From the NCBI GenBank assembly GCA_903916255.1, contig CAIWVW010000004.1, positions 1 through 64,000 on the forward strand: DNA of 64,000 bases, read 5' to 3'. The notes below the pieces were generated by a model. That model saw only the letters and a program-made list of their open reading frames with translations, was not told the DNA's origin and made no database searches. Shown piece by piece: positions 1 to 64,000 of the stretch. Within the stretch, counting starts at the first letter, position 1, and the number at the start of each line of letters is the position of its first letter. The stretch comes from an uncultured Bacteroidota bacterium (GTDB lineage Bacteria; Bacteroidota; Bacteroidia; JABEUT01). A program made the position numbers and the translations under genes.

Positions 1-32
1 CGCCACAGCTCCTAAAAAAACTCCTCTTGTCT

Positions 33-60
33 GTCATTCCGAACGAAGTGAGGAATCTTA
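33..60. repeat. REP-like half repeat
   Basis: The stretch GTCATTCCGAACGAAG...GAATCT resembles one arm of the dispersed GTCATTGCGAG...AATCTC palindromic repeats found between genes in many bacterial genomes. A related full palindrome lies at 724-811, so the comEA-like gene is bracketed by two members. No partner arm is visible here, possibly because it is cut by the window edge. The match is by eye. Confidence 0.5.
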
Positions 61-79
61 ATAAGGATTATTAATAAAG

Positions 80-700
80 ATGAAAGATACCTGGAAAGAA
101 TATATAGCTTTTAATAAGAAGCAACGAAATGGCATACTTGTGTTATTGTCACTTATCGGGATTCTTATAATCTATCTTTTCGTTGCAGATTATTTTCCTC
201 TCGGTTCTAAGCAAGTAGATTTCTCTTCATTTAAAATGGAAATTCAAAATGCAGGTGTAAACACGCTTACGGGTAACTTGAATAGTGCTCCAACTGCTTT
301 GAAAATGGATATTAACTCGGCTGACACAAATGCTCTGATGACTATTCCGCATATGAGCTCCTATTGTGCCGGAATGATTGTGCGCTACCGTAAAAAACTG
401 GGTGGATATTACAACACAAAGCAACTTAGGGAAGTATGGGGAATGGATAGTGTAATATTTAATTCAACAATATCTAAAGTGCGTGCAGATAGTTTATTGC
501 TTCACAAAATAAATATCAATACTGCCGACGTTAAGCAACTGGCATATCATCCCTATATACGCTATTATTTGGCAAAAGCCATCGTAAATTACCGCGAAGA
601 GCATGGGTTGTTCGAGTCATTGGCTGCACTGCATAAAATGGCAGCCATTGATGACAGTACATATGATAGAATTGCACCATATTTAACGGTGGGGGAATAA
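80..700 (+). CDS. ComEA-like helix-hairpin-helix protein
   Basis: A 206-residue membrane-anchored protein with tandem helix-hairpin-helix units. Residues about 18-38 form one hydrophobic segment (GILVLLSLIGILIIYLF), which suggests the rest lies outside the cytoplasm. Two related units follow, at about 75-120 (starting DINSADTNALMTIP) and about 142-190 (starting ININTADVKQLAYHP). Each has the INxAD start and a later YR.. segment typical of ComEA-type domains, which bind DNA without sequence preference. ComEA proteins act as DNA receptors in natural transformation, but many Bacteroidota HhH proteins of this form have no tested role. It stands alone between two repeat elements, so context does not help. 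The fold is clear and the role is inferred. Confidence 0.75.
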   Translation: MKDTWKEYIAFNKKQRNGILVLLSLIGILIIYLFVADYFPLGSKQVDFSSFKMEIQNAGVNTLTGNLNSAPTALKMDINSADTNALMTIPHMSSYCAGMIVRYRKKLGGYYNTKQLREVWGMDSVIFNSTISKVRADSLLLHKININTADVKQLAYHPYIRYYLAKAIVNYREEHGLFESLAALHKMAAIDDSTYDRIAPYLTVGE

Positions 701-723
701 ATAATATAGTTTTAGATGCTGAA

Positions 724-811
724 GAGATTGCTTCGTTCCCCGCAATGTCGTTAGAGTGTAAAAGTGGCCTGCAGAGCGGTGAGTCGTCATTGCGAGTAAG
801 GAAGCAATCTC
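724..811. repeat. REP-like palindromic element
   Basis: An 88-bp inverted repeat with arms GAGATTGCTTCGTTCC... (724-747) and ...GGAAGCAATCTC (788-811). The arms pair over 24 positions with only a few mismatches. The sequence matches the widespread GTCATTGCGAG/GCAATCTC intergenic repeat family. It lies between the comEA-like gene and the converging GT9 gene and could fold into a long RNA hairpin. It may also act as a transcription barrier there. Confidence 0.65.
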
Positions 812-832
812 ATTTATTCGGGAAGTGAATCT

Positions 833-1813
833 TCAAGACAACTTTTCCACCAGTTGTTCCGCCTGTATAGTTTCTGCACACTTAAAATGTTTTTGAGGGC
901 AAGCTTTATAGCCATGCAATCCGCAGGGGCGGCAATCCAGTTTTTCTTTTGTTTCAACTACAAACGATTTGTCGGATAATGGCCCGAAGCCGAATGCAGG
1001 AACCGTAGAACAAAATACAGCCGTTGCCGGGGCATTTATAGAAGATGCTATATGCAATGGGGCTGAATCGTTAGAATAATTCATAATACCATCTTTCATA
1101 AGGGCCGCCGATTGAAGGAAAGTAAGTTTCCCTGCAAGATTTGTGATGTTTTTATTAGACGAGGAATCAATAATCCGATTGCATAGGTCTTTATCCGAAG
1201 GAGCGCCAATGAGGTATATGACATATCCTGAAAGTGTATTTAAAAACTCCACCCATTTGTGTGCAGGAAATTGCTTGGTGAACCAAACAGAAGAGGGTGC
1301 AATACATATATATATGCCTTTTTTATATTCTTTCACACTGTCAAAATCAGCTACAGTAGGGTAGAGGCGGGGTTTTACTAATGTTGTATCAGTAAAAGAA
1401 ATTATCAGTTCAAGGTTCCGTTCCACTTCATGTTTTCCGTTTCCAATTATATGCTTTATTTTTTTCGTATAGCAAAATGAAAATGGGTTTTTATCGAACC
1501 CGATTTTTTCTTTGGCACCCGATAAAAATGTAATTAATCCCGAACTGGCAAACCGTTGCAAATTAATCACCATATCATATCTTGTGCGTCTAACCTCTCC
1601 GATAATATTTAAAAGGTTGCTGTTTTTATTTGTTTTTTTATCCCAAACAAGCAGCTTATTTAAAAACGGGTGGCCTGTAAAAAGCGATTCATTGCCCTTG
1701 CGGAGCAGGAAATCAATCGTTGCCTCGGGGTAATGCTGATGCAACTTCTCGATTACCGGTGTTGCAAGTACAACATCGCCAATAAACGCCGTTTGAATTA
1801 CAAGAATTTTCAA
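833..1813 (-). CDS. Glycosyltransferase family 9 (heptosyltransferase-like)
   Basis: A 326-residue protein starting MKILVIQTAFIGDVVLATPVIEKL, the classic N-terminus of the GT9 family (ADP-heptose:LPS heptosyltransferases RfaF/WaaC/WaaQ). The C-terminal half has the donor-binding stretch NYSNDSAPLHIASSINAPATAV. A Cys-rich tail (CRPCGLHGYKACP...FKC) is common in Bacteroidota members. Such enzymes add a sugar, often heptose, to lipopolysaccharide core on the cytoplasmic face of the inner membrane. The length is normal. No other LPS core gene is adjacent, so the exact sugar and acceptor cannot be named. Confidence 0.85.
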   Translation of the reverse strand: MKILVIQTAFIGDVVLATPVIEKLHQHYPEATIDFLLRKGNESLFTGHPFLNKLLVWDKKTNKNSNLLNIIGEVRRTRYDMVINLQRFASSGLITFLSGAKEKIGFDKNPFSFCYTKKIKHIIGNGKHEVERNLELIISFTDTTLVKPRLYPTVADFDSVKEYKKGIYICIAPSSVWFTKQFPAHKWVEFLNTLSGYVIYLIGAPSDKDLCNRIIDSSSNKNITNLAGKLTFLQSAALMKDGIMNYSNDSAPLHIASSINAPATAVFCSTVPAFGFGPLSDKSFVVETKEKLDCRPCGLHGYKACPQKHFKCAETIQAEQLVEKLS

Positions 1814-1859
1814 GCTCTGTTTTTAAAACTTTAAGAGGATGAAGATACATATAAATAAA

Positions 1860-1890
1860 AAAGCCCCCGATATTTATTGCCGGGAGCTTT
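1860..1890 (-). terminator. Rho-independent terminator after the 337-aa OMP gene
   Basis: On the minus strand the arms AAAGCTCCCG and CGGGGGCTTT pair with one mismatch around an 11-nt loop and are followed by TTTTATT. It sits 28 bp past the stop of the 1918-2931 gene and just upstream of the GT9 start, which separates the two transcripts. Confidence 0.8.
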
Positions 1891-1917
1891 TATATAAAAT
1901 GTTACAAGAGCTTATTG

Positions 1918-2931
1918 TTACTTAGCACTGCTGCCGCCGCCGAAATTAAAATGAACACCGATGGTAATACCCCATGAACTAAAAGGCAAATAGGTATTAT
2001 TGGCATTGCGGCTATTGGTTTCAGATACATTCTCTGTGGTAGCCGTAGTGGTAATGGTTTCTGAACTTGTTCCGTTGCCGCCATTATAATTAAACGTACT
2101 GGCTGTACCGTTAAAGACTTCGGTACCGTTTTTAGCATTAGTATTAGTTGAAATGGAACTGCCATATGTAGTAGTGGTGGTGGTATTATCAGTAAGAGTA
2201 CCGCCGAGACCAGTTTCTGTTTCTGTAGAGGTATATATGTCTTTGCCCGGGGACCAATTTTGAAGGTTACATGCAACTTCCCCAAAAATTCCAATTTTAT
2301 CGGACAGGGAATACATGATACCTAATGCTCCGTGAAATCCGATAATCATGCCACCGCTATAAGTATCGGTAGATGTTTGAGAAAGAATGCCTACGTTAGA
2401 ACCAAAATCTTCAGTTCCGGACATTGTGTTATCTACTACATAAGTGGGGAATCCTATCACAAGGCCCGTAACCATATAAGGGCGCATTTTATCGCCATCA
2501 TCTCCAGCCATTATGCGAAGTGATGGAGTTAAGCTAAATAAACCCGCTTTTATGGTAGTTGTACCTGTGCCTGATCCTGCTGATGCTCCTCCAAGTGTAT
2601 CTGCTTGATATGCTTGTGTTTGGGTCGTGGCAATACTGTTAGTGAACTTATCGGCAATACCGAGTTCAATCCCAACATTTTTGTTCAGCATATAGCCGAT
2701 ATGCACTCCCACGCTTACACCTGAGCCGCCTGAATATGAACTGCCAGTAACAGTCCCACTACTCCCACTACTGGTACCCAGGGTGGTGCTTGAAGCAGGA
2801 TATGGATTGGCCTGAACGCATGAAGGGAATCCGTATCCTACGCCCAATCCGGCATAAAGCCCTTGCGCTTGTGTGTTTAAATTTGCAAAGCAGAGTCCTG
2901 CAACTGCAACAAGAATAGATAATTTTTTCAT
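1918..2931 (-). CDS. Outer-membrane beta-barrel protein with Ser/Thr/Gly/Asn-rich loops
   Basis: A 337-residue exported protein. Residues 1-22 are a signal peptide (MKKLSILVAVAGLCFANLNTQAQ, cleavage near AQA-Q). Alternating strand patterns such as GLYAGLGVGYGF, SVGVHIGYMLNKNVGIELGI and SSWGITIGVHFNFG fit an 8-stranded OmpA/OmpX-type barrel. Two low-complexity stretches, about residues 43-72 and 235-305, are made almost only of Ser, Thr, Gly and Asn and are probably surface loops. It carries its own promoter-like box and terminator, so it is probably transcribed alone. The next gene encodes a second barrel protein. The function is unknown. Confidence 0.75.
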   Translation of the reverse strand: MKKLSILVAVAGLCFANLNTQAQGLYAGLGVGYGFPSCVQANPYPASSTTLGTSSGSSGTVTGSSYSGGSGVSVGVHIGYMLNKNVGIELGIADKFTNSIATTQTQAYQADTLGGASAGSGTGTTTIKAGLFSLTPSLRIMAGDDGDKMRPYMVTGLVIGFPTYVVDNTMSGTEDFGSNVGILSQTSTDTYSGGMIIGFHGALGIMYSLSDKIGIFGEVACNLQNWSPGKDIYTSTETETGLGGTLTDNTTTTTTYGSSISTNTNAKNGTEVFNGTASTFNYNGGNGTSSETITTTATTENVSETNSRNANNTYLPFSSWGITIGVHFNFGGGSSAK

Positions 2932-2957
2932 GATGTTGTGTTTGGTTATTAATGAGG

Positions 2958-2965
2958 CAAAAATA
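2958..2965 (-). promoter_or_regulatory. Bacteroidota -7 promoter box for the 337-aa OMP gene
   Basis: On the minus strand the octamer TATTTTTG fits TAnnTTTG, 26 bp before the ATG at 2931. No convincing -33 TTTG is seen at the usual spacing. Confidence 0.35.
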
Positions 2966-3080
2966 AGTACAATTGTAAAGGTAAAAGATAAAGATAAAAG
3001 AATCTTATTAATACTCTTTTGTTCATATATTGTATGAAAGTGGAGCTGGTAAACTGAGGTTTGGTGAGCATGGTCACATA

Positions 3081-3117
3081 AACAGAAAAACCCGGCATAT
3101 TGCCGGGTTTTTCTGTT
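3081..3117 (-). terminator. Perfect long-stem terminator after the 247-aa OMP gene
   Basis: The arms AACAGAAAAACCCGGCA and TGCCGGGTTTTTCTGTT are perfect reverse complements around a 3-nt TAT loop. With A and T runs on both sides it can stop transcription in either direction. It lies 16 bp beyond the stop of the 3134-3877 gene. Confidence 0.9.
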
Positions 3118-3133
3118 TAAAATACTTAAATAC

Positions 3134-3877
3134 TTAAAACTTAAAGCTGATACCTAAATTCAGATAGTTTGACGATACAAAACTGGCTGAATATCCATCG
3201 TTAGAAACGGTGCAACGGAAATACTGTACTTCGAACCAGGCTCCAACGTGGTCGCTGAAAAAATAACGTGCACCCACAAATAAGCCATATTCAAGGCCTG
3301 CGGTTCCGAATGTTCCTGAACTGCCTTCAAAGTTAGGGTCGGTGGAGGTAGAAGTTGTAGTTCCGAATAAATCGCAATAACCTAATCCGATACCTGCATA
3401 AGGGTCCAGCTTATCGGTAGAAGCAAGGTGGTATGCTCCTCGAAGATTAAATTGCATTAATGAAACGGAAGCTTTGTCGGTTTCAGTAAAATTTTCAATG
3501 GTATATTGATATGTATTCGGATTGTAAACTACATCTTGCGTAGTATAGGTATCTGTTGCACTTGCACCTTGGTATGAAAAACCAAACCCAATACCAATAT
3601 GGTCAGATACTGCTTTTTCTCCTTTAATTTCAATAGCAGGGCCAACACTTGAACTATAGCCTGAACCTACAGCATCTCCTTCCGTGCTTCCTACAAATCC
3701 TACTCCAATATCTGTAAACTTGTCGCCTTCGGCAAATGCACCGTCTCCAACACCGCTATTGGCTGCACCGCTGCTGCTGTAGCTATTGCCACTGGTATGA
3801 TACTGCGCATAGGATGCGTTGCTGAAACACAAAAATGCTCCCGCAAATAAAGTTAAAAATAAAGTTTTTGTTTTCAT
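3134..3877 (-). CDS. Outer-membrane beta-barrel protein
   Basis: A 247-residue exported protein with a signal peptide at about residues 1-24 (ending NASYAQ). The mature part shows amphipathic strands (DHIGIGFGFSYQG, YAGIGLGYCDLFG, YGLFVGARYFFSDHVGAWFEVQYF). It ends in YLNLGISFKF, with the terminal Phe that the BAM complex recognises. The size fits an OmpX/OmpW-type 8-stranded barrel. It has its own terminator at 3081-3117 and a candidate -7 box at 3908-3915, so it is probably monocistronic. It resembles the downstream 337-residue barrel only in overall design. The role is unknown. Confidence 0.78.
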   Translation of the reverse strand: MKTKTLFLTLFAGAFLCFSNASYAQYHTSGNSYSSSGAANSGVGDGAFAEGDKFTDIGVGFVGSTEGDAVGSGYSSSVGPAIEIKGEKAVSDHIGIGFGFSYQGASATDTYTTQDVVYNPNTYQYTIENFTETDKASVSLMQFNLRGAYHLASTDKLDPYAGIGLGYCDLFGTTTSTSTDPNFEGSSGTFGTAGLEYGLFVGARYFFSDHVGAWFEVQYFRCTVSNDGYSASFVSSNYLNLGISFKF

Positions 3878-3907
3878 GTGAATAGTAAATTAGTTATTAA
3901 TGAAGGA

Positions 3908-3915
3908 CAAAGCTA
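3908..3915 (-). promoter_or_regulatory. -7 promoter box for the 247-aa OMP gene
   Basis: On the minus strand TAGCTTTG fits TAnnTTTG, 30 bp upstream of the start at 3877. The -33 element is unclear. Confidence 0.35.
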
Positions 3916-4024
3916 ATAGATATTTTGAATTTGAAGAAATTAATTCACAAAAATTAATAATGATTTCAAAATGGAATTTATTATCTTGAATAATGGCAGT
4001 AAAATGTCAACATATCCATAAATA

Positions 4025-4054
4025 AAAAAGCCTCCGAATTTTCGGAGGCTTTTT
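4025..4054 (-). terminator. Terminator of the groESL operon
   Basis: The arms AAAAAGCCTCCGAA and TTCGGAGGCTTTTT pair perfectly over 14 bp around a 2-nt loop. It lies 18 bp past the groEL stop, with a T run in the groEL direction. Confidence 0.92.
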
Positions 4055-4072
4055 ATACGAGTAATGAAGAAA

Positions 4073-5707
4073 TTACATCATATCACCGCCCATGCCGCCC
4101 ATTGGTGGCATAGCTGGCTTATCCTTTTCTTTTTCTTCTGCCAATACACATTCGGTAGTAAGAATCATGCCTGCAATAGATGCCGCATTCTCAAGCGCTA
4201 CGCGGGTAACCTTGGTAGGGTCGATTACACCTGCGGCAATCAGGTTCTCATACTTTTCGGTGCGTGCATTAAATCCGAAATCGCCTTTGCCTTCTTTCAC
4301 TTTTTGGCAAACTACAGCTCCATCCATAGAACCGGAATTGGCTACAATCTGGCGAAGCGGTTCTTCCAGTGCACGGCGAATGATAGCAATACCGGTGTTT
4401 TCATCATCGTTGCTGCCTTTCAGCTTTTCGATAGATTCAACAGCGCGGATATAAGCTACGCCTCCACCTGCAACAATACCTTCTTCCACTGCTGCACGGG
4501 TTGCATGCAAAGCATCATCAACGCGGTCTTTCTTTTCTTTCATTTCCACTTCGGTAGCTGCGCCAACATATAATACGGCAACACCTCCGGCTAATTTAGC
4601 CAAACGTTCCTGCAGTTTTTCTTTGTCGTAGTCGGATGTGGTATTTTCGATTTGTGCTTTAATTTGGTTTACACGGGCTGTAATATCAGCCTTTTTGCCT
4701 GCACCGCCAACAATGGTTGTATTGTCCTTGTCAATGGTGATTTTTTCAGCGCTGCCGAGGTAAGAAAGGTCAGCATTTTCCAATTTGTATCCGCCTTCTT
4801 CCGAAATAAATACACCTTTGGTTAATATAGCGATATCTTCCAGCATCGATTTCCTTCTATCGCCAAAGCCGGGAGCCTTAACAGCAGCAATCTTCAATGA
4901 ACCGCGGATTTTATTCACCACAAGGGTAGCCAAAGCTTCTCCGTCGATATCTTCAGCAATAATTAAAAGCGGACGGCCGGTTTGTACTGATTTTTCAAGC
5001 ACAGGGAGAAGTTCTTTCATGTTGGAAAGCTTCTTTTCATAAATCAGAATGTATGGGTTTTCCAGAACGGCTTCCATCTTTTCTGCATTGGTAACAAAGT
5101 AAGGAGAAATATATCCCCTGTCGAATTGCATACCTTCCACAATTTCAACGGTGGTTTCAGTTCCACGGGCTTCCTCAACTGTTATAACACCTTCTTTCTT
5201 CACTTTTGCCATTGCATTGGCAATAAGTTTTCCGATAGAATTGTCATTATTGGCAGAAATGGTGGCAACCTGTTCAATCTTACTGTTATCGTCACCAACT
5301 GATTTGGACTGTTTCTTAAGGTCGGCAACAATAGCTTCAACAGCTTTGTCGATACCTCTTTTCAAATCCATTGGGTTAGCGCCTGCGGTTACGTTTTTTA
5401 AACCTGCCGTTAAAATAGCTTGTGCCAAAACGGTAGCGGTAGTAGTTCCATCGCCTGCAATGTCAGCAGTTTTGGAAGCAACTTCTTTCAAAATTTGCGC
5501 CCCCATATTCTGAACCGGGTCAGAAAGTTCAATTTCTTTTGCAACGGTAACACCATCTTTAGTGATGATAGGTGAACCGAATTTTTTGTCGATAATAACA
5601 TTACGACCCTTAGGGCCTAAGGTTACTTTTACCGCATCAGCAAGAGCGTCTGCTCCTTTCTTAATTGCATCGCGGGCTTTCAGGTCAAAAATTATGTCTT
5701 TAGCCAT
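4073..5707 (-). CDS. groEL: Chaperonin GroEL (60 kDa)
   Basis: A 544-residue group I chaperonin. It forms the double heptamer ring that folds cytosolic proteins with ATP and GroES. Visible signatures are the equatorial stretch [18 protein letters not shown], the nucleotide motif [12 protein letters not shown] with the conserved Asp, [10 protein letters not shown] near residue 410, and the Gly-Met-rich C-terminal tail ([11 protein letters not shown]) that lines the cavity floor. The length is normal for the family. It follows groES by 108 bp of A+T-rich DNA and ends at a strong terminator, giving a two-gene operon. Transcription probably starts from the sigma-54-like site before groES. Confidence 0.99.
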
Positions 5708-5815
5708 GTTTTTTTAAAATTTTAAATTGTTAATTGTCAATTGTTAATGTTTAAGAACTTATAAATACAAAGAGCAAATGAATTTCATTTACAATTTAGC
5801 ATTTACAATTTACTA

Positions 5816-6103
5816 TTAGTCGAAGTAACCAAGCAAGTCATCCTGGCGCATGATTTGGTACTCTTTACCTTCAATGGTAATTTCGGTACCGGAATATTTT
5901 CCATACAGAACCTTGTCACCTACTTTTACGGTCATAGGTTCATCTTTCTTTTTGCCGGCGCCTACTGCTACTACGACTCCCTTTTGGGGTTTTTCCTTTG
6001 CAGAATCCGGAATGATAATTCCTCCTGCTGTTTTTTCTTCAGCCTCAGCTACTTCCACGAGTACACGGTCGCCCTGAGGTACAAAATTTACTTTTTTTGC
6101 CAT
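5816..6103 (-). CDS. groES: Co-chaperonin GroES (10 kDa)
   Basis: A 95-residue co-chaperonin that forms the heptameric lid of GroEL. GDRVLVE near residue 12, the mobile loop [16 protein letters not shown], and the C-terminal [14 protein letters not shown] are all family hallmarks. It is the first gene of the groES-groEL operon. The upstream region has no CIRCE element (TTAGCACTC-N9-GAGTGCTAA), so HrcA control is unlikely here. A TGGCACG...TTGAT element is found instead at 6158-6173. Confidence 0.98.
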
Positions 6104-6157
6104 GGTTTTATTTTAAATTTAAGGTTAGGTATTTAATTGCTTTCTGATAAACCTCTA

Positions 6158-6173
6158 ATCAAATCTCGTGCCA
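6158..6173 (-). promoter_or_regulatory. Sigma-54-like (-24/-12) promoter of groESL
   Basis: The minus strand reads TGGCACGAGATTTGAT, which differs from the RpoN consensus TGGCACGRNNNTTGCW at only one fixed position (A instead of C in the -12 element). A start about 12 bp downstream would give a roughly 45-nt leader before groES at 6103. Two 12-bp direct repeats lie 30-95 bp upstream, where an enhancer-binding protein could bind. The element is seen in the sequence; sigma-54 use is inferred. Confidence 0.5.
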
Positions 6174-6202
6174 AACTTTTTTCAAGACAACTTGGCATCC
6201 TG

Positions 6203-6253
6203 AAATGACAGATTTTTTGGTAAAGGGCTGCGAAGATAGGAAAATGACAGATT
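6203..6253 (-). promoter_or_regulatory. Tandem 12-bp direct repeats upstream of groESL promoter
   Basis: AAATGACAGATT occurs exactly at 6203-6214 and again at 6242-6253, 39 bp apart. Both are upstream of the sigma-54-like element in the groES direction. They are candidate activator sites. They also lie just downstream of the neighbouring membrane-protein gene. Confidence 0.4.
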
Positions 6254-6268
6254 GGCCAGGTACAAACT

Positions 6269-6661
6269 TTAAGCACGAGCTGCTGTTGAAGCTCTGTGTT
6301 TACCTTGCTCGGTTGAGCGAGAGGGGCTTAGCAGTATTTCCATGATAACTACCTGTAAAAGAAATTGTGCACCGGTTACAATTCCGGCCAATGGGTTCTT
6401 AGCGAAAACATGAACAATGTTTGTTTGCAAAAGTACCCATGGGAATAGCATTATCAAAGGCATCAGATAAATAAACCATTTATACCCTCTGCGCAAAACA
6501 AACGAACAAACAATAAAAAGGGCAATAATGCCAATCATTTTTAAAGATGTTGTTCCGGCGGGAACAATGTCAAGAATTACAATATTCACTATTTTAAGAA
6601 TAGTAACAAAGATTAGCAGATTGGATGCGCGAATAAATTTTTCCGGAACTTTTGAAAACAT
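6269..6661 (-). CDS. Small membrane protein, unknown function
   Basis: About 130 residues with four hydrophobic segments (around LLIFVTILKIVNIVIL, IGIIALFIVCSFVL, FIYLMPLIMLFPWVLL and GIVTGAQFLLQVVIMEILL) and a basic C-terminal tail (STEQGKHRASTAARA). I do not recognise the family. The ORF track starts at a GTG (6694), but a TATTTTTG promoter box covers 6694-6701. Transcription therefore probably begins after that codon, and the ATG at 6661 (MFSKVPEKF) is the better start. It lies upstream of groES on the same strand, separated by the groES regulatory region. Confidence 0.6.
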   Translation of the reverse strand: MFSKVPEKFIRASNLLIFVTILKIVNIVILDIVPAGTTSLKMIGIIALFIVCSFVLRRGYKWFIYLMPLIMLFPWVLLQTNIVHVFAKNPLAGIVTGAQFLLQVVIMEILLSPSRSTEQGKHRASTAARA

Positions 6662-6693
6662 GAAAATAAATGAATTATGTGATAATAACATCA

Positions 6694-6701
6694 CAAAAAT
6701 A
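6694..6701 (-). promoter_or_regulatory. -7 promoter box for the small membrane protein
   Basis: Minus-strand TATTTTTG fits TAnnTTTG and overlaps the GTG proposed as start in the ORF track. This supports initiation at the ATG at 6661, with a leader of about 26 nt. Confidence 0.4.
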
Positions 6702-6896
6702 CAAAAAAATCACCGATAAAACCGAAAAACATGATTTAAGTCAGTATTAAATTTACTGTTCTTTGATTATCAATAACATAAAAACAATAAATTTAACAAT
6801 TAATTCATAAAAAACAGCCAATAAAGTATATTTAAAGCCAATACTTTACTATAATCGAAAATAATTCCGTAGAACAAAATCGGGTTGTAAAATAAA

Positions 6897-8171
6897 TTAT
6901 AAAGCCGGAAGCAGTTTTGCCTTCGCTTCGCCAAACCCGATTCTCAAATTGCCTTTTTGGCAATATCCTTTTACAATAATAGTATCACCATCCTGCAAAA
7001 ACTTTCGTTCTTGTCCGTTGGGCAGCGTTATGGGTTTGGAGCCGTTCCATGTCAATTCAAGCATGGAGCCGAATGAATCGGGTGTTGGCCCGCTGATTGT
7101 TCCGGATGCCATTAAATCGCCAACATTGATATTACAACCATTTATAGTGTGGTGGGCCAGTTGTTGCTCCATGGTCCAATAAAGGTGCTTATAGTTAGAT
7201 GTGCATATTTTAACGGCATCCGTATTCTCTGCTTGCAGCCATACCTCAAGGGTTATATCTATGGCTGTATTTTCATCAGCACGTTTTAAATAGGGTAATA
7301 CTTCCGGTTCCTGCGGAGGTGCTTGAGTACGGAATGGTTCAAGGGCTTCCAGAGTAACTATCCAGGGGGAAGTGGTGGAGGCAAAATTTTTAGCTAAAAA
7401 CGGGCCAAGCGGAACATATTCCCAACGCTGAATATCGCGGGCCGACCAGTCATTAAACAAGGTCATTCCAAAAATATAGTCATCGGCTTCTTTATTAGAA
7501 ACGGATTGCCCTGATTCAGTTTGTTTACCGATAATAAAAGCCATTTCCAATTCAAAATCCATAGCCTTTGAAGGGTAGAAGGCAGGTATATCAGACCCCG
7601 GAGGAGCTACCTGGCCTTTAGGACGATGAAAATTTTTGCCCGATACCATTATGGAGGAAGAGCGCCCGTGATAAGCCACCGGCAAATGGAGCCAATTTGG
7701 CAACAATGCATTTTTAGGGTCGCGGAACATAGAACCTACATTGGTGGCATGTTCTTTGCTGGAGTAAAAATCGGTATAATCGCCGACCTTTACAGGCATT
7801 AACAACTCCACTTCATTTATGTTGAACAAACATTTTGAAACGGCCTCCTTATCATCCCGCAGTTTTCCGTTGTCACTTTTTAATAAGGATTTAATCTGCT
7901 TGCGAACAGAGTGCCAAACAGGTTTCCCCAGCGCAATAAATTCGTTGAGGGAATCTTTATCGAAAATACCATTGGGCAATGAAATTTCGGAAAAAAACCC
8001 CAACCCCTGCAAAGCGGAAAGGTCTATTACATATTCGCCGATGGCGGTAGCTGCGGAAGCCCTGCCATTTTTATGTTTAATAATTCCCAACGGCAAATTA
8101 TAAATGGGGAAATCGGAATTATCCGGAACATTTATCCAGGAGGTAATTAAAATATCGTTCGTGTTATGCAT
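6897..8171 (-). CDS. fahA: Fumarylacetoacetase
   Basis: A 424-residue enzyme that splits 4-fumarylacetoacetate into fumarate and acetoacetate, the last step of tyrosine and homogentisate breakdown. The N-terminal SH3-like domain (residues about 20-115) is followed by the catalytic fold. DYTDFYSSKEHATNVG carries the metal-binding Asp and the catalytic His. DFELEMAFIIGK has the two metal-binding Glu, and NDWSARDIQRWEYVPLGPF the later Asp and the substrate region. The length and order match the eukaryote-like FAH family rather than the short FAH-domain hydrolases. No other tyrosine catabolism gene is nearby, and transcription appears independent. Confidence 0.96.
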   Translation of the reverse strand: MHNTNDILITSWINVPDNSDFPIYNLPLGIIKHKNGRASAATAIGEYVIDLSALQGLGFFSEISLPNGIFDKDSLNEFIALGKPVWHSVRKQIKSLLKSDNGKLRDDKEAVSKCLFNINEVELLMPVKVGDYTDFYSSKEHATNVGSMFRDPKNALLPNWLHLPVAYHGRSSSIMVSGKNFHRPKGQVAPPGSDIPAFYPSKAMDFELEMAFIIGKQTESGQSVSNKEADDYIFGMTLFNDWSARDIQRWEYVPLGPFLAKNFASTTSPWIVTLEALEPFRTQAPPQEPEVLPYLKRADENTAIDITLEVWLQAENTDAVKICTSNYKHLYWTMEQQLAHHTINGCNINVGDLMASGTISGPTPDSFGSMLELTWNGSKPITLPNGQERKFLQDGDTIIVKGYCQKGNLRIGFGEAKAKLLPAL

Positions 8172-8225
8172 TCAGTAAATTATAAAATGCAAAATTATCT
8201 TTATTCTTATTAGTCGGTAAAGAAC

Positions 8226-8233
8226 TACATTTG
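8226..8233 (+). promoter_or_regulatory. -7 promoter box for the exopolysaccharide cluster
   Basis: TACATTTG fits TAnnTTTG and lies 130 bp before the GTG start of the asnB-like gene. The leader between them holds an inverted repeat at 8271-8288. Confidence 0.4.
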
Positions 8234-8270
8234 CAGAGTAATGAATTTATTGGGAGGCAGAGGCCATTTT

Positions 8271-8288
8271 ATATGATGTATATCATAT
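8271..8288. promoter_or_regulatory. Inverted repeat in the leader of the exopolysaccharide cluster
   Basis: ATATGAT-GTAT-ATCATAT is a perfect 7-bp inverted repeat with a 4-bp spacer, placed between the candidate promoter and the first gene. Its A+T-rich symmetric form suits a protein operator better than an RNA hairpin. The function is inferred. Confidence 0.35.
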
Positions 8289-8362
8289 CCTTTCAATAGG
8301 TAAGTTAGTAGTTTGCCTAATTAATTAAAGAACCGACCCAGACCCCTAATGTATATAGCTTA

Positions 8363-10258
8363 GTGTGCGGAATAACCGGAATAATAACAAGTTCTGAAGA
8401 AGCGGCAAAGTATTTCAGTGCCATAAAATCAGCAACCATCTCACTGCAGCACCGCGGCCCCGACAATAGCGGTTCTTTTGCAGATTTCAATGCTCTTTTG
8501 GGGCATACCCGCCTGTCTATTATTGATACAAGTAATGCTTCCGACCAACCATTTTATAGCACCGATGGGCGATATGTTATTGTGTACAATGGTGAGGTTT
8601 TTAATTTTAAGGAACTCCGCCAGGAGCTTATGCAAAAAGGGGTGGCGTTCCAAACTAGTGGCGATACGGAGGTTTTATTGCAATTGTATATTCATGAAGG
8701 CGCCCGTTTTTTAGAGAGAGTGAATGGGTTTTTTGCATTTGCCATTTATGATAAACTTCAAAAATCCCTATTCCTGGCCCGCGACCGTTTTGGAATAAAA
8801 CCGCTTTTTTATTTTTGGGACGGTAACCGTTTCATATTCGCTTCTGAAATGAAAGCCTTGTTGCAATACCCGTTTCAGCGGAAAATTGACAGCGTATCGC
8901 TCATCGAATATTTACAGCTGAATTATATTCCGGCGCCCAATACCATGCTCGAAGGCGTGAAGAAATTCCCGGTGGGGCAATGTGCCAAAATTACATACAA
9001 TGACCGTAAACTAACCTTCGCTCCCTTTTGCAAAGAGCCTTATTTTGAAGGATGTGAAGACAAAAGCATTACCTATGGTGATGCGGTAAAAAAATTTTAC
9101 AACTTGTTTGAAGATTCTGTGCAAAAGCGTTTACTGGCAGATGTTCCTGTAGGTACCTTTTTAAGCGGCGGGCTCGATTCTTCAGCGGTAACGGCCGTGG
9201 CTGCCCTTCACAAAAAAAATATCATGTCTTTTTCGATAGGGTACAAGGAAGAACCTATGTTCGATGAAACTCAGTATGCCGAAATGGTGGCCAAAAAGCT
9301 GGGTACTGACCATCACACCTTCCGGCTCGATAACAGTGACCTTTTCAAAGAACTATATAATATATTAGATACGTTGGGCGAACCTTTTGGCGATTCTTCC
9401 TCCATACCTATGTATATTCTGTGCCAAAAAGCCAGACGGCATGTGAAGGTATGTTTGTCGGGCGATGGGAGCGATGAGCTTATGGGCGGGTATAACAAAC
9501 ATTTGGCCGAATATAAACTGAGGAACAATCCGAATCTTAAAACCCTGTCTAATTTAGCGGCACCCTTTTTGAAATTACTGCCCTATTCAAGAAATACCCT
9601 TTACGGAAATAAAATCAGGCAAGTAATCCGGTTTGCCGATGGGGCGAAATTAAATAACGGTGACCGTTATTGGAAATGGGCATCTATTGCCAATGCAGAT
9701 AAAGCTATAAGTTTACTGAATGTAAAAAGTGGAAATCTGGGCCATTTGTTTTCTGAAATTAAGAATTCGCATCTTTCCACACTCGATAAAAATTTCAATT
9801 CGCTTTTTTATACGGATGTGAAGTTGGTATTGCAAAACGATATGTTGGTGAAAACCGACCTGATGAGCATGGCTAACAGTTTGGAAGTCCGCGTGCCTTT
9901 TCTGGATTACAGGCTGGTGGAGTTTTTATTTTCGCTGCCTTTCGAATATAAAATAGGCGGAAGCACCCAAAAAAGAATATTGCGTGATGCCGTATCGCAT
10001 TTACTGCCGCAGGAAGTTGTAACGAGAAAAAAACAAGGTTTTGAAGTACCTTTGCTGAAATGGTTTAAAACGGAGTTGAAAGGCACTATCGAATCACTAT
10101 GGCTGGATGATGACTACATAATAAACCAGGGTATATTTGATGTGAAGCAGATAAGGATTCTGAAAAAACAACTGCAATCATCCAACCCGCAAGATGTGGT
10201 GGCGCAGATATGGGGGCTTATAGCTTTTCAGCACTGGTATAAAAGAAACATAGAATAA
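8363..10258 (+). CDS. asnB: Asparagine synthetase (glutamine-hydrolysing), exopolysaccharide-cluster type
   Basis: A 631-residue class II amidotransferase. The start is a GTG at 8363, which places the catalytic Cys at position 2 (MCGITGI), so this start is firm. The N-terminal glutaminase domain (about 2-200) has LQHRGPDNSG, and YNGEVFNF and the later GDTEVLL are also present. The ATP-pyrophosphatase domain follows, with the PP-loop SGGLDSS near residue 269. It should transfer glutamine-derived ammonia to an activated carboxylate, aspartate in the family's known reaction. Copies inside polysaccharide clusters are common and may amidate a sugar acid instead. It is the first gene of the cluster and ends 1 bp before the next gene. 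Confidence 0.9.
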   Translation: MCGITGIITSSEEAAKYFSAIKSATISLQHRGPDNSGSFADFNALLGHTRLSIIDTSNASDQPFYSTDGRYVIVYNGEVFNFKELRQELMQKGVAFQTSGDTEVLLQLYIHEGARFLERVNGFFAFAIYDKLQKSLFLARDRFGIKPLFYFWDGNRFIFASEMKALLQYPFQRKIDSVSLIEYLQLNYIPAPNTMLEGVKKFPVGQCAKITYNDRKLTFAPFCKEPYFEGCEDKSITYGDAVKKFYNLFEDSVQKRLLADVPVGTFLSGGLDSSAVTAVAALHKKNIMSFSIGYKEEPMFDETQYAEMVAKKLGTDHHTFRLDNSDLFKELYNILDTLGEPFGDSSSIPMYILCQKARRHVKVCLSGDGSDELMGGYNKHLAEYKLRNNPNLKTLSNLAAPFLKLLPYSRNTLYGNKIRQVIRFADGAKLNNGDRYWKWASIANADKAISLLNVKSGNLGHLFSEIKNSHLSTLDKNFNSLFYTDVKLVLQNDMLVKTDLMSMANSLEVRVPFLDYRLVEFLFSLPFEYKIGGSTQKRILRDAVSHLLPQEVVTRKKQGFEVPLLKWFKTELKGTIESLWLDDDYIINQGIFDVKQIRILKKQLQSSNPQDVVAQIWGLIAFQHWYKRNIE

Positions 10259-10259
10259 A

Positions 10260-11486
10260 TTGCAAAAGGAAAAAACCTACAGAGTCTTCAGGCTCATTAA
10301 CAGATTTAATTTAGGCGGGCCGACTTTTAATGTAACCTACCTTTCAAAGTTCCTTTCACCCGAATATGAAACTATGCTGGCGGGAGGTGTGAAAGACGAA
10401 TCGGAAGCAAGTTCGGAACATATTCCGTTGGAATATGGTATAAAGCCCCTGATTATTAAAAATATGAAAAGGTCCATAAATCCGGCCAACGATATTTTTG
10501 CCTATAATAATATACGGAAAATAATAAGTGAGTTTAAGCCCCATATAGTTCATACACATGCATCTAAAGCGGGGTTTCTGGGCCGTATGGCGGCTGTTTC
10601 CTGCAAAGTGCCCATAATTGTGCACACTTTCCATGGGCATGTTTTCCATTCTTATTTCGATAATATTCAAACTACAGTTTATAAAAACATTGAAAGATAC
10701 CTGGCTTCAAAAAGCGCTGCGCTTATAGCCCTTAGCGAAAAGCAGAAAATGGAACTTACGGAAATTCATAAGATAGCACCTGCCGAAAAGTTTCATATAA
10801 TTCCGTTAGGATTTGATTTAGAACGGTTTTGGACGAATACAGAAGAAAAGAGGCGCATATTCCGAAACCGGCATGGGTTGGACAATAATACAGTAGCTGT
10901 TGGAATTATGGGGAGGTTGGTACCTATTAAAAATCATGCACTTTTTCTGGATGCTTTTAAAAATGCAAAAGAAAGAACTGAAAACCCTGTAAAAGCATTT
11001 ATAATTGGCGATGGAGAATTAAAAGAAACTCTTGTAAATCAATGTATAAAAAGTGGTCTTTCCTATTCAACCATTGAAAAACCCAATCCCAATGCCAGTG
11101 TTATTTTTACTTCCTGGATAACAGATACTGATACAGCTCTGGCAGGGCTCGATATTATTGCCCTTTCGTCACTGAATGAAGGGACGCCTGTGAGCCTCAT
11201 AGAAGCGCAGGCAGCCGGCAAACCTGTAATTTCCACCCTTGCAGGGGGAATAGAGAATGTGGTCATTCCCAATGAAACAGCCCTTCTTTCACCCGTAAAC
11301 GATATCGCCCTTTTTTCCGAGAATTTATATAAGCTATTGAATAGTAGCGAGCTAAGGAATAATCTATCTAAAAAAGGTAAAGAATTTGTAAGTAAAAATT
11401 TCAGTTATGTTACATTGGCCGACAATGTAGGCAGCCTTTATAAAAAACTTCTGCAAGATAAAGGCCTATGGAAAATTGAAAATTAA
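10260..11486 (+). CDS. Glycosyltransferase family 4
   Basis: A 408-residue retaining GT-B glycosyltransferase that probably adds one sugar during cytoplasmic assembly of the exopolysaccharide repeat unit. The start is a TTG one base after the asnB stop. The resulting N-terminus RVFRLINRFNLGGPTFNV carries the GG acceptor loop expected at this place, which supports it over a later ATG. The C-terminal domain has GRLVPIKNH and the E-x7-E donor motif in LNEGTPVSLIEAQAAGKPVIST. Tight spacing implies translational coupling with asnB. The donor and acceptor sugars cannot be read from sequence. Confidence 0.88.
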   Translation: MQKEKTYRVFRLINRFNLGGPTFNVTYLSKFLSPEYETMLAGGVKDESEASSEHIPLEYGIKPLIIKNMKRSINPANDIFAYNNIRKIISEFKPHIVHTHASKAGFLGRMAAVSCKVPIIVHTFHGHVFHSYFDNIQTTVYKNIERYLASKSAALIALSEKQKMELTEIHKIAPAEKFHIIPLGFDLERFWTNTEEKRRIFRNRHGLDNNTVAVGIMGRLVPIKNHALFLDAFKNAKERTENPVKAFIIGDGELKETLVNQCIKSGLSYSTIEKPNPNASVIFTSWITDTDTALAGLDIIALSSLNEGTPVSLIEAQAAGKPVISTLAGGIENVVIPNETALLSPVNDIALFSENLYKLLNSSELRNNLSKKGKEFVSKNFSYVTLADNVGSLYKKLLQDKGLWKIEN

Positions 11487-11494
11487 TACCTTTG
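11487..11494 (+). promoter_or_regulatory. -7 promoter box before the Wza-like gene
   Basis: TACCTTTG fits TAnnTTTG and lies 30 bp before the ATG at 11525, directly after the GT4 stop. It suggests an internal promoter for the export and kinase genes. Confidence 0.45.
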
Positions 11495-11524
11495 CGTTTC
11501 TCATTCAGAGAATAATCAATTAAT

Positions 11525-12319
11525 ATGCGGAAAATACTTTACCTATTTGTTCTTGCTGCATTGGCAGGTTGTAATGCGTTATACCCTAGTTACATGCTGA
11601 AAACCCCAAGGGATTACCATTTCGATAAACTTATTGACTCTACCACGGCTGCCAACTATAAAATTTCATCCAATGACTTTCTTAATATGAGGCTGTTTTC
11701 TCAAGACGGTTTTCATATTGTCGACCTTACCAATACCAGTAATGCCGGTTCCAGCGGAGGCTCGGGCGGTTCGTCCAGTAATGCTGCCGCAGCGGTTACT
11801 ACCAGTATAGATTATTTGGTGGAAACCGATGGGACGGTAGATTTACCGGTAATAAAGAAAACCCAGGTAGCCGGATTAACTATTCATGAGGCTACCGAAA
11901 TGCTGGAAAAAAAATATGCCACTTATTATATACATCCGTATATTCTGCTCAACATATCCAACCGAAGGGTAATCGTTTTTCCGGGTGACCCGGGAACAGC
12001 CAAGGTAATACCACTGGTAAACAATAATACCACCCTTATAGAAGCTTTAGCATTGGCCGGCGGGCTTACCGAGAGCGGGAAAGCAAAGCAAATTAAACTT
12101 ATCAGGGGCGACCCTGCCAAGCCACAGGTATACCTGATTGATTTAAATACGATTGATGGGATAAAACAGGGGAATACCATTTTACAGGCCAACGATATTA
12201 TTTATGTAACACCACAAAGAAGGCCCACGCTTGTTTTGCTGGAGAGGGTTACACCAATACTTAGCGGCATAAGCAGCATTCTTCTTACCATTGTTTTACT
12301 TAAGTCCGTAAAGCTGTAA
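11525..12319 (+). CDS. Wza-like polysaccharide export lipoprotein (SLBB)
   Basis: A 264-residue outer-membrane export protein. The signal peptide ends in the lipobox LAGC, so the mature N-terminus is lipidated Cys near residue 16. A Poly_export domain follows (NYKISSNDFLNMRLF... to VDLPVIKKTQVAGLTIHEATEMLEKKY). Then comes an SLBB-like stretch (about 150-225; VFPGDPGTAKVIPL, EALALAGGLTESGKAKQIKLIRG). The C-terminal ISSILLTIVLLKSVKL is hydrophobic. A Ser/Gly-rich linker (GSSGGSGGSSSNAAAA) interrupts the first domain. It should build the periplasm-spanning outlet that works with the Wzc-like kinase encoded 3 bp downstream. Confidence 0.92.
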   Translation: MRKILYLFVLAALAGCNALYPSYMLKTPRDYHFDKLIDSTTAANYKISSNDFLNMRLFSQDGFHIVDLTNTSNAGSSGGSGGSSSNAAAAVTTSIDYLVETDGTVDLPVIKKTQVAGLTIHEATEMLEKKYATYYIHPYILLNISNRRVIVFPGDPGTAKVIPLVNNNTTLIEALALAGGLTESGKAKQIKLIRGDPAKPQVYLIDLNTIDGIKQGNTILQANDIIYVTPQRRPTLVLLERVTPILSGISSILLTIVLLKSVKL

Positions 12320-12322
12320 GCG

Positions 12323-14767
12323 ATGCCAGCCGGAGAAAATGAAAATATATCTTCTACCCCTGTTCGGAAAAAAAGGGGTAACAGGATTTCGTTATTAAAC
12401 GAAGAATTTGACCTTTCTCTTTTTGTACTTATATCTCAAAAAAGATGGAAATTACTGGCCGGAATATCCTTGTTTATTTTGGCCATTGCAGTATTATATC
12501 TTCGCTATGCCCAGCGTGTATATGAAGAAAACTGCCTGGTGCAGATAGGTTCTCAGAACACAGCTAATAAAGTATTGAATAACCCGGCAGCCAATTTATA
12601 CCAGTCGAATGATGATGAAGTAGCTGAAGCGGTGGAGCTGATGAAGTCGAGAATATTCATGGAAAAAGTACTTCGTTACCTTCCCATGTCAATCTCTTAT
12701 TATACCGAAGGCACCTTTAAAAATAATGAAAAGTACATGTCTTCTCCATACGAGGCGCTGGTTGACAGCACAGCCATGTTCAGGTTGGTCAGGGTGCCAA
12801 TATATGTTTATTTTACCAGTCTTTCCGGCGGAAAGCTAACTTTTGCGGTAGGCAAAGGCCCTAAAAATTCGTACAGTTTTACATGCGGCCAATGGTGTGA
12901 AACACCATATGGAAAAATAAATATTAAGGTCCTTTTGGCCTCTGAGGTAACCAAGTCTGTTAAAAACCTGAAAAAGGATGCCGACTACTTTCTTATAAAC
13001 GATTATAACGATTTGTCGAAATATTATGTAAAGCAGGTGAATGTAAAAATATTAAATTCTGAAGCTAAAACCATTCAAATATCCTGCCGCGACGAAGACG
13101 ATAACAAGGCTTCGGATATTGTGAACGCAATAGGCAAATTGTACATCAACGAAATGGTTCAGAAAAGAAGCGAAAGCGACGAACATATCCTGAACTTTGT
13201 AAATAGCCAGCTGGATACTATATACAACCACATTCGGGAGACGGAAATAAGTATGGGCGATACTATAAAAAAGCATGGAGCAGGCGCCAGTCTTTCTTCT
13301 GAATTATTGAATGCCAATGGCGGGTTTTTGCAAACACTGGACGAAAAAATTTCGCAGCTTAATATCGACCAGCGCTTGCTGAACGATATGGCGCTGAAAG
13401 TTAATGATGCCCAAAATATGGACCCATCTTATCTGCTTATGCAATTGGATATGGTGGATGAAAGCGGCAGCGTGAAAGACAACATAAACATTTTGCGCGA
13501 ATACTTGGCTGAACGTCAGAAAGCAGCCTTTGACGCAACAGATGCCAATGTGAAAATGCAGGAACTGGATAGCCTTATCAAAGGGCAGAAAATGATAATA
13601 TTCCAGTCTATAGGTTTGTTAAAGGAAAAAATGGAAGCAGCTAAAAAAGCATTGGTTGCCGAACGGGATGAAATACAAGCAAGGCTGCTTAGCCCTACCG
13701 AAACTACCAACCTTGAAAATTTAAGATTACAAAGGCAGGCAAGCATCGATGAGAAATATTATGACCTGTTGCTTGAAAAGAAAGCGGAGTACGCCATTTC
13801 GAAAGCAGGCTATGTGGCCGAAAGCGATATACTTGAAAACGCCATTCCGGCATGGGTTCCGGTATCTCCCAAAAAATCGGTTACACTTGGCATTGCATTA
13901 TTAATAGCGCTTATAATATGTGTATTAATCTTGGTGGTTATTTATATGTTTTACAATAACATTACATCGGTAATGGAAATTGAAAAACTATCAGACAGCC
14001 CCGTTACTATATTAGGCATAATACCCAAATATACCAAGGAAATTCCGGCTTCGCAGATTATTGTTAACCACAATCCCAAATCTATCCTTGCGGAATCATT
14101 CCGGTCCATACGTACCAATTTGCAGTTTATTGCCAACGAAACCGAAGCCAAGGTTATATCCATCACATCCACTATTTCGGGTGAAGGAAAAACATTTGTC
14201 TGCGTGAACCTCGGCGGTATAATAGCCTATTCGGGCAAAAAGGTAATTGTGCTTGATTTGGATATGCGTAGGCCGCGGATACATACCGCCTTCGGGCTCG
14301 ATAATTCAAAAGGAATGAGCACCCTGCTTATCGGCAAATACAAAGTGGAAGATGTAATTCAGAAAACGGAAAACGACAATCTCGATATTATTACGGCAGG
14401 GCCTATTCCGCCCAATCCTTCCGAACTTGTTATCAGCCCGGCCATGGATGATATACTGAATAAGCTGAAGGCGCTGTATGATATTATTATTGTAGATAAT
14501 CCGCCGGTAGGCTTGGTTACCGATGGAATTGCCATGTTGCAGCGGGCCGATTACCCAATCTACCTGATGCGGGTGGATTATTCCAAGCGCGAGTTCATAT
14601 ATTTTGTGGACAGGTTGTATTATGAAAACCAATTTCATAAACTGTCCATTATTTTAAACGGAGTCGATTTCAAACGGCAGAAATACGGTTACAGTTATTA
14701 TAAATATGGTTACTATGGCTATGGATACGGATATACCTATGGCCATGGAAATTATTACGAAACATAA
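12323..14767 (+). CDS. Wzc-like polysaccharide co-polymerase and tyrosine autokinase
   Basis: An 814-residue inner-membrane protein that controls chain length and export. A Wzz domain lies between TM1 (about 45-65) and TM2 (about 525-550), with a long coiled-coil periplasmic part. The cytoplasmic BY-kinase domain has Walker A SGEGKT (about 616), Walker A' VLDLDMRRPR (about 645) and Walker B IIIVDNPP (about 720). The C-terminus is a run of Tyr and Gly (for example YYGYGYGYTYGHG), the usual autophosphorylation cluster. Kinase and co-polymerase are fused, as in proteobacterial Wzc. Cycles of Tyr phosphorylation probably tune its assembly with the Wza-like protein upstream. Confidence 0.94.
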   Translation: MPAGENENISSTPVRKKRGNRISLLNEEFDLSLFVLISQKRWKLLAGISLFILAIAVLYLRYAQRVYEENCLVQIGSQNTANKVLNNPAANLYQSNDDEVAEAVELMKSRIFMEKVLRYLPMSISYYTEGTFKNNEKYMSSPYEALVDSTAMFRLVRVPIYVYFTSLSGGKLTFAVGKGPKNSYSFTCGQWCETPYGKINIKVLLASEVTKSVKNLKKDADYFLINDYNDLSKYYVKQVNVKILNSEAKTIQISCRDEDDNKASDIVNAIGKLYINEMVQKRSESDEHILNFVNSQLDTIYNHIRETEISMGDTIKKHGAGASLSSELLNANGGFLQTLDEKISQLNIDQRLLNDMALKVNDAQNMDPSYLLMQLDMVDESGSVKDNINILREYLAERQKAAFDATDANVKMQELDSLIKGQKMIIFQSIGLLKEKMEAAKKALVAERDEIQARLLSPTETTNLENLRLQRQASIDEKYYDLLLEKKAEYAISKAGYVAESDILENAIPAWVPVSPKKSVTLGIALLIALIICVLILVVIYMFYNNITSVMEIEKLSDSPVTILGIIPKYTKEIPASQIIVNHNPKSILAESFRSIRTNLQFIANETEAKVISITSTISGEGKTFVCVNLGGIIAYSGKKVIVLDLDMRRPRIHTAFGLDNSKGMSTLLIGKYKVEDVIQKTENDNLDIITAGPIPPNPSELVISPAMDDILNKLKALYDIIIVDNPPVGLVTDGIAMLQRADYPIYLMRVDYSKREFIYFVDRLYYENQFHKLSIILNGVDFKRQKYGYSYYKYGYYGYGYGYTYGHGNYYET

Positions 14768-14772
14768 AAAAT

Positions 14773-15315
14773 ATGCAGGTTACAAAAACCTTTATCGAAG
14801 GTCTGTTAGTGATACAACCCACCGTTTTCAATGATGCAAGAGGCTATTTTTATGAACCCTACAATAAAAAAGCATTTGCAGAAATTGGAGTGGGGGAAGA
14901 ATTTGTTCAGGATAACCAATCCTTCTCGCAAAAAGGAGTGATACGCGGATTGCATTTTCAAAACCCTCCACACGCGCAGGCAAAGCTGCTGCGTGTTATA
15001 CAGGGTTCTATATGGGATGTGGCGGTCGATATTCGCAAATCATCACCTACCTACGGCAAATATTTTGGCGTGGAATTAAGCGCCGCAAACAAAACCATAT
15101 TCTATGTTCCCAAAGGATTTGCTCACGGGTTTTTAACCTTGGAAGACGATACCATGTTGCTATATAAATGCTCCGACTTCTATAATAAGGCTTCGGAAGA
15201 ATCCATCATATGGAACGACCCGGAAATAGCCATACCCTGGAATATCAGCGACCCTGTACTTTCGGAAAAAGACCAAAACGGGAAAAAATTGATGAACTTT
15301 GCAAGCCAGTTTTAA
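14773..15315 (+). CDS. rfbC: dTDP-4-dehydrorhamnose 3,5-epimerase
   Basis: A 180-residue cupin enzyme that epimerises dTDP-4-dehydro-6-deoxyglucose at C3 and C5 on the way to dTDP-L-rhamnose. VIRGLHFQNPPHAQAKLLRV holds the catalytic His, WDVAVDIRKSSPTYGKY the central strand, and VPKGFAHGFLTLEDDT the conserved GFAHGF. The length is standard for RmlC. It sits 5 bp after the kinase gene. rfbA, rfbB and rfbD are not in the window, so they must lie elsewhere or a related deoxysugar is made. Its presence suggests a rhamnose-type sugar in the exopolysaccharide. Confidence 0.95.
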   Translation: MQVTKTFIEGLLVIQPTVFNDARGYFYEPYNKKAFAEIGVGEEFVQDNQSFSQKGVIRGLHFQNPPHAQAKLLRVIQGSIWDVAVDIRKSSPTYGKYFGVELSAANKTIFYVPKGFAHGFLTLEDDTMLLYKCSDFYNKASEESIIWNDPEIAIPWNISDPVLSEKDQNGKKLMNFASQF

Positions 15316-15333
15316 TTAGTATATTAAGATAAA

Positions 15334-16407
15334 ATGTCCAACCTGCCTTTATTTTACTTTACTTATTTCACGTTGGTATTTGTGCTTTCCATACTGATGA
15401 ACGGATTGTTTTTGCGTTTTTCAAAAACAATGGGGGTGCGCAAAAGCGAAGATACCATTCGCTGGAGTGATGTGCAGAAGCCTGCGCTGGGCGGTATTAC
15501 TTTTTATATCACTTTCCTTTTGTCGCTTATTACGTATTCGCTTTTTTTCGGCTCCTCACAATTTCTTATGCATGCCGAAATTTTAGGATTGCTTGCTGCA
15601 TGTACAATAGCTTTCCTTATGGGGCTTGCTGATGATGCGTATAATACAAACCCCATTCTCAAATTTTCGACCCAGGTTTTCTGCGGGTTCATTTTAATTT
15701 ATTCGGGCATTTACATACAAGTGTTTTCCAATATCTATCTCAATTACATTGTAACCATGCTATGGGTGGTCGGCCTGATGAATGCCATAAACCTGCTCGA
15801 TAATATGGATGCCATTGCATCTATTGTGGTGCTGGGCGCCCTTTCCACTATGATTTCTTTAATACTGATTGAAAAATCGCTTACAACTATATTTTTCATT
15901 CTTATGCTTGGCACTTCCTCCAGCATTTTGGCATTCCTGTTTTTCAACTGGCACCCCTCCAAAATGTTTATGGGCGATACCGGCACCCAATTTCTTGGTT
16001 TATTTATGGCTGCGTTGAGTATTTATTTCCTTTGGAACGGAACATCATCTAAAATCGAATTGCCTGCCGAAAAGCGCATCATTTCCGCCATACTTACTTT
16101 TGCACTTCCCATTATCGACACTACAGTTGTTTTCTTCAACCGAATATTAAAAGGGAATTCACCATTCAGGGGTGGAAAAGACCACACCACGCATCATTTG
16201 TTTTATCTCGGATTGAAAGAGGCTCAAATCGCCATCCTTTATATTATTTATACAGGCATTTGCCTGGCATGTGTGGTTATTATGAATAAATATTTACTGG
16301 AGTGGTCCACGCTGTATTCCATTATCATGATTTTGTTTTTTGTTTTATCGCTGGTGGCGTTTTTTATAATTACCAGGATGAAAAAGCCGGGACAAACCAA
16401 CGTTTAA
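15334..16407 (+). CDS. WecA/MraY-family undecaprenyl-phosphate sugar-1-phosphate transferase
   Basis: A 357-residue polytopic membrane protein with about 10-11 hydrophobic segments. It carries the family signatures on cytoplasmic loops: LADDAYNTNPILKF with the Asp pair, NLLDNMDAIAS, FMGDTGTQFLG, and the later GKDHTTHHL basic/His loop. WecA-type enzymes attach HexNAc-1-phosphate to undecaprenyl phosphate, the priming step for polymer assembly. It lies inside the exopolysaccharide cluster, so it is the likely initiator there rather than the peptidoglycan MraY. The donor sugar is unknown. Confidence 0.9.
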   Translation: MSNLPLFYFTYFTLVFVLSILMNGLFLRFSKTMGVRKSEDTIRWSDVQKPALGGITFYITFLLSLITYSLFFGSSQFLMHAEILGLLAACTIAFLMGLADDAYNTNPILKFSTQVFCGFILIYSGIYIQVFSNIYLNYIVTMLWVVGLMNAINLLDNMDAIASIVVLGALSTMISLILIEKSLTTIFFILMLGTSSSILAFLFFNWHPSKMFMGDTGTQFLGLFMAALSIYFLWNGTSSKIELPAEKRIISAILTFALPIIDTTVVFFNRILKGNSPFRGGKDHTTHHLFYLGLKEAQIAILYIIYTGICLACVVIMNKYLLEWSTLYSIIMILFFVLSLVAFFIITRMKKPGQTNV

Positions 16408-16422
16408 TTTAGGCAACGCCAA

Positions 16423-17598
16423 ATGTTAAGAAGAATTAAAAATATTTTACCCGGGGTTATTCTGTTTGTCTTGCTCGCATTGATGCTCGAGTTTCTTAAC
16501 TTTTCGACCAGCAGCATGAATGAGGGTACAAATTTTAACCAGAATTATAAAGTGCTGGAAGTACCGTTGCCCGATTCGATGAGTTTTTGCGGGGAGTCTG
16601 TTCCAATGAAGCATTTCGGCGTGCGTGAAAATCTTGAACAGGAAATGCTTGTGAATACGTATTGGCAATCGCAAACACTTTTATGTTTAAAGCGCGCCAA
16701 CCGTTATTTTCCGGAGATTGAAAAAATCCTGAAAAAGAATGGCGTTCCGGATGATTTTAAATACCTGGCTATGGCCGAGAGCGGCTTTAGCTATAAGACT
16801 TCCGGAGCAGGAGCGGCAGGATTTTGGCAAATATTGAAAACTACCGGCGAAGCGAACGGATTGGAAATAAATAAAGACGTGGACGAACGGTATAATCTGG
16901 AAAAAAGCACAGAAGCGGCATGTCGATATTTTAAGGAAGCATACAAGCATTTTCACAACTGGACATTGGTGGCCGCATCATACAATATGGGAATGGGCGG
17001 CGTGGCAAAATCGATGGAATTTCAGCAACAGGATAATTACTACGATTTGGGCCTGAATAATGAAACCGCGAGGTATGTGTACCGTATTCTTGCATTAAAG
17101 GAAATACAATCGAATCCGGAGAAATTCGGTTTCTTTCTCAAGCATTCCGAATTATATCCGCCTATTCCGATTATTCAGATGGATATGGATTCTTCCATAG
17201 ATAACCTGGCCGAATATGCGCTCAGCCTCCATGTTAATTACCATATCCTGAAAATGCTGAACCCTTGGCTGGTATCTTCCAAACTACCCAATCCGCATAA
17301 TGAGATTTACACTATTTCGTTGCCTAAGCGCGATGCAGTGTTTGTAGATTTGGGAGAAAATATAGATTATAATGATACCGTAAGGCCTAATCAATGCTTG
17401 ATTGATACTTCATCGAAAGTGCAAAGTTTTTGCGGTTCAAAAATTATCATTCATTTTGTTAAAGGGCATGAAACCATAGAAGAAATTGCTAAAAAATATG
17501 ACGTAACGCCTGCACAGTTACGTTCGTGGAATTCTCTTAGCGATAGCGCATCTATAAAAACGGATGATGAAATAATACTATTTAAAGATAATAAGTAA
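16423..17598 (+). CDS. Membrane-anchored lytic transglycosylase with LysM (MltD-like)
   Basis: A 391-residue cell-wall enzyme. Residues about 8-27 form an N-terminal anchor or signal. The SLT domain (about 95-225) has YLAMAESGFSYKTSGAGAAGFWQ with the catalytic Glu, and later ASYNMGMGGVAKS. A C-terminal LysM module (about 343-389; VKGHETIEEIAKKYDVTPAQLRSWN) binds glycan. It should cleave peptidoglycan to 1,6-anhydro products in the periplasm. Its place in the exopolysaccharide cluster suggests it opens the wall for the export machine. That role is inferred from context. Confidence 0.88.
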   Translation: MLRRIKNILPGVILFVLLALMLEFLNFSTSSMNEGTNFNQNYKVLEVPLPDSMSFCGESVPMKHFGVRENLEQEMLVNTYWQSQTLLCLKRANRYFPEIEKILKKNGVPDDFKYLAMAESGFSYKTSGAGAAGFWQILKTTGEANGLEINKDVDERYNLEKSTEAACRYFKEAYKHFHNWTLVAASYNMGMGGVAKSMEFQQQDNYYDLGLNNETARYVYRILALKEIQSNPEKFGFFLKHSELYPPIPIIQMDMDSSIDNLAEYALSLHVNYHILKMLNPWLVSSKLPNPHNEIYTISLPKRDAVFVDLGENIDYNDTVRPNQCLIDTSSKVQSFCGSKIIIHFVKGHETIEEIAKKYDVTPAQLRSWNSLSDSASIKTDDEIILFKDNK

Positions 17599-17621
17599 TA
17601 GTATCGGTAAATTATACTTTA

Positions 17622-19322
17622 ATGGAATACAATAGCGCAGGCAGAAGTTACAAACTGGAAATGTATGTGGCCGTCGCTATTGTTTTAGTAACGCTCGGCT
17701 ATTATTTTTATCCGTTGGTATGCCTTGGCGAAAATGCAGTAGTTCGTGCCAATGATTGCCTCGATGGTGATTTCGTTTATAGAATAGTTCTTGCAAAAAG
17801 CCATACCATTTTTGCGCTCGACCCCATGACGCCTGTCAACAATATTATGAATGGCCTGCCTCGCGCCTGCCTGCCATCAGGCTTGAATATATTTCAATGG
17901 ATTATTTTTTTCTTCCCGGATTTTTATGGATTCCTGATTAATTTTCTTATTATTCATATCATTGGTTTTGCAGGTATGTTTGTTTTTCTGCGCAACCATG
18001 TGCTGAAGCAAAATGAGCAAAAACCGTTAGCATTATTGACAGCACTTGCGTTTTGTATTTTGCCTGTTTACTGCATCGCGGGTATTTCTGTGTTGGGTGT
18101 TCCACTGGTGGTTAATGCGCTGCTTTATATTCAGCGTGGCGAAGGAAAACTAAAACATTATCTGGCGCTACTTCTATATGCGTTTTATAGTTTCTACAGC
18201 ATGTTCCCTATGATTATAGTGGGAGCCGTATTATTTTTCCTCTATAATTTAATTCAGCACAGAAAATGGAACTGGAAACTGTTTTGGGCTATAAGTTTCC
18301 TATGTATATGTGTTATTATTTCTGAATACCAGATACTATACACTTTTCTGTTTCACAAAATAATTCCGCACAGGCTGGTAGAGCATTTTGTAACTTCGTT
18401 AAACTATAAAGGCGTTTTTGTGGCAACCCTTATTGTGCTTGGAAATGGCATTATCAGTTCAGCAAATTATCCGGTTTATTTAGTGGGAATATCTATGGCC
18501 CTGATAATTATTTGCTATTTAATATATAAACCAAAAATTTTATTGCCGTTAAAATTATTCGTGCTTGCTTTCCTGGTAAGCTTTGTTGTAGCTGTTTGGG
18601 ATTTGTACCAATTGCAATTCCTGTATGATAAATATCCATTTTTCAGTACGTTCAGTTTTAAGCGGGTCAATTTCTTTTTACCTTTTATTGTGTATAGTTT
18701 GTTTGCAGCTTCATTGGCTTTGGCCGACCAGAAATTCAAGTGGCTCAAATACCTGATTGTTCCGGTTATCCTCTTTTCAACATTGAAAATGAATTATTCA
18801 TTCGACCATTCCGAAGGCTCCGATTCGGGCAAACTGAGCTATCACCAGTTTTTCTCGGAAAAGCTTTTTAAAGAAATCAATACCTATATCGGGAAACCGC
18901 AGGATAGTTACCGGGTATGTGATGTGGGGCTGTTGCCATCTGTTGCGCAATACAACGGCTTTTTTACGCTCGACAGTTATCAATACCTGATACCAATGCA
19001 ATACCGCGAGCAGTTTATAAAAATAGTGCAGGGAGAATTGAATAAAAGCAAAGGCCTCACTACTTTTTTCAGCAGTCCGAGAGGCGGACCGAATGTTTGT
19101 TTCACTTTTTCGGCGGAGGAGTATGATGCTAAAGTTCTTGGAAATAAAATAACGGAAATAAATAACCTCGATTTGAATTATGATGCATTGAAAGCTATGG
19201 GTTGCCGGTATATATTTTCCATTTACCCTGTTAAGAAGTTTACGTCCGATAAAATAGTTTTTCAAAAGGAGTTCATCAACAGCGAAGCCCCTTTTAATAT
19301 ATACCTTTATAAGGTTATTTAA
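17622..19322 (+). CDS. Large polytopic membrane protein (possibly DUF6044-like)
   Basis: A 566-residue protein with about 11-12 hydrophobic segments, then a C-terminal soluble part of about 170 residues. The N-terminal loop after TM1 carries NDCLDGDFVYR, acidic residues in the position where GT-C type membrane glycosyltransferases hold theirs. The overall shape recalls the DUF6044 and YfhO-like families, but I cannot confirm this. As the last gene of the exopolysaccharide cluster it may modify or polymerise the polymer. No Wzx flippase is visible, and a Wzy role for this protein is only a possibility. Confidence 0.6.
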   Translation: MEYNSAGRSYKLEMYVAVAIVLVTLGYYFYPLVCLGENAVVRANDCLDGDFVYRIVLAKSHTIFALDPMTPVNNIMNGLPRACLPSGLNIFQWIIFFFPDFYGFLINFLIIHIIGFAGMFVFLRNHVLKQNEQKPLALLTALAFCILPVYCIAGISVLGVPLVVNALLYIQRGEGKLKHYLALLLYAFYSFYSMFPMIIVGAVLFFLYNLIQHRKWNWKLFWAISFLCICVIISEYQILYTFLFHKIIPHRLVEHFVTSLNYKGVFVATLIVLGNGIISSANYPVYLVGISMALIIICYLIYKPKILLPLKLFVLAFLVSFVVAVWDLYQLQFLYDKYPFFSTFSFKRVNFFLPFIVYSLFAASLALADQKFKWLKYLIVPVILFSTLKMNYSFDHSEGSDSGKLSYHQFFSEKLFKEINTYIGKPQDSYRVCDVGLLPSVAQYNGFFTLDSYQYLIPMQYREQFIKIVQGELNKSKGLTTFFSSPRGGPNVCFTFSAEEYDAKVLGNKITEINNLDLNYDALKAMGCRYIFSIYPVKKFTSDKIVFQKEFINSEAPFNIYLYKVI

Positions 19323-19345
19323 CAGGATTTGTTGTCAAATTAAGC

Positions 19346-19353
19346 TACCTTTG
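19346..19353 (+). promoter_or_regulatory. -7 promoter box of uvrA
   Basis: TACCTTTG fits TAnnTTTG, 31 bp before the uvrA ATG. A TTTGTTG lies 12-15 bp further upstream, closer than the usual -33 spacing. The box separates uvrA from the exopolysaccharide genes. Confidence 0.45.
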
Positions 19354-19384
19354 CACACTTCAGAATCTGACCTGAAGCGATTTT

Positions 19385-22225
19385 ATGAAACCGACCACCG
19401 AAGATATTATTGACGAAGAGTTTATCGAGATTGTTGGCGCACGCGAACACAACCTTAAAAACATCAATATTACTATTCCCCGAAACAAGCTGGTTGTAAT
19501 TACCGGACTTAGCGGCAGCGGCAAATCTTCGCTCGCATTCGATACTATTTATGCCGAAGGGCAACGCCGCTATATTGAAACGTTATCTGCCTATGCCCGC
19601 CAATTCTTGGGCAGTATGGAACGTCCCGATGTAGATAAAATTGAAGGCTTAAGCCCTGTTATTTCCATTGAACAAAAAACGGTCGGCCGTAACCCGCGCT
19701 CCACAGTTGGAACAATTACCGAGATATATGATTTCCTGCGGTTATTATTTGCAAGAATTGGAGTTGCATATTCGTATGTAACAGGGGAACAAATGATACG
19801 GTTTTCCGAGCAACAAATTATTGACTTGCTTGCCAAAAAATATGATGGAAAGAAAATTCAATTACTTGCTCCGGTTGTAAAGGGCCGCAAAGGGCATTAC
19901 CGTGAATTATTTGAACAGTTGCGCAAGAGCGGCTACACCAAAGTGCGTATTGACGGCGAATTGAAAGAGCTTCGTTCAGGTATGCACGCTGACAGATACT
20001 CTATTCACGATATAGAAGTTTTAATTGACCGCATCGATGTTTCTGATGCTTCTGTATCGCGCATAAGCGAATCGGTAGGATTAGCGATGAAACAAGGAAA
20101 GGGTGTAATTATGGTGCTGGATGAGGAGAAAAAAATTTCGCATTACAGCCGTTTTCTTATGTGCCCAACTTCCGGAATATCGTATGATGAACCTGCCCCG
20201 AATTTATTTTCATTTAACTCGCCTTATGGCGCTTGCCCCAATTGCAGTGGATTAGGCGAGGTATTGCAAATCGATGAAAAGAAAATTATTCCCAATACGC
20301 ATTTGTCTATAAACGATGGAGCCATTGCTCCTGTTGGAAAGCGTAAGGACAATTGGATATTTCACCAGTTGGAGGGGATAGCCGATAAACATGGTTTTAC
20401 GTTGGATACCCCGATAAACAAAATTCCGGAAGGCGGCATACACGCTATTTTATATGGTACCGATGAAGTGCTGAAAGTACGTGAAAATTTTCAGAGCAAT
20501 GCCCATACATACTCCATGAGTTTTGAAGGCATCATCAATTTCATTGACCGCCAAAGGCGCGATACCGATAATCCTGCATTATCAGACTGGGCTGCTGAGT
20601 TTATGAATAAGGCTGTCTGTCCCGAATGCAAAGGAGCCAGATTGAAAAAGGAATCACTCTATTTTAAAGTAGATGATAAAAATATAGCGGAACTTTCTAA
20701 TGTCGATACACGCGTTTTATATGATTGGATTGTGAACTTCGAAGCGAAACTGGAAGGCAAGACCAAACTCATTGCAAAAGAAATAATGAAGGAACTGCGC
20801 AGCCGTACTAAATTTTTATTGGATGTAGGCATTGACTATCTTACATTAAACCGCAGTGCACGCACCTTATCGGGTGGAGAGGCACAGCGGATAAGACTTG
20901 CTACGCAAATTGGTTCAGGCCTGGTGGGTGTGTTATATATATTGGATGAACCTAGCATTGGACTTCACCAGCGCGATAATCATAAATTAATTGATGCGCT
21001 GAAAAATTTACGCGATAGTGGCAATTCTGTAATTGTGGTGGAACATGATAAAGACATGATGCTGGCTTCCGATTGGATTATTGATATAGGCCCGGGAACA
21101 GGCATGCATGGCGGGTATGTGGTAGCTCAAGGCACACCGAAAGATTTCCTGAAGCAACCTACAATGACAGCCGACTATCTTTCGGACAAGAAAAAAATAG
21201 AAATTCCTAAAACCCGCCGCAAAGGAAGCGGAAAGGAAATAGTGCTGAAAGGAGCAAAAGGGCATAACCTGAAAAATGTAACTGCAACTTTCCCGTTAGG
21301 AAAATTAATTTGTGTAACGGGGGTTTCCGGAAGCGGGAAATCATCGTTGATAAATGAGACATTATACCCGATTATTAATAAAGTTATTTATCGTTCTGAG
21401 GCTAACCCGTTGCCTTATGCATCTATACATGGGGTGAATTATATCGATAAAATTATTGAAATTGACCAAAGCCCGATAGGACGTACACCCCGTTCCAATC
21501 CTGCAACATATGTTAATTTGTTTGCCGATATACGGAACCTTTTTGCATCCCTTCCCGAAGCAAAAATAAGGGGGTATATGCCCGGACGTTTTTCATTTAA
21601 TGTGAAAGGCGGACGTTGTGAAACATGCCAGGGCGCAGGCTTGCGCAAAATTGAAATGAACTTTCTTCCCGATGTGTATGTTGTGTGCGATACCTGCGGA
21701 GGCAAGCGTTATAACCGAGAAACACTGGAAGTGCGCTTTAAAGGCAAATCAATAAATGATGTATTGAACCTGACCGTTGAACAAGCAGTAGATTTCTTTT
21801 CAGAAATACCACATATTTCCCAAAAAATAACCACGCTTAATCAAATAGGATTGGGATATATAACACTTGGCCAATCTTCTACAACCCTTTCGGGTGGAGA
21901 AGCACAGCGTGTTAAACTCGCGACCGAACTTTCTAAAAAGGGCACCGGCAATACACTTTATATTTTAGATGAACCTACCACAGGGCTGCATTTTGAAGAT
22001 ATACGCATATTGCTGGATGTACTTAATAAACTGGTGGACCATGGCAATACGGTAATTGTTATAGAACATAATACTGATGTTATGAAAGTAGCTGACCATA
22101 TCATTGATTTAGGTCCTGAAGGCGGAACACGGGGTGGGGAAATTATAGCCGAAGGCACTCCTGAAAAGGTAAGCAAGAACAAAAAGAGCCTCACTTCCGT
22201 ATACTTGGAAAAGGAGCTTCAATAA
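19385..22225 (+). CDS. uvrA: Excinuclease ABC subunit A
   Basis: A 946-residue DNA damage sensor of nucleotide excision repair. It has two ABC ATPase modules. The first Walker A is [14 protein letters not shown] (about 40) and the second [14 protein letters not shown] (about 645). The signature sequences [14 protein letters not shown] and [14 protein letters not shown] are both intact. Zinc-binding pairs are visible at CPTS...CPNC, CPEC and CETC...CDTC. IGRNPRST- and [12 protein letters not shown]-type stretches are conserved. The length is normal for the family. The LOG gene starts 3 bp after the stop, so the two are probably cotranscribed. Confidence 0.99.
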
Positions 22226-22228
22226 TAA

Positions 22229-22984
22229 GTGAATATGGCAAGAAAGAAAAAGCTTAATGAAACAAAGGCGAAAAAGAAAATTTCCGTTGTAAAGACAGAT
22301 AGTGTACCAAAAGAGAAAAGCTGGAACGAAATAAAAGCTACCGATTCCTGGCAGATATTCCGAATTATGTCGGAGTTTGTGCAGGGGTTTGATACTATGG
22401 CAAGGGTAGGCCCGTGTGTATCGATATTTGGTTCTGCACGCACAAAACCCGGTAATCAATATTACAAGCTGGCGACCGAAATAGCTTATAAGATTACAAA
22501 AAACGGATATGGGGTAATTACCGGTGGCGGTCCGGGTATTATGGAAGCTGCCAATAAAGGTGCTCAGGCAGGCAGCGGGCGTTCAGTGGGATTAGCCATA
22601 ACATTACCGATGGAGCAAGTAGAGAACCCATTTATTGACCTTGATAAACTGATAAAATTCGATTACTTTTTTGTGCGAAAAGTAATGTTTATGAAGTATG
22701 CACAAGGCTTTGTTGTATTGCCGGGCGGCTTTGGAACACTGGATGAACTTTTTGAAGCGATTACGCTTATACAGACAAATAAAGTGGAGCATTTTCCTAT
22801 AATAATGGTTGGCAAAAAATACTGGAGCCCCTTATTAGACTGGATAAAAGAGACTATGATTAAAAGTGAAAAAAATGCGGATGATGCTGACCTTGCTATT
22901 TTTAGTATTGTAGATACATCAGATGAGGTGGTTGAAATAATAAATACCTTTTACAGCAAATACCTGCTCAGCCCGAATTTCTAA
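22229..22984 (+). CDS. LOG-family protein (TIGR00730-like nucleoside-monophosphate phosphoribohydrolase)
   Basis: A 251-residue protein with the LOG signatures GGGPGIMEAANKGA (about 100) and PGGFGTLDELFEAIT (about 172), which bind the phosphoribosyl group. Members once called lysine decarboxylases release the base from cytokinin-type or other nucleoside 5'-monophosphates. The first start is a GTG 3 bp after uvrA, with an ATG two codons later equally possible. A Lys-rich N-terminal extension of about 40 residues precedes the core. It is coupled to uvrA by position only; no functional link is known. Confidence 0.87.
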   Translation: MNMARKKKLNETKAKKKISVVKTDSVPKEKSWNEIKATDSWQIFRIMSEFVQGFDTMARVGPCVSIFGSARTKPGNQYYKLATEIAYKITKNGYGVITGGGPGIMEAANKGAQAGSGRSVGLAITLPMEQVENPFIDLDKLIKFDYFFVRKVMFMKYAQGFVVLPGGFGTLDELFEAITLIQTNKVEHFPIIMVGKKYWSPLLDWIKETMIKSEKNADDADLAIFSIVDTSDEVVEIINTFYSKYLLSPNF

Positions 22985-22987
22985 AAG

Positions 22988-23332
22988 CTATTGTTTTTTT
23001 GTGTCTGTGTTTACAGTATCCAGCAAATGGTTATGCTGGTCAACAAAGACATACACATCCTCATTCGCTTTTTTCATAAAATATTGTTCCCTTGCAAATT
23101 TCTCCAGATTTGCCGGGTTGGTTTGTAACTCTTTTAATTGCTCGGTGGCAGCTAATGTTTGCTTTTCGTAATATATTTTCTGCGCCTTCATCTGTTTCTC
23201 TTTTTGAGTAAGGTGGATGTCATAGATGAGGCTGGTTTGGTCGAAAAAGGCAATCCACACAACAAACAACAAGGTAGCTGCAACATATTTGTTGCGAAAT
23301 ATTTTGGCTAGTTTTTTAAGATGCTCTAACAC
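22988..23332 (-). CDS. Septum formation initiator, DivIC/FtsB family
   Basis: A 114-residue bitopic protein. A short basic cytoplasmic N-terminus is followed by one TM segment (about 17-33, YVAATLLFVVWIAFF) and a predicted coiled coil (QKEKQMKAQKIYYEKQ...LKELQTNP). The C-terminal LEKFAREQYFMKKANEDVYVF is a typical FtsB/DivIC ending. The family links FtsL and FtsQ at the division site. It converges on the LOG gene with a 3-bp gap and lies downstream of pgk, with its own -7 box between. Confidence 0.85.
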   Translation of the reverse strand: MLEHLKKLAKIFRNKYVAATLLFVVWIAFFDQTSLIYDIHLTQKEKQMKAQKIYYEKQTLAATEQLKELQTNPANLEKFAREQYFMKKANEDVYVFVDQHNHLLDTVNTDTKKQ

Positions 23333-23351
23333 GGGTATGCTTGTAAAAATG

Positions 23352-23359
23352 CAAAGTTA
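23352..23359 (-). promoter_or_regulatory. -7 promoter box of the divIC-like gene
   Basis: Minus-strand TAACTTTG fits TAnnTTTG, 20 bp before the start at 23332, in the pgk-divIC gap. Confidence 0.4.
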
Positions 23360-23386
23360 CACGCAAAACAGGAGTGGTTGAAAGGT

Positions 23387-24598
23387 TTACTTCACTATCT
23401 TTTCAACACCCTCTTGTATAGCTTTTACTCCGGGAAGTTCCTTGCCTTCAATATATTCAAGCATTGCCCCTCCACCGGTTGACACATAACTTACCTTATC
23501 TGCCAAATTATATTTATTAATGGCGGCAACTGAATCGCCTCCTCCTACCAACGAATATGCTCCTCTTGCGGTTGCTTTCACAATAGCATCGGCAACCACC
23601 TTGGTTCCATGTTCAAAATTGCTCATTTCAAATACACCCATAGGCCCGTTCCAAAGTATAGCATTGGAAGATTCAATAACCTTTGTGAATTCATTTTCTG
23701 TTTCGGGTCCGATATCCAGCCCCAGCCATCCGTCAGGAATTTCATTGATGGCGCATGTTTTCTTGTTGGCATCATTGCTGAATGCATCGGCAATAACCGT
23801 ATCGGTCGGGATATATAGTTTTACGCCTTTTTTCTTAGCCGCTTCAATCACACCTAACGCCGTTTCAATTCTATCGGCTTCCACCAGTGAACTGCCCACT
23901 TTTCCACCCTGCGCCTGTATAAAGGTATAGGACATCCCGCCACCTATAATGAGGTTATCTACTTTATCCATCAGGTTTTCAATAATGGCAATTTTACCCG
24001 ATACCTTTGCTCCGCCCAATATTGCGGTAAAAGGTTTTTGAGCCTTTGTCATAAGGTTATCTATGCTCTCCAGTTCAGCAGACATGCAATAGCCAAACAT
24101 TTTATCATTCGGGAAAAATTGTGCAATAATGGTGGTGGAAGCGTGGGCCCTGTGTGCTGTTCCAAAGGCATCATTTACATAAACATCTCCGAGGGATGCC
24201 AATTCTTTTGCAAAACTTTCAGCGCCTTTGGTTTCTTCCATATGAAAACGGAGGTTTTCCAATAATATCGCTTCTCCGGGTTTAAGTGCTGCGCATAATT
24301 CTTTAGTGGCCGCTCCAATACAATCTTTGGAAAATTTCACATCCGCCCCCAATAATTTGCTGAGGGGAGCCACGATATGCCTTAATGAAAACTTGTCCTC
24401 CGGAAGGTTTTTGGGCCTGCCTAAATGCGACATGATTATTACGGAACCTCCTCCATTCAAAATCTTTTTCAGGGTAGGGATGGCAGCCCTTATGCGGGTA
24501 TCATCGGTTACGTTGAAGTGTTCGTCGAGCGGTACATTAAAATCTACACGTACAAGCGCCTTTTTGTTTTTGAAATCGTAGGAGTCTATTGTTTTCAT
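23387..24598 (-). CDS. pgk: Phosphoglycerate kinase
   Basis: A 403-residue glycolytic enzyme that transfers phosphate from 1,3-bisphosphoglycerate to ADP. The N-terminal substrate domain has [18 protein letters not shown] and [13 protein letters not shown]. The C-terminal nucleotide domain has [33 protein letters not shown] and [13 protein letters not shown], ending in [14 protein letters not shown]. All expected motifs are present at normal length. It has its own candidate promoter and may read through into the divIC-like gene. Confidence 0.99.
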
Positions 24599-24625
24599 AA
24601 TGCAGGGTTAAATAGTAAGAGGACA

Positions 24626-24633
24626 CAAAATTA
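24626..24633 (-). promoter_or_regulatory. -7 promoter box of pgk
   Basis: Minus-strand TAATTTTG fits TAnnTTTG, 28 bp upstream of the pgk ATG. Confidence 0.35.
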
Positions 24634-24668
24634 ATGTATAATTAACACAGCCTAATGACTTCCGTCAT

Positions 24669-25052
24669 CTAAGTTTTCTTAGCCTTCATCACCACGCATT
24701 TAAACCGCACAACGGTTGGTGAATTTTTGGCATTTGACAGCACAGTTACCGTTCTGTTCTGGATATCTATGGTGCTGACAGTATGAAAGGTTACTTTTAA
24801 TATTCCTTGTTTGCCGGGTAATATCGGGTCAGTGGGTTTCTCGACTACTGTGCAACCGCATTCCACTTTTGTATCGCTGATTATTAATGGCTGGTTGCCT
24901 GTATTGGTAAATTTATATTGAAAATTAAGGGTATCGCCTTGTCTTACAAAGCCCAGATGCTGTGTGGTTTTATCGAAAGATATAACCGATTGGGCCATTA
25001 GGGGAAACCGGGCGGCAATGAATAAAACGGAAAGGATTAAAAGGCGTTTCAT
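24669..25052 (-). CDS. DUF1573 exported protein (1 of 3)
   Basis: A 127-residue protein with a signal peptide (about 1-20, ending FPLMAQ) and one DUF1573 domain. Strands run FDKTTQHLGFVRQGDTLNFQYKFTNTGNQPLII, followed by the hallmark VECGCTVVEKPTDPILPG. DUF1573 is an Ig-like fold of unknown function that is abundant in Bacteroidota envelopes. It differs from the next two copies by lacking a Pro-rich tail and by a less conserved motif (VECGC instead of HGSCGC). It has a separate promoter box and lies beyond a terminator, so it is probably transcribed apart from them. Confidence 0.85.
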   Translation of the reverse strand: MKRLLILSVLFIAARFPLMAQSVISFDKTTQHLGFVRQGDTLNFQYKFTNTGNQPLIISDTKVECGCTVVEKPTDPILPGKQGILKVTFHTVSTIDIQNRTVTVLSNAKNSPTVVRFKCVVMKAKKT

Positions 25053-25067
25053 GGTTATTCAATAGTT

Positions 25068-25075
25068 CAAATATA
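25068..25075 (-). promoter_or_regulatory. -7 promoter box of the first DUF1573 gene
   Basis: Minus-strand TATATTTG fits TAnnTTTG, 16 bp before the start. It lies between the upstream terminator and the gene. Confidence 0.4.
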
Positions 25076-25093
25076 AAGAACAATACCTAAATA

Positions 25094-25130
25094 AAAAAGT
25101 CCTTCCGACAAATTGCAGGAAGGACTTTTT
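25094..25130 (-). terminator. Terminator of the two-gene DUF1573 unit
   Basis: The arms AAAAAGTCCTTCC and GGAAGGACTTTTT pair perfectly over 13 bp around an 11-nt loop. It lies 17 bp past the stop of the 25148-25627 gene. Confidence 0.9.
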
Positions 25131-25147
25131 ATGAAATTTGGAAAAGC

Positions 25148-25627
25148 TTAGTGCCCTCCTGTGTTAGGTACAGCTTGTACCGGGGTAGCAGGGGTAGGGG
25201 TAGCAGGTTTGTTTGCATTATCATCAGGCAATACATTACCTTTAATGGTAAGCACTTTGGTAGGTGGATTTGTATTGGATGTAAGGGTTACGTTCTTAAT
25301 AAACATACCAACTCTGTCCGTAGCATAGTGAACTTTAATTTCAGCTGACTGGCCCGGTTGAATCGGTTCTTTAGGTGCAGTAGGAACTGTACATCCGCAT
25401 GAACCGTGAGCATCCTTGATAATTAATGGTTCTTTACCAACATTGGTGAATTTGAATGCGCGGTATCCGTCTGCATTGTGCGGAATGGTACCATAGTCAA
25501 TGGTATCGTGTTCGAATTTCATTGCAGCGGCATTCGGATTGTCGGCAGCAGGTGCATCTTGTGCAAACATGTTGCCTGCAAAAAGAAGTCCTGCAAAAAG
25601 CGTAATGGAAAATAGAATTTTTTTCAT
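25148..25627 (-). CDS. DUF1573 exported protein (2 of 3)
   Basis: A 159-residue exported protein with a signal peptide (about 1-22, ending GNMFAQ). The DUF1573 domain shows MKFEHDTIDYGTIPHNADGYRAFKFTN, then DAHGSCGCTVPTAPKEPIQPG. A Pro/Thr/Ala-rich tail (NKPATPTPATPVQAVP) follows the domain and may span the wall or surface. It begins 30 bp after the third copy and shares the HGSCGCTVP motif, so the two look like a recent tandem duplication. The terminator at 25094-25130 closes the unit. The function is unknown. Confidence 0.87.
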   Translation of the reverse strand: MKKILFSITLFAGLLFAGNMFAQDAPAADNPNAAAMKFEHDTIDYGTIPHNADGYRAFKFTNVGKEPLIIKDAHGSCGCTVPTAPKEPIQPGQSAEIKVHYATDRVGMFIKNVTLTSNTNPPTKVLTIKGNVLPDDNANKPATPTPATPVQAVPNTGGH

Positions 25628-25657
25628 GATTGATTTTGAATGTTTGTTGATATTTGA

Positions 25658-26143
25658 TTATTGATTATCCCAGTTATTGGAGAACGGTGCGCCACTGTTA
25701 TTATTGCCCGGGTCGGTAGGAAAAGCAGGTACAGGCGGCTTTGGGTTTACCTTTCCTTTTATAGACAATACAACAGGCGACTCTTTTGCATTGGAGGTTA
25801 TGGTGACTGTTTTTTGAAAAACACCGGTATGGTTGTGTGTATCATAGGTTACCTTTATAGTATCCTGCTGGCCGGGAGCCACAGGGTCGTGGGGCCACTT
25901 AGGAACGGTGCATCCGCAGGAACCATGCGCTTCTTTAATAACCAAAGGCTCTTTACCTGTATTGGTGAACAAAAACATATAGGTGCCATTGCCATCTTGT
26001 TCTATTGTTCCAAAGTCATGGTCCTTGGTATTAAAGGACATTTCAGCGGCATTGGCATCAGTAGAAGCCGTTGCAGGAGCCTGAGCATATGATAAGGCAC
26101 AGGTTGCCAGAAAAAAACTTGAAATAAGTATCTTTTTGTACAT
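25658..26143 (-). CDS. DUF1573 exported protein (3 of 3)
   Basis: A 161-residue exported protein with a signal peptide (about 1-20, ending CALSYAQ). The DUF1573 domain has MSFNTKDHDFGTIEQDGNGTYMFLFTN, then EAHGSCGCTVPKWPHDPVAPG. The C-terminal tail is rich in Pro and Asn. The order of features and the spacing to copy 2 (30 bp) point to one transcript starting at the TATATTTG box at 26164-26171. The conserved Cys pair may form a disulfide outside the cytoplasm. No role is known. Confidence 0.87.
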   Translation of the reverse strand: MYKKILISSFFLATCALSYAQAPATASTDANAAEMSFNTKDHDFGTIEQDGNGTYMFLFTNTGKEPLVIKEAHGSCGCTVPKWPHDPVAPGQQDTIKVTYDTHNHTGVFQKTVTITSNAKESPVVLSIKGKVNPKPPVPAFPTDPGNNNSGAPFSNNWDNQ

Positions 26144-26163
26144 AAGTTTAGCTTAGACAGATG

Positions 26164-26171
26164 CAAATATA
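26164..26171 (-). promoter_or_regulatory. -7 promoter box of the DUF1573 pair
   Basis: Minus-strand TATATTTG fits TAnnTTTG, 21 bp upstream of the start at 26143. Confidence 0.45.
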
Positions 26172-26267
26172 CATATATTTTGGGTCAGATTATGCGAATT
26201 CAACAATATTTAACAAGCCTAAGTGATGATTATAAGGCTGCTCATGCAATTTAATAAAAGGACTGCT

Positions 26268-28046
26268 TTATTTTTTCAGGGTTGAAATACGGATGGAATC
26301 AATATCCCCTTCAAATCCGTAAATGGAATAGACATAGAGTTTTAAGGTAGTTTTATCCGAGTAATCAGGGACTTTAATGTAGTAGGCATATTTGTTTCGA
26401 ATGCCCTCCCCACTTATGGGGTTGAATAACCTCACCTTATTGTGTTGTACTAATGTGCCGCAATCTAATTCCGAACTGAGATAGCCCCCGTTGAATCCGG
26501 TGCTTGCTTTAACGTTAGCCTCCACTTTTAGCCACACTTCGTCATGTGATTTTTGGGAATCGGGTTTCAGGGGTGTTTCTATCAATAGTGCAGGAGTATT
26601 CGGCGCTGCGCTTACATGATGAACCGTATCCATTCGCGAAATAACCTTCATTTCATAGTTGTTTTCGTTGCTTACATAATCATTGGTATCAAGCAGACTC
26701 ATATCTAATGGGGTGGGGTGAGGGTTTAAGTAAATCCGCCCGTAATATTTACGGTTCATATCGGTATAATGCAAAACCGTGGAATTGTATTGCCCAATCT
26801 GGAAAAAGTTTACACCAATTAAATAGATACCCAAAAGATAAAACAGGTATTTGAAAACTTTCTTCCATGCAGGTGTTTTTATAAATCGCAGGTACTCTAT
26901 AAAAGCCGCCAGGGGTAAGGCAAATACCGGATAGGATTCGGAAAGCCTCCGGCAGGAATAAGTGGCATCGGGGTTACCATCCCACCAGGAAATAATAATA
27001 TAGATATTTAACAGGCAAAACCAGAATACCGAATTTTTAAAAGGATAGGGTTTTCCCATCGGCGCTCTTTTGGCCATATAAAACATACCTATAATAAAGA
27101 AAATAGTTACAGGGGTATAAATGAACCATCCGCTTTCAAAGCCAAACAAAACGCTGAAAAACGGATTGAGGAAAGACCATTTGCTGCCTACGTCGTACAC
27201 AAAAAATCCTGTTGCAATTTGCCAGTAAATAAGTTGCGGCAAAACACCCAGAAAAGTAAAAAATATAGCATAGGCAACATGCTTTTTATGTTGTTTTACA
27301 AGGTTCCATTTTTCCTTTGCCGATTCTTTGGTTTGTGTCCCCCATAATAATGGGATGAATAACATAACAGCCTCGGTGGGCCTGCAAATTGCAGCTAACC
27401 CGATAACATAACCAATAATACAGGCAACATATACCTTTGGCTTTTCATGCCATTTCATGGTGAAGTATAATATCAACGCGTACAAGGGAAAAATTATACC
27501 GTGACTCTGGGCGCTGTCTATTGATACATACTGAATTATATTAGTTGCAAGCATTAAAAGTAATAATGCCAGGGCTGTTGTCTGGTCGCTGAAATAAGTA
27601 AGTAAAACCTTACGGAGAAAGAAAAGAGCAAGCAGACAGGAGAACAATACTCCAAAGGCAATAGAATATTGGTAAGGCGGCGAAAAACCATCCGCTTCAT
27701 AATGGCAGGCCTTGGCAATGCCATGCCCTATAAGGAACCACGGCAATTCCATGATAGCTTCCCCGCCTAAATATTTGAATACATATTTGTTGGTCTTTTT
27801 ATAAATATTCGCCTGGTAAACCCACCCGCCAGAAACGTGATATTTTTTATCTATGTCAGGGAACCATTTTAATTGTGTAGCATCATCATAAATAATGGCT
27901 GAAGGCAGGTACATATAGTAGCCAAGGGCATCCCAAGTGGTAATTCGTAACGTATTTCCTCCTCCAAAATTGGAATATGAAAACCGATATTGAATTAATA
28001 CCAATGCTATGATAAAGCAAGCAACAAGGGAATATTTATTTTTCAT
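26268..28046 (-). CDS. Polytopic membrane protein, GT-C glycosyltransferase-like
   Basis: A 592-residue protein. Residues about 7-22 form TM1, and the first periplasmic loop holds TWDALGYYMYLPSAIIYDD with an acidic residue where GT-C enzymes place the catalytic one. About ten further hydrophobic segments follow, to about residue 420, and then a soluble C-terminal domain of about 160 residues. This order matches ArnT/PMT-like lipid-linked sugar transferases. The acceptor cannot be told. It follows the 251-residue exported protein by 10 bp in the same direction, and that gene follows the MBL hydrolase by 11 bp, so a three-gene transcript is likely. Confidence 0.65.
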   Translation of the reverse strand: MKNKYSLVACFIIALVLIQYRFSYSNFGGGNTLRITTWDALGYYMYLPSAIIYDDATQLKWFPDIDKKYHVSGGWVYQANIYKKTNKYVFKYLGGEAIMELPWFLIGHGIAKACHYEADGFSPPYQYSIAFGVLFSCLLALFFLRKVLLTYFSDQTTALALLLLMLATNIIQYVSIDSAQSHGIIFPLYALILYFTMKWHEKPKVYVACIIGYVIGLAAICRPTEAVMLFIPLLWGTQTKESAKEKWNLVKQHKKHVAYAIFFTFLGVLPQLIYWQIATGFFVYDVGSKWSFLNPFFSVLFGFESGWFIYTPVTIFFIIGMFYMAKRAPMGKPYPFKNSVFWFCLLNIYIIISWWDGNPDATYSCRRLSESYPVFALPLAAFIEYLRFIKTPAWKKVFKYLFYLLGIYLIGVNFFQIGQYNSTVLHYTDMNRKYYGRIYLNPHPTPLDMSLLDTNDYVSNENNYEMKVISRMDTVHHVSAAPNTPALLIETPLKPDSQKSHDEVWLKVEANVKASTGFNGGYLSSELDCGTLVQHNKVRLFNPISGEGIRNKYAYYIKVPDYSDKTTLKLYVYSIYGFEGDIDSIRISTLKK

Positions 28047-28056
28047 TAGTTGCCAA

Positions 28057-28812
28057 TTAATTAAATAGTAAAGATAATTTCAACCCAAATGAAGCAAGCC
28101 TTGGATAAGTATTTGCAACATTCCGAATTTCGTAATTGTAGTAGGGTTCAATGGAAATCAGCTCATCCTCCTTTAAGGAAATATCATATCTAATACATGG
28201 CGAAATAAATAGGCACATTATTGGGATGTCCTCGCTTGTCGGAGCGCTTTCGGGTGTATTATTGTAAACATTTGCACTTACGGTTGCGCCAATGCCTGCT
28301 CCCAATCTTTGTGTTAGTGATTCTATAATCCTGATGTAGTTCCAGAATGACAAATCTACAAGGGTGTAGTTAAATAAATCAGTATTTGTAGTTTGTGAAG
28401 TAGTATATACAGGAGGATTAAAATAGTAGACAGATGAAACAGTTTGAATAGCGGAGGCATAATAACTATAATATGAGATGCCGAAAGAAAATACCCTGTA
28501 CCACCTCGAGTTTTCTTTTGAAATTAATTCAAAACCTCCGGAACCTCCAAAACCGAGGGTCTGCTTAATATTAGACTCTGTAGTAGTATAAGAACCTCCA
28601 AGTCCAGCTGCTGTATTATTTTCTATCGGGACAACTAACCCTCCCGAATTATAAACCCCGCTAACAGAACCATAAATTCCATAGCTTCTTTTATTTACTG
28701 CTTTAGTTTTTAATACCGGATGCTGAGCTTTTTGGGTATCGCTGATTTGCTGCCCAAAAATAGTTTGAGTAAGTGCAAATAAAACCGCTGTTAAAACTAT
28801 TGATATTCGCAT
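28057..28812 (-). CDS. Exported protein of unknown function, probably a beta-barrel
   Basis: A 251-residue protein with a signal peptide (about 1-20, ending TIFGQ). Tyr/Ser-rich alternating strands (YRVFSFGISYYSYYAS, LGAGIGATVSANVYN, SIEPYYNYEIR) and the C-terminal FGLKLSLLFN suggest a small outer-membrane barrel of 8-10 strands. I do not recognise a family. It sits between the MBL hydrolase and the membrane GT-C-like gene in a tightly spaced set. Confidence 0.6.
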   Translation of the reverse strand: MRISIVLTAVLFALTQTIFGQQISDTQKAQHPVLKTKAVNKRSYGIYGSVSGVYNSGGLVVPIENNTAAGLGGSYTTTESNIKQTLGFGGSGGFELISKENSRWYRVFSFGISYYSYYASAIQTVSSVYYFNPPVYTTSQTTNTDLFNYTLVDLSFWNYIRIIESLTQRLGAGIGATVSANVYNNTPESAPTSEDIPIMCLFISPCIRYDISLKEDELISIEPYYNYEIRNVANTYPRLASFGLKLSLLFN

Positions 28813-28823
28813 TCCAACATTCC

Positions 28824-29480
28824 TTAAATGCTCAACCTTGCTTCACCTACAAAAGGGTTAAATTTCTTTTCGTGGCCAATGGTAGTGGGTATTCCATGAC
28901 CTGAAAAGACTTCCACATCTGCGGGAAGGGTAAAAATTTTGGTGAGTATATTTTCTTCAAGGGTATCATAGTCTCCGCCGGGAAGGTCGGTCCTGCCAAT
29001 GCTTTCCCGGAAAAGTACATCGCCAGCCCAAAGCTTTTTGTCGTTGGCGCTGTAAAAGCACAATCCCCCTGGCGAATGGCCCGGAGCATAGATAACCTCC
29101 AGCGTAATATCTCCCAATTGTATTTTTTCGTGTTCTTCAATAAATCTCAGCGGTTCGGGCGAAGGGGTAGCTTCGACCCCATAAAAAGCGGCTACGGTGC
29201 TCAGGCTGTGCAAAACAGTAAGTTCGTTGCGGTGGAGCAGGGGAGCCAGCCCATATTCTTTATAAACAAAGTGATTGCCCAAAACATGGTCTATATGGCA
29301 ATGGGTGTTCAGCAAAAGCAAGGGTTTCAGGCGTTCAAAACGGATGAAACCAGCCAGTTTATGGCATTCTTCAGGCGTACTACAGCCGGGGTCTATAATG
29401 GCAGCTTCCTTTGCATCATTATATATAATGTAGGTGTTTTCGGCAAATGCGTTAAACTCGAAGTGTTTTTGATGTGTCAT
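28824..29480 (-). CDS. MBL-fold metallo-hydrolase (glyoxalase II-like)
   Basis: A 218-residue zinc hydrolase. NTHCHIDHVLGN is the HxHxDH metal motif. GHSPGGLCFYS supplies the next His, AGDVLFRESIGRTDLPGGD the bridging Asp, and FSGHGIPTTIGHE the last His. The length and the IGRTD motif fit the short hydroxyacylglutathione-hydrolase-like branch common in Bacteroidota, whose substrates are usually unknown. It starts 54 bp from the oppositely directed protease-like gene. It heads a probable three-gene transcript, with a TAAATTTG box upstream. Confidence 0.9.
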   Translation of the reverse strand: MTHQKHFEFNAFAENTYIIYNDAKEAAIIDPGCSTPEECHKLAGFIRFERLKPLLLLNTHCHIDHVLGNHFVYKEYGLAPLLHRNELTVLHSLSTVAAFYGVEATPSPEPLRFIEEHEKIQLGDITLEVIYAPGHSPGGLCFYSANDKKLWAGDVLFRESIGRTDLPGGDYDTLEENILTKIFTLPADVEVFSGHGIPTTIGHEKKFNPFVGEARLSI

Positions 29481-29497
29481 ATAGCCTCTGTTTAGGG

Positions 29498-29505
29498 CAA
29501 ATTTA
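29498..29505 (-). promoter_or_regulatory. -7 promoter box of the MBL hydrolase set
   Basis: Minus-strand TAAATTTG fits TAnnTTTG, 18 bp before the start at 29480, in the divergent gap to the 29535 gene. Confidence 0.4.
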
Positions 29506-29534
29506 CTATTTTAGCATTCTTATTCAGGCTTAAA

Positions 29535-32500
29535 GTGTACTCACGTTGTAAATATTTACTTATTGCGCTGTTGGTTTTCTCCTTCTCGTTCGAAGGGGCT
29601 TCCCAGTTTTATACGGGTTCGCAAATCCCGTTTGGTAAAAACAGGGTGAAGTATACCAAGCACCACTGGACCTATTATACCTATCCCGATTATAAAGTTT
29701 ATTTTTACGATGGCGGTGAAAAAACAGCGGAGTATGTTGGTGAAAAGGCAGGCGTATTTCTGCGGCAAATGTGTTCATTTATAGATTATCAAACAGACAA
29801 GCCAATCGATATTATTATTTATAACAAGCAATCGGAATATGCCGAAAGCAATATTGGCTTGGAACAGGATGAACAATATAACATAGGCGGCGAAAACCAT
29901 ATAGCATCGCGCAAAGTAACCGTGTATGTCGATGGCAACCACCGTGATTTGGATGAGCAACTGAAGCTGGGCCTTGCTGAAGTTATTTTCCAGGAAATGA
30001 TGTATGGCGGCAGTTTTGTAAACGTTATCAAGAGTTCCACTTTATATAATATTCCACCCTGGTTCGAGCAGGGTTTTGTTCACTATATTGCTTCGGGCTG
30101 GAATACTACTATCGACGGCTATGTGCGTGATGGAATCGAATCGGGCCGATATAAAAAATTCAACCGGCTTACCGGGCAGGATGCTACGTATGCCGGTGTT
30201 TCCATTTGGAATTATATTGCGCAGAGTTATGGTGAAACTATTATTCCGCAGGTATTATATGTGGCCCGTTCCAGCCGCAGTATCGAAAGTGCTTTCCTGT
30301 ATTCATTGGGAACAACCTTAAAGTCATTTTCCGGTGATTGGATATCATTTTATGAAACCCAATATCACAAGGAAACTCCGAAGGATGCTATTCCGAAAAA
30401 GCAACCGCTGATAGCAAAACCGAAAAGCAATACCAACTATTACAACTTCAAATCGAGCCCCGAGGGCCGCTATTCGGCTTACGCTACCAATGAGCTGGGC
30501 CAGTGCCGTGTTTGGTTGTATGATAACCTTACCAAAAAAAGCACATCGATACTTAAACAGGGACAAAAAATCGACCGTGTGTATGACTTTTCCTATCCGA
30601 TAATTGCATGGCACCCCAGTGGTGAAATATTTTCCATAGTAATGGAATCGGAAGGGATTTTGAAACTTTATACGTACACCCTTGCCACTCATAAACTGGA
30701 AGAACGCAGGATAATGAATTTCCAAAAAATATTGGATATTTCTTATTCGGATGACGGAAGCAAATTTGCCATGTCGGCCATACAGGATGGGCAATCGGAT
30801 ATATATGTATTTACGGCGGGTTCCAATGCTTATGAAAAAATAACGGATGATGTATACGATGATTTAGCTCCACGTTTTATTGACCATTCCACCAAAATAA
30901 TATTCAGTTCAAACCGCCCTAATGATACGCTGAAAGGAGAAGGCGACTTTCATAAAATGCAAACGCATTTCGATATTTTCGAATACAATCTGCGCACGCA
31001 TTCCAAAGAATTGGTGAGGATAACCAATACTCCCGACATAGATGAAACCGACCCTGCCCCCTATGCCCCGGGATATATTTCATACCTGAGCAATGCTTCG
31101 GGCGCGATGAACAGAAATATTGCGCGCATAGACAGTTCCATCAGCTTTGTCGATACTTCCGCACATTACCGTTACAATGTGCATTCATTTCCTATAACCG
31201 ATTACAGCCATACTATTATGGAGCAGGATGCTTCGCCCTATATACGCTATATGACCGAAGTTTTTTACCGAAACGGAAAATATTATTTGTATAAAGATAC
31301 CCTGCCAGAAAAGCTTACTTCATTTACCACCGTAACGCCGCAGCCAAGTTATTATATGCGGCAGTTTCTTGCCGGCAGGCGCAGAAAAGCTTTCGATGAT
31401 TCTATTGCAAAACTTGCGTTGAAAAAGGATACCAATTCGCTTATTGTGAAATATGCCCCATCACCTGAAAAGAAAGAACCTGCCAAAGACACATCTAAAA
31501 AAACGGCCGCAGATACGGTAAAAAAAGACCCTTATCACCAGCCGGTGAATATTAATTCATACACATTCGACGCGCCATCGGCAAATCCGCTCAAGCCTGT
31601 CATAAATATTATTCAGCCACCTAAAACAGTTCAAACGGTAGTTGTTTTCCCGATGGATAACACACCTGCCCCTAAAAAGGATACAGTTGTAAAACCGCAA
31701 ATCCTTTCCAAAGAAAATTATTATGTCAGTTTCAAACCCTCCTATATAAATACGCAGTTGAATAATACCTATATCTCCAACTCGTATGAACCATATATAG
31801 CCAATGCAACTTCCTCTATACTTTCTCCGGGGCTGGGATTCAACTTGTCGTTAACAGGCCTGCAAGATTTGTTTGAAGATTACAGCATCTCCGGCGGAGT
31901 GAGGATGGCGCCCTTCGATAACACCGATTATTATTTAACCTACGAGGATAAATCGGGCCGGTTGGGCAAAGAATTGATTTTACACCGCGGTTCGTTTTTA
32001 GGTGTGAATACAGGAAATTACCCTGCCAATCTTTATTCCATGGATGCTACTTACAAGCTGCTGTATCCGTTCAATGAAGTATCGCGCCTGGAAGGAAGCG
32101 CAGGTATTCTGAATGAAAAAAATATTACACTTTCCATTGATGTTCCCAGCCTTGAAACTCCTCCTGTAACTACCTATATGCCGCATTTGGAAGCCGACTA
32201 CGTATATGATGCCACAAGGCCGGCCGGGTTGAATATTTATTCCGGATTGAGGGGGCGCGGCTTCATTCAGTACTATGATGATTTGAGCAAAACCAAAACG
32301 GGGATGTTTGTAGCGGGTTTCGATATCAGGTATTACAAAAAAATCCACAGGGAGTTAATCTGGGCCAACCGACTTTCGGGTGGGACTTCTTTCGGACAAG
32401 AGCATTTGCTGTATTATATGGGCGGGGTAGACGGGTGGTTCAATCCTACTTTCAGCAGCATTACCGGAGCCACACCCGGACAGAATTATGTTTTTCAAAC

Positions 32501-32915
32501 ACTGGCAACCCCATTGCGCGGCTTCGACCAGAATATCCGCAACGGAACAAATTTCATTTTGTATAACACCGAAATCAGGTTTCCCATTTTCCGCTACTTG
32601 TCTAATCGCCCCATTAAATCAGACTTCTTAAACAACTTCCAGTTCATCACCTTTTTGGACGTAGGCACCGCTTGGACAGGCGCTACTCCATACTCTACAG
32701 TTAACTCCATTAACACTACCGTTGTTGGTGCTCCGGGAAATCCTATTACGGTAATTATATCGACCCAGCAATACCCATTTGTGGAAGGCTTCGGCGAAGG
32801 AATCCGGACACGGATATTGGGATACTTTGTGCGTTTAGATGAAGCCTGGGGGGTAAACAATGGTTCTATAACCGGCGGCCCTACTACCTATTTCTCCTTC
32901 ACCCTCGATTTTTAA
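29535..32915 (+). CDS. Surface protein: peptidase-like domain, beta-propeller and outer-membrane barrel
   Basis: A 1126-residue exported protein that starts at a GTG. The signal peptide is about 1-23 (ending FEGASQ). Residues about 30-290 resemble the Bacteroidota gluzincin-like region. The expected HExxH is not seen; PPWFEQGFVHYIASGW is the nearest segment. Residues about 300-560 carry repeats of TolB/WD40-like blades (SAYATNELGQCRVWLYD, SDDGSKFAMSAIQDGQSDIYVF, STKIIFSSNRPND). A Pro/Lys/Thr-rich linker (about 620-710) leads to a C-terminal Omp85/BamA-like barrel (about 730-1126) ending FSFTLDF. It may be a barrel with a large periplasmic sensor or chaperone part. The function is unknown. Confidence 0.72.
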   Translation: MYSRCKYLLIALLVFSFSFEGASQFYTGSQIPFGKNRVKYTKHHWTYYTYPDYKVYFYDGGEKTAEYVGEKAGVFLRQMCSFIDYQTDKPIDIIIYNKQSEYAESNIGLEQDEQYNIGGENHIASRKVTVYVDGNHRDLDEQLKLGLAEVIFQEMMYGGSFVNVIKSSTLYNIPPWFEQGFVHYIASGWNTTIDGYVRDGIESGRYKKFNRLTGQDATYAGVSIWNYIAQSYGETIIPQVLYVARSSRSIESAFLYSLGTTLKSFSGDWISFYETQYHKETPKDAIPKKQPLIAKPKSNTNYYNFKSSPEGRYSAYATNELGQCRVWLYDNLTKKSTSILKQGQKIDRVYDFSYPIIAWHPSGEIFSIVMESEGILKLYTYTLATHKLEERRIMNFQKILDISYSDDGSKFAMSAIQDGQSDIYVFTAGSNAYEKITDDVYDDLAPRFIDHSTKIIFSSNRPNDTLKGEGDFHKMQTHFDIFEYNLRTHSKELVRITNTPDIDETDPAPYAPGYISYLSNASGAMNRNIARIDSSISFVDTSAHYRYNVHSFPITDYSHTIMEQDASPYIRYMTEVFYRNGKYYLYKDTLPEKLTSFTTVTPQPSYYMRQFLAGRRRKAFDDSIAKLALKKDTNSLIVKYAPSPEKKEPAKDTSKKTAADTVKKDPYHQPVNINSYTFDAPSANPLKPVINIIQPPKTVQTVVVFPMDNTPAPKKDTVVKPQILSKENYYVSFKPSYINTQLNNTYISNSYEPYIANATSSILSPGLGFNLSLTGLQDLFEDYSISGGVRMAPFDNTDYYLTYEDKSGRLGKELILHRGSFLGVNTGNYPANLYSMDATYKLLYPFNEVSRLEGSAGILNEKNITLSIDVPSLETPPVTTYMPHLEADYVYDATRPAGLNIYSGLRGRGFIQYYDDLSKTKTGMFVAGFDIRYYKKIHRELIWANRLSGGTSFGQEHLLYYMGGVDGWFNPTFSSITGATPGQNYVFQTLATPLRGFDQNIRNGTNFILYNTEIRFPIFRYLSNRPIKSDFLNNFQFITFLDVGTAWTGATPYSTVNSINTTVVGAPGNPITVIISTQQYPFVEGFGEGIRTRILGYFVRLDEAWGVNNGSITGGPTTYFSFTLDF

Positions 32916-33167
32916 ACTGAAAAAAATCTGCAAAATTCTTTCGGGCGAAATGTCCGGGTTTTTCACGTATTTGAAATTTTAAGAATTCCCATTTCACCCA
33001 ATATCGGCAGGTGATTTGGGCAATGTCCCGCCATGCATGTATTTTCGGACATTTTTAGTGAAATGCAAATGTATGGTAAATGTGCTATAAAGAATTTATT
33101 AAGCCAGTCAATGACTTTCGATGAAAATAATTTCCAAAGGTATATACTTGCAGTAAATATTTTTAAC

Positions 33168-33572
33168 ATGAATACTGAAGAACAAGCCAGAACCACTAAG
33201 CAAAAGCAAGCCATGATTGATGCCATAGAAGCCAATTTTGGTAATATTACCAAGGCTGCAAAAGAGGTAGGAATTAATGTTCGCACACACAACAGGTGGA
33301 GAAAGGAAGATAACGATTACGACACGCAGTTTGTAAAGATAAAAGACGTTTCCTACGTAAAGGTGAAAGATAGTTTGCTGGAGGAAGCGATGAAAAGGAT
33401 AAAGAAAGGTGATTCGACCGTATTGAACCAAATGCTGCGGCTGTTTTATAAAAACCTGCCCGAAGATATGATTAAGGCTGCCCGAGTTAATGACATACCT
33501 GTGCGCGCAACCATTAAATGGGTATCGACACCGCAAGACCCGAGAAGAGAAGGCTATGTGAAACCGGAGTAG
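33168..33572 (+). CDS. Small helix-turn-helix protein (phage terminase small-subunit-like)
   Basis: About 134 residues from the ATG at 33168. The ORF track starts 45 codons earlier, but that extension is uncharacteristic and the core begins at MNTEEQARTTKQKQ. AIEANFGNITKAAKEVGINVRTHNRWRKED is a helix-turn-helix of the kind found in Fis-like and phage DNA-packaging (phBC6A51-type) proteins. The C-terminal half (SLLEEAMKRIKKGDSTVLNQMLRLFYKNL) is helical. No other phage gene is nearby, so a chromosomal DNA-binding role is as likely. Its last bases overlap an upstream in-frame extension of the next ORF, which is why that ORF is started later. Confidence 0.65.
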   Translation: MNTEEQARTTKQKQAMIDAIEANFGNITKAAKEVGINVRTHNRWRKEDNDYDTQFVKIKDVSYVKVKDSLLEEAMKRIKKGDSTVLNQMLRLFYKNLPEDMIKAARVNDIPVRATIKWVSTPQDPRREGYVKPE

Positions 33573-33616
33573 GGGGGGAGGGAAATATTTTTACATTTGT
33601 ATGGAAAAATATTTTC

Positions 33617-35863
33617 ATGGATAAAGAAAAGGCAGATAGAAAATTTATCAGTAAAGCAAAATTTTCATTGAAGGGTATTGTTGGTTTGCTTACTATGGCT
33701 GCCATTGCCATAACTGTTTTTTATATTGCTAAGCACCACAAACCTTCAGATGCTTATATGCAAACCCTGCCTGAATTAAATGAACAAGGCAATAAGCAAT
33801 GGAGTGATGCCGATAAATATTTGCCGGGACAAACCTTCACCCTCAACACTGCACAAGACACTATAATACAAACGAAAGGGGGATTGGTTATTGCCGTTCC
33901 TGCAAAGTGTTTTGTAGATGATAATGGAAATCCTGTAACAGGCCCTATAGAATTGGAAGTGAAGGAAGCGCTGGATGCGGCATCTATGATGAGGGCAGGC
34001 TTATCTACCAAATCGGGAAGTGATTTGTTGGAGAGCGCAGGGATGTTTTATCTGAATGGAAGAAAGGATGGAAAATCCTTGAAGATAAATCCCAATAACG
34101 GAATATATGTACGTGTTCCTGCAGATTCTGTTAAAACCGGTATGCAGGCCTTTGAAGGTAAGCGCATGCCCGATGGCACTATAGATTGGGTAAATCCCAA
34201 ACCATTGCTACGCAATTTGGTTCCGGTAGATATCCATACCCTGAATTTTTACCCTCCACTTTATTTAGATTCATTAGCTATGTGGGGAAAGGATATAAAA
34301 AACAAAATTTATACGGATAGTTTGTATTATTCGTTTGCGAGTGAGTTTGGAGAATATCATATTGAGCCTGATACCTTTCTGGAGAGGTATGACTCCGGAA
34401 TAGATTTGTACATATCAAATTGTCAACCTTGTCATTCCTCCCGAAAAGATTTAATTATTCCGGTTGCAGGAATACCAAGTTTAGCTTCAAGAGTTCCGCA
34501 GCCATATCAATCTTGGTTATTGAAATATATAAAGAACTATCCAAAACTCATCAAATCAGGAGATGTCTATGCTAAAAAGTTAGGTTATGGTATGGCTGTA
34601 TTTGAGAATAATCTTACGGATAGGCAGATAAACAATATCATAACATTTCTTACTAGTACACCAATTAATGAAGATTCAACTGCTGTAAGCTACTATATTA
34701 GGAGACGACCTCACGAATCAGATTCAATGCCTTCAGATAAATGCGGCATCAACCCCGCCAAAATAAAAGCTATCTGGAATGATAAATTTCAAAATACGTT
34801 GCTTGCAACAAAAGAGTTTGAAGAGCGCATGCCATTTATTCACCAAACGGGACAAAATGCAATTCTTGATTTGTATGTAAATAATCTGGATAAGAACCTT
34901 TCTTATATAGATTCACTTGCTGCCATGCAATTAGGCGGAGAATTAAAAAATAAATTCCTCTCTTTTGCTGCACGTGGCGATGGGAAAGTGGTAATTAAAT
35001 CCTCGCTGTTTGAAAAACTGAAAGCATTTTTTGAAAAGAAATCGAGGCTATTTACCGAGGCCGCAACTAAAGTTCAAAAGGAGTATGAAGAAAAGCAAAA
35101 TAAAGAGGATGTAAAAGCAGATAATAAGGAAGAACAGCATGTTCATACCGATACAATGAGGAGTAACCAAATGAGAGGAAATGAATATAAGGAAAACTTG
35201 AAAGCCGCTTGCAGGCAAGTTGGCGACCCAGATTCTATCGGTAAGGTAGATAAAAACGGATATGCTGTTTTATGCAAAACTCCCGGCTGGATTAATTTGG
35301 ATGCCTATGTATGGGCATCAACATATAATCGTACTACGTTGGAATATACATCGCCAACGAATGGCAGAAAAGCAGAAATTAAGTATCTCCCGTTCAGTAT
35401 TACTGTGAAGGATTATTCAAAATACGATAACGTTTTTGTCTATCTGTTACCAAACAAGCTGAATAGCTTTATGCGGGTAAGTAATTCTGATGGGAAATTC
35501 AAAGAGAACCTGGATGAAATATTTTCCTATAGTCTGGAATGTCTTGCATATAAAGGGAATCAGGCATATTACTATGCTATGGATAAGGTTGACCAAGGGG
35601 ACTATAGCGGAATAGATTTGCAACCTGTAAGTTCAAAAGAATTGGAGAATGAACTAAATAAACATGGAAGCAAAAACCAGCAAGATGACATGGATAAGGA
35701 GCTGGAATATATGAAATTTGAAACGGAAGACAAAAAGCGACGAAAACAAATTGAAGAAATGGCAGATTTCAGAATAAGAGTAGAGCGTGTAATATTTAAG
35801 TGTCCGGAAGGAGGGCAGGGCCAAGAAGCGATGCCGACAGACTCTTCATGCTTTAAAAAATAG
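33617..35863 (+). CDS. Membrane-anchored protein with an embedded cytochrome c domain
   Basis: About 748 residues from the ATG at 33617 (MDKEKADRKF). The longer ORF-track start overlaps the HTH gene and reads through unlikely sequence. One TM segment lies at about 22-40. A domain around QTKGGLVIAVPAKCFVDDNGNPVTGPIELEVKEA follows. A c-type heme site, NCQPCH, is at about residue 269, with a plausible Met axial ligand in GYGMAVFENNLTDRQINNIITFLTS about 60 residues on. The remainder has a coiled, charged stretch (about 480-520) and an Ig-like end. Neighbouring sequence (CGINPAKIKAIWNDKFQN) reads as a separate conserved part, so the heme domain looks inserted. An electron-transfer or oxygen-sensing role is inferred. 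Confidence 0.7.
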   Translation: MDKEKADRKFISKAKFSLKGIVGLLTMAAIAITVFYIAKHHKPSDAYMQTLPELNEQGNKQWSDADKYLPGQTFTLNTAQDTIIQTKGGLVIAVPAKCFVDDNGNPVTGPIELEVKEALDAASMMRAGLSTKSGSDLLESAGMFYLNGRKDGKSLKINPNNGIYVRVPADSVKTGMQAFEGKRMPDGTIDWVNPKPLLRNLVPVDIHTLNFYPPLYLDSLAMWGKDIKNKIYTDSLYYSFASEFGEYHIEPDTFLERYDSGIDLYISNCQPCHSSRKDLIIPVAGIPSLASRVPQPYQSWLLKYIKNYPKLIKSGDVYAKKLGYGMAVFENNLTDRQINNIITFLTSTPINEDSTAVSYYIRRRPHESDSMPSDKCGINPAKIKAIWNDKFQNTLLATKEFEERMPFIHQTGQNAILDLYVNNLDKNLSYIDSLAAMQLGGELKNKFLSFAARGDGKVVIKSSLFEKLKAFFEKKSRLFTEAATKVQKEYEEKQNKEDVKADNKEEQHVHTDTMRSNQMRGNEYKENLKAACRQVGDPDSIGKVDKNGYAVLCKTPGWINLDAYVWASTYNRTTLEYTSPTNGRKAEIKYLPFSITVKDYSKYDNVFVYLLPNKLNSFMRVSNSDGKFKENLDEIFSYSLECLAYKGNQAYYYAMDKVDQGDYSGIDLQPVSSKELENELNKHGSKNQQDDMDKELEYMKFETEDKKRRKQIEEMADFRIRVERVIFKCPEGGQGQEAMPTDSSCFKK

Positions 35864-35885
35864 GAAGGAGAAAGTATTTCACTTT

Positions 35886-37241
35886 TCACCTCGTTAAAAA
35901 ATTCCTATACCAATAACCCGAATCTTTAATTATTCTTTTTTGGGTTTCAAAATCTACATACACCAGCCCGAAACGGGGATAGTATCCTTCGGCCCATTCG
36001 AAATTATCGGTAAGCGCCCAAACAAAATAGCCATCCGCCTTGTAGCCATCCGCTTTGGCTCGGTACACCTGCGAAATATAATCGGAAAGGAATTTAATCC
36101 GTTCATGGTCGTCCACTTTTTTATGTGTAATTTTATCATTAAAAGCTGCTCCATTTTCGGTGATGATTATTTTTTTTACGCCGGGATAAGAACTGTATTT
36201 TTTCAGCATTTGATAAATCGCTTCCGGATAAACTTCCCAATCCATAGCCGTGTGATACACCTTGCGCCTATTGGCAGGAACCACCCTTGCTTTTATATGC
36301 GGCATAAAAAAAGCATGTTGCACAACTTCCCTCGTATAGCACTGAATACCTATAAAATCGAATTCGGCTTTCATCAACTTATCATCTCCCGGATGAATAT
36401 ATTTTTCTATTTTTTTCAGAATAGGAATATCTTTAATTGGATACCCCATACCCAAACACGGTTCGATGAAAAGCCTGTTAAGTATAGTATCTACGCGGTT
36501 TGCAGCCGCATGGTCTTTAATGGAATTGGAGTGCGGTGTAATATGCGAGCAGGAAAATGTGGTGCCTACATGGGCATGTTTGACTTCTCGTCTCACAGTT
36601 TTTGCACCGATGGCCTGGCATAAAACAGCGTGATGAACAGCAGGCAAAAAATTCTTCAGGCCTCTTTCGCCGGGTGCATGAACGCCCAAAAAATAACCCG
36701 CTCCGGTGAATACTCCGGGTTCATTTAAAATCATCCAGTTTTTTATGGAGTCTTTAAAAGCATGCGAACAAACGGAAACATATTCCTCGAACCACTTAAG
36801 TATATCCCTGTTTTTCCAGCCACCTTTTAGTTGCAGGGCGTGTGGAAGGTCCCAGTGGTAAAGGGTAATCCAGGGTTCAATACCATTTTTCCGGCATTCA
36901 TCGAAAAGCCTGTGATAATAATCGAGCCCTTTTTTATTTATTTTCCCGGTACCGTCGGGCAATATCCGTGGCCATGATAAGGAATACCTGAAATTGGGAA
37001 TGCCGAGTGATTTGATAATGGAAACATCTTCGGGATAGCGGTGGTAAAAATCGCAGGCAATTTCCGGTGTGTGCTTATTTAAAATTTTTCTTTTCTTGGT
37101 TGCAAAATGGTCCCATACGGACATGCCTTTTCCATCCTCATTTCCGCCTTCTGTTTGAGCCGCCGAAGAAGAGACGCCCCAAACAAATTCCTCTCCGAAA
37201 TAGGCTCTTTTTAAATCGGGCCGCTCTTTTTTAATTGTCAT
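35886..37241 (-). CDS. bglA: Glycoside hydrolase family 1 beta-glucosidase
   Basis: A 451-residue (beta/alpha)8-barrel enzyme that removes terminal beta-linked glucose or related sugars with retention. FVWGVSSSAAQTEGG opens the barrel. ILNEPGVFTGAGY carries the acid/base Glu (NEP) and IIITENGAAFN the nucleophile Glu (TENG). YFVWALTDNFEWAEGYYPRFG is the conserved end. There is no signal peptide, so it is cytoplasmic. It lies 17 bp after a glycosyltransferase gene on the same strand. The pair could make and trim a glycolipid or recycle beta-glucosides; the substrate is not fixed by sequence. Confidence 0.95.
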   Translation of the reverse strand: MTIKKERPDLKRAYFGEEFVWGVSSSAAQTEGGNEDGKGMSVWDHFATKKRKILNKHTPEIACDFYHRYPEDVSIIKSLGIPNFRYSLSWPRILPDGTGKINKKGLDYYHRLFDECRKNGIEPWITLYHWDLPHALQLKGGWKNRDILKWFEEYVSVCSHAFKDSIKNWMILNEPGVFTGAGYFLGVHAPGERGLKNFLPAVHHAVLCQAIGAKTVRREVKHAHVGTTFSCSHITPHSNSIKDHAAANRVDTILNRLFIEPCLGMGYPIKDIPILKKIEKYIHPGDDKLMKAEFDFIGIQCYTREVVQHAFFMPHIKARVVPANRRKVYHTAMDWEVYPEAIYQMLKKYSSYPGVKKIIITENGAAFNDKITHKKVDDHERIKFLSDYISQVYRAKADGYKADGYFVWALTDNFEWAEGYYPRFGLVYVDFETQKRIIKDSGYWYRNFLTR

Positions 37242-37258
37242 ATAAGCAGCCGGGGCTT

Positions 37259-38305
37259 TTACTGAAAAATAGTGTATGGTGCATTTTCAGCTATGGTGTT
37301 TTCAAGGCTTTTGCCGGCATGGTTTTCTATTATGGTTTCAAGAATATCATCGGTAATGTTGGGGTAGTTTACGCGCACAATAGACTTGTCATTTATCCAT
37401 TCTTTAAACTTTTCCCTGTTTTTCTTTTTCAGTTTTTTAATAACCGGAACGCCCATGCTTTTAAGCATGGCGGCATTGCAATGCTGCTCATACTGGCTTT
37501 TCATGGGCACTACAAGCAACTTCTTTTTTAAAAACAGCGCTTCGCTGGTGGTGCCAAAACCCGCGTTGGTTAAAATCCCGGATGATTCGGCCATACATTC
37601 CATAAAAAATTGCGGGTCGAGGGGCTTCACATAAATGTTTTTCTCCCGGTATTTTTTCTTGCTTTTTTTTGAAAATACCACCCAGTCAATATCTTTATAA
37701 TGTTTCAGGAATTTAATTATCCGCTCATCGCTGTAAGAAGGGAGATAGACGGTATAATAGCCTTTATTTTTCACCTCCATATCGCGCAACTGCTTTCGTA
37801 TAATGGGTGTATATACATATTGGTCGAGCGATTTGAAATGCAAGCCGTAATTGTATGTGGTGGGCGCATAATGCTGAAGCAGCATCTTGCCGAAAATATC
37901 TGTTTTTTTGGGTTTGGGAGCTAAAGGGTGCAATGTTGCGGCCTGGTTGCTGAGCCCGATGCAGGGTTTCTTTGCCATTTGCGCCGCCCATGCGGACACT
38001 GGTTCGAAATCGCTGATGATTAAATCATATTTATCTGCCGGCAAACTTTTTATTTCATTCATAAGCCGCAGGGAATGCATTTTGCGGTAGGTGTTCCAGA
38101 AATCGACGCCGCCTCTTTTGCCAAATACAAAACTCAATCCGTTAAATTTATATTTAACGTCGAAAGGGAGTTTCAACTCGTTTTCTGTTCCGCTGACGAG
38201 CACATCGAGCGCAATTTTTTTTCTTTTTTTCAGCAAGGGAACTATTTCCATCGCTCTTGTAAGATGGCCGTTTCCTGTTCCCTGTATGGCATATAGCACT
38301 TTCAT
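37259..38305 (-). CDS. GT-B glycosyltransferase (Glyco_trans_1_3 type)
   Basis: A 348-residue protein starting MKVLYAIQGTGNGHLTRAMEIV, the N-terminal GxGHxxR motif of the MurG/UGT-like branch (PF13528 type). DLIISDFEPVSAWAAQM follows. The C-terminal donor site is GILTNAGFGTTSEALFLKKKLLVVPMKSQYEQHCNA, with the usual His/Glu-Gln pattern. Such proteins often glycosylate lipids on the inner membrane. It lies 52 bp after an LpxH-like phosphoesterase gene and 17 bp before the GH1 gene, in a likely three-gene transcript. Confidence 0.87.
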   Translation of the reverse strand: MKVLYAIQGTGNGHLTRAMEIVPLLKKRKKIALDVLVSGTENELKLPFDVKYKFNGLSFVFGKRGGVDFWNTYRKMHSLRLMNEIKSLPADKYDLIISDFEPVSAWAAQMAKKPCIGLSNQAATLHPLAPKPKKTDIFGKMLLQHYAPTTYNYGLHFKSLDQYVYTPIIRKQLRDMEVKNKGYYTVYLPSYSDERIIKFLKHYKDIDWVVFSKKSKKKYREKNIYVKPLDPQFFMECMAESSGILTNAGFGTTSEALFLKKKLLVVPMKSQYEQHCNAAMLKSMGVPVIKKLKKKNREKFKEWINDKSIVRVNYPNITDDILETIIENHAGKSLENTIAENAPYTIFQ

Positions 38306-38357
38306 ATAGGTGGGTTAAAGGCTGTTGAGTTATCCGGTTCTGCCTGCGAAATAAATA

Positions 38358-39233
38358 TCATGCGGGTAAATTCATAAACTCTGTTACCATGCGGCTAAAT
38401 AGTTCACTGTTTTTCATATCTACTATATTACTTTCAGGGTCATGCTCATCATTTGCAAATAATGCCTCTTCATAATGGTAGAGTTTCCATTCGCCTTTGC
38501 GATATTCGAGTGAGGTAAGGTTTTCAATCCAGTCGCCCGAATTAAGGTATTGAACCTGCCCCTTGTCGGTGGTAATTGTTTTCATTTCCGGCTGGTGGAT
38601 GTGTCCGCACAATACATAATCATATCCATTGGCTATGGCAATATTTGCGGCTGTTTTTTCAAAATCATTAATAAATTTTACGGCCTGCTTTACACTGTTT
38701 TTTATTTTTTTAGAGAAAGAAATTTTCCCTCTTCCCATTTTCTGCGACACCCAATTGCAAAAGGTGTTCAGGTGAATAAGCAAATCATACCCTGTAGAGC
38801 CAAGCTTAGCCAGCCATTTGGAATGCTGCATGGTTACATCGAATACGTCTCCGTGAAAAATCCAAACAATTTTTCCTTCTAAAACCAACAGCAGTTTATT
38901 TGTAATGGAGAGCGAACCCATTTTGAAGCCGGTGAATTTTCGCAGTAATTCATCATGGTTCCCGGTTATATAATAAATCTTCACGCCTTTGCTCATCCAT
39001 TTGGTAAGTTTATGAATTACCTGCATGTGCGATTTTGGCCAGTAGCGCTTGTTGAATTGCCACATATCTATAATGTCTCCATTTAAAACAACAGTGCCCG
39101 GTTTTATACTGTTCAGGTATTTTACCAATTCCTTGGCGCGGCAGCCATAGGTGCCCAAATGGACATCCGAAAGAACCAGAACATCCACTTTACGTTTTTT
39201 CTTTTTTTGCTTTTCTGTTGCGGTATTTTCCAT
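38358..39233 (-). CDS. LpxH-like metallophosphoesterase
   Basis: A 291-residue calcineurin-like phosphoesterase. Metal-binding motifs appear in order: VLSDVHLG, LNGDIIDMW, ITGNHDE, HGDVFD and CGHIHQPE. This is the pattern of UDP-2,3-diacylglucosamine hydrolases and their Bacteroidota relatives. Its C-terminal part (about 225-291) is longer than that of E. coli LpxH. A Lys-rich N-terminal segment (TEKQKKKKRKVD) precedes the fold. It is the first gene of the set with the glycosyltransferase and GH1. Lipid A synthesis or another UDP-sugar/lipid phosphate substrate are both possible. Confidence 0.82.
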   Translation of the reverse strand: MENTATEKQKKKKRKVDVLVLSDVHLGTYGCRAKELVKYLNSIKPGTVVLNGDIIDMWQFNKRYWPKSHMQVIHKLTKWMSKGVKIYYITGNHDELLRKFTGFKMGSLSITNKLLLVLEGKIVWIFHGDVFDVTMQHSKWLAKLGSTGYDLLIHLNTFCNWVSQKMGRGKISFSKKIKNSVKQAVKFINDFEKTAANIAIANGYDYVLCGHIHQPEMKTITTDKGQVQYLNSGDWIENLTSLEYRKGEWKLYHYEEALFANDEHDPESNIVDMKNSELFSRMVTEFMNLPA

Positions 39234-39396
39234 GTGATGGAGATAAATCCCTATACATTAGTATATTTCCAAGGTTGCTTTTACATTACAAAGTACGGTT
39301 ACCAATGTTACCTGAAAGCTAAGAAATCACAGTTTATTAATTTTCCATTCACATACTGTTGTTAATAATAAGAACCGGTATGATAAATGATGTATT

Positions 39397-39546
39397 TTAT
39401 TCAGTCGGAAAAAGCTGTTCTTTAAAATCCTTATTATCAAAGCCAAAAGCAATTCGCATTCCGGCGAAGATGCCGCTGTGGGTTGGAAATGCTTGGACGG
39501 CAAACGATTTTTGGGCAGTACTAAAAATATAATGCGCATGAAACAT
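39397..39546 (-). pseudogene. Possible 49-codon remnant of an outer-membrane gene
   Basis: The minus strand has an open frame from the ATG at 39546 to a TAA at 39397. It is shorter than the ORF track limit. The peptide contains FAVQAFPTHSGIFAGMRIAF, whose alternating pattern resembles a terminal barrel strand. There is no visible upstream domain. It may be the leftover end of a gene or chance. The ATG touches the operator-like motif of tal-pgi. Confidence 0.2.
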
Positions 39547-39580
39547 GTGAATTATGTAAAGTTTCCTGATAAATATGTAA
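39546..39580 (+). promoter_or_regulatory. Tandem 21-bp-phased motif upstream of tal-pgi
   Basis: AATTATGTAA (39550-39559) and AAATATGTAA (39571-39580) start exactly 21 bp apart, two helical turns, so both face the same side of the DNA. The first is part of TGTGAATTATGTAA. The same block, with the same 21-bp period, lies before tkt at 61372-61405. The second copy ends 49 bp before the tal-pgi ATG. It is probably the binding site of a shared regulator; the motif is seen, the role inferred. Confidence 0.55.
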
Positions 39581-39629
39581 GCATTAAAAGTAGTAATACC
39601 GCCATTTTTGTATTATATAAAACAACAGT

Positions 39630-42506
39630 ATGGGCACATTGATAGACTTGTTAAAATACGGGCAGAGTTATTGGTTGGATAATCTTACGCGGAAAAAGAT
39701 AACAAGCGGGGAACTAACAAAAAGATTGTCTGAACAAGGCTTGCGTGGCATTACATCAAATCCCAGTATTTTCGACAAAGCTATTTCTGCCGGTACCGAT
39801 TATGATGAACAGATTGCAGCGCTGGTAAAAGCAGGAAAAACACCCTTCCAGATTTATGATGCATTGACTGTGAAAGATGTTCAGGACGCCTGTGATATAT
39901 TGAAACCTGTGTTTGCCGACTCTGATGGCAAGGATGGTTTTGTGAGTTTGGAAGTATCGCCTTATTTAGCGCGAGATACAAAAGGCACAATAAAAGAAGC
40001 GCATAGATTATCGGTTGCCGTCGGGCGGCCGAATTGCCTGATAAAAATACCTGGAACACAGGAAGGCATTCCGGCTATTGAACAAATGCTTTATGAAGGG
40101 ATAAATATAAATGTTACACTGCTCTTTTCCGTTGAAAGATATGTTGAAATTGCGCAAGCTTACATTCGCGCTATCGAGCGCAGAATTGCCGTAGGCAAAC
40201 CTGTGAACCATATAATTTCGGTTGCAAGTATTTTTATCAGCAGGATTGATGTCCTTACAGATGAATTACTTGGGCAGCGAATTATTCCCTTGCACGAAGA
40301 TAGTGTGATTACCCATCCGGAATTCTTATCGGGTAAAGCGGGAGTTGCAACAGCCTGCTTGGCATATCAGCGGTTTAAAAAAATATTCAGCGGGGATGTT
40401 TGGGAAAAATTGGAGGCTAAAGGTGCTAATGTACAAAGGCCCTTGTGGGCAAGCACCAGCAACAAAGACCCATTGTATGATGACCTTCGTTATGTGGAAC
40501 CGTTAATTGGTAAAAACACCATTAACACGCTGCCGGACGAGACTATTGCCGCTTTTGCCAAACATGGGATTTTAAGAGAAAATGCTATTGAAGAAAGGGT
40601 TGAAGAAGCAAACAAATTCTTCATGGAATTGGAAAAGCGCGGAATTGGAATTGATTTTATCACACAGCAATTAGAGAATGAAGGCATTCAAAAATTTACC
40701 GATGCATATAATACGCTGATAAGTAATCTGGCAAATAAAAGATTGAAAATACTGGCAGATGAAGTTTCGGCGCAACAAATTAGTTTCGGAAAACTTGAAA
40801 AGGAAGTAAATACATCCTATGCATCGCTGGCGGAGAAACAAATACCCAGGCTCCTTTTTGCTGAAGATGCGAATCTTTGGAAAAAAGACATTCCGCAAAC
40901 AAAAGAAATTAGCCACCGCTTAGGTTGGTTGACATTGCCCGATAATTTTACTGAAAATACAGATGAACTCGTGACTTTTGCCATAAAGATTAAAGAGGAA
41001 GGCTATATATATGCTGTTTTGCTGGGTATGGGCGGAAGCAGCTTATGTTCCGAAGTGGCCCGCGAAACATTTGGCACTGCCGACGGGTTTCTTAAATTAT
41101 TCGTGTTAGATAATACGTCTCCGGAAGCAATACTGGAACTCGAGAATAAAATTGATATTGAGAAAACGCTCTTTATTGTTGCAAGCAAATCGGGCAACAC
41201 AGAAGAAACATTGAGTTTCTTTCACTATTTCTACAATGAATTAGAAAATAAAGGGGAGGAAAAACCCGGGAATAATTTTGTAGCAATTACCGACGACGGT
41301 ACTCCATTAGTAAAAATTGCTGAACAATATAAGTTCAGGAAAGTATTCGTTAACAACCCTGACCTTGGGGGGCGTTATTCTGTGTTATCCGATTTTGGTT
41401 TACTTCCAATGGCCTTGATGGGAGTAGATATTAAGGCGTTGTTATCAAGTGCCAAAAAAATGGAAAACAGTTGCGACAGTGTTCCGACGGAAGCTAATCC
41501 CGGAATAAGTTTAGGAGTGGTATTAGGTATTTGCCAAAAATATGGTCGTGATAAGGTAACATTCGTTTTATCTTCTTCAATAAGTTCCTTTGGTTATTGG
41601 GTGGAGCAACTGCTGGCGGAAAGTACCGGCAAAGAAGGAAAGGGATTGATTCCTGTAAATGGTGAACAATTGGGTGCTCCTGAAGTCTATGGAAACGACC
41701 GAATATTTATCCACATGTATCTCCCGACGGATAATAATGAAGAAGACGAAAATAAAATTAAAGCGCTTGAGGAAGCGGGGCATCCCATAGTACGGATTCA
41801 AGTGGCAAATAAAATTGCATTAGGTGCAGAATATTATCGTTGGGAAATTGCCGCAGCCATTGCAGGGATAGTAATAGGCATCAATGCTTTCGACCAGCCC
41901 AATGTAGAGGAAAGTAAAAAGAACACAAGCCATCTGCTTGAAGGATGGGCAAAAGAAGGCGCATTTAAGAAATCGGACCCGCTCTTAAAAGTGGAAGATA
42001 TCTCTATTTATGGCGGAAAAAGGGCAGAACAGATTGGTCCCAAATACCATGAAACAATAGGAGAATTTGTCAACAGTTTTACTGCACAGGCAAAGCCGGG
42101 CGACTATATCGCTTTACTTCCCTATTTTCTGATGACTGAATACCGCACTGTACTCCTGCAAAAATGGAGACAGGAAATGAGGGACGAATTAAAAGAAGCG
42201 ACAACATTATTAAATGGCCCGCGCTATCTGCACTCCACAGGCCAATTACACAAAGGCGGCCCGGATACCGGATTGTATATTATACTAATCGGGGAGGACG
42301 AAGAAGATTTAGTAATCCCCAATGAAAAATTCGGATTTGCAACTTTGCATCAGGCGCAAGCGCTTGGCGACTTCCGTTCATTGGATGATAAGGGGCGAAG
42401 GGTAATTCGCATTCATTTAGGTAAAGATATTGATGCAGGGCTTAACAAAATGCATTTATCAATAAGGGCTGCAAATAAGCAACCTGTGTTACAAGAAGTG
42501 GTATGA
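39630..42506 (+). CDS. tal-pgi: Bifunctional transaldolase / glucose-6-phosphate isomerase
   Basis: A 958-residue fusion. Residues about 1-370 are transaldolase: QGLRGITSNPSIFDKAI, then LIKIPGTQEGIPAIEQ with the Schiff-base Lys, and PLWASTSNKDPLYDD. Residues about 400-950 are phosphoglucose isomerase: LGMGGSSLCSEV, VASKSGNTEETLSF, GGRYSVLSDFGLLP and a C-terminal catalytic region. The transaldolase exchanges C3 units among sugar phosphates, and the isomerase converts glucose-6-P to fructose-6-P. Such fusions are known in other bacteria. It is the first gene of the oxidative pentose phosphate operon, and its stop overlaps the next start (ATGA). The tandem motif upstream suggests specific control. 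Confidence 0.96.
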   Translation: MGTLIDLLKYGQSYWLDNLTRKKITSGELTKRLSEQGLRGITSNPSIFDKAISAGTDYDEQIAALVKAGKTPFQIYDALTVKDVQDACDILKPVFADSDGKDGFVSLEVSPYLARDTKGTIKEAHRLSVAVGRPNCLIKIPGTQEGIPAIEQMLYEGININVTLLFSVERYVEIAQAYIRAIERRIAVGKPVNHIISVASIFISRIDVLTDELLGQRIIPLHEDSVITHPEFLSGKAGVATACLAYQRFKKIFSGDVWEKLEAKGANVQRPLWASTSNKDPLYDDLRYVEPLIGKNTINTLPDETIAAFAKHGILRENAIEERVEEANKFFMELEKRGIGIDFITQQLENEGIQKFTDAYNTLISNLANKRLKILADEVSAQQISFGKLEKEVNTSYASLAEKQIPRLLFAEDANLWKKDIPQTKEISHRLGWLTLPDNFTENTDELVTFAIKIKEEGYIYAVLLGMGGSSLCSEVARETFGTADGFLKLFVLDNTSPEAILELENKIDIEKTLFIVASKSGNTEETLSFFHYFYNELENKGEEKPGNNFVAITDDGTPLVKIAEQYKFRKVFVNNPDLGGRYSVLSDFGLLPMALMGVDIKALLSSAKKMENSCDSVPTEANPGISLGVVLGICQKYGRDKVTFVLSSSISSFGYWVEQLLAESTGKEGKGLIPVNGEQLGAPEVYGNDRIFIHMYLPTDNNEEDENKIKALEEAGHPIVRIQVANKIALGAEYYRWEIAAAIAGIVIGINAFDQPNVEESKKNTSHLLEGWAKEGAFKKSDPLLKVEDISIYGGKRAEQIGPKYHETIGEFVNSFTAQAKPGDYIALLPYFLMTEYRTVLLQKWRQEMRDELKEATTLLNGPRYLHSTGQLHKGGPDTGLYIILIGEDEEDLVIPNEKFGFATLHQAQALGDFRSLDDKGRRVIRIHLGKDIDAGLNKMHLSIRAANKQPVLQEVV

Positions 42507-43126
42507 AGCAGAAAAAAATCACGACTTTATTTTTGGATATAGGAGGCGTTTTGCTCACCAATGGCTGGGGGCAAATGGCACGCACTAAGACTGTGGCCCA
42601 TTTTAAACTTGACAAGGATGAGGTAAATGAGCGGCATCACTTAACGTTCGATACGTATGAAGAAGGGAAATTAACACTCACCGAGTATTTGAAAAGGGTA
42701 ATCTTTTATGAGAAAAGAAAGTTCTCGGAAAATGATTTTACAAAGTTCATGTTCAATCAATCTATTGCCTATCCTGATACAATTGCATATTTTAAAGAAA
42801 TTAAAAAGCGGTATACCCTCAAAGTAATTGCTGTGAGTAATGAAGGAAGGGAATTAAATGCTTACCGCGTTAAAAAATTTAAACTGAATGAGTTATTCGA
42901 TGCTTTTATATCTTCTTCTTATGTTCACCTCCGCAAGCCGGATATGGACATATTCCGTATGGCAAGCGATATTTCACAAACCCTACCGGAGAATGCCCTT
43001 TTTATTGATGACAGGCTGATGTTTGTTCAAGTAGCGCAAACCATGGGCATTAACGGAATACATTATGAGGGGCTGGAAAAACTAAAAACAGAATTGAAAG
43101 CATTTGTGCTTACAAGCGCAAAATAA
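42503..43126 (+). CDS. HAD-superfamily phosphatase (YihX-like)
   Basis: A 207-residue haloacid dehalogenase-type hydrolase. Motif I reads FLDIGGVLLT, so the usual second Asp is replaced by Gly, as in the DxGxV branch that includes the alpha-glucose-1-phosphatase YihX. VIAVSNEGRELN is motif II, the Lys of motif III is in LRKPD, and FIDDR is motif IV. It starts 4 bp inside the tal-pgi end (ATGA overlap), so the two proteins are translated in step. A sugar-phosphate substrate fits its neighbours, but it is inferred. Confidence 0.85.
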   Translation: MKQKKITTLFLDIGGVLLTNGWGQMARTKTVAHFKLDKDEVNERHHLTFDTYEEGKLTLTEYLKRVIFYEKRKFSENDFTKFMFNQSIAYPDTIAYFKEIKKRYTLKVIAVSNEGRELNAYRVKKFKLNELFDAFISSSYVHLRKPDMDIFRMASDISQTLPENALFIDDRLMFVQVAQTMGINGIHYEGLEKLKTELKAFVLTSAK

Positions 43127-43144
43127 TTTAAGCATATAAATAAT

Positions 43145-44584
43145 ATGACAGAAGCTAAATATGATTACGGGATGATAGGGTTGGGCACAATGGGGCGCAA
43201 CCTTGTTTTGAATATAACCGACCATGGGTATAGTGTGGCGGGGTTTGATAAGGACTCTTCGCAAGTGGAACTTTTAAAAAAGGATAGCGGCGACAGGAGT
43301 ATATATGCTTCTTCTGTATTAGAAGAATTTGTAGGTGCATTGAAGGCGCCGAGGGTAGTTATGTTACTTGTTCCTGCCGGGAAAATTGTAGATGAAGTGA
43401 TTCAGGAATTGAAACCATTGTTATCCGGCGATGATTTACTGATGGATTGTGGCAATTCTCATTTTACGGACACGAATACCCGGATGGAGGAACTGGCGAA
43501 GTCAGGTATTCACTTTATGGGAGTCGGCATTTCCGGAGGCGAATCTGGTGCGCGGTATGGGCCGAGTATTATGCCCGGCGGGCCAAAAGATATTTACAAA
43601 CATGTTGCCCCCATGCTGGAAGCTATTTCCGCAAAATTTGCAGGGGCACAAGATATTGTGCCCGAACCTTGTGTAACATGGCTTGGGCCGGGTTCCGCAG
43701 GGCATTATGTAAAAATGGTGCATAATGGTATTGAATATGGAATCATGCAACTTATTTCGGAAGTATACCATTTATTGAAAGTGGCCGGAAAAATGAATAA
43801 TGATGAGTTACACGAAGTTTTTTCAGAATGGAATAAGGGGATGCTTCTTTCATTTTTAATAGAAATTACGGCTGATATTTTTGCTCAAAAGGATGCACTG
43901 ACAGACAATAGCCTTGTTGATATGATTCTGGATAGTGCACATCAAAAAGGTACAGGAGGATGGACTTCCGAAGATGCTATGAAATTACAAGTACCTCTTC
44001 CGGTTATAGATATTGCTGTTTCCATGCGCGATTTATCGGCCTATAAAAAAGAGCGTGAAGCCGCCGCACAAAAATTGGAAGGTCCCGGATATAGGTTTGA
44101 AGGTGATAAAAATGCATTAGTAACCTGGCTTGAACAAGCGCTTTATTTTTCAATGATTACAACCTATGCGCAGGGTATGTCTTTATTACATTTTGCATCC
44201 AAAGAATATAAATACGAATTAAAATTAGAGGACATTGCGAGCATTTGGAGAGGCGGATGCATCATACGTTCCTCCATATTGGATGATATAAAATCTGCTT
44301 TCTCCCGCCAACCTGATTCAGCAACTATGTTGATGGATGAAAAGCTTTCGTTGAAATTAATGCAAGCGCAAATCGCAACCCGTAAAATAATCCAAATTGC
44401 TGTGGATACAGGAATCCCGGCTTCTGCAATGATGGGTTCACTGGCTTATTATGACAGTTATCGCAGCGCATGGCTGCCAGCAAATCTGATACAGGCGCAG
44501 CGCGATTATTTCGGTGCGCATACATATGAACGTAATGACCGGGAAGGAACTTTCCATACGAAGTGGAACCAAGAAAATAAATAA
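43145..44584 (+). CDS. gnd: 6-phosphogluconate dehydrogenase, decarboxylating
   Basis: A 479-residue enzyme of the oxidative pentose phosphate pathway. It converts 6-phosphogluconate to ribulose-5-phosphate with CO2 and reduced dinucleotide. The Rossmann motif is [37 protein letters not shown] is the substrate loop. [21 protein letters not shown] holds the catalytic Lys, and YFGAHTYER the C-terminal part of the active site. It is the full-length dimeric type. It lies 18 bp after the HAD gene and 1 bp before the start of zwf. Confidence 0.98.
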
Positions 44585-44585
44585 T

Positions 44586-46097
44586 ATGAACACACAGGCA
44601 AATACAGGTCCCACAATTATAATTATCCTCGGAGCAACGGGAGATTTGGCCTGGCGGAAATTGATTCCCGCTTTTTACAACCTCTATTTGGATAAATGGA
44701 TACCCGACGAGTTTGCCGTTATCGGCATTGGTCGCGGGAAAATGTCAGATAAGGAATTTCAAAACCATTTACATGAAGGGGTAGATAAAAACTCGCGGAG
44801 AGGTAAATCGAAAAAGAATGAATGGGATAATTTCGCAAAATACCTCACCTACCATAAAGGCGAATTTAACGCGGATTCCACCTATTCGGAGGTAGAAAAG
44901 CAAATAAAAATTCTTGAAAAAAAATGGAAAGTTGTTGCAACCAAAATATTTTACCTGGCTGTTCCGCCTAATTCATTTGAAGAAATCGCATTAAAATTAG
45001 GTGCTTCCGGGCTTGCTAAAAATAAACTGAAAAGCCGTATTGTAATTGAAAAGCCGTTCGGGCATGACCTCGATAGCGCAAAGCATCTGAATGATTTGTT
45101 ACACGGAATTTTTGAAGAATGCCAGATTTACCGTATCGACCATTATCTCGGAAAAGAGACCGTACAAAATATACTTGCCTTTCGCTTTGCCAATGCCCTG
45201 TTTGAGCCCACATGGAACCGGAATTATATTGACAGTGTTCAGATAACGGTATCCGAACAATTAGGCGTAGAAAACAGGGGCAATTATTATGAAACTGCCG
45301 GCGCGCTTCGCGATATGATACAAAACCATCTGCTGCAATTATTTTGCCTCATTGCTATGGAGCCGCCTGTTTCTTTTGAAGCCGATGAAGTGCGAAACCG
45401 GAAGGTGGATGTGTTAAACGCCATCCGTAAAATCCGCCCGGAAGAAGTCCATCAAAATGCTGTGCGCGGCCAGTATGGCGCAGGCTGGATACAAGGTAAA
45501 AAAGTAAAAGGATACCGGCAAGAGCCCGATGTAAGTAAAACCTCGACGAAAGAAACATTTGCTGCCGTAAAACTTTTTATAGATAACTGGAGATGGCAGG
45601 GAGTGCCCTTTTACTTGCGCACAGGCAAGCGGATGAATGAAACAATTTCCGTTATTACCATACAATTCAGGCCGGTGCCCCATCAATCATTTCCGGCAGA
45701 AGCTACAGGCAACTGGCAACCGAACAGGCTTGTATTGAATCTGCAACCGCACATGGGTATTCGTATGCGCTTCCAGGCAAAACGTCCCGGACTTAAAATG
45801 ATTCTCTATCCTGTCGATATGCAATTCAACTATAACGAATCCTACCATTCGGGAACTCCCGAAGCGTATGAAACTTTGCTGTTGGATATTATGGAAGGTG
45901 ACTCCACGCTCTTTATGCGTGCCGACCAGGTGGAAGCCGCATGGAAAGCGCTTATGCCAATTATCGACTCATGGGAAACAAACCCTTCCGTCAACTTTCC
46001 CAACTATGAAGCTGGCATGCAAGGGCCGGAAGATTCGGAAGCGTTGATTGCAAAAGACGGACATAGTTGGGTTATAATGCCAACGGAAAAGAGTTGA
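44586..46097 (+). CDS. zwf: Glucose-6-phosphate 1-dehydrogenase
   Basis: A 503-residue enzyme that makes 6-phosphogluconolactone and NADPH or NADH, the entry to the oxidative pentose phosphate branch. Start at ATG 44586 ([26 protein letters not shown]), because the longer ORF-track start runs inside gnd. The nucleotide motif is [11 protein letters not shown], and [15 protein letters not shown] holds the substrate-binding and catalytic His-Asp region. Normal length. It starts 1 bp after the gnd stop. The pgl gene follows after 60 bp that contain a short reading frame. Confidence 0.98.
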
Positions 46098-46131
46098 AAG
46101 TGAAAAGTTAAAAGGAGAAATTTTAAACTTT

Positions 46132-46161
46132 ATGAACTTTATAACTTTAGAAACTTTATGA
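46132..46161 (+). CDS. Possible 9-codon leader peptide of pgl
   Basis: ATG at 46132 opens a 9-codon frame (MNFITLETL) whose TGA overlaps the pgl ATG as ATGA. An AGGAGA lies 13 bp before its ATG. A 14-bp direct repeat, AAACTTTATGAACT, occurs at 46125-46138 and again at 46151-46164, covering both start codons. It could couple ribosome entry to pgl. No further evidence supports it. Confidence 0.3.
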   Translation: MNFITLETL

Positions 46162-46889
46162 ACTCGGTTGACGTCTTTCAATCAATAGATGCGCTGAGGG
46201 AAGCCGTTGCTGAATATATTATAACGGTTTCAAAAAAATCCATTGCTGAAAGAGGCAGGTTCACAATCGCACTTTCGGGTGGGGATACGCCCCAAAAATT
46301 ATATGCACTGTTAGCTAAAACACCCTACTCTGAACAGATAGAATGGAAAAAAACTTTTGTTTTTTGGGGCGATGAGCGCTGGGTTCCTTTCGATGACAGG
46401 CGGAACAATGCGTATCAGGCAAAATCAATTTTGCTTGATAAAGTTACTATTCCGGCATCCAACATTCACCGTATCCCTGTTAATTTATCACCTAATCAGG
46501 CGGCAATTAAATACGAAAAAGAACTACGGGCTTTTTTTGGAAATGAACCAATTCAATTTGACATGATACTGCTTGGCCTTGGCGAGAACGGGCATACAGC
46601 CTCTCTTTTCCCCGGTACAAAAGTAATTCATGAACATGCGGAAGGTGTAAGGTTCGTTGAAATGAACCCGCCGATTGGCGGGCGAATTACCATGACAGCC
46701 GCTTTAATTAACCAAGCGCATCACATACTTTTTCTTGTAACCGGAGAAAAGAAAGCGGTTATTTTAGAAAAAATTTTGGATGATTCATACCAACCCAATC
46801 TATATCCTGCGCAGCTTATAAAACCCCTCCATGGAGATTTAATTTGGTTTGCAGACCAGGAAGCGGCATCGCTGATTAAGCAGTTTTAG
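46158..46889 (+). CDS. pgl: 6-phosphogluconolactonase
   Basis: A 243-residue DevB-type enzyme that hydrolyses 6-phosphogluconolactone to 6-phosphogluconate. ALSGGDTPQKLYALL binds the phosphate, FWGDERWVPFDDRRNN is the family signature, and LLGLGENGHTASLFPGT contains the conserved catalytic His region. The length is standard. It is the last gene of the tal-pgi/HAD/gnd/zwf/pgl operon. The ATG at 46158 lies in a repeated 14-bp block and overlaps a 9-codon upstream frame. It converges on the ApeA-like gene. Confidence 0.96.
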   Translation: MNSVDVFQSIDALREAVAEYIITVSKKSIAERGRFTIALSGGDTPQKLYALLAKTPYSEQIEWKKTFVFWGDERWVPFDDRRNNAYQAKSILLDKVTIPASNIHRIPVNLSPNQAAIKYEKELRAFFGNEPIQFDMILLGLGENGHTASLFPGTKVIHEHAEGVRFVEMNPPIGGRITMTAALINQAHHILFLVTGEKKAVILEKILDDSYQPNLYPAQLIKPLHGDLIWFADQEAASLIKQF

Positions 46890-46961
46890 GGTTTACTAGA
46901 AGATGAATGTTGAACAATTTTTGTTTTGAAACAGGGTAATAGATATGCCTAAAACTAACCT

Positions 46962-48281
46962 TTATATTAAAGTCAACCTATATAATTTATCACTAATCGT
47001 TATTTCTTTTATACCTAATTCTTTTGCTACCAATACGTAAAGCAGTTTACGGACTTGGTTTGATAAATCTCGAAGCTCTTCCCCCTTCAAAACATCTTTA
47101 TCAAAATCTCCAAAATGAGTATAATAGTTTCTAGATTTCGTAAACTTTGTTTCCCAACCATCTTGAAGGTCTAACTCAACTAATGTGGCCGGATTCAATT
47201 CTTTACAAAGTGCATTTACTCTTTCCCGTAAAGTGGGAGATTTAATAAATGAAAAACAATTATATATCCTTTTTATATGCCTTTTCGGTGCGCCTATATT
47301 TTTAACTTTTTGCATCCACTTATCCATCTCTTTCACATAGGTAAGCTTATAATCTTTTCTTAATTTTCGATGAAACGTTTCTATCGCTCTTGCAATATTT
47401 AGAAATCTAACTTCAGGGCTCAAGTAGTAGTTATTAAATTCCATAATCAAAATATCGATAACTTGCCTAATCTCCTCGTACAATCTATCCCAATTTTTAA
47501 TAACACTGGGTAAATATTCCTTTATCGTTTTAAAATCAATAAACGGCGCATGGTGCGTATCCCATTTTAAACTTTTCTCTGAATTTAAATCGACAAAATA
47601 TACTCTATATCTTTCACCATTGTTATCGAAAATAGAAATCTCTGTAAATGCAGAATAACTATCAGATAATAATTGAAAAAAGGTTCTATACTTATAAACT
47701 ATCTCAAGCAATACGTTAAATTCCTTTCCTAATAAAGATTCGATTATTATTGAGGATATAAGGTCAAATTCCAACTTATTGTATACGCTTTTTTCCATTA
47801 TTTCACTTTTAAATGTAATTGAGCTGTTGGAAATATCAAAAGTCAGTGTGGATGTATTAGGGACAGTTATGGTCCTTGAGGGTAACTTCTTTTTAGTTTT
47901 ATAATCAACTTTAGGAAACCATGCACTTAAATTAACAAGACTGAATGAGATTCTTTTGAATAAATTATCACTGGGAAATTTTCTTGAACTTAACATATAG
48001 TCAGCATCGAAAAGAGTATTGAAATACCTGTCATTTACAAGGTTAGGTGCTCTCCTTCGTGTATTATAGAACGTGTAATAACCAAATTCACACTCCGCAT
48101 ATAATGCCATGTTATCTATAAAGTCAATAGGTTCCATTAAGTCAATGAAAATCCCATTATTATGTTGATATGTAAATTTCCCTGGAATTTTAACTGCATT
48201 TTGTTCTAGTGAAGTATAAAATGTACAATTAGCGTGTTCAATCTCTTCTGAGATAGGATATGTCTTAAAATTTAATTGCAT
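46962..48281 (-). CDS. ApeA-like HEPN protein, candidate antiphage RNase
   Basis: A 439-residue protein with the layout of ApeA defence proteins. The N-terminal part (about 1-280) is beta-rich (FTYQHNNGIFIDLMEP, SLVNLSAWFPKVDY). The helical HEPN domain follows (about 285-430; RFLNIARAIETFHRKL). Its RNYYTHFGD at about residue 384 fits the RNxxxH catalytic motif of HEPN ribonucleases. ApeA is known as a single-gene antiphage system; this copy would cut RNA when triggered. The gene is visibly richer in A+T than its metabolic neighbours, which suggests transfer. It sits alone at the convergence of two sugar-phosphate operons. A palindrome overlaps its putative promoter. Confidence 0.75.
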   Translation of the reverse strand: MQLNFKTYPISEEIEHANCTFYTSLEQNAVKIPGKFTYQHNNGIFIDLMEPIDFIDNMALYAECEFGYYTFYNTRRRAPNLVNDRYFNTLFDADYMLSSRKFPSDNLFKRISFSLVNLSAWFPKVDYKTKKKLPSRTITVPNTSTLTFDISNSSITFKSEIMEKSVYNKLEFDLISSIIIESLLGKEFNVLLEIVYKYRTFFQLLSDSYSAFTEISIFDNNGERYRVYFVDLNSEKSLKWDTHHAPFIDFKTIKEYLPSVIKNWDRLYEEIRQVIDILIMEFNNYYLSPEVRFLNIARAIETFHRKLRKDYKLTYVKEMDKWMQKVKNIGAPKRHIKRIYNCFSFIKSPTLRERVNALCKELNPATLVELDLQDGWETKFTKSRNYYTHFGDFDKDVLKGEELRDLSNQVRKLLYVLVAKELGIKEITISDKLYRLTLI

Positions 48282-48293
48282 GAATTTTATTTT

Positions 48294-48312
48294 ATGCTAT
48301 CAAAGATAGCAT
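48294..48312 (-). promoter_or_regulatory. Perfect palindrome over the -7 box of the ApeA-like gene
   Basis: The minus strand reads ATGCTATCTTTGATAGCAT, with 8-bp perfect arms around a 3-bp centre, 12 bp before the ATG. The promoter-type octamer TATCTTTG lies across the centre. A protein bound here would block transcription. As RNA it would be a small hairpin without a T run, so terminator function is unlikely. Confidence 0.45.
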
Positions 48313-48338
48313 TTCAACAAATTCCCATATCTGGCAAA

Positions 48339-51300
48339 CTACACTTCGAGTGTATTTTGTATATTTAATTTCACCTCCACATTATGCTCCACCCCATCAT
48401 CTGCAAGCGTAATTGTCTTATCCGCTTGCTCTACTCCATCAACAATAACTTGCATTTCAACTGCTAACTGCTCACTGCCAACTTCTAACTTTTTTTGTGT
48501 AAAGCAAATATGATACATCGTATTCCAGTAGCGATAATGTATTTTAAATGTTTCCCATTCTTCAGGCACACAAGGTGCAAATTTTAATTTGTTTGCGTCC
48601 TGTTTCATTCCGAGGAAATATTCTACTATAAGCTGGTACAACCAACCCGCAGAGCCGGTGTACCATGTCCATCCGCCTCGCCCTGCATGGGGTTCACGGG
48701 CATACACGTCAGCAGCTAACACATAAGGCTCTACTTTATAAATTGCAATCGCTTCCGCAGTTTTTCCATGGTTAATCGGGTTTATCATATTCAATAATTC
48801 CCACACCCGTTTATTATCGCCCAATTTGGCAAAGGCCATTATCATCCATACAGCGGCATGTGTATATTGCCCGCCATTCTCGCGTACTCCGGGCACGTAT
48901 CCTTTAATGTAACCGGGGTTTAAGTTAGACTTATCGAATGGAGGTTCTAATAACTGAATAATACCCGCATCTTTTTTTACAAGGTTTTTGTATGCCGACT
49001 CCATAGCGGTGTTAACGCGTTCGGGGCTTCCTGCACCTGATATTACCGACCAGCTTTGCGCAATGGAATCAATCTTGCATTCTTCATTAACTGATGACCC
49101 TAACGGTGTGCCATTATCAAACCAGGCGCGCTTGTACCACTCGCCATCCCATGCATTTTTATCAATATTTTCTTTTAATTGTTGTGCCTGCTTTTTGCAT
49201 TCTTCAGCAAACAAGTCCCCTTCGCCCCCATCCGGGGATTTGGAGGCATATAAGCGCGCAATTCCTTCAAACCTGATTAGTACATCATATAGAAAGAATG
49301 CCATCCACACACTTTCGCCTTTGCCTTCATTGCCTACTTTATCGTATCCGTCGTTCCAATCTCCCGCGCCAATTAAGGGCAGCCCGTGTTTCCCGAAAGT
49401 AAAGCCATGTTTTATGGCTTGCACACAATGGTCATAAAGTTTTACAGATGTATTCGATTTGGTTGGGGTATCGTAATACGATTCTTCCCCGGGGTTTAAT
49501 TGCCGCCCTTCAATAAATGAGACATTCTCATCCAGCACACCTGTATCTCCCGTTGTTGAAACATAAAGTGCAGTGGCGAGCGGTAACCAGAGATAATCGT
49601 CGGAGCAGCGGGTTCGCACACCATTTCCGATTGGAGGATGCCACCAATGCTGCACATCTCCTTCTTTAAACTGGCGGGAAGCAGATAGCAAAATTTGCCC
49701 GCGGGCCAGATGCGGCACCGTATGCAAAAGTGATAATACATCCTGCAACTGGTCCCTGTAGCCAAAGGCCCCTCCGGATTGATAAAACCCGCTGCGGCCC
49801 CATAGGCGGGAGGAAATTGTTTGGTAAGTGAGCCAGCCATTTGTAATCATATTTATTGCAGCATCCGGTGTTTCAACCTTTAATGCACCCATTATGTGGT
49901 TCCAGTTTTGTTTCACCCTTTCCAATGCATCATGGGCTACCGCACTTCCCCTGAATTGCCGTGCTGTTGCGCTTGCTTCAGCAGCGGTTTTTCCCGCTCC
50001 GAGGCGGAATATAATTTCATTCTCTTCGCCATCTGCCAAATCGAAAGGCACTTGGATGGCAGCACAAGGGTCCAGCGCAAGCCCAATCCTTCCTGAAAGT
50101 TTCATCCGGGACATGGCATCAGGATTTTGCAAAGTGCCATTGCGCCCGATAAATTCGGTTCTATCGGATGTGAATGTTTTCTTTATAAAATCCACATCAA
50201 AAAATGCGACACGCGAAGAAAATTCTGTATTGTAAGGGTTTTTTGCAAATAGCGCACCGCTGTCCGGGTCAACTTCTGTATGGGTGTACATGGCTGCTTT
50301 CATCCGGTTATTATCAAGAACCCACTCCGTATAGCCTGTAACGGAAAGCTTGCGCGCCCTGCCCGATTGGTTTTTTATTTTTAAAACAGTGAATTTTATT
50401 GCCGCATCAATATCTACATATACGGTCATTTCGGTATATATCCCATCTTCCATATGTTCAAATACGCTGTATCCAAAGCCATGACGGGTAATGTAAGGCG
50501 TTTCCCCGCCGCTCGGAAGAAGTGTGGTTGACCAGAACTGCCCGGTTTCATAATCCCGTATATAAAATGCTTCACCGCCTGAATCGCTTACAGGGTCATT
50601 GTTCCAGGGTGTAAGCCTTAGTTCATGGGCGTTTTCAGTCCATGTATAAGCAGAGCCGCTTTCTGAAACAACAGTTCCGAAATTTGGATTTGCAATTACA
50701 TTCACCCAAGGAGCGGGAGTCTTATTTTTATTGTCAACTACAATTACATACTCAAGCCCATCGGGAGTGAAGCCTCCTAATCCATTATGAAAAATTAAAT
50801 CAGTAGGCACCACTATCGGCGTTAAATCAGGTTGATACTTCTCCGGTTTTGTAATATATGGAATCACCAGCTTTGATAGAGGTTTGCGCTTAACATGGTC
50901 GGCTAATGTCCCACCGTTATCGGAAATATTAATGCGTGCAACCGTTTGAAATAAAATCCGGTCTTCGTTTGAAATCTGGTCAGAAGCTCTTACAAATACT
51001 CCACCCGGACGGTCGGTTAATTCAGCAGGAATCAAGGCTTGTATTTCATTTTGGAAAACTTGACGATAACCTCCATGTTCCTCGTTCCAAATAACCAAAT
51101 CGACGGCAAGCCCCTTTAAACGCCAATAAGCATGCGCTTGTATGAGCTGCTTTACCAACTGCATATTAGTCTGCTTCTCGATTTTTAAAAGGACAATGGG
51201 TAAATCGCCGGAAATGGAATAACCCCACAGGCCAGACTGTCCGCGGTGATTATTGATAAGTATAGCGGGGTCGGCACGGAATACGGGATTTGTAAATAAA

Positions 51301-54300
51301 ATAGAGCTTGCAAGTTTACCATACAATTGCGCATCCGCTTCCGACGCATTTATTTGCCGCAACACTATCTGGCTGTGTGTCCAAGATAATTCAAACACAC
51401 GGTCTTTATGCGGTTTGTCCTGGTATTTATCAATCAGGTTGCGGCAGGCATCCTGAGTATCGGCAATACCTATAACCATATCAATCGTAACTTTTTCTTC
51501 CGGTTCAAGAACAATTTTGTAACGGATTGCAACAATCGGGTCCAATACCGAACCCTGGTTTCCTGAAAGCGGTCCCGGTTTATTCATCACCTGCGGATTC
51601 ACAGTAGAATTTCTGCGACCAATAAATTCCAGGCGGTCGGTTTCGTAGGATACTTCCACTTTGTCTTTACCATGCAATGACATCAAATGGAACATCCACG
51701 GCAATTGTTCATCTGCGGAGCGCGGCCTGCGGGTGCAAAGGATTGCATGCTGCGACGGAATAATTTCGGTTTGCACGAAAAGGTTGCTGAATGCGGGCTG
51801 CATCAGGTCGGATGCTGCCGGTGCAAGCACTACTTCGGCATAGCTTGTAACTTCAATAATTCGGCGGACATCGGAACTGTTGGTAATAACAACCCTCCTT
51901 ATTTCAATATCATCTTCCGGTGAAACTACAATTTCTGTATGTGTTTCTATTTCGCTGTTGTTGTTTGTGAAATCTACACGCCCCTGCGAAAAAGCCGCTT
52001 CGTATTTATCGCCTTTTTTCAGTGTAGGCTGGTGTGCGTTTGACCAAAATGTTTCACTTTTCAAATCGCGTATATAGCAAAATGTCCCCCAGTTATCACA
52101 GGTGCCATCCTCGCGCCAGCGTGTAACGGCAAGGTTTTTCCAACGGCTGTATCCGCCTCCTGCATTTGTTACCATCACATGGTATCTGCCGTTCGATAAT
52201 AATTGCACTTCGGGAATTGGAGTGTTGGGAGTATTGATGATTCTGGTTTCAGTACCGCTCACAACATAATTTACATCTGTTATGTCTGTAGTATGCGCAA
52301 AGAATGTAGTTGCTTTAGGAATACGTTCTTGCAGTAATAGAAGTGTTGCCATAAACTGTGGCTCCGCCTCAAATAATTTTTGCATAGGTTGGTCAAGCAG
52401 CAGATAGGCCAGCGACAGCAGGCTCATCCCCTGATGATGCGCCATGAATGAATACACGATGGCATTGGTTTGGCCCGGAGCCAACCGGGATGGTGTGTAA
52501 TCTATTGCTTCATAAAACCCATATCGCCCTTCAAACCCTTTTTTGGCAAGCAGTTCCAGGTTTTCACATGCTTTTTCTGGCGCAACCATCAAAGCAAGCG
52601 CAGATGCATAGGGGGCAATAACGGAATCTTCTTCCAGTCCGCGTTTTAAACCAAGCCCCGGTGCGCCAAATGCACGATACTGGTAATTGGAATTAGCGTT
52701 TACCGTATTATATCCCGATTCAGAAATCCCCCATGGCAAGCCTGATTTTTTCCCGTATTTAATTTGCCATTCCACCGCTGCATTATACGTTTGGTCGAGC
52801 AGTGTATTTTCATAGGTGGGCATCACTAAAAGTGGCATAAGGTATTCGAACATCGAACCGCTCCAAGAGAGAAGAATAGGGTCTCCATTCACGTTAGTAA
52901 GCAAGCGCCCCAATGCAAACCAACTCTGTTCAGATAGTTTTCCTTGTGCAATACCAATAAAGGTACATAGCCTGGCTTCTGATGCAAGCAAATCGTAATA
53001 ACTTGCATCCATTCGGTGTTCCTGCACATTATACCCAATCGTAAACAAAGAGCTTGATTTATCCAATAAGAAATCCCATTCCATATCGGCCAGTTCATGA
53101 CTTTGCCGGGCAAGGGTTTCAGCTAAACTAATCCTTTCCTCCGCAAGCGCAATTGATTTTGATAAAGAAATTTTAAATGCTTCCAGCCACTCATTTTCGG
53201 AAGAAGTATTGCTTTCAGTTTTAGAATGGCTTACTATATTTTGAAGTTCCAGCGCAGTTTCCAATAATTCGAGCAATGTTGAATTTGTGTCCATTGAAAC
53301 AAGATATATGAATTTCGACGGGGCATTCATCAGCATGGCCCATGGCGCAAAAATTTGAAAATATTCATTGCTTTGCTCTATTTGCTTTTGTAATAATATC
53401 TTCCACCAGTAGATTTCACTCTGCACATCATTATTTAACTTATCAAAAATGGAACTGAATTTATTTGTTAATGCTTCTATATGATAAATTACTTCGTGCC
53501 GTGTAATCAGGTCAAGCTTGCAGATGTTATCCAAATCGATTTTAAATTGTTGCAAAAGCGCTTTATCCTTTTCCTCAATGGTGTCAATAAGCACGTATAA
53601 CGTATCCCGCAACCCTTCAAATAAATTCACGCCAATTATTTTTTGGTGCGGTATGGCAAGCAACCCTTGTTTGAGTATAATCAGATATCCGGCAAGGTTT
53701 CCGCTATCAACAGTGGATATATACTTTGGCAATAACGGGCTTAATGTTTCAGTATCATACCAATTATAAAAATGGCCCCTGTAGCGTTCCATTTTTTTCA
53801 TAGACTCTATTGTCTTTCTTGTTCGGTCAATAAATTCTCCGGTGGTAATATAGCCGAAATCCGAGGCAGATAAATTGGCAAGCAATGAAATGCCAATATT
53901 GGTTGGGGAAGTGCGGTGCGCTATTAATGAAACAGGTTGTTCCTGGAAATTATCAGGCGGCAAAAAATTATCTTCCTGCACAACAAACCGTTCAAAATAG
54001 CTCCAGGTTTTCCTTGCAACTTTCCTTAGGAAGATATTTTGTTCATCGGTAAGTGCTGCCACCGGTTTCGCAATCGGCCTGCTTATTCTCCATGTTATAA
54101 TGGGTGTAATAAACCACAGGAACAATATAGGACTGACAATGATTAACTTTCCGGGAGAATAAAATGCTATGTAGAAAAGTAATGTTGAAGCAAGAAATGG
54201 TTCAATCCACATGGAAGAATAACTATAAACTAATCGCTTTTGGTAGCTGGCTGACGAATTTGATGATGGGTTCCATTCAAGAAGTTTTTTCCGCGTTATG

Positions 54301-57089
54301 AGCATTCGGAAAAGCGTTAGCAGTATGGCCTTCACATTTGAATATGCTTCGTAGGGCAGGCATATCAACATAAATAAAGTTCTTACAGAAACATCCCAAA
54401 TGTTGTGAATTGAATTTCGTATGTGATGCGTGAAAATTACATTTTTGGGTTTATGGGCAATATCCCAAATGGAATTAATTATAATAGGGGTAAGAATGAT
54501 ACCTGAAACAATTATTGTCCATAATAAAGAAGACGGCAGCACAATCCAGGCTGCAACCAGTAAGACCGTAAGTGTTATAGGAACAAGGCTTCGCCGTACA
54601 TTGTCGAATATTTTCCAACGCGATAAAGCGGATACCGGGTTTTTATGCCAATGCCGGTCCGACCCCGGAACAAAAGGTAAAAACCATGAAAAAATCTGCC
54701 AGTCACCGCGAACCCAGCGCGAGAACCTTTTCATATCGGCGCTATAACTCATAGGATATTTCTCAAACAATTGGACATCACTCAACAAGCCTGACCGCAC
54801 ATAACACCCCTCTAATAAATCATGGCTAAGAATGCTGTTTTCCGAAAATTTTCCTTCCAATACTTTTCTGAAAATATCAACCTCATAAATCCCTTTTCCT
54901 ATAAAGGAGCCCTCCTCGAATAAATCCTGATAAACATCGGATGATGCCCTTGTATAAGGGTCAATGCCGGGTACATTCCCATGCATGCGGGCATATACCG
55001 AACCGCTGATTCCGGGCAGGCTCACTGTTACTCTCGGTTGCAGGATGCCATATCCTTTTGTTATGCGTTTCTTACTTTCGTCATACCAGGCGTGGTTCAA
55101 CGGATGCGCCATTGACCCAATTAATTTACAGGCTGTACCAAGCGGCAATTCTGTATCAGCATCCAGTGTAATTACATATTTTATAAGCGGGAAAATGGAT
55201 TGGTCACCAATAATGTGTGAAAAATTTTCTTTTAATTCTCCGCGCAATAAAGAGTTCAACGCAGATAATTTGCCGCGCTTTCTTTCATACCCCATCCATG
55301 CATTTTCCTTAGGGTTCCAAAGCCGTGGACGATGAAAAAGAAAAAATAAATCATTTTTTTCTCTCCCGTATTTTTTGTTCAGCTCTTCAACTCTCTGCCG
55401 GGTAAGGCTAATGAGTGCTTCATCTTCCGGAAGTGTTTCCTGCGGTGCATCAGTAAAATCAGTTAATAAACCAAAATGTAAATTATTATTTCTATTTGCC
55501 AGAAAACGGATTTCTAATGCTTCAACCAGAACTTCTATTTCCGCAGCGTTAGCAAGCATTACGGGGATTACAACCAAGGTTCGGAATTCGGGCGGAATAT
55601 CCTTCGAGAAATCCATTCTGGGCAACAAATGCGGCTTAACCAATAAAGTAGAAATAAAATTAACAACTGATATTGCAAGCTGACTTATGCAGAGCAGTAG
55701 AAGTAAGGCGCTTGCGGCAAGAAGCCAATAGCTTTTTAAATCAGAATGGGCTCTCAGTAATATAGCTGCACTTAGTATTGCTGTAATTAATACGATTGAA
55801 CCAAAATAGACTATGAAGGCCTGCCGTTTCAATACTTGCCGCATTATTTGCATTGGCGGCTCGTGCATTTTTGCCTTGGTTTTGGTCAATTTCAGGCCAT
55901 CTCCAATCAGGTAATAACCAACATGCGATGTGCGTCCGCCTTTATGGTTTACGGATATATTTTCATGCGTTAATTGTATTGCAATCTTTGCAATTTCATG
56001 CTCCGATAGCTTGCTTTTCTTTGCAATGTCCTCTATAACGTGCCGGTACCTGTCGCGCGTGGCAAAATCCATTTGACTGTAAATTCCATTGGTATCTTGC
56101 CGCAATGTTTGTTCGACGATACTGTGCTTTTCGACAAAATCGCGCCAATCTACAGCGCCAATTAATCGAAGGCTGCCAATACTGTTGCTCATGGAAACCT
56201 GGTCAGCCGCCTGTTTTTGAATTTCCGCACTTACCAATTCTGAACTTGTCAGTCCGCTTTCCGCCAATTGCTGTTCAATCCAGTTAAGAGAGAGTGCCAA
56301 TTCCGGGCCTTTTCCGCGCAACTGGCGGGTTAATTCAGATACAAATGCGCTCCCGATAGGCGGATTGGAGCGCGCCATATCGGCAATTACCAATATCAGA
56401 TTTTTAGGGTCTTTTTCGGAAGTGTCAATCATTTGTCCGGCCCAGTATTCTGCGAGGTTCCTGTCGACCCTGTCGATTGCAATACGTGATGAAACACGTC
56501 GGAGGTTTTCTATCAATGCAAGGCGAAGCATAATGGGTATGGCCCATAATTCACCTAATTGCAAATTGGTGATGGTTTGGTAAGCCGTTATAAAACCGCC
56601 GAGGCTTTCCATATCTACCCTTCCGTCGCTGTGGGAAATTATTTGCAGAACGATGTCGTATATGCGTGTCAGCCCAACAGAATTACCCGTTACAAGTTGA
56701 GGCAAATCCTCGCTGTAATCTTTTGGAAAGTGCGTTTTAGCATTGCGGATATGTTCTTCTATAAGGTAAAAATTGTCAATCAGCCATTCACCTGCGGGTG
56801 TAATCTGGTATTTTCTTTTTATGGAATCAGCCAGAAGCTTCCGTACCTCGCTCAAAAGGATTTCATTATTTGAAAGCCGTTTGAGCAGATGGTCTTTCGA
56901 GGGCTTTGTACTTAATTTATGAATTCCCGCAAGGGCTTTTCCAAAACGCTCCATCTGGTCAGAACTGAATAATTCGGCCCGCAGAGGCTCCTCGTTCTGG
57001 TAACTAAGCTTGGAGTTTTTCGTTTGAAAAAGGCCCCTCATATTTGCTATGAGTTCATGGGCCGCAGGTATAAATTTTATTTTAGCCAT
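48339..57089 (-). CDS. ndvB: Cyclic beta-glucan synthase (NdvB/Cgs-like; GT84 + GH94)
   Basis: A 2916-residue inner-membrane enzyme. TM segments at about 415-480 precede a GT84 catalytic domain (about 500-830; ITLDADTELPLG near 646, then SILSHDLLEGCYVRSG and FSRWVRGDWQ). More TM segments (about 840-1010) are followed by a glycoamylase-like domain (about 1270-1530; GLPWGISESGYNTVNANSNYQ is split here by short gaps only). Two beta-sandwich plus GH94 phosphorylase-like parts complete the protein, with GAGDWNDGYDKVG near 2576. In known enzymes this set elongates and cyclises beta-1,2-glucan from UDP-glucose and fixes its length. It starts 3 bp after pgm, which supplies glucose-1-phosphate. It is unusually large. 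Confidence 0.93.
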   Translation of the reverse strand: MAKIKFIPAAHELIANMRGLFQTKNSKLSYQNEEPLRAELFSSDQMERFGKALAGIHKLSTKPSKDHLLKRLSNNEILLSEVRKLLADSIKRKYQITPAGEWLIDNFYLIEEHIRNAKTHFPKDYSEDLPQLVTGNSVGLTRIYDIVLQIISHSDGRVDMESLGGFITAYQTITNLQLGELWAIPIMLRLALIENLRRVSSRIAIDRVDRNLAEYWAGQMIDTSEKDPKNLILVIADMARSNPPIGSAFVSELTRQLRGKGPELALSLNWIEQQLAESGLTSSELVSAEIQKQAADQVSMSNSIGSLRLIGAVDWRDFVEKHSIVEQTLRQDTNGIYSQMDFATRDRYRHVIEDIAKKSKLSEHEIAKIAIQLTHENISVNHKGGRTSHVGYYLIGDGLKLTKTKAKMHEPPMQIMRQVLKRQAFIVYFGSIVLITAILSAAILLRAHSDLKSYWLLAASALLLLLCISQLAISVVNFISTLLVKPHLLPRMDFSKDIPPEFRTLVVIPVMLANAAEIEVLVEALEIRFLANRNNNLHFGLLTDFTDAPQETLPEDEALISLTRQRVEELNKKYGREKNDLFFLFHRPRLWNPKENAWMGYERKRGKLSALNSLLRGELKENFSHIIGDQSIFPLIKYVITLDADTELPLGTACKLIGSMAHPLNHAWYDESKKRITKGYGILQPRVTVSLPGISGSVYARMHGNVPGIDPYTRASSDVYQDLFEEGSFIGKGIYEVDIFRKVLEGKFSENSILSHDLLEGCYVRSGLLSDVQLFEKYPMSYSADMKRFSRWVRGDWQIFSWFLPFVPGSDRHWHKNPVSALSRWKIFDNVRRSLVPITLTVLLVAAWIVLPSSLLWTIIVSGIILTPIIINSIWDIAHKPKNVIFTHHIRNSIHNIWDVSVRTLFMLICLPYEAYSNVKAILLTLFRMLITRKKLLEWNPSSNSSASYQKRLVYSYSSMWIEPFLASTLLFYIAFYSPGKLIIVSPILFLWFITPIITWRISRPIAKPVAALTDEQNIFLRKVARKTWSYFERFVVQEDNFLPPDNFQEQPVSLIAHRTSPTNIGISLLANLSASDFGYITTGEFIDRTRKTIESMKKMERYRGHFYNWYDTETLSPLLPKYISTVDSGNLAGYLIILKQGLLAIPHQKIIGVNLFEGLRDTLYVLIDTIEEKDKALLQQFKIDLDNICKLDLITRHEVIYHIEALTNKFSSIFDKLNNDVQSEIYWWKILLQKQIEQSNEYFQIFAPWAMLMNAPSKFIYLVSMDTNSTLLELLETALELQNIVSHSKTESNTSSENEWLEAFKISLSKSIALAEERISLAETLARQSHELADMEWDFLLDKSSSLFTIGYNVQEHRMDASYYDLLASEARLCTFIGIAQGKLSEQSWFALGRLLTNVNGDPILLSWSGSMFEYLMPLLVMPTYENTLLDQTYNAAVEWQIKYGKKSGLPWGISESGYNTVNANSNYQYRAFGAPGLGLKRGLEEDSVIAPYASALALMVAPEKACENLELLAKKGFEGRYGFYEAIDYTPSRLAPGQTNAIVYSFMAHHQGMSLLSLAYLLLDQPMQKLFEAEPQFMATLLLLQERIPKATTFFAHTTDITDVNYVVSGTETRIINTPNTPIPEVQLLSNGRYHVMVTNAGGGYSRWKNLAVTRWREDGTCDNWGTFCYIRDLKSETFWSNAHQPTLKKGDKYEAAFSQGRVDFTNNNSEIETHTEIVVSPEDDIEIRRVVITNSSDVRRIIEVTSYAEVVLAPAASDLMQPAFSNLFVQTEIIPSQHAILCTRRPRSADEQLPWMFHLMSLHGKDKVEVSYETDRLEFIGRRNSTVNPQVMNKPGPLSGNQGSVLDPIVAIRYKIVLEPEEKVTIDMVIGIADTQDACRNLIDKYQDKPHKDRVFELSWTHSQIVLRQINASEADAQLYGKLASSILFTNPVFRADPAILINNHRGQSGLWGYSISGDLPIVLLKIEKQTNMQLVKQLIQAHAYWRLKGLAVDLVIWNEEHGGYRQVFQNEIQALIPAELTDRPGGVFVRASDQISNEDRILFQTVARINISDNGGTLADHVKRKPLSKLVIPYITKPEKYQPDLTPIVVPTDLIFHNGLGGFTPDGLEYVIVVDNKNKTPAPWVNVIANPNFGTVVSESGSAYTWTENAHELRLTPWNNDPVSDSGGEAFYIRDYETGQFWSTTLLPSGGETPYITRHGFGYSVFEHMEDGIYTEMTVYVDIDAAIKFTVLKIKNQSGRARKLSVTGYTEWVLDNNRMKAAMYTHTEVDPDSGALFAKNPYNTEFSSRVAFFDVDFIKKTFTSDRTEFIGRNGTLQNPDAMSRMKLSGRIGLALDPCAAIQVPFDLADGEENEIIFRLGAGKTAAEASATARQFRGSAVAHDALERVKQNWNHIMGALKVETPDAAINMITNGWLTYQTISSRLWGRSGFYQSGGAFGYRDQLQDVLSLLHTVPHLARGQILLSASRQFKEGDVQHWWHPPIGNGVRTRCSDDYLWLPLATALYVSTTGDTGVLDENVSFIEGRQLNPGEESYYDTPTKSNTSVKLYDHCVQAIKHGFTFGKHGLPLIGAGDWNDGYDKVGNEGKGESVWMAFFLYDVLIRFEGIARLYASKSPDGGEGDLFAEECKKQAQQLKENIDKNAWDGEWYKRAWFDNGTPLGSSVNEECKIDSIAQSWSVISGAGSPERVNTAMESAYKNLVKKDAGIIQLLEPPFDKSNLNPGYIKGYVPGVRENGGQYTHAAVWMIMAFAKLGDNKRVWELLNMINPINHGKTAEAIAIYKVEPYVLAADVYAREPHAGRGGWTWYTGSAGWLYQLIVEYFLGMKQDANKLKFAPCVPEEWETFKIHYRYWNTMYHICFTQKKLEVGSEQLAVEMQVIVDGVEQADKTITLADDGVEHNVEVKLNIQNTLEV

Positions 57090-57092
57090 ACG

Positions 57093-58733
57093 TTATACTA
57101 AAGCAGCATTGACAATATCCTGCGCTTCATCAATAATTTTCTTTACATGGTCCTTTCCTGAAAAACTCTCCGCATAAATCTTATAAATATCTTCCGTTCC
57201 GGATGGGCGGGCTGCAAACCAGCTGTTTTCTGTAACAACCTTTACACCCCCAATTGATGCATTGTTCCCCGGGGCTACAGTGATGATATTTTTTATTTCT
57301 TCTCCCGCTAAATCTTTATGTTTTATTTGGGAAGCGGAAAGTTTTTTCAGCTTTTCTTTTTGCTGGGGTGTTGCTTTTGCTTCAATCCTTTCATATACAG
57401 GTTCACCTAACTCTTTTGTAAGTTCATTATATAATATGCCGGGGTCTTTACCCATTTTTGCAGTAATCTCTGCCGAGAGTAATGCCGGAATAAAGCCATC
57501 CTTATCGGTGGTCCACACACTTCCGTCTAAACGGGAGAATGATGCACCTGCGCTTTCTTCCCCGCCAAAACAAAGTGATTTATCCAGCAAACCTTCAACG
57601 AACCATTTGAAACCAACAGGCACCTCATACAGTTTTCTTCCAAGCTTTGAAGTGATGCGGTCAATTAACTGTGTGCTTACAACAGTTTTGCCTACTGCTG
57701 CCGCTTTCGACCACCCCGGACGATTTTGCAGGAGATAAAAAACAGCAACCGATAAATAATGATTGGGGTTTAATAGCCCTGCGCTTTTTGTAACAATTCC
57801 ATGCCGGTCGTGGTCCGTGTCGCAGGCAAAAGAAATATCAAAATAGTCTTTCATTTCAATCAACCTTTGCATGGCGTAAGGAGATGAGGGGTCCATACGG
57901 ATTTGCCCATCCCAATCCACGGTCATGAAACTAAATGTAGGGTCGACTATTTTATTTACGACAGTCAAATCCAAATGATAGCGCTCTGCAATCGGCTCCC
58001 AGTAGTGCACTCCGGCACCACCAAGCGGGTCAACGCCCATTTTTATTTTCGACTTACGGATGGCATCCATGTCAATTACATTCCCAAGGTCATTTATATA
58101 GGTATGTAAATAATCATGCCGATGTGTGGTAGAAGCATGGAGCGCTTTATCAAAAGAAATCCGTTTCACTTCCTTAAGTTTATTCTCCAGTAATTCGTTT
58201 GCTTTTGCCTCAATCCAATTGGTGACTTCAGTTCCTGCCGGCCCGCCATTTGGCGGATTATATTTAAAACCTCCGTCGTCAGGCGGATTATGCGATGGCG
58301 TAATTACAATACCATCCGCCAAACCGATTTTCCTTCCGTAATTATATTTTAAAATAGCGTGGGAAATAACGGGAGTAGGGGTGTATTCATCACCTTCGGC
58401 AATCATTACTTCCACGCCATTGGCCGCAAGCACTTCCATGGTAGTTGCAAAAGCAGGAGCCGAGAGCGCATGGGTATCGAAGCCCAAATATAATGGCCCA
58501 TCGAATTTTTGTATTTTCCTATAGAGACAAATAGCTTGTGTAATTGCAAGAATATGGTTTTCGTTAAAAGCATTATCTAAAGAGGAACCCCGATGGCCGG
58601 ATGTTCCGAATGAAACACATTGAGAAGGGGTGGAAGGGTCCGGTATTCCCGCATAATAGGCTGTTAAAAGCCTGGGTACATTTACCAGCATATTTTGTTC
58701 CGCCGGTTTTCCGGCATAAGGGCTTATTTCCAT
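57093..58733 (-). CDS. pgm: Phosphoglucomutase (alpha-D-glucose phosphate-specific)
   Basis: A 546-residue enzyme that interconverts glucose-6-P and glucose-1-P, the precursor of UDP-glucose. ATG at 58733 ([14 protein letters not shown]) overlaps the rpiB stop as TAATG. The ORF-track start 37 codons earlier lies inside rpiB and adds unrelated sequence. VSFGTSGHRGSSL, the phosphoserine loop ITPSHNPPDDGGFKYNP, the metal loop FACDTDHDRHGIVT and CFGGEESAGASF are in order. The 546-residue length is that of the E. coli Pgm type. It sits between rpiB and the beta-glucan synthase, joining the pentose phosphate pool to glucan production. Confidence 0.96.
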   Translation of the reverse strand: MEISPYAGKPAEQNMLVNVPRLLTAYYAGIPDPSTPSQCVSFGTSGHRGSSLDNAFNENHILAITQAICLYRKIQKFDGPLYLGFDTHALSAPAFATTMEVLAANGVEVMIAEGDEYTPTPVISHAILKYNYGRKIGLADGIVITPSHNPPDDGGFKYNPPNGGPAGTEVTNWIEAKANELLENKLKEVKRISFDKALHASTTHRHDYLHTYINDLGNVIDMDAIRKSKIKMGVDPLGGAGVHYWEPIAERYHLDLTVVNKIVDPTFSFMTVDWDGQIRMDPSSPYAMQRLIEMKDYFDISFACDTDHDRHGIVTKSAGLLNPNHYLSVAVFYLLQNRPGWSKAAAVGKTVVSTQLIDRITSKLGRKLYEVPVGFKWFVEGLLDKSLCFGGEESAGASFSRLDGSVWTTDKDGFIPALLSAEITAKMGKDPGILYNELTKELGEPVYERIEAKATPQQKEKLKKLSASQIKHKDLAGEEIKNIITVAPGNNASIGGVKVVTENSWFAARPSGTEDIYKIYAESFSGKDHVKKIIDEAQDIVNAALV

Positions 58734-59218
58734 TAGTGTTTTAAATTTTGAGTTTTCTCGAGTTCCGCAACTTTTGCCAGGCGACGGATATGCCTTTCGA
58801 CATCGATGAATTTTGCAGCCAAAAAAATGGTTGTGAGTTTCCATGCAAGGGTGTGGTCAACAACGCGGCCGCCAAGGCACATCATATTCATGTCATCGTC
58901 TTCTACCCCTTGATTGGCTGAAAATTTTTCATTAATCAGGCAAGCCCTTACTCCATTCACTTTATTTGCGGCTATGCAAGCCCCGACCCCGCTGCCGCAA
59001 ATGGCTATGCCACGGGTAATCTCACCTTTTGCTATTGCAAAGGCAAGTGGAATTACATAATCAGGATAATCATCCTGCGGCTTCATTTCGCTGTCGCCAA
59101 AATCTATTACCTCATATCCTGCTTCATTCAGTTTCTCCAATAAGTATTCCTTCAGTTCAAATCCTGCATGGTCCGCTGCAATACCAATATGTTCTATTTT
59201 CTCCGGATGATTATTCAT
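58733..59218 (-). CDS. rpiB: Ribose-5-phosphate isomerase B
   Basis: A 161-residue enzyme that interconverts ribose-5-P and ribulose-5-[17 protein letters not shown] holds the first conserved Asp-His pair. [24 protein letters not shown] is the phosphate loop with the catalytic Cys, and [13 protein letters not shown] follows. The length is normal. Its start lies 8 bp inside the tkt end and its stop overlaps the pgm start, so tkt, rpiB and pgm are translated as one coupled unit. Confidence 0.96.
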
Positions 59219-61322
59219 GTTTATTCTTTTTTAATAATGCAATTGCACGCTCACAAATATTTTCAACGGTGAATCCGTATTCGCGCATCATTACTTCCCC
59301 GGGGGCTGAAGCACCGAAAGTATCAATGCCTATTACTTCCCCTTTATCGCCAACGTATTTATTCCAACCTTGGGTTACGCCTGCTTCAACCGCTATTCTT
59401 GTATGAATTGACGGGGGCAACACCGTATCACGGTATACTTGGGTTTGCGCTTCAAATAATTCCCAACTGGGCATGGAAACAACACGTACTGCAATATTCT
59501 GTTCACTTAGTTTTTCCTGTGCTTCTACAATTAAATGGACTTCTGAACCGGTTGCTATAAGTATTAATTCCGGATTAACATCCGGGGCATATGATAGAAT
59601 ATACGCACCAAAACGAAGCCAGTCCGCAGAAGCGAATTTTTTCCTGTCGAGCGTTGGCAAATCTTGACGCGTTAAAATTAATGCCACAGGAGCTTTACTT
59701 GATTCTATGGCCATTCGCCATGCCATAGCAGTTTCATTAGCATCGCAAGGACGGATAACAATCAATCGTGGAATTGCGCGGAGGGCCGCAAGATGTTCTA
59801 TCGGTTGATGCGTTGGGCCATCCTCACCCATAGCAATACTATCGTGCGTAAAAACAAAAACGGTATTCAATTCCATTAATGCGGCAAGGCGAATTGCAGG
59901 GCGCATGTAATCTGAAAAAGTGAGGAATGTAGCGCAGAATGGGAGAATGCCGCCATGTGCAGCCATTCCGTTAGAAATGGAGGCCATGCCATGTTCGCGA
60001 ACGCCAAATTGCAAATTACGCCCGGCATAACTCCAGCCGCCTGCGGCAGAGCCTTGCAAATCGCCGACAGCCATAGTTGGGTTTTCAAAGTTCCCGGCAT
60101 CTTTAAGTTCTGTATATGTTGATGTATTTAAATCGGCGGAGCCGCCAATAAACCCGGGCAGGTTATGATAAAAAGCCTGCATAATTTTTCCGGAAGCAAC
60201 CCGCGTAGCCATTCCTTTAGCATCCGCAGGAAATTCAGGAATAGTTGCATCCCATTCGGGCGTAAGTTTTCCATTCATCAGATAAAAAAGTTCCTTGGCA
60301 AGCTCCGGGTATTCCTTTTTATATGTGGTAAATTTCTTTTCCCATTCTTTCCCTGACTGTTCTCCTTGCTTAATTGCTTTATGAAAATGAAGTTCTGCTT
60401 CCTTCGGAATTAAAAAAGAAGGTTCGACAGGCCAGCCCAAATTTTCTTTTGTCCGCTTTACTTCATCCACACCTAAAGGTGAGCCATGCGCCGAGCATTT
60501 GTCTTGCTTATTGGGTGAACCATAACCAATATGTGTGTGGACTAAAATCAGCGATGGACGTTCTGTTTCCAACTGGGCCGCCCGAATAGCATTCTCTATT
60601 GCGCCCAAATCGTTCCCATCTTCAATGGATTGCGTATGCCATCCATACGCTTCAAATCGCTTTGCATGGTCTTCCGTGAAAGTTACCGGAGTAGCGGATG
60701 CAAGCGTAATATGGTTATTGTCGTACAGATAAATTAATTTTCCGAGTTTCAGGTGGCCCGCAAGCGGAGCAGCTTCGGCAGACACACCTTCCATCAGGTC
60801 GCCGTCACTTACTATTCCGTAGGTGTAATGATTTATAATTTCATTTCCGTGTTTGTTGTAGCGTGCCGCAAGATAGGCTTCGGCTATTGCCATGCCCACA
60901 CCATTCGCGAATCCCTGTCCGAGCGGGCCTGTGGTAGTTTCAACGCCGGGTGTTAAACCCCGTTCCGGATGGCCGGGAGTTTTACTTCCCCATTGGCGAA
61001 ATTGTTTAATATCCTCTAACGATAAATCATACCCTGTTAGATGCAGTAAACTATAAAGCAACATGGAGCCATGTCCGGCAGACAATACAAACCTGTCCCG
61101 ATTAAACCACTGCGGATTTGCAGGATTATGCTGAAGGAACTTCGTCCATAATACATATGCCATAGGCGCAGCACCTAAGGGTAACCCCGGATGTCCGCTG
61201 TTAGCTTTTTGTATAGCATCAACAGAGAGAAAACGGATTGTGTTGATGCAAAGTTCATTCTGATTTATTTTGTTGCTTGCTGTTAACTGCTTACTATTTC
61301 TCTTTTTAATTTGTGTGTCCAT
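59211..61322 (-). CDS. tkt: Transketolase
   Basis: A 703-residue thiamine-diphosphate enzyme that moves C2 units between sugar phosphates. [19 protein letters not shown] opens the ThDP domain and [17 protein letters not shown] follows. [20 protein letters not shown] is the metal-ThDP motif, and [18 protein letters not shown] the pyrimidine domain. A short basic N-terminus ([13 protein letters not shown]) precedes the usual start. It is the first gene of the tkt-rpiB-pgm-ndvB operon. The shared tandem motif is centred about 66 bp upstream. Confidence 0.98.
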
Positions 61323-61371
61323 ATAGCACCCTTTAATTTTTATATAAAGGACTATAATTTCGGACGGGCAG

Positions 61372-61405
61372 ATGTTACATAATTTAGGTGGAATGTTGCA
61401 TAATT
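61372..61405 (-). promoter_or_regulatory. Tandem 21-bp-phased motif upstream of tkt
   Basis: On the minus strand AATTATGCAACAT (61405-61393) and AATTATGTAACAT (61384-61372) match at 12 of 13 positions and are 21 bp apart. The nearer copy ends 50 bp before the tkt ATG. The first copy with its flank, TGTGAATTATGCAA, matches the tal-pgi copy except at one base. This shared layout points to a common regulator. Confidence 0.6.
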
Positions 61406-61422
61406 CACACTTTTAAACCAAC

Positions 61423-61444
61423 CACTGCCTCGTTTCCGGCAGTG
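61423..61444. promoter_or_regulatory. Inverted repeat upstream of the tkt operon
   Basis: CACTGCC-TCGTTTCC-GGCAGTG is a perfect 7-bp inverted repeat with an 8-bp spacer, 101 bp before tkt. It lacks a T run, so it looks like a protein site or a chance hairpin rather than a terminator. Confidence 0.35.
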
Positions 61445-61561
61445 CTAATACCAATTCCCGAGATAAAATTTATTATCAGATACAAATCCAATGATGTGTG
61501 AAATATGTAAAATATTTAAAAGCATACAGAATTATTAAAATTAAAAGATATACTTTTTGCT

Positions 61562-61823
61562 GGCTGAATGTATCTAAGGAGGATAATATCATTGCAGAGG
61601 GTTTATAGGAAATCGCTTTCAAAAAATCAATATCGGTTATTTCAGGCATTTTCATGTCGATAAAAAATCAAGGGTACCGGATTCTGCAGTAATTTTTTTG
61701 GGCTGTATTTGGTTCTGTAAATTTTCAGGAAACTTCCAACTGAGTGCTTTCTGCTATATAAGCGGAAATGAGTTTCAGGTAAATTAAATTATCATCTACT
61801 ATAATACACTTTATTTTTTCCAT
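61562..61823 (-). pseudogene. Decayed response-regulator receiver domain (LytTR-type)
   Basis: One minus-strand frame from the ATG at 61823 reads MEKIKCIIVDDNLIYLKL... like the start of LytR/AlgR-type receivers, with the acidic DD pair. It meets a TGA (61725-61727) after AESTQLEVS and a second TGA (61668-61670) after NYCRIRYP. After that the same frame continues as FFIDMKMPEITDIDFLKAIS, which contains the phosphoacceptor Asp, then SYKPSAMILSSLD. There is no frameshift between these parts. No LytTR DNA-binding domain follows. Two stops and the missing end mark it as a dead gene, next to the living TPR regulator. Confidence 0.7.
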
Positions 61824-61980
61824 AAACTCAGATGAAGTAAAGGTGAAATAATGGGGATGCTTAAGATTATATTTGAATTTAAAACTACAAACATTTTGAA
61901 ATACTCGATTTTTACGCCTCCCATTTCCTTACCTTTACCATGTTCTAAAAAGTCAGTTAGTATTAATATTTTTGAATCTG

Positions 61981-63894
61981 TTGAAAAAAGTCCCCCTCAT
62001 AGTATTCATTCTTGCTTCTACATTCTACAGCAGCTATTCACAGGACCGCCAGATTATCGATTCTCTTCAAAATGAGCTAAAACAATATGATGCTGCAAAA
62101 AAAGAGTTGGGTAAAAATGGCTTTACCTTAAGTGACAGCAGCAGGGCAGACATACTGTATGGCATTGCTTTCCATTACTTGAGAAACCCCGGCGACACCG
62201 GAATTTATTATGCCCAGCAAACGTTAGACTTGTCGGAACAAATTGGCTATAAAAAAGGGATTGGGAATGCCTATAATGCACTTGGCCTTATTTATATGGG
62301 GATGCAAAATTATCCGACTGCATTTAACTATTATAATAAATCACTGGAAATAAGAGCAGCCATAGGAGATAAAAAGGGCATTGCGGGAACCTATAATAAT
62401 TTAGGGCTTTTTTATGGGAAGCAAGGTGATTTTGAAGAAGAAATAAAATATCACCGCAAGTCATTAGAGGTGAAAGAAAAAATCGGTGACAGGGAAGGCA
62501 TGGCTGCATCGTATGGGAAAATTGGACATGCCTATAATGCATTGGGCAAATTTCCTGAAGCCATAAGTAATTACCTTCAAGCTTTAAAAATCGATGAAGA
62601 AGACAGTGATAAAATTCAGACCGGCGGGTCTTTTGGCGACATAGCAGATATTTATTCTAATGAAAGCAATTATAACGAGGCTTTAAAAAACTATCTGAAA
62701 GAGTATGCTATTGCAAGCAAATTCCCAAATTCATATACGCTGGCCTGTGCCGATGTGGGCATGGGGCGCATTTATTATAAACTGGGCAACGATACGGGGG
62801 CCATAAAATACTTCCAGTCTTCATTGGTAATTAATGAAAAACTTGGCAATAAACCAACCATGGGAGATACATATGGCTATTTAGGATGGGTTTATCTGGC
62901 CATGGGTAATTATTCGATGGCCTTAAGTTCAGCCGACTCTTCACTAAAAGAGCTCGGAAGTATCGGCTCGGAAATTGGGGTGGCGAAAATAACTATTGAA
63001 ATTGGTTCCATTTATGAAAAGCAAGGCAAGCTAAAAGACGCATTGGATGCAGTTACAAAAGGGCTTTTGTTGGCAAAAGAGGTAAAAGCCAGGGTGCTTA
63101 TGAAGGAGGCATATAGCCGCCTTGCAGATATTAATGCCGGACTGCATGATTATAAGTCAGCATATGAAGCTGATGAAGAATATAAAACGAATCTCGACAG
63201 TATAAGCAGCAATGAAAGTGTACAGAAAATAGCAACGCTTCAAATGAATTATGAGTTTACAAAAAAGGAAGACTCCATAAGGGTAGAACACGAAAAGGAG
63301 AATATTATTAAAACGGCGGAAATCAAAAGGAAAAATATCATTACCGGTAGTGCTGTTGTAATTTCATTGCTTGCCCTTATTTTAGCATTCGTGCTGATAA
63401 ACAGGCAGCAATTAAAACGTAAAAAAGATAAAATCATTTTTGAAAAGGAAAAACAGCAGATAGAAAGCGAATTGGCAAATGCTAAAACAATACTGGACGA
63501 GTATATACAGAATATGGAAGAGAAGAATAAGTTATTGGAAGAGTTCAAAATGGATTTGGAGGGATTTAAAAGTTTGTATGATAAAGAGCGGATAGAAAAA
63601 CTCGATTATTTAAATAAGGCAACCATACTTACCGACGAGGATTGGAATAAATTCAAACAACTTTTTGAACAAGTACATAAAGGCTTTTTAAAACGCTTGA
63701 AAGAAAAACTGCCTGATTTAACCCAAGCTGAAACACGGTTGATTTGTTTAACCAAACTCGATATTGGCACAAAACAGATGGCCGGAATTCTGGGTGTCTC
63801 TGGCGATACGATAAAAGTATCACGTCACCGTTTGCGGAAAAAGCTTAGTTTGTCGGAAGAAGATACGTTGGAAAATATTGCAATTTCTATTTGA
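61981..63894 (+). CDS. TPR regulator with membrane anchor and LuxR-like HTH
   Basis: About 637 residues. No ATG fits the N-terminus. TTG at 61981 gives a clean signal peptide (MKKVPLIVFILASTFYSSYSQ), while the TTG three codons earlier lies in a TATTTTTG promoter-like box. Residues about 55-430 are tandem TPR units (for example GNAYNALGLIYMGMQNYPTAFNYYNKSLEI), exported. One TM segment lies at about 450-470 and a coiled coil at about 475-560. The cytoplasmic C-terminal HTH (about 585-637; LTQAETRLICLTKLDIGTKQMAGILG) is of LuxR/GerE type. This is the common Bacteroidota one-component design linking an outside signal to transcription. It may regulate nearby genes. Confidence 0.85.
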   Translation: MKKVPLIVFILASTFYSSYSQDRQIIDSLQNELKQYDAAKKELGKNGFTLSDSSRADILYGIAFHYLRNPGDTGIYYAQQTLDLSEQIGYKKGIGNAYNALGLIYMGMQNYPTAFNYYNKSLEIRAAIGDKKGIAGTYNNLGLFYGKQGDFEEEIKYHRKSLEVKEKIGDREGMAASYGKIGHAYNALGKFPEAISNYLQALKIDEEDSDKIQTGGSFGDIADIYSNESNYNEALKNYLKEYAIASKFPNSYTLACADVGMGRIYYKLGNDTGAIKYFQSSLVINEKLGNKPTMGDTYGYLGWVYLAMGNYSMALSSADSSLKELGSIGSEIGVAKITIEIGSIYEKQGKLKDALDAVTKGLLLAKEVKARVLMKEAYSRLADINAGLHDYKSAYEADEEYKTNLDSISSNESVQKIATLQMNYEFTKKEDSIRVEHEKENIIKTAEIKRKNIITGSAVVISLLALILAFVLINRQQLKRKKDKIIFEKEKQQIESELANAKTILDEYIQNMEEKNKLLEEFKMDLEGFKSLYDKERIEKLDYLNKATILTDEDWNKFKQLFEQVHKGFLKRLKEKLPDLTQAETRLICLTKLDIGTKQMAGILGVSGDTIKVSRHRLRKKLSLSEEDTLENIAISI

Positions 63895-63965
63895 TTGCCA
63901 GTTATATAAAAACTGTACCCCTCTTGTACCCTTAGCATATTAGGTTATCGCCTGTAACGTAAATA

Positions 63966-63998
63966 TTTTTGGAGGAATACTAATTGCCCCTCCAAAAA
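63966..63998. terminator. Bidirectional terminator after the TPR regulator
   Basis: The arms TTTTTGGAGG and CCTCCAAAAA are perfect complements around a 13-nt loop, with A and T runs outside. It is 72 bp past the regulator stop and at the window edge, so it may also serve a minus-strand gene beyond it. Confidence 0.65.
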
Positions 63999-64000
63999 AT

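Follow-up and report, generated by a model that had tools for sequence, protein, structure and literature searches.

The paired repeats that stand upstream of the tal-pgi and tkt operons in the window (the whole 64,000-nucleotide stretch that was analysed) most probably belong to a stress regulon that extends across Bacteroidota and would be activated by an AraC-family protein, two copies of which are predicted to bind the repeats, the pentose-phosphate operons having been added to it. In the mechanism that we propose, two copies of the activator would bind two direct repeats of about 15 bp, placed 21 bp apart between approximately −69 and −33. The bound pair would have two main consequences: i) it would replace a weak or missing −33 box and ii) it would bring RNA polymerase to the TAnnTTTG −7 box, which lies a constant distance away. 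The regulator would also activate its own gene together with the histidine kinase encoded behind it, and the pentose-phosphate operons may have joined the regulon here, plausibly for NADPH and glucan precursors under stress. That this candidate binds the site, that it activates and does not repress, and what signal induces the system are inferences from sequence. How Bacteroidota coordinate stress survival is poorly understood, and an operator, a regulator candidate and a list of targets make the question testable, all the more as the genera that carry the system include tractable ones such as Flavobacterium. The open-licence papers that we searched contain no earlier account of the motif or the regulon, and earlier work may exist elsewhere; the main text of the promoter map of F. 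psychrophilum (PMC9723704) mentions neither AraC nor a direct repeat.

Tandem operators upstream of tal-pgi and tkt

At both operons, the block TGTGAATTATGYAA is followed by a repeat exactly 21 bp further on (Table 1). A sequence-only reading had already described this arrangement, the cores being indeed 21 bp apart, and had placed the end of the second copy about 50 bp before the start codon, a distance that measures 49 bp for tal-pgi (ATG 39630) and 52 bp for tkt (ATG 61322). It had also seen the motif at none of the other promoters that it checked in the window, and this holds: there is no further full site within it, the runner-up being a half-site at 61497-61533 that reaches 16.1 bits, and half-sites by themselves occur there no more often than by chance (24 one-mismatch matches vs 30 expected). 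The proposal of a tandem or dimeric binding protein, which that reading drew from the spacing, is consistent with direct repeats two helical turns apart. The two window copies score 36.4 bits (tal-pgi) and 39.3 bits (tkt) with a site matrix that was trained on sites from the window's own genome, both window sites included, vs a maximum of 16.4 bits in 3.74 Mb of first-order Markov random sequence. A CRP-type reading of TGTGA was ruled out, since the second element is a direct repeat and not an inverted one.

Table 1. Position of the operators, predicted promoter elements and genes in the window, and of the regulator candidate elsewhere in the same genome
Feature	Position	Strand	Details
tal-pgi operator	39546..39582	+	sequence model E 9.7e-6
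tal-pgi block	39546-39580	+	TGTGAATTATGTAAAGTTTCCTGATAAATATGTAA
tal-pgi operator, half 1	39546-39560	+	TGTGAATTATGTAAA
tal-pgi operator, half 2 core	39571-39581	+	AAATATGTAAG; 21-bp phase
Predicted −7 element of tal-pgi	39603..39610	+	CATTTTTG; TAnnTTTG type
tal-pgi	39630..42506	+	bifunctional transaldolase/glucose-6-phosphate isomerase; first behind operator; NF007080, 1150.7 bits
HAD-family hydrolase	42503..43126	+	
gnd	43145..44584	+	6-phosphogluconate dehydrogenase
zwf	44514..46097	+	glucose-6-phosphate dehydrogenase; true start probably within this ORF
pgl	46158..46889	+	6-phosphogluconolactonase
ApeA-like HEPN protein	46962-48281	-	PF18739/PF18862
GH94 protein	48339..57089	-	cyclic beta-glucan synthase type; 2916 aa; last in tkt run
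pgm	57093..58844	-	phosphoglucomutase
rpiB	58733..59218	-	ribose-5-phosphate isomerase B
tkt	59211..61322	-	full-length transketolase
Predicted −7 element of tkt	61345..61352	-	GTCCTTTA; imperfect TAnnTTTG; offset as at tal-pgi
tkt operator	61373..61409	-	half 1 TGTGAATTATGCAAC; half 2 core AAATTATGTAAC; 21-bp phase; sequence model E 8.2e-6
tkt block	61375-61409	-	TGTGAATTATGCAACATTCCACCTAAATTATGTAA
Candidate AraC-family regulator	L021:8624-9235	minus	this genome

Geometry and spread of the operator

The operator is not restricted to the window. A pattern search followed by a sequence model built from 17 sites identified around 20 sites at E<0.02 in the 3.74-Mb assembly, 15 of them on a single contig (C145) around the gene of an AraC-family regulator and the rest present singly or as a divergent pair. 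Across Bacteroidota, 395 distinct sites were found; within the class, sites at E≤0.001 occur in 44 of 296 genomes, with a maximum of 23 in one genome. In 80 named Bacteroidota loci, which were fetched by way of the regulator gene and include Flavobacterium, Sunxiuqinia and Arcticibacter as well as MAGs labelled Mucilaginibacter, Paludibacter, Saprospiraceae and others, 227 sites of at least 22 bits were counted vs 0–1 for eleven control matrices, these being permuted or reversed versions of the site matrix. Together with the random-sequence maximum, the control matrices rule out a chance origin of the sites.

The architecture of these sites is very constant. When the first half alone was required, the second half was found at +21 in 145 of 153 cases, and each repeat is conserved along approximately 14–15 bp. 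Downstream of the sites lies the TAnnTTTG −7 box of the Bacteroidota main-sigma promoter, the consensus of which occupies positions −12 to −5 (PMC9723704). Its TTTG stands at offset 24 in 270 of the 395 sites, the offset also seen at tal-pgi, and one base nearer, at offset 23, in 36. Base frequencies within the box are 0.90 for A at d22, 0.98 for T at d25-d26, 0.82 for T at d27 and 0.72 for G at d28, while the opening T is poorly conserved (0.19 at d21). Taking the constant TTTG offset and the −12 to −5 numbering (PMC9723704), we place the site between about −69 and −33; therefore, repeat 2 sits where the −33 box would be, and the operator is one of direct repeats around two turns apart that overlap or abut the −35 region. 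Such a position would be that of an activator touching RNA polymerase. Two own-promoter sites of the regulator (L198 and L235) show an apparent phase of 20 bp rather than 21 bp. In another genome, G240, the sites (L144/L145/L146) are unusually alike outside the repeats, with the spacer CTCTTTTCAA and the −7 region GGTAATTTTGC, as if they had been copied recently.

This organization is like that of MtlR, a member of the AraC family whose site on PmtlE comprises about 37 bp with two 15-bp blocks at −72/−58 and −50/−36 (PMC4514859), and like that of AraC on araI1-araI2: in each case, a site of around 37 bp with two direct 15-bp blocks, separated by approximately two turns, lies just upstream of the −35 region. 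The AraC-type double helix-turn-helix makes two major-groove contacts (PMC6018408).

An AraC-family regulator candidate

The most likely regulator is an AraC-family protein, as judged from its linkage to the sites, the site in its own promoter and its co-occurrence with the motif. It has 190–200 aa and combines an HMA/Atx1-like N-terminal domain with a C-terminal AraC double helix-turn-helix (PF12833, 63.8 bits; PF00165, 47 bits in Pfam), and its AlphaFold model matches the DNA-binding domains of MarA, SoxS and AraC in Foldseek. In the model, the N-domain adopts a ferredoxin-like topology and resembles Atx1 copper chaperones; orthologues carry an invariant MVSxRC, in which the chaperone motif's first cysteine is replaced by a serine in all cases, the second cysteine being equally invariant. 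Unlike MtlR and AraC, which govern one catabolic operon and have a sugar-binding cupin, the candidate has this HMA/Atx1-like domain and many putative target promoters, which are of the Bacteroidota main-sigma type.

The promoter of the candidate gene in this genome carries a site of 39.4 bits. The own promoter has a site in 59 of 80 orthologues, mostly 47–61 nt before the start, and 20 of the 80 have no clear site there. A kinase gene lies downstream of the regulator in 63 of the 65 loci with enough sequence. No site was found at the regulator paralogues, namely two in this genome and those tested in its genus. A second HMA-AraC paralogue (MISNSC type; L058 in G000:C52 and L082 in G004) has about 42% identity and also lacks the operator. 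Many near-identical ELxIANKELxFQNxEKEKRAA repeats occur in the hybrid histidine kinase encoded after the regulator at L155:13099-17034 (-) (G096) and L280 (G196).

Regulator and motif tend to occur in the same genomes. Of the 11 genomes with at least five sites, 8 have an orthologue scoring 235 bits or more (1.2 expected, p=1e-6), as do 22 of the 44 genomes in which any site occurs, where 4.8 would be expected (p=6e-14). The test was made over 296 genomes and counts genomes and not independent events, so that the p-values are optimistic. Within the genus, both are present or absent together, a 99%-complete genome without the motif being also without the regulator. No orthologue was found in two genomes rich in sites, G196 (20 sites) and G240 (13 sites). 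The first counterexample is largely removed because its contig breaks in a repeat-rich kinase gene, the one that follows the regulator in a congener.

Could another protein bind the repeats? One possibility, which we consider improbable, is that a LytTR-type response regulator does so and that the AraC gene is merely one of its targets. LytTR regulators recognize 9-bp direct repeats 12 bp apart, hence with the same 21-bp period, and HdrR/BrsR systems are positively autoregulated (PMC6193735), as the own-promoter site suggests for the candidate; moreover, G240, without an AraC orthologue, has a LytTR gene inside its motif cluster. However, that gene has no match in any other fetched locus, and the clusters show no conserved LytTR gene. 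The repeats described here are also longer than, and different in sequence from, those of the ACCxCTTAx type (PMC6193735), and their distance to the promoter is another one, since LytTR repeats lie about 10 bp upstream of the −35 region whereas repeat 2 reaches about −35 itself. We give a similarly small chance to control by some other unlinked transcription factor or phosphorelay output, of which the AraC-kinase operon would be a co-regulated member. The orthologues without an own-promoter site, the absence of an orthologue in G240 and the many receiver-only proteins among the targets speak in favour of such a factor. The AraC gene may itself be under control of the regulon's master and not be that master. 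Nevertheless, the sole DNA-binding gene found to recur with the motif is the AraC orthologue, and no DNA-binding domain is present in the receivers and kinases that make up the rest of the signalling proteins examined from the clusters. A reading of the repeats as part of an alternative sigma factor's extended promoter, and not as an activator site, is very improbable. The rigid spacing to the −7 box argues for it; against it, that box has the usual TAnnTTTG form of the main sigma factor (PMC9723704), and what lies upstream is a block present in two copies, which a bound dimer would lead one to expect.

Target genes and the place of the pentose-phosphate operons

An ORF lies behind 386 of the 395 distinct sites. 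The biggest groups are the AraC regulator (69, a count inflated because the 80 loci were fetched by that gene), ice-binding-like secreted proteins (63) and CsbD (26), followed by OmpA-type lipoproteins (14), coiled-coil lipoproteins (12), receiver proteins (11) and outer-membrane barrels (10); YceI, YtxH, BON, Usp and Dps-like proteins form minor groups. With general stress proteins (CsbD, YtxH, YceI, BON, Usp, Dps-like, OmpA and others) among them, the targets have mainly stress and envelope functions and not functions in sugar metabolism. In this genome, the targets on C145 and elsewhere comprise CsbD, a small lmo0937-like membrane protein, OmpA, PAP2, DUF748, ice-binding/type IX-secreted proteins and HAD proteins, together with the AraC-family regulator, behind which a PAS hybrid histidine kinase of 1075 aa and a receiver protein are encoded. 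The site matrix also places many small proteins that lack annotation in a functional class.

The SigB regulons of Bacillus and Listeria overlap with this one in target types (CsbD, YtxH, Dps and universal stress proteins). The proposed controller differs from SigB in being no alternative sigma factor but an AraC-type activator of main-sigma promoters, and type IX-secreted ice-binding-like proteins are among the targets. Bacteroidota are not known to have sigma-S or SigB systems. We put forward, with slightly less than even confidence, that a large part of Bacteroidota runs its general stress response through an autoregulated AraC-type activator in place of an alternative sigma factor, that the Atx1-like domain, having lost its first metal-binding cysteine, may sense a thiol or metal state together with the partner kinase, and that the pentose-phosphate pathway was captured in this lineage.

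What do the pentose-phosphate genes do in such a regulon? The identities read from the sequence alone (zwf, pgl, gnd, tal-pgi, tkt, rpiB, pgm and the glucan synthase) were confirmed. The same reading suggested that one regulator may set the whole sugar-phosphate flow, and a regulator specific to both operons would explain why their sites are almost identical and stand equally far from the start codon; we rejected it as hardly tenable, since about 18 more copies stand before unrelated genes in this genome, an outcome that this reading had itself named as refuting it, no pentose-phosphate gene was found among the targets of the 395 sites outside this genome, and the distant tal-pgi homologues in which a site was looked for have none. 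In relatives from the genus, the tal-pgi fusion and a full-length tkt were not found at the threshold used, so that the comparison suggested for relatives met homologues that were either missing in the same form or without a site. As sites are absent from the pentose-phosphate homologues found elsewhere, the window operons would be recent recruits, the simplest reading being that this lineage alone added them to a regulon that is older, and it would thus have brought central carbon metabolism under stress control.

Between the two pentose-phosphate operons lies the gene of the ApeA-like HEPN protein, with a GC content of 30% vs 42–44% in the operons on either side, which is likely an inserted anti-phage defence gene.
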